This document shows, piece by piece, positions 1 to 20,863 of a DNA stretch of 20,863 bases (position 1 is the first letter of the stretch; every line of letters begins with the position of its first letter). Made by a program: the position numbers and the translations under genes. The notes below the pieces were generated by a model that saw nothing but the letters and a program-made list of their open reading frames with translations, made no database searches and was not told the DNA's origin. The stretch covers positions 1 to 20,863 of IMG/VR virus record IMGVR_UViG_3300028581_002525. One strand, written 5' to 3'. The DNA is from a virus.

Positions 1-3000
1 CCCGGATAATGCTCGAGGTGCCACTAAGCTCCAGCCCCAATCGTATGTATAAGTTGAAAGCGGTAAAATAGTGCCTAAGGTTGTGTTTGGTATATTGTTG
101 ATATTAACTAAGAAATAATTGTTAGAGAAGGTTTCATAAGCTACAATAGGTATACCGGAAGTAATACTAGATGTAATGGTTGAAAGCTCTTCTCCACGGT
201 TTGTACCATAATCCGGATTAAACTGTGTACCGCGTTGTCTGAAGTTAAGAGCAAATTTATTTAATTCACCCCAAAGGTTTTTATGCTTTATTGAAAGAAT
301 GTTTACTAATCTCGTTAACTGAGGCGGGAAAGGATAATTATACTGTTCGAATTGTATTGATAGTTCTTTGCAAAACGCTAATAGTGCATCGAGATTGCAT
401 TTATCAATATCCGTTCTGTTACTTACATAGTTTGCTATTTTTTCATAAACAGTTTTTCCTAGTTCGTATGGTTGTGCGCTTAATCCTCCAACTATTGTAC
501 CTAGAAAATTATTAAAGAATATATTCTTATCTTCAAGGCTTTCTGTAAATATTAAAGATTTGTAAAAACCTTCGGCATTAAAATCTTCATTTATCTTAGC
601 TAAACCATACTGACCAGAAACAGGATACACATTAAAGATATTTGATTCACCTGTAATAGTTCTGTTAAGAGTGGTTGGTATCATTCTTTTGTTGATCCAT
701 CTTGCGCCCAGCCAATCACCATACGCAAGGTATGATCTTTCTTGGAATGATGAAAGATCATTGGTAGGGCTCTGTCCTGGTAAAAACAGATCAATGTTGT
801 TGAGATAGTTAACAGAGCTTACTCTTGGAGCTAGAGTGTCAATAAAATATAATTTGCTGTCAAAATTATTTATGACCCATAAAAAGTCATTGGTATCTGC
901 AGCTATGCCGCCGATGCTACAGATGTAATTAGTAAAATTACCAGAGCCTGCCATATAATCAGTAGTTGTGCCGTTGATACCGTCAACTCTTGTTACAGTA
1001 TCTTTATCATGTACTACATATAAGTTCTGTCTCATATCAGTGGTTATATTACCAATGAGTCTAAATCCTGATATCGGATAGCCCGATGTTAAATTGCCAC
1101 GTGAATTAAATTTATAGAGAAAATCATTTCTACCAGAAAGTGTCGTGCCAGATAATGTTAAATTCATTGCAGTAGCCCATACATTTTTATTTCTATCAAT
1201 ACATATTTCGCCAGGAGAGAGCTGAGGGCTAAACGGTATTACTGTTAACATTTGCCCGTATGTGTCATACTTAGTTAAGAAACTGCAAACAGGGTGTGTA
1301 TATGAAACCCAAATATTATTATCGAAGTCAGAATCGATACTAACTGGATAAACTAAATTTTCACCAGCAAAACCGCTTAAAAACGGTAAATTATAATCAC
1401 CGCTTAAGAAGTAAGTGATGTTTGTCACGTCAGGGTAAGCATTAGCTACTATATGACCTGATCTACCGTCAATTTTTACAGCAGATACTGCATCAGCTAG
1501 AGCCATCCATAAATTACTTTCACCATCAAGAGTAATACTCACAGGAGCAGAACTACTAAGGACATTATTTAAAAGATTTACATACGATATAGTTGAACCG
1601 TTAGATACTGGATACGATGAAAGTGTGAATGAAGATAAGAGTGTACCTTGTGCAGTAAATTTAATTAACGAATCTCTTGATCCATCAGCAAACCAAGCTT
1701 GAAAGTCGTTGCCTGCACCGGCTCCTGAAGGAGCTACTTGAATTGCGTAAATGTTTCTGTTATCATAATTATAAATAAAGTTTTTAGCAGCAGATATAGT
1801 AAGCGTAACACCCCCGGTACACGAACTATATATCTGTTCCCTGAATAATCTTATAATTACATCATACTGCGGTATAGCAGCCCAACCTATAAAAGCATCT
1901 TTTGGGTAATTAATTGGGTCTTGAATTGTGACACTTGCAGTTAACTTACAGCTATATGTAGGTTCAGGAGCTATAAAATATCCCTTATAAAAAGCACCTA
2001 TGCTTTGAGGTGCATCTTTATCAAAATCTTCGTAAAAAGATATACCGGTAACTGGTGTGAATCCAGATCCGTTGTCCCTAAGCATTCCAAACTCAACATT
2101 AAAAGATGTTAAAGAAGATAAAGCGGTATTAACTGTAGAAGAAGATAGTGGTGGGTACGTCTTGGTTGTAAAATTATCTTCGTCTTTCAATCTTATAACA
2201 AACGGAACTTCTGTATTCTGCCAAGATAAAACAGGTATATCGAATTTTGTTGAAGAAAGTACTCCCTCACCTACAATACCCGTGGTGGATATGGAGATAC
2301 GTTCAGCAGGATTGTGACGTACTTTAATAATAGGCATTACAGCAGGTTTAAGATTTTGAAAGCTATAAGGCATATAATTTATATCTTTATAACTATCGTT
2401 GTTTTGTGTATATCTATCATTAAATTTAGCTGCGTCTAAAGTAGCAAAAATAAATATTGGCGGTTCTCGAGATGTATAGTTTTTAGTAGTGTCATCTACG
2501 TAATAGAAGGTATAAGATCCAGTGGTTCCTACAAAAAAGCTACCCGAATCATTTTTTGAACATATTCTAAAATCTTCTCCAACAATCCTTGCATAAATTT
2601 CTGTACCTTTATCTGTAATACTATCAACTAATTTATATTCGAATGAAGTGCCTACAGGTTGTTTAATGTAAAATCTGCTTAATGCACGTAAATGCGACCA
2701 TTTATCGTTATAAAAATTATCCTCATTTTGATACTGACTTAATGCACCGGATGCGTAGAGATATATGGTGTAACCGGTACTGCTTAACGCATTATAGGAC
2801 TGCCAACTGTTCTGTCTTCTTAATTCTATGGGATCAATAATCTTACTAGCAGGTACATCATAAATAAATCTTTCAAAGTCTTTGAATAATGTTTGATCTC
2901 TTATAAAATCGTTAACCTGAACTGCTGGTCTATATGAACTATCATAAGCATTACCAAATCTATCAAATACAGTCAATCTTACTCTATATTCGCCAGGAAA

Positions 3001-3225
3001 CTTGTAATAATGTTTTGCTGTAAGGCTGTTAGAAAAATTACCATCACCAAAGTCCCATCTTAATAATTTGTTTGAAACGGCATCAGCCGCAGTCAATACC
3101 GTTGAAGATGTAAAATCGGGTACAAAAGTAAGAGTTGTTTGTGGTAAAGTAAATGCTGAAAGAGTTTCCTTACCGGTAAAGTCTCTTATGTTAAAATATA
3201 CGTAAGTATAATTTAACGAGGCCAT
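1..3225 (-). CDS. Large baseplate/virion protein with PKD domain and beta-propeller, gp7 position (partial, C-terminus outside window)
   Basis: The minus frame stays open from an ATG at 3225 to base 1, giving 1075 codons with no stop, so the C-terminus lies outside the window. The ATG overlaps the stop of the gp6-like gene (TAATG), which indicates translational coupling. Residues about 35-105 form a PKD domain with the WDFGDG signature (57-62) and a later PGEYRVRLTV strand (77-86). Residues about 500-800 contain six spaced units resembling NHL-type propeller blades, each with an Asp/Asn turn followed by a Trp or Tyr: DGESNLWMA (566-574), DNNIWVS (635-641), DRNKNVWAT (677-685), DMRQNLYVV (730-738), DTNDFLWVI (777-785), and a less regular first unit near 505-530. 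Residues 820-1075 are helical and basic/aromatic. T4 places gp7 directly after gp6, so a baseplate wedge role is inferred from position. The PKD and propeller domains suggest exposed, binding-type surfaces. Virion structural role likely; exact identity uncertain. Confidence 0.85.
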   Translation of the reverse strand, partial: MASLNYTYVYFNIRDFTGKETLSAFTLPQTTLTFVPDFTSSTVLTAADAVSNKLLRWDFGDGNFSNSLTAKHYYKFPGEYRVRLTVFDRFGNAYDSSYRPAVQVNDFIRDQTLFKDFERFIYDVPASKIIDPIELRRQNSWQSYNALSSTGYTIYLYASGALSQYQNEDNFYNDKWSHLRALSRFYIKQPVGTSFEYKLVDSITDKGTEIYARIVGEDFRICSKNDSGSFFVGTTGSYTFYYVDDTTKNYTSREPPIFIFATLDAAKFNDRYTQNNDSYKDINYMPYSFQNLKPAVMPIIKVRHNPAERISISTTGIVGEGVLSSTKFDIPVLSWQNTEVPFVIRLKDEDNFTTKTYPPLSSSTVNTALSSLTSFNVEFGMLRDNGSGFTPVTGISFYEDFDKDAPQSIGAFYKGYFIAPEPTYSCKLTASVTIQDPINYPKDAFIGWAAIPQYDVIIRLFREQIYSSCTGGVTLTISAAKNFIYNYDNRNIYAIQVAPSGAGAGNDFQAWFADGSRDSLIKFTAQGTLLSSFTLSSYPVSNGSTISYVNLLNNVLSSSAPVSITLDGESNLWMALADAVSAVKIDGRSGHIVANAYPDVTNITYFLSGDYNLPFLSGFAGENLVYPVSIDSDFDNNIWVSYTHPVCSFLTKYDTYGQMLTVIPFSPQLSPGEICIDRNKNVWATAMNLTLSGTTLSGRNDFLYKFNSRGNLTSGYPISGFRLIGNITTDMRQNLYVVHDKDTVTRVDGINGTTTDYMAGSGNFTNYICSIGGIAADTNDFLWVINNFDSKLYFIDTLAPRVSSVNYLNNIDLFLPGQSPTNDLSSFQERSYLAYGDWLGARWINKRMIPTTLNRTITGESNIFNVYPVSGQYGLAKINEDFNAEGFYKSLIFTESLEDKNIFFNNFLGTIVGGLSAQPYELGKTVYEKIANYVSNRTDIDKCNLDALLAFCKELSIQFEQYNYPFPPQLTRLVNILSIKHKNLWGELNKFALNFRQRGTQFNPDYGTNRGEELSTITSSITSGIPIVAYETFSNNYFLVNINNIPNTTLGTILPLSTYTYDWGWSLVAPRALSG

Positions 3226-5084
3226 TAATACTCCTTCTGAATTGATTGTATTGAAGGAGTGACTATGGCAATCTTATTAGCGAAATCGATAGAGTTGTTT
3301 AAAAACGGAAATTTAAAATAAGGAAGCTGTGTATCTTGTGTTGTTACTTTAATATCGTCTTCTGGGTATATAGGATTATAAATTGTAAGACTAATACCTG
3401 GTATAGTTACTGTTTGATCACCCTCAGTTCTCTTTGTTACTATATTAAGAATACCTGAATCTGGTATAGCAAGTATCTGATTAGTGATTTCTGATAAACT
3501 TATAATTGAACCTAAATTATCTTTTAAATTTGAGAAATAATTTGCGAATATTCTTGAAATTTGATCTCTTAAAGATTCGGGGTTTCTCTTTGATGTGATA
3601 TCTCTTGAAATTTCTATATATGAGTTATCACAAATCGATGGGGAAAGAGGTTCACCTGGGAAATTAGTACCAATATCGATAGCAACATAGACGGGATCGT
3701 TAATAATTACTTCAGAAGTAGTTAATTTTAATTGTTGAAGATCGTTTAAAATAAGCTGTTTCTGTGATGTGTTTAAATAGCTTGATCTTGTAGTTAGCGA
3801 AGTTAACTTTTCGAGTTTTGGTACAGCATAAATGTATACATTATTAAAATTACATGCATCTGCGAACTTAACTTGATTAAAGAGAACTCGGCTTTCAAGA
3901 TTTGGCTTTGAAACACCGAGATCGAAGTAATACTTTATATGTCCGGATAGATAATCCCAATTATTAACAACTTGAACAGATGAAATTATATTACTATAAT
4001 TTTTTGAAACGTAATTTGAAAAGTCATTTGCAGTAATTAATCTATATTGGCTTCTAAACGTATTAGCTGAATTAGTTTTAATACTTGCAACGCTTTCACG
4101 ATCAATAAATGCTGTTGATGAATCTATATTAGAGAATTGTATATTGTTAGCTTGACCTTGCGTAATTATATTGAGATTTTCTGGAGTTGTATCAGCTTTA
4201 ATTTGATTAAAGCGCGCTGTGCTATAGAAAAATAGTTTATTATTATCGAGAAGCCCAGGTCCTATTTCACCACGGATACCATCTGTACGTAAATAGTAAA
4301 TTGCTACCTCATCATTAGGGTTTAGTTGTTTACCTGTAACATTATTTCCAAATCGAATCTCGTAACGCTCATTTTCATTCAATCTTATCTCATATACTTG
4401 AGAATTTGATCTCTCTAAAAATAATGATTGTGTTGGAGCCCATTTTTCCCATTTAGGAGTTGCGATAGTATTGTCTTTAACATAGACTTCAATATTAAAA
4501 TGATCAACGGGTACGCTTATATTATTACCATTAACAACCGCCATTGTTAAAATTTCAAAGGGCTCGCCAACCGCAAGATAAGTAGGGTATTCTACAAAAG
4601 TGCCTTGATAAAGAAGATTATTTTCTTGTAAATCAGTTAATGCTTCTGTATCTTGTGTTTGTTTTATAAAAGTTGTATCTCTATTAAAGCAATAATTTGT
4701 TCCGTTTACTGAAAAATACGAATATCTTGGAATTGTATAGGTTGCTGGCGGTAATGTTGATTTTGCTGTAGCTAAAAATGATAAAAGAGCGGTTTGATAA
4801 CCAATAGGATTGTAATTTAAAATTTTAACTATCTTATTAATGTTTTCGTATAGCTCTGCTGTAGTAAAAGTGCTTTCCGAGCTTGTTCTATTAAGATAAA
4901 AAAGTAAAACGTGATATGCATACGCTACAATATCTATTACTGAGGATATGTTACTGCCTTCAAAATTTTGGTCTGTAAAAAAATTGTTAGTGTTTAGTCT
5001 TGTAGTGATTAAGCCTTTCAGGCTTAAAGCATCAAACGCTACATAACCATCTGCAGGTAGAGGATAATTATTGAATTCAGCCAT
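3225..5084 (-). CDS. Baseplate wedge protein, gp6 / baseplate J-like
   Basis: A 619-residue protein, close to T4 gp6 (about 660), in the expected place immediately after gp25. It probably dimerises to form the wedge ring that ties the baseplate together and triggers sheath contraction. The N-terminal third has the baseplate-J type helical start (LKGLITTRLNTNNFF near residue 22). A beta-rich middle part follows, with EIRLNENERYEIRFGNNVTG around residues 233-252, the 'ryevrFGdg..G' segment usual in gp6/J proteins. The helical part around 340-380 (FRSQYRLITANDFSNYV) matches the 'R.vt..Dy..l' segment of the J family. The ATG lies one base after the gp25 stop (TAATATG), so it is probably translated by coupling, and no TAAATA box sits at the usual distance before it. 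Family assignment is by motif and synteny, not by a search. Confidence 0.85.
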   Translation of the reverse strand: MAEFNNYPLPADGYVAFDALSLKGLITTRLNTNNFFTDQNFEGSNISSVIDIVAYAYHVLLFYLNRTSSESTFTTAELYENINKIVKILNYNPIGYQTALLSFLATAKSTLPPATYTIPRYSYFSVNGTNYCFNRDTTFIKQTQDTEALTDLQENNLLYQGTFVEYPTYLAVGEPFEILTMAVVNGNNISVPVDHFNIEVYVKDNTIATPKWEKWAPTQSLFLERSNSQVYEIRLNENERYEIRFGNNVTGKQLNPNDEVAIYYLRTDGIRGEIGPGLLDNNKLFFYSTARFNQIKADTTPENLNIITQGQANNIQFSNIDSSTAFIDRESVASIKTNSANTFRSQYRLITANDFSNYVSKNYSNIISSVQVVNNWDYLSGHIKYYFDLGVSKPNLESRVLFNQVKFADACNFNNVYIYAVPKLEKLTSLTTRSSYLNTSQKQLILNDLQQLKLTTSEVIINDPVYVAIDIGTNFPGEPLSPSICDNSYIEISRDITSKRNPESLRDQISRIFANYFSNLKDNLGSIISLSEITNQILAIPDSGILNIVTKRTEGDQTVTIPGISLTIYNPIYPEDDIKVTTQDTQLPYFKFPFLNNSIDFANKIAIVTPSIQSIQKEY

Positions 5085-5085
5085 A

Positions 5086-5571
5086 TTAGTCGTTTATAAA
5101 TTTAAATCCTAAATTACTTAATGTTCCAACAAGTTTAAAGCTAGTATCTGTTTTAATTGTAGGCATTGAGACTATAAGTGTTACTACATACTGCGCATTA
5201 GGTTCGTCAACAGCAACATTTATTCTTTCAACTTTAACTCTAGGCTCAAAAGTTGTTAGCCCTTTGAGAATATCATTACCAATATTATTAGCTAAAGCTT
5301 CACTTAAAGGTTGAAAAATGTATTGTATTAAATTTAATCCAAAATACGGATTTAAAATTCTTTGACCTGGTACAGTATTAAATAAGTTATAAATTGAATT
5401 ACGTATTGCTGCATAGTCATAGTCAATTTTAAGATCTCTAATCTCTTTACGCTTTAAAAACTCATTATTTCTTGTAAAGTCGAACTCAAGATCTAGCTTT
5501 AAATCTGTGTAAGTGAAGCGAGTACTGCTTTTAACTGGTTCTCTTACTGTATTTACATTTATAGTCGCCAC
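5086..5571 (-). CDS. 25: Baseplate wedge protein, gp25-like (GPW/gp25 family)
   Basis: 161 residues; T4 gp25 has 132, so there is an N-terminal extension of about 30 residues. The GPW/gp25 core is clear: a helix with IRNSIYNLFNTVPGQR (56-71), NPYFG (74-78), then IFQPLS (85-90) and the diagnostic EPR motif (109-111) followed by the V.V..INV strand. In contractile systems this protein sits at the inner end of the wedge, joins the gp6 dimer and starts sheath polymerisation. The start is GTG at 5571, chosen because a TAAATA box lies exactly five bases upstream; an overlapping ATG at 5573 is out of frame. No Shine-Dalgarno sequence is visible. It opens the leftmost operon (gp25, gp6, the large PKD protein), divergent from the 202-residue gene with a 69-bp gap. 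Confidence 0.9.
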   Translation of the reverse strand: MATINVNTVREPVKSSTRFTYTDLKLDLEFDFTRNNEFLKRKEIRDLKIDYDYAAIRNSIYNLFNTVPGQRILNPYFGLNLIQYIFQPLSEALANNIGNDILKGLTTFEPRVKVERINVAVDEPNAQYVVTLIVSMPTIKTDTSFKLVGTLSNLGFKFIND

Positions 5572-5576
5572 ATATG

Positions 5577-5584
5577 TATTTATC
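5577..5584 (-). promoter_or_regulatory. Late-promoter-like box before gp25
   Basis: GATAAATA on the minus strand, five bases (CATAT) before the GTG start of the gp25-like gene. It would drive the wedge operon. Assigned from similarity to the T4 late consensus TATAAATA and from repetition of the same spacing elsewhere in the window. Confidence 0.6.
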
Positions 5585-5595
5585 TGATTTTTATT

Positions 5596-5625
5596 CTTTT
5601 AAAAATGGTTTTACACCATTAAAAG
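5596..5625. other. Imperfect inverted repeat in divergent intergenic region
   Basis: CTTTTAAAAATGGT (5596-5609) can pair with ACCATTAAAAG (5615-5625) across a five-base loop, with a three-base bulge in the left arm. It lies between two divergent late-box promoters. It could be an operator, a hairpin in one of the leaders, or chance in AT-rich DNA. It is not a convincing terminator, since neither flanking gene ends here. Confidence 0.3.
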
Positions 5626-5626
5626 C

Positions 5627-5634
5627 CATAAATA
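5627..5634 (+). promoter_or_regulatory. Late-promoter-like box before the 202-residue gene
   Basis: CATAAATA, six bases (ATTTAA) before the ATG at 5641. This plus-strand copy shows that the box follows gene orientation, which argues against simple AT-rich composition. Confidence 0.6.
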
Positions 5635-5640
5635 ATTTAA

Positions 5641-6249
5641 ATGAACAAGAAGTTTACTAAGATATACGAGTCGGCAATGCAAAGATTTACAGGCCAAGGG
5701 TTTTTAGCGGGTGATGTTGTCTACTTTAAGAAAGATGCATTAAACGACAAGTGGTTTAAAGAGTTAGGTACAAACACACAAGAGAAGATAAAGAATATGA
5801 TTGATAGTGGCTTGAATCTTCGTGTATCAGCTATTAAAAACATTTATCCCAACGTACAGGGTGCAGGCAATACTGATTATACTGGCAGTGAAGTCAATAT
5901 TGATATAACATCAGAGATAGCTCCTGGCAGATACATGAGTTTTGTTACTGTTCCGGGTAGAATGCTTGAAACTAAGTGTAATTATCCTAATCTGCCAGAA
6001 GTTCCTGAAGTATTCAAAAAAGATGATCCAGCAAAACGTGTTCAAATTAAGCCAAAGAAGGTTAAAGATGAACAGCAAGAAGTTCCTTTCTACTCTCCAC
6101 AAATGACACGCCTATCTGATATAGGTAATAAGAAGTTATCTGCAGGAGACCGTGTATTAAACAATACGAACGTTAAAATACCTTCTGTTCCTGCAGTTGG
6201 TCAAGCGGACCCAGCGACTTATACAGCGAAATATCTGCCAAAAGGCTAA
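5641..6249 (+). CDS. Hypothetical phage protein, 202 residues
   Basis: I do not recognise this protein. It is one of only two plus-strand genes. Residues 20-45 (GFLAGDVVYFKKDALNDKWF) look like a small beta-barrel start of the 'f..GD.V.f' kind. Residues 80-120 are beta-rich (EVNIDITSEIAPGRYMSFV). Residues about 125-150 are a Lys-rich linker, and the C-terminal third is extended and rich in Pro, Ala and Asn, ending LPKG. There is no signal peptide, membrane segment or catalytic motif. A TAAATA box six bases upstream suggests late expression, so a virion or assembly role is plausible but only inferred. Its stop codon interlocks with the clamp-loader stop (four-base overlap), leaving no room for a terminator between the convergent genes. 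Confidence 0.75.
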   Translation: MNKKFTKIYESAMQRFTGQGFLAGDVVYFKKDALNDKWFKELGTNTQEKIKNMIDSGLNLRVSAIKNIYPNVQGAGNTDYTGSEVNIDITSEIAPGRYMSFVTVPGRMLETKCNYPNLPEVPEVFKKDDPAKRVQIKPKKVKDEQQEVPFYSPQMTRLSDIGNKKLSAGDRVLNNTNVKIPSVPAVGQADPATYTAKYLPKG

Positions 6250-7178
6250 CTCTTGGCTTCAGACAAGCTGATTAAACAGCTATAACAGTTAATCTCCTGG
6301 TCTATAACAAACGAGCTACGGTATATGTACTCAGATAACGTAAGAAGATAGTATCGCTTTAGATCAACATTTGTTTCAACATCGTCGATGTAGTTAAACA
6401 GGTTCCTCATTAATGTCACATAGTCATTATTAAACTGAGCTTCATTTTCAATTAATGCTTTACGAAGTGCTGTAATGTTTTTCTTTTTAATCTCATTAAA
6501 AATCAGTTGTAATACTTCGTTGTTCTTTGTATCGGCTAACTGTAATGTACCGGAACTTGAATATTTTTGTAGTTCGTTTAAGCATTTACGGAGATCAGGA
6601 TAGTTGGACTTAATAAAATCGAGTAGCTTTGGCTTTTCTTCCTCTTTAATAACTATTTTTTCAGCTTTCAATACTTGTACACAGCGCTTAACCACACCAT
6701 CCATAGGAGGTGTAAGATCAAAACTCTGACATCTACTCTGTAAAGCAGGAATGACCCGGTAGTTATAATTGGCAGTAAGAATAAACCGTGTAATTTTAGC
6801 AAACTCTTCTATTGTATTACGTAATGCACGTTGAGCATCAATAGAGAGACCGTCGGTCTCATCTAAAATAATAACTTTAATCTTTCCATCTAAGCTTTTT
6901 GTCTGTGCAAACCCTGTTACCTTGTTGCGAATTGTATCAATACCGTTTTCATCACTTGCATTAATATAAAGGTACTGACAGTCTAGTATGTCGTTAACTA
7001 AAATCTTCGCTAATGATGTCTTTCCAAGACCGGGGGTACCAGTAAAGAGTAGATTAGGTATCTCTTTCTTGTCTTTAAATGAATCGATTATCGTTTTATT
7101 TTTATCTGAAATAATAAAATCAGATAATGTCTTAGGTCTCCACTTTTCAACCCATAGATTTGAGAAATCGTAATTCAT
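6246..7178 (-). CDS. 44: Sliding-clamp loader ATPase subunit, gp44-like
   Basis: 310 residues, close to T4 gp44 (319). It is an AAA+ ATPase that, with a partner subunit (gp62 in T4), opens and loads the sliding clamp at primer ends during phage DNA replication. Visible motifs: VEKWRPKTLSDF near the N-terminus, as in RFC small subunits; Walker A GTPGLGKTS (47-55); Walker B VIILDETD (102-109); sensor 1 around LTAN (134-137); the clamp-loader SRC motif LQSRC (146-150); and a sensor 2-like PDLRKCLNELQ (194-204). All key ATPase residues are present. The ATG shares one base with the dUTPase stop (TAAATAATG), so the two genes are coupled. No gp62-like gene is adjacent, so the partner must lie elsewhere in the genome or be replaced. 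A replication gene inside a tail module is unusual. Confidence 0.93.
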   Translation of the reverse strand: MNYDFSNLWVEKWRPKTLSDFIISDKNKTIIDSFKDKKEIPNLLFTGTPGLGKTSLAKILVNDILDCQYLYINASDENGIDTIRNKVTGFAQTKSLDGKIKVIILDETDGLSIDAQRALRNTIEEFAKITRFILTANYNYRVIPALQSRCQSFDLTPPMDGVVKRCVQVLKAEKIVIKEEEKPKLLDFIKSNYPDLRKCLNELQKYSSSGTLQLADTKNNEVLQLIFNEIKKKNITALRKALIENEAQFNNDYVTLMRNLFNYIDDVETNVDLKRYYLLTLSEYIYRSSFVIDQEINCYSCLISLSEAKS

Positions 7179-7639
7179 TATTTACCAGATGACCCGAATC
7201 CCTTTTCACCGCGGATAGTTTCTTGAACTTTACCCCATTCAACAGGCATAGAAATATTAAAGTAAATAGCAAACTGCGCTATTCTATCACCAACACGTAC
7301 CTGATAGTCGGTATCAGAGAGGTTATATAGCTTAACACCAGCATCTCCTCTATATCCACTATCAATAATGCCTGGATGTGCCATAATACTATGCTTAAAC
7401 CCAAGACCACTTCTACTTTCAACTTTAATCCAATAACCTTCCGGTATTTCGGCAAATTTAAGACCTACATTAATAACTGTAAAGCCACGCGCTGGAATTA
7501 CCTTGTCTTCAATACTATAAACATCGTATCCGGTATCAGATTCATGGTTCTTACTAGGTAACTTAGCTAAATCGTGTGTTTTCTCGAACTTTAGAACAGG
7601 CAAAAACTGCGTATTAGGATCTCTTTCATTAATATACAT
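7178..7639 (-). CDS. dut: dUTP diphosphatase (trimeric dUTPase)
   Basis: It hydrolyses dUTP to dUMP and pyrophosphate, keeping uracil out of phage DNA and feeding dTMP synthesis. From ATG 7639 it has 153 residues, the usual size of homotrimeric dUTPases. All five family motifs are present in order: DTGYD (35-39), SRSGLG (75-80), GIIDSGYRGD with the catalytic-region Asp (90-99), GDRIAQ (117-122) and the C-terminal P-loop-like RGEKGFGSSG (143-152). A longer reading from TTG at 7672 adds 11 residues, but I prefer the ATG: it lies five bases after a TATAATA element, the added residues match no family motif, and those bases look like promoter DNA. It heads a two-gene unit with the clamp loader. 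Confidence 0.95.
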   Translation of the reverse strand: MYINERDPNTQFLPVLKFEKTHDLAKLPSKNHESDTGYDVYSIEDKVIPARGFTVINVGLKFAEIPEGYWIKVESRSGLGFKHSIMAHPGIIDSGYRGDAGVKLYNLSDTDYQVRVGDRIAQFAIYFNISMPVEWGKVQETIRGEKGFGSSGK

Positions 7640-7644
7640 ACCTC

Positions 7645-7672
7645 TATTATAATATACCTTTATAAAAATCAA
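7645..7672 (-). promoter_or_regulatory. Possible non-late (sigma70-like) promoter for dut and clamp loader
   Basis: On the minus strand TTGATT (7672-7667) is followed after 15 bases by TATAAT (7651-7646), with the dUTPase ATG five bases beyond TATAATA. The hexamers resemble host-type -35 and -10 elements, though the spacer is shorter than the usual 17. This differs from the TAAATA box at the structural genes and would suit earlier expression. Confidence 0.4.
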
Positions 7673-7677
7673 TAGTT

Positions 7678-7685
7678 ATTAAATA
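7678..7685 (+). promoter_or_regulatory. Late-promoter-like box before the putative terminase small subunit
   Basis: ATTAAATA, five bases (ATAGT) before the ATG at 7691. It is back to back with the TATAAT-type element of the dUTPase gene inside a 51-bp divergent gap. Confidence 0.55.
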
Positions 7686-7690
7686 ATAGT

Positions 7691-8173
7691 ATGAGCGATG
7701 AGTTAAATGAGATGGTAGGTGATTTATTAGGTCAACTTCAAGAAGCTAATAAGAAAGCTGTAGTAGCTCAAAAAGAATCCGATCCTTTAACTAAAGAAAA
7801 TATTGAAAAGTTTGTTATAGAGAACGCAGGTAAGCTTGTTAAAGAGAGTTTAGAGGTTGTTACCAATGTGAAAGACTATATTTCATCAGCTCCTGAGAAT
7901 AAAGATGTAAGTTCTTTAGCTGATTTAATAGCAGCGACCTCTACAGCTATTGAAACTCTCAATAAAATTATAGTCACAGACAAAAGAAATGAAACGGTTA
8001 TTAAAGCTAAAGATATGGATATTAAATCTAGAAAAGAATTAAAAGAAGTTGATACTACTACAAAGCTTTTAGCTACAAGAGAACAAGTGTTTAAGATGCT
8101 TATTGACAGTGCAAATACTAGTGCTAAGACAATTGAAGCTGAAATCGTTAAGTCAGAAAAGCTGGAAGATTAA
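7691..8173 (+). CDS. Putative terminase small subunit (gp16-like)
   Basis: 160 residues, acidic and helical throughout; T4 gp16 has 164. The central helical hairpin (residues about 47-108: GKLVKESLEVVTNVKDYIS, then SLADLIAATSTAIETLNKII, then a charged KAKDMD segment) resembles the gp16 pattern of a helix, a short Pro/Asn-containing turn, a second helix ending in 'l..l', and a lysine-rich tail. In T4-like phages gp16 forms rings that regulate DNA packaging by the large terminase gp17. No sequence motif is decisive, and a coiled-coil scaffold or chaperone is the main alternative. Late expression fits the TAAATA box upstream. The stop codon interlocks with that of the 603-residue gene (four-base overlap). 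The large terminase is not in the window. Confidence 0.5.
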   Translation: MSDELNEMVGDLLGQLQEANKKAVVAQKESDPLTKENIEKFVIENAGKLVKESLEVVTNVKDYISSAPENKDVSSLADLIAATSTAIETLNKIIVTDKRNETVIKAKDMDIKSRKELKEVDTTTKLLATREQVFKMLIDSANTSAKTIEAEIVKSEKLED

Positions 8174-9981
8174 AAATTATTATTGTTATTACAAGTAAAG
8201 AACTTGTCAAATAGATTTTTAAATATTTTCTTAAAGTCGGGCGTAAGATTCTTTAACAGTTTCTTAAAATCATCTTTTGAAGGTAATTTAGGTAACATTG
8301 CTTTGAGCTTGTTAAGTAATGTATCAGGATCAAACTCTATATCAAAAACAAATGACGGATCTATCTTACCAATAATAGGCAATTCAAAATTACAAATAAT
8401 GCCTTTTACACTTTGAGCAAGTTCAAATACATTATTAACACTATTAAGATCAAAGCTTGTAAAATTACCTAAATTTGTACGTGTTATAAGTGCCGATATC
8501 TCAGGAATTGATCCTAAATTAATAGAAGGTAATATTCCCCCTGTTGATCCATTTATTTTAATAGAGTCACCAAGTATAGAAAAAGGATTTTGTGTTAGCG
8601 CTCCAATGTTACCTATGGCATCTCTGAATGGGGTAACCAAACCGTTAACTGCCTCGCTAAAGGGCGATAATGCCCCGCCTAGTCCTAATGTATTCAGCGG
8701 GCCTAATGCTGCATCAATTCCAGGTATATTGTTTATATTAATTTTATCTAGAACGTTATTAAGAGTATTTAATGATTGATTAGGTAGAGACATTACCTCT
8801 TGTGCAAATTCTAATTTCTTTGTAGCGAATTCTGTAAGGGAAGCAGGGATAGGTATTTTATATGTTTTTTCTTGAAATAAAAATCTATTATTAATAGAAT
8901 TAGTAGTAATATTTGGAGCAAGCGGATCACCTGCGTTTAATCTCTCTACACTTATAGTGTTTGCAATATTACGTGTGCTCGTAGATTCTATAATCTTCTT
9001 TTGTAACAAATCTAGCTTTTGTCTAGTACCTTCAACATCAAGTTCAAACTCTATATTTGTTATAAATTGTTTATTATAAGTAGGAACAATGCGAGGACTA
9101 TAGCCTGTTTTATCATTTATGGTATTAAAATAAGAAATAAATTCGTAATACTGCTGACCGAATTGTGAAACTAATTGCTGTACTATTTGTTGAAGTTCAT
9201 TAAAAAATTCATTTACATAGTTAATATCGCCTACAAGATTACAGCCATGAGCTTGGAGAGGTGTAGCTGTCATATTATCTAAAGAATTTGTAGATTGCTT
9301 GCTTACACGTTGCAAGTTTATAAGGTTAGCTCTCATCATGGATGTATTTTTTGTACTTAAATCACGCATTATGTCTCTTGTGGTTTGACTTATCTTGCAA
9401 TTCAATGTTGGCGGTATTGTAACTGGTGCACCATATTTACATTGAACATCAGCTAGAAGGCTTGAAGAATCATCAATTTTAGAACTAATATTTGCTAAAA
9501 TACCTATACTATCACTCATATCACCTAGGTATGAATAATTTTTACTTCTTGTAGAGCTTGTAGCACTAAAGCCTTGTAAATACTCATTACTAAATGTTAG
9601 ATTGTTGTATGTATCGACGTCGCGATCTACAGAACCACTAAATCTCGTTTCCTTATCTTTTTTAATTTCAGCTTTTATAATATCTAGAGATGATTGGTAT
9701 TTTTTATACCAAAAATATATGAAATCATTATTAAATGTTTTAAGTTTTTTATTATCCAAGTCTTTAAAAAAACTAGCTACATTGGTAATAGGGTCGCCGC
9801 TCTTTAAAGCGTTTCTATAATCTATACTAGCATTTGTTTCATCGATAAAATCACCTAACTCATCCGCTAAAGCGCCAACTGCAGTTAAGTAGTTTGAATA
9901 CTCATTGAGAAATTTAGTAGAATTTGCTACATTAGCATCAACTAATTCAGGATAAAGGGTTCTTGTTAATGTTTTTATCAT
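8170..9981 (-). CDS. Hypothetical structural protein, 603 residues, between hub and wedge genes
   Basis: I do not recognise the family. The N-terminal half is mostly helical. Five cysteines are scattered (CKYG, LNCK, HGCN, CNFE, FTCN). Residues 440-510 are a low-complexity Gly/Asn/Ile/Pro stretch with repeated PFS, LG and GSIPE-like turns. The C-terminal 60 residues are very basic (LPSKDDFKKLLKNLTPDFKK) and end in an Asn run. No lysozyme, PAAR or spike motif is visible, although in T4-type order the spike/lysozyme would sit near the hub gene. The ATG overlaps the hub-gene stop (ATGA), so the two are probably coupled and used in similar amounts. A baseplate or tail role is inferred from context only. 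Confidence 0.8.
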   Translation of the reverse strand: MIKTLTRTLYPELVDANVANSTKFLNEYSNYLTAVGALADELGDFIDETNASIDYRNALKSGDPITNVASFFKDLDNKKLKTFNNDFIYFWYKKYQSSLDIIKAEIKKDKETRFSGSVDRDVDTYNNLTFSNEYLQGFSATSSTRSKNYSYLGDMSDSIGILANISSKIDDSSSLLADVQCKYGAPVTIPPTLNCKISQTTRDIMRDLSTKNTSMMRANLINLQRVSKQSTNSLDNMTATPLQAHGCNLVGDINYVNEFFNELQQIVQQLVSQFGQQYYEFISYFNTINDKTGYSPRIVPTYNKQFITNIEFELDVEGTRQKLDLLQKKIIESTSTRNIANTISVERLNAGDPLAPNITTNSINNRFLFQEKTYKIPIPASLTEFATKKLEFAQEVMSLPNQSLNTLNNVLDKININNIPGIDAALGPLNTLGLGGALSPFSEAVNGLVTPFRDAIGNIGALTQNPFSILGDSIKINGSTGGILPSINLGSIPEISALITRTNLGNFTSFDLNSVNNVFELAQSVKGIICNFELPIIGKIDPSFVFDIEFDPDTLLNKLKAMLPKLPSKDDFKKLLKNLTPDFKKIFKNLFDKFFTCNNNNNF

Positions 9982-11570
9982 ATGCTATTATTATTTAAAA
10001 AGAGATTAGTAAAACTGTATGTTTTTACACATCTAAGTTCAGTAAAATACTCATTACCCTTAAAGATATGGTTTACTTCTATTACAAAATATATACCAAG
10101 CATTTTACTGTCAAAATCACTGTATGCAATAGCTCCATCACGATCTATACCTATAAAATAACCTGATTGTCTGTGTGTTGATCCGGGTACTTTAAAGATA
10201 ACTGTATTATTAAAGAATATATTATTATATATAACTCTATTTCGGCCTAAGCTTAATCTTTGATCAGCTTCATCTTCAATTACAGAGAATATATTCTTAA
10301 TATTTCTTTGTTCTTGTCTATTTTTTCCAGGAAAAAAGTTTGAAAATGCACCTGATTCTGAAACCGAATTAAAAGGTTTTACATAATTATCAATATATGT
10401 ATCGGTAATATGATTGATATCGTTTTTTTCAGAGTCTATTGAAAACTGCTTGTCAATGTAATTGTAACTATGTACATTTGTTGAAGCTATTTCTTGTTGT
10501 GTGTGTATACCTGGCATTGGATCGTATATTAAGTTGTTTATAGTGCCATACTTATCAAGAAATAATGCTAGCTGAGGCGTAAAATTGGCAGGTTCGATAT
10601 AATAGTTCTTTGTATCATCTGAATATAGCCCTAATTTAAAAGTTTCTAAATAAAGTTCGCCGCCTCCTGTTTGTTGACTATTGCTAACAGGTACTACTGC
10701 GCTCTGAAAATAACTTTTTAAACTCTTTAATGAAAATCTATTGGTACTTCTTTCTAATTCTAAAAGCCCCATATCATAATTGTCTGTTTCACTAGAAACA
10801 TGGCGTGATATCAAATAATTTAAACAATCTATTCCTTTATATCTAGCAGGAGATGCAAAAAATATACTAGTGCTTCCTTCATCAAAATTTTCATTAAAAG
10901 TTACAGTTTCACCTTCACTATTGAAAAAGTTATTTAAAAATTCTTTAATAGCAGTTCCTGTATTAATACCTCTTTCCTCATCATCGAGATTAAGAATATT
11001 ATCCGTTTTATTTTTATCCGTAAAATTAGCTGTAGAGAAGTATGAATTTTTTTCAGTTAATAATTCATAATGCGTATCCCAGAAATATAATTTTTTAAAT
11101 TTCTGACCGGGTTGATCACCTTCAATTTCTTCAGTTCTATAGATACTAAAAAGAAAATATAGCCGAAATAATAAGTCAGAATTTGATCTATCAAATTTAG
11201 TAGAAAGTTCTGATTCATTTAATTTTGGTATAATTTCAATTTCTAAAAAGTCTCTTGAATCTCCTTTAAATATAAAACCTTTATTAGGAGTAAATCTTCC
11301 AGAAGTATTATTGCTTATTTCATCATTATTTTGCAAATCGGTTATTCGTTCAACAGCATCAAATGTATTATTTAAAATTAAATAACCTTGATGGAAAGGG
11401 TTAGTAAGAGAGTCTTGTATTACAAGAGTATTAATCGATCCGATCTTTAATTGCTGTGATCTGCCATCAGAAGAATTCAGTATAACGTTAAAATAATAGG
11501 GATTATTATTAATAACGTCACTAAAGCGATCCTGATTAGTTAATAAATCACTTTGTGTTATTTCTGCCAT
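9978..11570 (-). CDS. Baseplate hub protein, gp27-like
   Basis: 530 residues, larger than T4 gp27 (391). The N-terminal part has the tube-like beta pattern of hub proteins (YYFNVILNSSDGRSQQLKIG near residue 25, then LVIQDSLTNPFHQGYLIL). The C-terminal part carries the hub/gpD-type segment: VIFKVPGSTHRQSGYFIGI (near 458-476), a Ser/Asp linker, then LGIYFVIEVNHIFKGNEY, matching the usual 'G.y.V..v.H.f....Y...l...k' strand pair. Such proteins form the trimer that links the tail tube to the central spike. The order after gp48- and gp53-like genes supports this. The ATG is preceded at five bases by a TAAATA box that overlaps the stop codon of the upstream gene. Hub assignment is by motif and position, so moderately sure. 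Confidence 0.7.
   Translation of the reverse strand: MAEITQSDLLTNQDRFSDVINNNPYYFNVILNSSDGRSQQLKIGSINTLVIQDSLTNPFHQGYLILNNTFDAVERITDLQNNDEISNNTSGRFTPNKGFIFKGDSRDFLEIEIIPKLNESELSTKFDRSNSDLLFRLYFLFSIYRTEEIEGDQPGQKFKKLYFWDTHYELLTEKNSYFSTANFTDKNKTDNILNLDDEERGINTGTAIKEFLNNFFNSEGETVTFNENFDEGSTSIFFASPARYKGIDCLNYLISRHVSSETDNYDMGLLELERSTNRFSLKSLKSYFQSAVVPVSNSQQTGGGELYLETFKLGLYSDDTKNYYIEPANFTPQLALFLDKYGTINNLIYDPMPGIHTQQEIASTNVHSYNYIDKQFSIDSEKNDINHITDTYIDNYVKPFNSVSESGAFSNFFPGKNRQEQRNIKNIFSVIEDEADQRLSLGRNRVIYNNIFFNNTVIFKVPGSTHRQSGYFIGIDRDGAIAYSDFDSKMLGIYFVIEVNHIFKGNEYFTELRCVKTYSFTNLFLNNNSI
9992..9999 (-). promoter_or_regulatory. TAAATA box before the 603-residue gene (atypical spacing)
   Basis: TTTAAATA lies ten bases before the ATG at 9981, inside the last codons of the hub gene. 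The spacing is longer than at other genes, and the start also overlaps the upstream stop, so this copy may be chance. Confidence 0.3.
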
Positions 11571-11574
11571 AGGT

Positions 11575-11943
11575 TTATTTAGTTGCTAAAGTATTCTTAA
11601 TCTCGTATATAATTCCTGGAACATACTGAGTCTTTATTATTTTCAATGAACTTCCAGCTTTAGCAAAATCAACGGGGTTATAGATCTGATTAGTAAGACA
11701 AACCAACCACCAAAGTTCAATTGTTCTGTAAGCATTAAAACTCACAGTAGTCCAGGGCATTCTACTAGAAATTAACATATTATATATTTTTGTTTCATCA
11801 ATATTGTTAGGTAAAAATAGAGATTGAAGTAAATTATAATAGTATTGATTGTCTTTATTTTTATATACTTTAAAAATATTCTCATATCTAATACTGTTCA
11901 AGCTAGGTAAATCGGTAATTGAGTTTTGAAATTGTCCTTCCAT
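11575..11943 (-). CDS. Baseplate wedge protein, gp53-like (small)
   Basis: 122 residues from ATG 11943. An 18-base upstream extension to TTG 11961 exists, but the ATG lies one base after the upstream stop (TAATATG), so I chose it. A GGAGGA ten bases upstream is part of the previous coding sequence and may help initiation. Two short regions suggest gp53: an N-terminal 'ri.NiF..' type segment (NSIRYENIFKVYKN), and a C-terminal part with YRTIELWWLVCLTNQIYNP followed by AGSSLKIIKTQYVPGIIYEI. The second matches the 'y..lw.i...N.i.dP.....G..l.ip' pattern of gp53/LysM-like baseplate proteins. T4 gp53 is longer (196), so this would be a reduced version. It would belong to the inner wedge near gp48 and gp27. 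Confidence 0.6.
   Translation of the reverse strand: MEGQFQNSITDLPSLNSIRYENIFKVYKNKDNQYYYNLLQSLFLPNNIDETKIYNMLISSRMPWTTVSFNAYRTIELWWLVCLTNQIYNPVDFAKAGSSLKIIKTQYVPGIIYEIKNTLATK
11576..11583 (-). promoter_or_regulatory. Late-promoter-like box before the hub gene
   Basis: ACTAAATA, five bases (AACCT) before the ATG at 11570. It contains part of the stop codon region of the gp53-like gene, so the promoter is embedded in coding sequence. Confidence 0.55.
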
Positions 11944-11944
11944 A

Positions 11945-13297
11945 TTAGACGATTCCTCCAAAGGGTGTTGAAGATGTAGTTACAGCGGGATTACTGTTTA
12001 TAAGACTGTACATAAAATTCTTTGTTTCCGCTAATAAGCTTTTTACTGTTATACGTATTAAATATGCATCGGGTACGATAGTTTTAATCTTTCTTGAAGT
12101 TTGATTATTATAAAATTCACTTTTATAAGTGGTAGTAGCTCTAGTAGTAGCGGCATTTAAAAAATCACCAACTAGATTTCTTGGAGGTCCATTAATATTA
12201 AAAGTCTGGTCTGTGCTAAAGTTATTTAATGTATTTAAATTATTTTCTTCGCCTAGTTGAAAAGGGATATTTGTTACTCTTAGGTTATCTGTAAAACTCA
12301 AATTAAATTCAAGCTCTCTTCTAGAGCCCTGAAAATCTACAGCAATGTTTGACACATAGCAAAATGGTAGAAATTTAACACCTGGTATATCTAATTGATA
12401 AAGTACAGGCGGGTCGACGATAGATACAGAGCGTCTTGATGGTTTATTGTTATACAGAAGTAAGAATAGTAATTCCCAATTTCTTACAACATCATCGAAT
12501 GTAGCGCTTCCAGTGTTAATGAGAGGAAATGTAAAAGATATTTCTTCTCCTTCAGTTGAATAGTTGTAAAGTTTAGCCTTCTCAACAAAGCTGATATCTG
12601 AAGGTTTAGTTAATGTAGACGCAATATCGGTAAAATCAGTTAATCCATCTACTGCCATTTTAGCTATTCCGCTAAAATTTGTATTACTATCCCCTGAATA
12701 GACATTAGCTTGAGCACTAGAGTAATTATCAAAATAAGGTAAAATAAATTTCCACCCTGTATCTTCAGTTATATATAAATTCTCGTAAGGCTTCATTAAG
12801 GGATTTTTAAAGACAGGATTATTATCTTTTAATTGAGGTACAGCTGTTTCAGCAAATTGTGTAGCGCTTTGCTTAGCATTACCTACCGCGTTACTTACGT
12901 TACTTAAATTATTAGTAACATTATTACCTAAAAATTGTTTCGCTAATGGGTTTTGGGATAATTGATTTAAAGTATCTTGTGCTACAGTAAACGCATTTCC
13001 AAATGCATATTTTAACTGAGATATAAGACTATTTACTTTTTGTCTCTTTTCTGTTAAAATAACTCGCGGTACCTCTTGACGACTTTCTCTTAGTTTTGAA
13101 TATGTCCAATAAAAGTCATTTACTACATCAACCACACTCCCATTAATTATAGTTCCATCAGAATTTGTAGAGCTCCCGTATGCTGTGTTGTTTGGCGAAA
13201 CTAAGAAAGGAGGTGTTACATTAATATCTCTACCAAAAACTTCGTTATTTACTTCAGAGAACTCTCTTGATCTATTAATTGAAAAAACGTGTTCCAT
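11945..13297 (-). CDS. Baseplate tail-tube cap protein, gp48-like
   Basis: 450 residues (T4 gp48 has 364). The C-terminal half has the tube-fold pattern: EGEEISFTFPLIN (249-261), a helix RNWELLFLLLYNN (272-284), then DPPVLYQLDIPGVKFLPFCY (295-314) and SNIAVDFQG (316-324), and finally DAYLIRITVKSLLAETKNF near residue 408, which is the classic 'PdAy.v.i.f.sL..et.n.' end of gp48/gp54-type proteins. The N-terminal 160 residues are helical and rich in Asn, Gln and Ser. In T4, gp48 and gp54 sit between the hub and the first tube ring and start tube assembly around the tape measure. The position, just after the tape measure and before gp53 and the hub, fits. The ATG has a TAAATA box at five bases. 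Confidence 0.7.
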   Translation of the reverse strand: MEHVFSINRSREFSEVNNEVFGRDINVTPPFLVSPNNTAYGSSTNSDGTIINGSVVDVVNDFYWTYSKLRESRQEVPRVILTEKRQKVNSLISQLKYAFGNAFTVAQDTLNQLSQNPLAKQFLGNNVTNNLSNVSNAVGNAKQSATQFAETAVPQLKDNNPVFKNPLMKPYENLYITEDTGWKFILPYFDNYSSAQANVYSGDSNTNFSGIAKMAVDGLTDFTDIASTLTKPSDISFVEKAKLYNYSTEGEEISFTFPLINTGSATFDDVVRNWELLFLLLYNNKPSRRSVSIVDPPVLYQLDIPGVKFLPFCYVSNIAVDFQGSRRELEFNLSFTDNLRVTNIPFQLGEENNLNTLNNFSTDQTFNINGPPRNLVGDFLNAATTRATTTYKSEFYNNQTSRKIKTIVPDAYLIRITVKSLLAETKNFMYSLINSNPAVTTSSTPFGGIV

Positions 13298-13302
13298 AAT
13301 TA

Positions 13303-13310
13303 TATTTATG
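13303..13310 (-). promoter_or_regulatory. Late-promoter-like box before the gp48-like gene
   Basis: CATAAATA, five bases (TAATT) before the ATG at 13297. The TAA within it is the stop codon of the tape-measure gene, so stop and promoter share bases. Confidence 0.6.
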
Positions 13311-15384
13311 CATATACAGATCTACTAAGATCTTCCATTTGGAACTCGTAATTAGATGCTGCTTTATTTGAAAAATTATTGAAATTCGAATTACTATTAA
13401 CTATTACATTATTTGATTTTAACGTATTGCTAGCTATAGTAGCTAGTGCAGTATTATTTCCAGTTTGTGTTTTTAGTAATGCTTCTAAAAGAATGGCATG
13501 TTTATTAAGACCGCTAACAATATCATCTACCATTTTTTTAAAATCTACTTTATCCATATTCTGATTCTGATCTGTTTTTAATTGTTGAATGGCACTAGAA
13601 TCACTACCAACTGGCTTGAATTTTTCGTATTTTTCGTAGTCTGTGTCTATTTGTTTTTCGCCTTCAGTATCTAATGCTTTAATAGTGTCTTCATTGAGTT
13701 GTTTACTTTTTTCTAATTTTTTAATTCTTTCAATTCTATCTTTATCGTCACCATACATATCTTTTATATTTTCTCTCGTCCATCCGAGAATAATACTGCC
13801 AGCACTGGTTATAACTCCTGATACAATGCCGGTAAGCAATGTTGCAGTTAGCGGTTGACTAAAAAAAGGTGTTCCTGGGATAACTGAAGAAGCTAGACCT
13901 ACACTTCCTCCAAGAACAGAACCAGCAGCGCCTGCTTTTAGAGAATCTGTTAAAACTTTTTTATTAGGATTTTTTTCATTTTCAATTTCTTTATTGAGTC
14001 TTTTTTCTTCTAGGATTGAGTTTTCTCTTGCTTGATAATAAGAATCTTCATCATTTATATCATTACCCGCTTTTCTATCTAAAGAGGATACTGGGTAATA
14101 TTTATTGCGCGATGTTATTGCTTTAAAAGCTGCTTTAAGCTTATCAAAGCCCTCTGCTTTATCTATTTCTTGAAGATTATCTATTGTTTCTACAACAAAT
14201 CTAAGTCCATTAGAAATTCCGGGTGCGTAATCATCTAAAATTTTAAATCCTTTAGAAGCAGCAGCTTCATTACCACTGAAAATTAGTGATATGGCATTTG
14301 CTATATCTACTACAGAAGAAACTACAGAATTAATTTTTTCTGAAATTTCGGTAAAAACAGCATTAAACACATCACCGATGTTTGCTTCTAATGGTCCTTT
14401 TGTAACAAAATTTTTATCAGCAGCAAATACAAATGCTTTTTCAGTTAACATGGATAAAAATTTTGTTACTGGTGTTAGTACAGGAAAATAAACCGAAATT
14501 TGATTGAGTATGCCAATTATATCTGTTAAGTTAATGTTACTTCCTTTTGTTGCAACTTCATAAAGCTGTACAAAAAGGTTACTTACTTTACCAAAAAAAT
14601 CTATCACTGGGTTTAGAAAATTTGTGATGCCGTTAAAAATACCATCAACTACTTGTTCAAAAGAAAAGGTTTTACCAAATAAACTGAATTGTTTGCTCTT
14701 ATCTGACTTAGCATCATAATTACCAAGTAGTCTTTGCTTTGAACTACCAAAGAAAGTAGCGATGAATTCAGCGCCAGGTATAGCGAAAGCAAGCCTCTTA
14801 ATACCTTTTTCAATTTGCCCTTGAGCTATGAGAGAGAATCCATCATAAGCATCTATCAATCTTCCTACAAAAGGTATTCCACGAATAAACTCTTTAAATT
14901 CAAGATTCTTCTTGTTAAAAACATTTAGAATATTTTTTAAACTTGTAAATACTGCACCTTTTTGAAAATTTTCGAACATTTTTTTCATAGCTGGTATTTT
15001 TTGTACACCAAATGCTAGTCCTGCAATACCACCTAAGAGAAGTAATATAGGGCTTAAAAATTTAAATATTGAGCCGGTTTCTTTCTTTTGAGAAGTCTTT
15101 ACTTCTTTTAATAATGCACTATATTTGTCTGATTGATCTAATGCCTTTAAGGATTTTTGTGCTGGTTTTGAAAATGTTACCTCTTGAGGTTCTTTTGAAC
15201 GCTTATCTCTTCTTGCTTGTGCATCAGCTGTAATAGCATATCTATTATCTTCAATCGATATACGTTTATCTAGTATTTTTTCAACATTTTGTAGTATTTT
15301 AGTCTGTTGAACTGATTGAAGCTTAAGATCTTCAAATCCTTTACCAAATACAGCGATAAGCTGATCATTAGATAACTCGTCCAT
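13306..15384 (-). CDS. Probable tail tape measure protein (gp29 role)
   Basis: 692 residues, mostly helical, against 590 for T4 gp29. It sets tail length and fills the tube lumen. Seen in the sequence: a charged N-terminal helical region (1-100); a strongly hydrophobic segment FKFLSPILLLLGGIAGLAFG at about 107-126; amphipathic repeats of Phe/Ile/Val through the middle; a charged linker around 440-480; and a second hydrophobic, Gly/Ala-rich stretch around 485-535 (including GAAGSVLGGSVGLASS). Hydrophobic, membrane-prone segments in a long helical protein directly after small assembly genes are typical of tape measures. By the usual rule of roughly 1.5 angstrom per residue it would give a tail near 100 nm; this is inference. 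The ATG has a TAAATA box at six bases. Confidence 0.75.
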   Translation of the reverse strand: MDELSNDQLIAVFGKGFEDLKLQSVQQTKILQNVEKILDKRISIEDNRYAITADAQARRDKRSKEPQEVTFSKPAQKSLKALDQSDKYSALLKEVKTSQKKETGSIFKFLSPILLLLGGIAGLAFGVQKIPAMKKMFENFQKGAVFTSLKNILNVFNKKNLEFKEFIRGIPFVGRLIDAYDGFSLIAQGQIEKGIKRLAFAIPGAEFIATFFGSSKQRLLGNYDAKSDKSKQFSLFGKTFSFEQVVDGIFNGITNFLNPVIDFFGKVSNLFVQLYEVATKGSNINLTDIIGILNQISVYFPVLTPVTKFLSMLTEKAFVFAADKNFVTKGPLEANIGDVFNAVFTEISEKINSVVSSVVDIANAISLIFSGNEAAASKGFKILDDYAPGISNGLRFVVETIDNLQEIDKAEGFDKLKAAFKAITSRNKYYPVSSLDRKAGNDINDEDSYYQARENSILEEKRLNKEIENEKNPNKKVLTDSLKAGAAGSVLGGSVGLASSVIPGTPFFSQPLTATLLTGIVSGVITSAGSIILGWTRENIKDMYGDDKDRIERIKKLEKSKQLNEDTIKALDTEGEKQIDTDYEKYEKFKPVGSDSSAIQQLKTDQNQNMDKVDFKKMVDDIVSGLNKHAILLEALLKTQTGNNTALATIASNTLKSNNVIVNSNSNFNNFSNKAASNYEFQMEDLSRSVYA

Positions 15385-15390
15385 TACTAA

Positions 15391-15398
15391 TATTTAAG
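15391..15398 (-). promoter_or_regulatory. Late-promoter-like box before the tape measure gene
   Basis: CTTAAATA, six bases (TTAGTA) before the ATG at 15384, in the 26-base gap after the upstream assembly gene. Confidence 0.6.
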
Positions 15399-15410
15399 AG
15401 ATTAGATTAG

Positions 15411-16163
15411 TTAGATGGAGAAAAATGCACCGTCAACTTCAATATTAATATCGTTTATTTTTGTAAATTGATTCTCTGTTTCTCTATAAGACTTAACATA
15501 TTCTAAAATATTATTAGTTACAGAAGCTGGTAATCTTTCAACAATGGGAATAAGCTCAGCTACATTTGAATTGTTAAAATCAGCAGTAAACGGTTTATCA
15601 CCATTTATAGAAACACATTTAATAAATTTAATAATTTCATGAATAAAGAGCTCACCAATTACGTTTTTAAAATCTTTATCCTGTAGTAATTTTATACTTT
15701 CTAATGAGTAACTGCTTACAGCTTTATCAAGTGCTAATCTAGGAGCTTGTAATTCAACAGTAATATTTTGATATTCAATCTTCTTCTCAAGAGGTATCTT
15801 TATTTCTAGGGAGGGTATCTGATTAACCTTGTCAATTAAATTGTACGAATTGTCATCGTACTTATAATTTGAATCTAAACATTTTGCTCTTAATGCAATT
15901 GCAATAGCAGTGCGATCGAACGTATAAAGATCGCTAACCTTAACAGAGCTATCGATATTCTCTTGGATGATACTATAGAAATTAATAATAAAGGAGAGTT
16001 TAGTGAGTGTCTCGTCAATTGACGTTTTTAAAAGGTTCTTCTGCTGCTTAAGGTTAAGGTTTTTAAACTTAACTTCTTTTTTGAGAGAAGGTATGAATAC
16101 ATCAATAGTATTAGTTCTATTAAGCTCTTCTAACTGTCTCAGTAGATCTACTGTATTACTCAT
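15411..16163 (-). CDS. Baseplate hub/tail assembly protein, gp26/gp51-type (copy 2)
   Basis: 250 residues. The N-terminal part matches the T4 baseplate-assembly pattern: a strand DVFIPSLKKEVKFKNLN (21-37), 'IPS.gk.v.f+.l', a helix LKQQKNLLKTSID, and LYTFDRTAIAIALRAKCLD (79-97), the 'l..fD...i...LRa.s.g' motif. A beta segment (IPLEKKIEYQNITVELQ) and a helical end follow. T4 gp26 and gp51 are needed for hub formation; proteins in this slot, just before the tape measure, often act as tape-measure chaperones. It begins eight bases inside the upstream gene, in another frame, so coupling is likely. The overall order of segments resembles the upstream 290-residue protein, suggesting a duplication. 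Confidence 0.6.
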   Translation of the reverse strand: MSNTVDLLRQLEELNRTNTIDVFIPSLKKEVKFKNLNLKQQKNLLKTSIDETLTKLSFIINFYSIIQENIDSSVKVSDLYTFDRTAIAIALRAKCLDSNYKYDDNSYNLIDKVNQIPSLEIKIPLEKKIEYQNITVELQAPRLALDKAVSSYSLESIKLLQDKDFKNVIGELFIHEIIKFIKCVSINGDKPFTADFNNSNVAELIPIVERLPASVTNNILEYVKSYRETENQFTKINDINIEVDGAFFSI

Positions 16164-17028
16164 GTTTATAATTAGGTCCCTTGTTAGGCATGTTCAACTC
16201 TTTGTTTGACTTATTTCTCTCTTCAATCTCTTTCTTGAAGAGGTTCATATATACATTTATCTCAGCAGGTGTGGAATTGTGTAGTAAATTGCTGCCAAGA
16301 TTAGCTTTTGTGACAAAATAATACTCAAATTCGTAAAGAGAGAGGAGATCGCGCTTGAAGATTATTTTTAAAAATTCTAAAACTGTATTATCCGCAAGCG
16401 AGATATTAAGTTCAATTTTTTCATTAGGTAACTTAAAATTAAGAAGATAATAACTTTCAAAGAATTTTTCTATTTTATTAAAATGCTCTTTACAATCTTT
16501 GAATATATTAGCAGGCAGTAATTCAGTAATATTTGAGTCGTTAATATCTACTTCTTCGTTGTTAAAGTTAATTCGTTTAATTGTAGTTAAAAAACTGTTC
16601 TCATTTTTCTCAGTTAATAAAGAATAAGGAAGTCCATATTCAACATGTATTTTATTATACGTTTTTTCGGTGTGTAGCAATTCTTCAGGTATAGTAATAT
16701 CTTTTAAAGTTGTAATTATATTGGTTAAATCAATAGAGAGCGGGTTATCTTTTTTAGTAATTTTATCAGGTATTGTAAGTTCCAGTACAGGTGTTATACA
16801 AATAGTACGAATTGTAAGAAGAAGATACAGTTTATCGAAGAACGTAAGTTTAAGATTCTTTTCAACCAATAAATTATCTAATATTTTATCAAATAAAAGA
16901 GATATTTGTTTATTATTATTGTTTAAAAGCGTTTTAACAAGGGATTTAAACGTTGAATACTTTAGCTCATACAAATCAGTGATCTTTTCTAAAGACGGGA
17001 TATAGCTTTGATATATAAAATCATCCAC
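16156..17028 (-). CDS. Baseplate hub/tail assembly protein, gp26/gp51-type (copy 1)
   Basis: 290 residues, helical and Lys/Leu/Asn-rich. Residues 24-75 read KYSTFKSLVKTLLNN, then FDKILDNLL, then LTFFDKLYLLLTIRTICITP; this mirrors the 'f..L.K.l......il......lt.fD...ll..lR...i' arrangement in the next gene. Later segments also match in order: a 'LT.I...L..I.IP' block, a strand pair, and NDSNITELLPANIF against NNSNVAELIPIVER in the 250-residue protein. The family is therefore inferred as gp26/gp51-like, with an extra C-terminal helical part. The start is GTG at 17028, chosen because a TAAATA box lies six bases upstream. A tape-measure chaperone or hub-assembly role is likely but not proven. Confidence 0.5.
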   Translation of the reverse strand: MDDFIYQSYIPSLEKITDLYELKYSTFKSLVKTLLNNNNKQISLLFDKILDNLLVEKNLKLTFFDKLYLLLTIRTICITPVLELTIPDKITKKDNPLSIDLTNIITTLKDITIPEELLHTEKTYNKIHVEYGLPYSLLTEKNENSFLTTIKRINFNNEEVDINDSNITELLPANIFKDCKEHFNKIEKFFESYYLLNFKLPNEKIELNISLADNTVLEFLKIIFKRDLLSLYEFEYYFVTKANLGSNLLHNSTPAEINVYMNLFKKEIEERNKSNKELNMPNKGPNYKHE

Positions 17029-17034
17029 AAAGCT

Positions 17035-17042
17035 TATTTAAC
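17035..17042 (-). promoter_or_regulatory. Late-promoter-like box before the 290-residue assembly gene
   Basis: GTTAAATA, six bases (AGCTTT) before the GTG at 17028. It supports this GTG over internal starts. Confidence 0.6.
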
Positions 17043-17049
17043 ATGAAAA

Positions 17050-17958
17050 TTATAAAAATCCAAGAGGGTTAATGCTGCCAATACCATTTTGAAAGCTTGT
17101 AATTCTAGGAATTTCACCATTTGAAATTCTATTAACAATATCTGCAACAGGTAGATATAGATTATTTTCAACAGTATAATTTGAGTACGTCCAGCGTGTA
17201 GAATATGTTGTTAATTTATCATCAGAATAATCTAAAGACTGTTCAGATACTTGATAAGGCACACAATTGTAAAAGTTAAATACTTTTCTAGGTATCATTG
17301 AGATGCTGTGTAAGGTTCTTGTATATTCAAGTAAAGTCATGTTTACTTTCATATTTTTAAGGTCTTTGGAGCTACCTGTGTCACCAGGGCGTGCTGTCAT
17401 ACCATAATGCGATCCTAAAATAACCCACGGTCTAATAACAAAATCAATAAATGATGTATTTGTTTCTCTAAAATCAATAACTAGTGCGGGCGGTTCGGTT
17501 GTTCTCCCTCCACCTAAAATACCGGGTAAAAATCCTCTATTATTAGGTACAGAGGCGGACATTACTTCATACTGTTCAGTAGGTACTGTTATTGCATGTG
17601 CAAATAAACAACCAATAACTTTTTGTAAAGGAAAACTATTTAAAATATTAACAGCAGAATCAATATTAAATCCTTTCTTAGAACCATCTGTTCTTTCTAA
17701 TCCTTGAATAATATTGGTTCTAAGAGCGCGGGGATATGCATCTATAACAACTATCCATTGAGATGAATTAGGAATCGCTGTAAACCACGATTCCATTTGA
17801 AAGAGAAAATAATCCCTTACACTTACAATCGGAACACCGGGGATATTAAAACCGAAAAGATTAGTTACTTGAGGAGCGAATAATGGATTATTACCTGTAG
17901 CAAGCCCTGTAAAGTTTTGTCCTAAACCATTAAGTGCACTCGTAAACGGGTTATTCAC
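17050..17958 (-). CDS. Tail tube initiator / tube-baseplate junction protein, gp54-like
   Basis: 302 residues, near T4 gp54 (320). The tube fold is visible in the second half: VIDFRETNTSFIDFVIRPWV (160-179), a 'f.et....d..i.pW' segment, and IPRKVFNFYNCVPYQV (222-237) followed by SLDYSDDKLTTYSTRWTYSN (241-260), matching the 'r.v..f.n.fP..is...ldysdd......v.faY..y' end of tail-tube proteins. The N-terminal 50 residues are Gly/Asn/Phe-rich. In T4, gp54 caps the baseplate and nucleates tube polymerisation. Here it follows the tube gene directly. The start is GTG at 17958 with a TAAATA box five bases upstream and no Shine-Dalgarno sequence. gp48 would be the alternative, but the 450-residue protein fits that better. 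Confidence 0.65.
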   Translation of the reverse strand: MNNPFTSALNGLGQNFTGLATGNNPLFAPQVTNLFGFNIPGVPIVSVRDYFLFQMESWFTAIPNSSQWIVVIDAYPRALRTNIIQGLERTDGSKKGFNIDSAVNILNSFPLQKVIGCLFAHAITVPTEQYEVMSASVPNNRGFLPGILGGGRTTEPPALVIDFRETNTSFIDFVIRPWVILGSHYGMTARPGDTGSSKDLKNMKVNMTLLEYTRTLHSISMIPRKVFNFYNCVPYQVSEQSLDYSDDKLTTYSTRWTYSNYTVENNLYLPVADIVNRISNGEIPRITSFQNGIGSINPLGFL

Positions 17959-17963
17959 TTAAT

Positions 17964-17971
17964 TATTTAGT
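17964..17971 (-). promoter_or_regulatory. Late-promoter-like box before the gp54-like gene
   Basis: ACTAAATA, five bases (ATTAA) before the GTG at 17958, in the 26-base gap after the tube gene. Confidence 0.6.
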
Positions 17972-17984
17972 TAACTGAGTAGAT

Positions 17985-18533
17985 TTAAGAGATTTTTCTC
18001 CAGTAGTGATACGAAACTGTGGCGGTAAATTCAATTGTCTCGCCTGTTCCTGTGGCAATATTATACTGCAGGGGTCCAACACTTCTAACCGATGCACCAA
18101 CTAGTTGATACTGTGATTGTTTGTTCATTTGATTGTCGAGCTGAACGAGATCGATAATGGCAGTCTGCTTAGGAGCAAAGTAATTACCAGTAGAATTTGA
18201 ATCATCAAAAATATCTGTTGACCATTGTTCGAATTTCTGACGAAGTTGTGAATTAGCATCGGCATAGAACGTTAATGCATAAGCTTCACTGCCTGGATAG
18301 GTTGCATTGCCGGGTAAATTAAAGTTTAATCCCATGTAAGGTACAGCAATATTTGTAATAGATCTTTCAGGTAGTGAGGCTGTTTTTACATATACTAAAT
18401 CATTTTCATCAAATGTTACTGTGCTTGCTCCGCCGGTATTAATTGAGAGCACTCTAAAGTTAAAATCACGAGCGAACTCGCGAGTAGAAGCTACTCTGTA
18501 AAAGTCGGTAATAAGTTGATTTACATCTGCCAT
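17985..18533 (-). CDS. 19: Tail tube protein, gp19-like
   Basis: 182 residues (T4 gp19 has 163). It polymerises as hexameric rings to make the inner tube through which DNA passes. The family start is clear: MADVNQLITDFYRVASTREF followed by DFNFRVLSI. Next come LVYVKTASLPERSI (46-59), the 'l.y.+.a.LP.r.i' loop strand, a PGNATYPGSEAYALTFYAD segment (75-93), and a C-terminal strand pair VGPLQYN and TGETIEFTATVSYHYW. The start is ATG 18533. A TAAATA box lies five bases upstream; an AAGGA about 12 bases upstream is rather far for a ribosome binding site. It is the second gene of the sheath-tube pair, as in T4. Confidence 0.92.
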   Translation of the reverse strand: MADVNQLITDFYRVASTREFARDFNFRVLSINTGGASTVTFDENDLVYVKTASLPERSITNIAVPYMGLNFNLPGNATYPGSEAYALTFYADANSQLRQKFEQWSTDIFDDSNSTGNYFAPKQTAIIDLVQLDNQMNKQSQYQLVGASVRSVGPLQYNIATGTGETIEFTATVSYHYWRKIS

Positions 18534-18538
18534 AAAAT

Positions 18539-18546
18539 TATTTATT
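18539..18546 (-). promoter_or_regulatory. Late-promoter-like box before the tail tube gene
   Basis: AATAAATA, five bases (ATTTT) before the ATG at 18533. A separate promoter for the tube, distinct from the sheath, would fit its high copy number. This box overlaps the end of an AAGGA that could act as a weak ribosome site on read-through transcripts. Confidence 0.6.
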
Positions 18547-18557
18547 CCTTATTACTC

Positions 18558-20852
18558 TTACGAGATAATCTCCTGGAAGCTTGTTCCTGTTCTTGTTGCA
18601 TAAAAATTACAAAGAATATATTCAGCAGTGCGAACTGGCTTGATATATATGTCAATAATCAATGTATTATCATCAATAACCGTGGGTGTATTGTTTCTTT
18701 CATCACAAATAATTAGATAATCATATATACCTTGTGTATTCTTAGCATTATCAAAAATAGGTGTGATGCTATTCAATACTTGAGTACGTGTAAAAAGTGT
18801 ATTTGGCTCAAATACAAAGTATTTAACAGTATCTCTTGTTGAAGTTTCAAGACTCAAGAAGAGTCTGCGTACATTGATCCTATCAAATGCACTAGGCTTC
18901 TTCTGCAGTGTCTTTTGACCGAAAATTACAAATCCCTCAGCAGGGAAGAATGTAACAGGATTTAAATTAGCTTTATAAAGCTGATCACGTTGCTTCTGTT
19001 TAGGATAAATTGCAATATCATTAGCTCCAGCAAGAATACCGCGGGTAAAACCTGCAGGTGCATACCATGGCTGGTAATTACTATCAGTATTAGCCATTGC
19101 TGCAGCTGCAAAGCCTGAGAACGGTACCCATACTTCTTGAGATGAGGCAACATCTGATACCTTAACACAATTAGCAAATGTGCAAGCATAACTCGTATTT
19201 AGCGAAGCAAATTGATTCCTTAACGGCCAATAAATATTGCCAGCAAATGTATTTGTAGGAACATCTAATGTCTTTACATTTGAACCCTGTACAAATATGT
19301 TTGTTAAAGGATCTGCGATAAAGATAAGATCTTTACGGTTATCAATTAATGTTAAGAATGCATTAGCTACACCGTTGTACTGTGAAATAGCTGTTGGTAC
19401 TGATAGACCATTTTGTGCTGTGAGAGAGCTTGTCATTGAATCGTACGGTATGCTATCATCAAAATAGCCAAGTGTACGTGGATTAAACGAATTAACGTAA
19501 ACTGTACCCAGACCGGCTTCTAAAGCAATATTAATCGGAAATAAATCCGAATTGTTAACCTTATCAAGAGCTACTTGAAGTTTTGTAGGTAAGTTACCAA
19601 TCTCTTTTGTAGATAAGTCTTGGTTGCTATAATCACCTAATGCAATTAGAGCGTCTGTACCACCAAGAAACTCATAAAATCCTTGAACTTGTGCAACCGG
19701 TGCACCAACTCTTGTTTCATACTCATCAGCTGTTTCGTTAGCTAAAGGATTGAGAGCCGATCTGCTAAGAAAACGAGCTTTCTTACGAGGTGTACCGTCA
19801 ACACCAAGCCATGTTGTTTGATTTCTATTTGAAATAAACGGGTTAACTAATACGGTAGCATTTAACGATGATTCGTCAACTTGCTCTAAGAAGAAGCTAG
19901 TAGCAGGCCCACCGTTTTCAGTGTTAATTTGTCTGTTAAAATCAAGCGATCCTACGAAGCTCTCACGTAAAACGTAATCAAGCGCGATTGTATCAGGAGA
20001 GAATACCGATTGACGTAATCCGAATACACCAAGTATGGCTGTATCATCAAACTGTCTGGATGAAATCTCAAATGAAGGTATATTTTCAACTACTTCTGAG
20101 ACACTACCACTTCCACCACCAACTTCAGCAGATAAACTAAAGTTAAGTCTTGTTGAAGGAATATTGACATAACTATCACCGTAAATTGCAGCTGCACTTG
20201 TATTAACAGATAATACGGAACCTATACCATTAAAAGGAGTGGCAGGATTAAGATTTAAATTATCAATTAATCCGATATATGTTCCTTCAAATCTATTATT
20301 AATTGTAGATTGGGCTTTATTTAAAATGACTAATCCAGCATTAGCAAGAGAAGCTACAGTACTAAATGTAGTAGCTCCACCTGTATTAGAGGCCCAGTTA
20401 AATCCATCACCGCGTAAAATTGAAAGGTATTCAGCTTGTGTTAATTTAAGATGTGTAGGTTCACCGAAGAAATAAGCACCGGAAACTGAAAGATTTAAGT
20501 TTGTTGACGAAGCACCATTAACATAAGATGCAACAGGGTAAACTAATGCACTAAAATCATTGCTTGTATCGACACCAGCATTAGGACCATAGGGTAATCT
20601 GTAGACTAATACGCTAGCAGGGGACTGCAATACAGCTCTTGTGGTGTGATAAAAATATCTTTCTGCAGAATTGGTCGGTGCACCAAAGACTTGTTCGAAT
20701 TCTGCCAAAGATGTAATACTAATTGGTTCTGAGCTAGGTCCTTTAGAAGCAAATCCAGAAATAAATACTGTGGTTGGTGCTACACCAGCGGTTGCTTGTG
20801 TGAAATCTTTTTCAGTAATCTCTACCCCGGGACTTTGAATTGTGCGTGCCAT
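18558..20852 (-). CDS. 18: Contractile tail sheath protein, gp18-like
   Basis: 764 residues, longer than T4 gp18 (659). It forms the outer helical sheath that contracts to drive the tube into the cell. The N-terminus has the family start ARTIQSPGVEITEKDF, then VFISGFASKGPSSEPI and SLAEFEQVFGAP. The conserved C-terminal domain is intact: a GILAGANDIAIYPKQKQRDQ segment, NLNPVTFFPAEGFVIFGQKT, the DRINVRRLFLSLE motif, FVFEPN, YLIICDERNNTP, and a final strand IKPVRTAEYILCNFYATRTG. The middle 200-450 region is variable and Ser/Asn-rich, as expected for surface-exposed insertions that account for the extra length. The start at ATG 20852 is fixed by the family N-terminus. Upstream sequence is cut at the window edge, but AAATA is visible six bases before the ATG. 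Confidence 0.97.
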   Translation of the reverse strand: MARTIQSPGVEITEKDFTQATAGVAPTTVFISGFASKGPSSEPISITSLAEFEQVFGAPTNSAERYFYHTTRAVLQSPASVLVYRLPYGPNAGVDTSNDFSALVYPVASYVNGASSTNLNLSVSGAYFFGEPTHLKLTQAEYLSILRGDGFNWASNTGGATTFSTVASLANAGLVILNKAQSTINNRFEGTYIGLIDNLNLNPATPFNGIGSVLSVNTSAAAIYGDSYVNIPSTRLNFSLSAEVGGGSGSVSEVVENIPSFEISSRQFDDTAILGVFGLRQSVFSPDTIALDYVLRESFVGSLDFNRQINTENGGPATSFFLEQVDESSLNATVLVNPFISNRNQTTWLGVDGTPRKKARFLSRSALNPLANETADEYETRVGAPVAQVQGFYEFLGGTDALIALGDYSNQDLSTKEIGNLPTKLQVALDKVNNSDLFPINIALEAGLGTVYVNSFNPRTLGYFDDSIPYDSMTSSLTAQNGLSVPTAISQYNGVANAFLTLIDNRKDLIFIADPLTNIFVQGSNVKTLDVPTNTFAGNIYWPLRNQFASLNTSYACTFANCVKVSDVASSQEVWVPFSGFAAAAMANTDSNYQPWYAPAGFTRGILAGANDIAIYPKQKQRDQLYKANLNPVTFFPAEGFVIFGQKTLQKKPSAFDRINVRRLFLSLETSTRDTVKYFVFEPNTLFTRTQVLNSITPIFDNAKNTQGIYDYLIICDERNNTPTVIDDNTLIIDIYIKPVRTAEYILCNFYATRTGTSFQEIIS

Positions 20853-20858
20853 ATAAAG

Positions 20859-20863
20859 TATTT
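20859..20863 (-). promoter_or_regulatory. Partial late-promoter-like box before the sheath gene
   Basis: AAATA on the minus strand, six bases (CTTTAT) before the sheath ATG; the rest of the box lies beyond the window. Spacing agrees with the complete copies. Confidence 0.4.

Follow-up and report, generated by a model that had tools for sequence, protein, structure and literature searches.

Late transcription in bacteriophage T4 is a textbook case, in which the messages carry leaders. The box of the T4 late promoter occupies positions -13 to -6 (PMC1524935), and a -35 element is absent (PMC2988020). A different arrangement has been described for leaderless genes of Deinococcus-Thermus and Actinobacteria, in which both the leader and the Shine-Dalgarno (SD) sequence give way to a -10 hexamer located a few bases upstream of the start codon (PMC12340547, PMC3160421). 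We examined a stretch of viral DNA of 20,863 nt (the window) and its relatives, a lineage of uncultured T4-like phages in which, judging from sequence, most transcripts probably lack an untranslated leader, unlike those of T4 and its studied relatives.

The initial annotation had reported nine complete copies of TAAATA, and a partial AAATA before the sheath gene, located 5 or 6 nt before start codons, and inspection of the sequence found every one of them in place. On the minus strand, the spacer is 5 nt for the tail tube gene (box 18539..18544, ATG 18533; gene 17985..18533, PHROG tail tube, 3.2e-21), the gp54-like gene (17964..17969, GTG 17958), the gp48-like gene (13303..13308, ATG 13297), the hub-like gene (11576..11581, ATG 11570), whose box shares bases with the stop codon of the preceding gene, and the gp25-like gene (5577..5582, GTG 5571), and on the plus strand it is 5 nt for the 160-residue gene (7680..7685, ATG 7691). 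The spacer is 6 nt for the 290-residue baseplate-hub-like gene (17035..17040, GTG 17028), the tape-measure-like gene (15391..15396, ATG 15384) and the sheath gene (18558..20852, PHROG tail sheath, 6.5e-75), all on the minus strand, and for the 202-residue gene on the plus strand (5629..5634, ATG 5641). The sheath box is visible as AAATA (20859..20863, ATG 20852), with the rest cut off by the end of the window. A tenth box, which was not listed originally, lies 10 nt before ATG 9981 of the 603-residue gene (9992..9997, minus strand); this gene is predicted to have a leader of about 5 nt, and thus not to be leaderless, and the long spacer is retained in the orthologues shown. TAAATA is absent at 5-6 nt from the gp6, gp53-like and 250-residue genes, each of which lies closely behind another gene, as well as from both replication genes of this stretch, which encode a clamp loader and a dUTPase. 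An Rfam search of the window gave no match, and its inverted repeats are short and unremarkable.

TAAATA is special in the window by its position alone. The total number of copies is 47 compared to 58 expected, and there is thus no overall excess, but 9 of the 20 called starts have a copy at 5-6 nt, whereas 200 runs with shuffled upstream regions gave 0.08 on average and never more than 1. Similar results were obtained in related contigs, with 41 copies at 5-6 nt in G001 (1.0 expected from shuffles) and 40 in G002 (1.07 expected). The 80 relatives recovered via the tube protein have 635 distinct gene starts, of which 306 are preceded by TAAATA at 5-6 nt (5 nt in 194 and 6 nt in 112). Among 837 pooled starts, TAARTA is found 134 times at spacing 5 and 61 times at spacing 6. 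The genomes pooled here are related to each other, and the counts are hence non-independent. In the core clade, these 195 starts compare with at most 15 at every other spacing. A minority of the late boxes is located further upstream, at 7-16 nt, and the deeper relative G006 has late boxes spread across 5-14 nt. When all hexamers at all positions were ranked, the top entry was TAAATA at spacing 5.

The boxes are conserved among orthologues, and for some genes completely. The full TAAATA is present at spacing 6 in 29/29 sheath orthologues, at 5 or 6 nt in 39/39 tube orthologues (one of which has TAAGTA), and at spacing 5 in 50/50 gp54-like orthologues, in which every start is GTG. The box is found in 4/4 orthologues of the 290-residue gene, 5/5 of the tape-measure-like gene, 20/23 of the gp48-like gene (TAAGTA in 14 of these) and 18/20 of the gp25-like gene (at spacing 5), as well as in 15/27 of the 202-residue gene (at 5 or 6 nt), 11/22 of the 160-residue gene (at spacing 5) and 3/7 of the hub-like gene. 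The late box is of the TATAAATA type, with a fixed TAAATA core, two preceding bases that are mostly A, and TAAGTA as a variant. Profiles of the late-box genes display no TTGA-like -35 element, only an A/T bias. By function, these genes encode the sheath, tube, sheath stabiliser, neck adaptor, prohead protease and endolysin; the late box thus goes with virion and lysis genes and not with replication genes, with the single exception of the nucleotide gene nrdB in G001.

The hexamer ranking also surfaced, unprompted, TATAAT at spacing 6 and TTGATT at spacing 28, with N16 between them. The dUTPase gene in the window (7178..7639, minus strand; PHROG dUTPase, 2.2e-41) belongs to this early class, with a -10 box TATAAT (7646..7651) 6 nt before ATG 7639, a predicted leaderless early promoter, and a candidate -35 element TTGATT (7667..7672) at a distance of 15 nt, compared to 16 nt as is typical of the clade. 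The orthologues of the dUTPase gene have TA...T at spacing 6 in 4/4 cases, and those of G001 and G002 fall in the early class. In 65 genes picked solely by a -10 hexamer at this spacing, and thus not selected for a -35 element, TTGA occurs at -34 to -31 (T 98%, T 83%, G 85%, A 69%). These sigma70-type early promoters therefore have TTGA at -34 and TATAAT at -12, mostly with N16, which agrees with the spacer of about 17 nt expected of members of this class, and the TATAAT peak at spacing 6 is the register expected of a -10 element at -12 to -7. The set includes genes for dUTPase, DnaB helicase, UvsX, SSB, primase, GTP cyclohydrolase, QueD and the sliding clamp candidate. Neither this class nor a comparison with other T4-like phages was part of the initial annotation.

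Genes with these signatures differ from packed genes in their surroundings. Either the late or the sigma70 signature is found before 183 of the 391 genes that lie behind a gap or a divergent neighbour, but before only 19 of the 354 genes with a gap of ≤5 nt. The remaining 208 of the 391 have neither; some of these are probably false or mis-started ORFs, and variant boxes or leaders may account for others. The clamp loader (gp44-like) gene (6246..7178, minus strand; PHROG clamp loader, 3e-79) overlaps the end of the dUTPase gene, and its orthologues have a box at 5-6 nt in 0/20 cases. The gene directly behind gp6 (1..3225, minus strand), which runs past the window edge, has the SD sequence AGGAG and no box, and an SD sequence is found in 4/4 of its orthologues. 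The SD core was found at spacing 0-9 in 0 per 100 of the 195 late genes, in which the spacer is too short for one, and an SD match in 2-4% of box genes. TTG starts are used by 1 of 259 predicted leaderless genes, which otherwise have the expected ATG or GTG, versus 76 of 578 other genes. The base at -1 is T in 76% of genes with spacer 5, 56% with spacer 6 and 62% of the sigma70 set, which corresponds to the usual pyrimidine-purine start.

Late transcription factors and a ribosomal protein are encoded in the relatives. The initial annotation had proposed a search for homologues of gp55, gp33 and gp45. A gp55 homologue is present in 13/20 contigs (PHROG late sigma factor, 1.4e-26; PDB gp55 7d7c, 1.4e-7), and a candidate gp45 sliding clamp has a predicted model (pLDDT 90) that matches PCNA folds at 1e-13. 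Sequence searches recovered no gp33. The gp55 of the clade ends without the C-terminal hydrophobic motif that is present in T4 gp55. In addition, 10/13 contigs encode bS21, a ribosomal protein located at the anti-SD site (PMC9723584), which provides a possible, testable link with ribosome adaptation. Because of bS21 and the poverty in SD sequences, Bacteroidetes were considered as a possible host. Among other host clues, no WhiB was found, searches with the glycosyltransferase and NrdB matched only distantly related phages and gave no pointer to a host, and scans of genome contigs with the tube protein and with a bS21 alignment found no relatives. No near DNA match to the window was found in phage records.

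These observations are very likely to be explained by T4-type late promoters and sigma70 early promoters that are both placed in a leaderless register. With a T4 box at -13 to -6, a spacer of 5 nt sets +1 on the start codon, and the T4 register thus predicts the modal spacer that we observed. Host RNA polymerase with the phage gp55 would recognise TAAATA or TAAGTA as the core of a late promoter of the T4 type, and this promoter would be shifted against the gene such that transcription starts at the first base of ATG or GTG for spacer 5 and at most one base before the start codon for spacer 6, allowing a 1-nt leader. Late messages would then begin with the start codon, and hence have no SD sequence. 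Early and middle genes would use host-type sigma70 promoters with a -10 hexamer that ends 6 nt before the start codon, and the genes packed in operons, which have neither box, would be reached via readthrough, in part with the help of SD sequences. The leaderless messages are presumed to be translated by the host. Leaderless late transcription, one of two readings offered in the initial annotation, is strongly supported, both by this match of register and by the assignment of the box to virion and lysis genes and the presence of gp55 in relatives.

The other reading offered there, that the box acts in translation, is disfavoured, and we consider it very improbable. The box would then be an A/T-rich, SD-independent start context for host ribosomes, of the sort known from SD-free Bacteroidetes. 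The fixed distance to the start codon and the lack of SD sequences are what this reading would predict, and these phages do encode bS21. However, genes ≤5 nt behind a neighbour have an equal need for an initiation signal, yet 335 of 354 have neither box. Moreover, the early genes differ in both hexamer and spacing and have a -35 element in addition; that a sigma70 -10 element placed 6 nt before the start also sets +1 on the start codon speaks against a ribosome signal. In other T4-like phages, the distance from TAAATA to the start is mostly 20-30 nt, which is beyond contact with the start site.

Slightly less improbable is a late promoter with +1 several bases upstream, or processing of the messages, either of which would result in short leaders. 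The late boxes found 7-16 nt upstream, the spread in G006 and the 10-nt spacer of the 603-residue gene are in keeping with short leaders, but the core clade is dominated by spacings of 5 and 6, the lower edge in both the core clade and G006 is 5, the spacing at which +1 would coincide with the start codon in the T4 register, and the independent sigma70 register yields the same +1. Chance has almost no likelihood as an explanation. The DNA is 64-67% A+T, and some boxes, such as that of the hub gene, include the stop codon of the previous gene, so that TAA stops might have contributed copies; nevertheless, most late boxes (127 of 195) are located between divergent genes or in intergenic gaps of ≥20 nt, and the shuffles (0.08 versus 9 in the window, about 1 versus 40-41 in G001 and G002) together with the conservation across orthologues refute an origin in composition. 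The initial annotation had likewise argued against compositional chance, and the enrichment at 5-6 nt over shuffled sequence, whose lack it had named as grounds for abandoning its proposal, is pronounced.

The preferred reading, of promoters in a leaderless register, can be extended to the lineage: we think it likely, from these sequence patterns, that most promoter-proximal genes are expressed without leaders throughout, and that two unrelated sigma systems, host sigma70 and viral gp55, have come to share one register by convergence, presumably reflecting a host ribosome that is efficient at starting on leaderless RNA. If true, even major virion proteins can be made without a leader and SD sequence, in both phases of expression, and the position of phage promoters is tied to how the host starts translation. 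The signature could then predict hosts that translate leaderless messages, and would correct start-codon calls in such phages. Relatives such as G006 seem to represent an intermediate step from the leadered organisation of T4 to the leaderless organisation, and a natural series for leaderless evolution would run from T4 (mostly 20-30 nt) via G006 (5-14 nt) to the core clade (5-6 nt). In the open-access literature on leaderless phage and T4-like transcription, we found no report of such an arrangement; the parts are already known, but the genome-wide use of a leaderless register, in early and late classes alike, appears to be undescribed for a T4-like lineage.

The late promoters of the clade resemble those of the gp55-gp33-gp45 system of T4 in their TAAATA core, loosely kept preceding bases, lack of a -35 element and A/T-rich DNA behind the box, in preceding virion genes on both strands, and in the gp55 and clamp-fold gp45 candidate of the relatives. 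They differ in placement, since T4, Syn9, P-SSM2, AG-345-L05 and Melnitz-2 have most boxes 20-30 nt upstream of the start codon, compared to 5-6 nt in the clade, and in T4 and Melnitz the box is followed by an SD sequence, whereas none follows it in the clade. The marine T4-like phages (cyanophages, the Pelagibacter phage HTVC008M and Melnitz) share the TAAATA core, but leaders are the rule in them: of the 55 called genes of HTVC008M, 3 have a box at spacing 5-6, and an SD match is found in 67% of called genes in HTVC008M and 73% in Melnitz-2, far above the level in box genes of the clade. The freshwater myophages that encode bS21 share this protein with the clade, and the word 'leaderless' is absent from the text of the paper that describes them (PMC9723584). 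The leaderless genes of Deinococcus-Thermus and Actinobacteria are cellular genes with sigma70-type promoters; the clade differs from them in the -35 element of its early class, and adds a viral late sigma factor in the same register.

The window is 20,863 bases of a T4-like myovirus, and a search of 50,697 phage records gave nothing close to it. It encodes recognisable sheath, tube and hub-like proteins, gp25-like and gp6-like wedge proteins, a clamp loader and a dUTPase; its remaining T4-style gene names are taken from the initial annotation and from gene order. That annotation listed TAAATA boxes, the core of the T4-type late promoter, 5 or 6 nt before start codons, and we find every one of them at the position and spacing given. 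The total of TAAATA in the window is not raised (47 versus 58 expected), but 9 of the 20 called starts carry a copy at 5–6 nt, compared to a mean of 0.08 in shuffles of the same upstream regions. It is the position of TAAATA, not its abundance, that is unusual. In the 51-nt gap between the dUTPase gene and a 160-residue gene (7640-7690), a predicted sigma70-type early promoter on the minus strand is paired divergently with a late box on the plus strand.

The TAAATA finding is real and reaches well beyond the window. We collected 80 related loci by a tube protein search and called 635 distinct gene starts without use of the box, taking the most upstream possible start except where homology fixed it. 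With the related genomes pooled, TAAATA lies at spacing 5 before 194 starts and at spacing 6 before 112, while the next commonest spacings are 9 (24) and 10 (21); homology-fixed and independently called starts agree on box placement. The box is found at spacing 5 in all 50 gp54-like orthologues, each of which has a GTG start, at spacing 6 in 29 of 29 sheath orthologues, in 39 of 39 tube orthologues, at spacing 5 in 18 of 20 gp25-like orthologues, and in 20 of 23 gp48-like orthologues, 14 of these as TAAGTA. No clamp loader orthologue has it (0 of 20), and all four orthologues of the gene behind gp6 have a Shine-Dalgarno sequence in its place.

Judged from sequence, the decisive evidence that the boxes are promoters came from genes without them. 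Since the T4 late box occupies −13 to −6 (PMC1524935) and has no −35 partner (PMC2988020), a spacer of 5 predicts that +1 coincides with the initial base of the start codon. Many box-free genes that follow a gap have instead TTGAYN-N16-TATAAT, whose −10 stops 6 nt short of the start; read in the standard sigma70 register, this too would place +1 on the start codon. When every hexamer at every position was ranked across 817 genes, with no motif supplied, we recovered TAAATA at spacing 5 (117 versus 3.8 at other positions), TATAAT at spacing 6 (35 versus 2.3) and TTGATT at spacing 28 (22 versus 0.85). In 65 genes picked solely by a −10-like hexamer at spacing 6, an unselected −35 emerges at −34 to −29. 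The base at −1 is T in the majority of starts in each of the three sets (spacer 5, spacer 6 and sigma70), and TTG starts are almost missing among genes with a box or −10 (1 of 259, versus 76 of 578 others). Among the pooled late starts, GTG is common at spacer 5, with 35 of 123, but rare at spacer 6, with 3 of 57 (Fisher P = 3e-4, orthology not corrected); GTG perhaps must stand at the very 5′ end.

If the boxes were instead a ribosomal signal for translation initiation, every gene would be expected to require one, but they are confined to genes that require a promoter: a signature precedes 183 of 391 genes whose upstream gap is 20 nt or longer or whose neighbour is divergent, and only 19 of 354 genes within 5 nt of the preceding one. 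Moreover, the two versions of the box have spacings one base apart, exactly the offset between the two promoter registers, and a single ribosomal signal would not behave in this way; we therefore disfavour it. Among packed genes (≤5 nt from the preceding gene), Shine-Dalgarno cores are modestly enriched at spacing 4–12, with ∼25 matches for every 100 genes, while neither late nor early genes show an excess at spacing 4–9. About half of the gap genes have neither signature. Leaderless transcription of promoter-proximal genes, both early and late, very probably explains the pattern best.

The two promoter types divide the genes by function. The sigma70 set includes dUTPase, a DnaB-like helicase, UvsX, SSB, primase, GTP cyclohydrolase, QueD and a glycosyltransferase, and the late set sheath, tube, sheath stabiliser, neck adaptor, prohead protease and endolysin, with the exception of nrdB in the related contig G001 (141615-142679), where a late box at spacing 5 overlaps a TATAAT; in a second relative, G002, a TATAAT-type promoter lies 8 nt before the start of the aligned gene (29500-30564). 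G002 also has a run of small genes (L171:2181-8246), each with its own strong TTGAC-N16-TATAAT 6 nt before the ATG, probably an immediate-early region.

Among the T4 late factors, a gp55-like sigma factor and a candidate clamp occur in relatives, while sequence search found no match to the coactivator gp33. The gp55 gene is absent from the window, but is found in 13 of 20 contigs, and matches the PHROG late sigma factor (1.4e-26) and T4 gp55 of PDB 7d7c (1.4e-7). The clade proteins (G001:93732-94340, G002:69758-70354) have no counterpart of the hydrophobic motif (SLDFLYE) at the C terminus of T4 gp55. P-SSM2 gp55 lacks it as well, and clamp tethering or dependence may therefore differ in the clade. 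A sigma70-set protein that PHROGs does not recognise is likely gp45, since its structural model (pLDDT 90) matches PCNA sliding clamps at ∼1e-13; its core-clade orthologues have an early promoter. A homologue of ribosomal protein bS21, which in bacteria sits near the anti-SD site, is encoded in 10 of 13 contigs searched (including G001:80554-80682 and G002:84906-85037) and may be tied to leaderless translation.

The components of this arrangement are already known, namely T4 late promoters and the leaderless genes of bacteria such as Deinococcus (PMC12340547); we found no description in the open-access literature of a T4-like lineage in which two sigma systems share a leaderless register. Scans of bacterial genomes with the tube protein and a bS21 alignment found no relatives. 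Loci with clamp loaders just 36–40% identical have essentially no boxes at 5–6 nt and many more Shine-Dalgarno sequences. The deeper relative G006 (a 218-kb contig, gp55 44% identical) has late boxes scattered over 5–14 nt before starts; the lower edge of 5 is expected if +1 is allowed at or before, but never behind, the start codon, and G006 is apparently an intermediate with predicted leaders of 0–9 nt. With the same pipeline throughout, boxes at 5–6 nt versus 13–30 nt number, within the clade, 41 versus 15 in G001, 40 versus 15 in G002 and 9 versus 0 in the window, but 0 versus 13 in the T4 late region, 0 versus 4 in Syn9, 0 versus 11 in P-SSM2, 0 versus 7 in AG-345-L05, 1 versus 9 in Melnitz-2, 1 versus 6 in Flavobacterium phage immuto and 3 versus 5 in Pelagibacter phage HTVC008M. 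The three in HTVC008M (NC_020484) lie 5 nt upstream of starts in the late region, and this phage may have a few leaderless late genes outside the clade.
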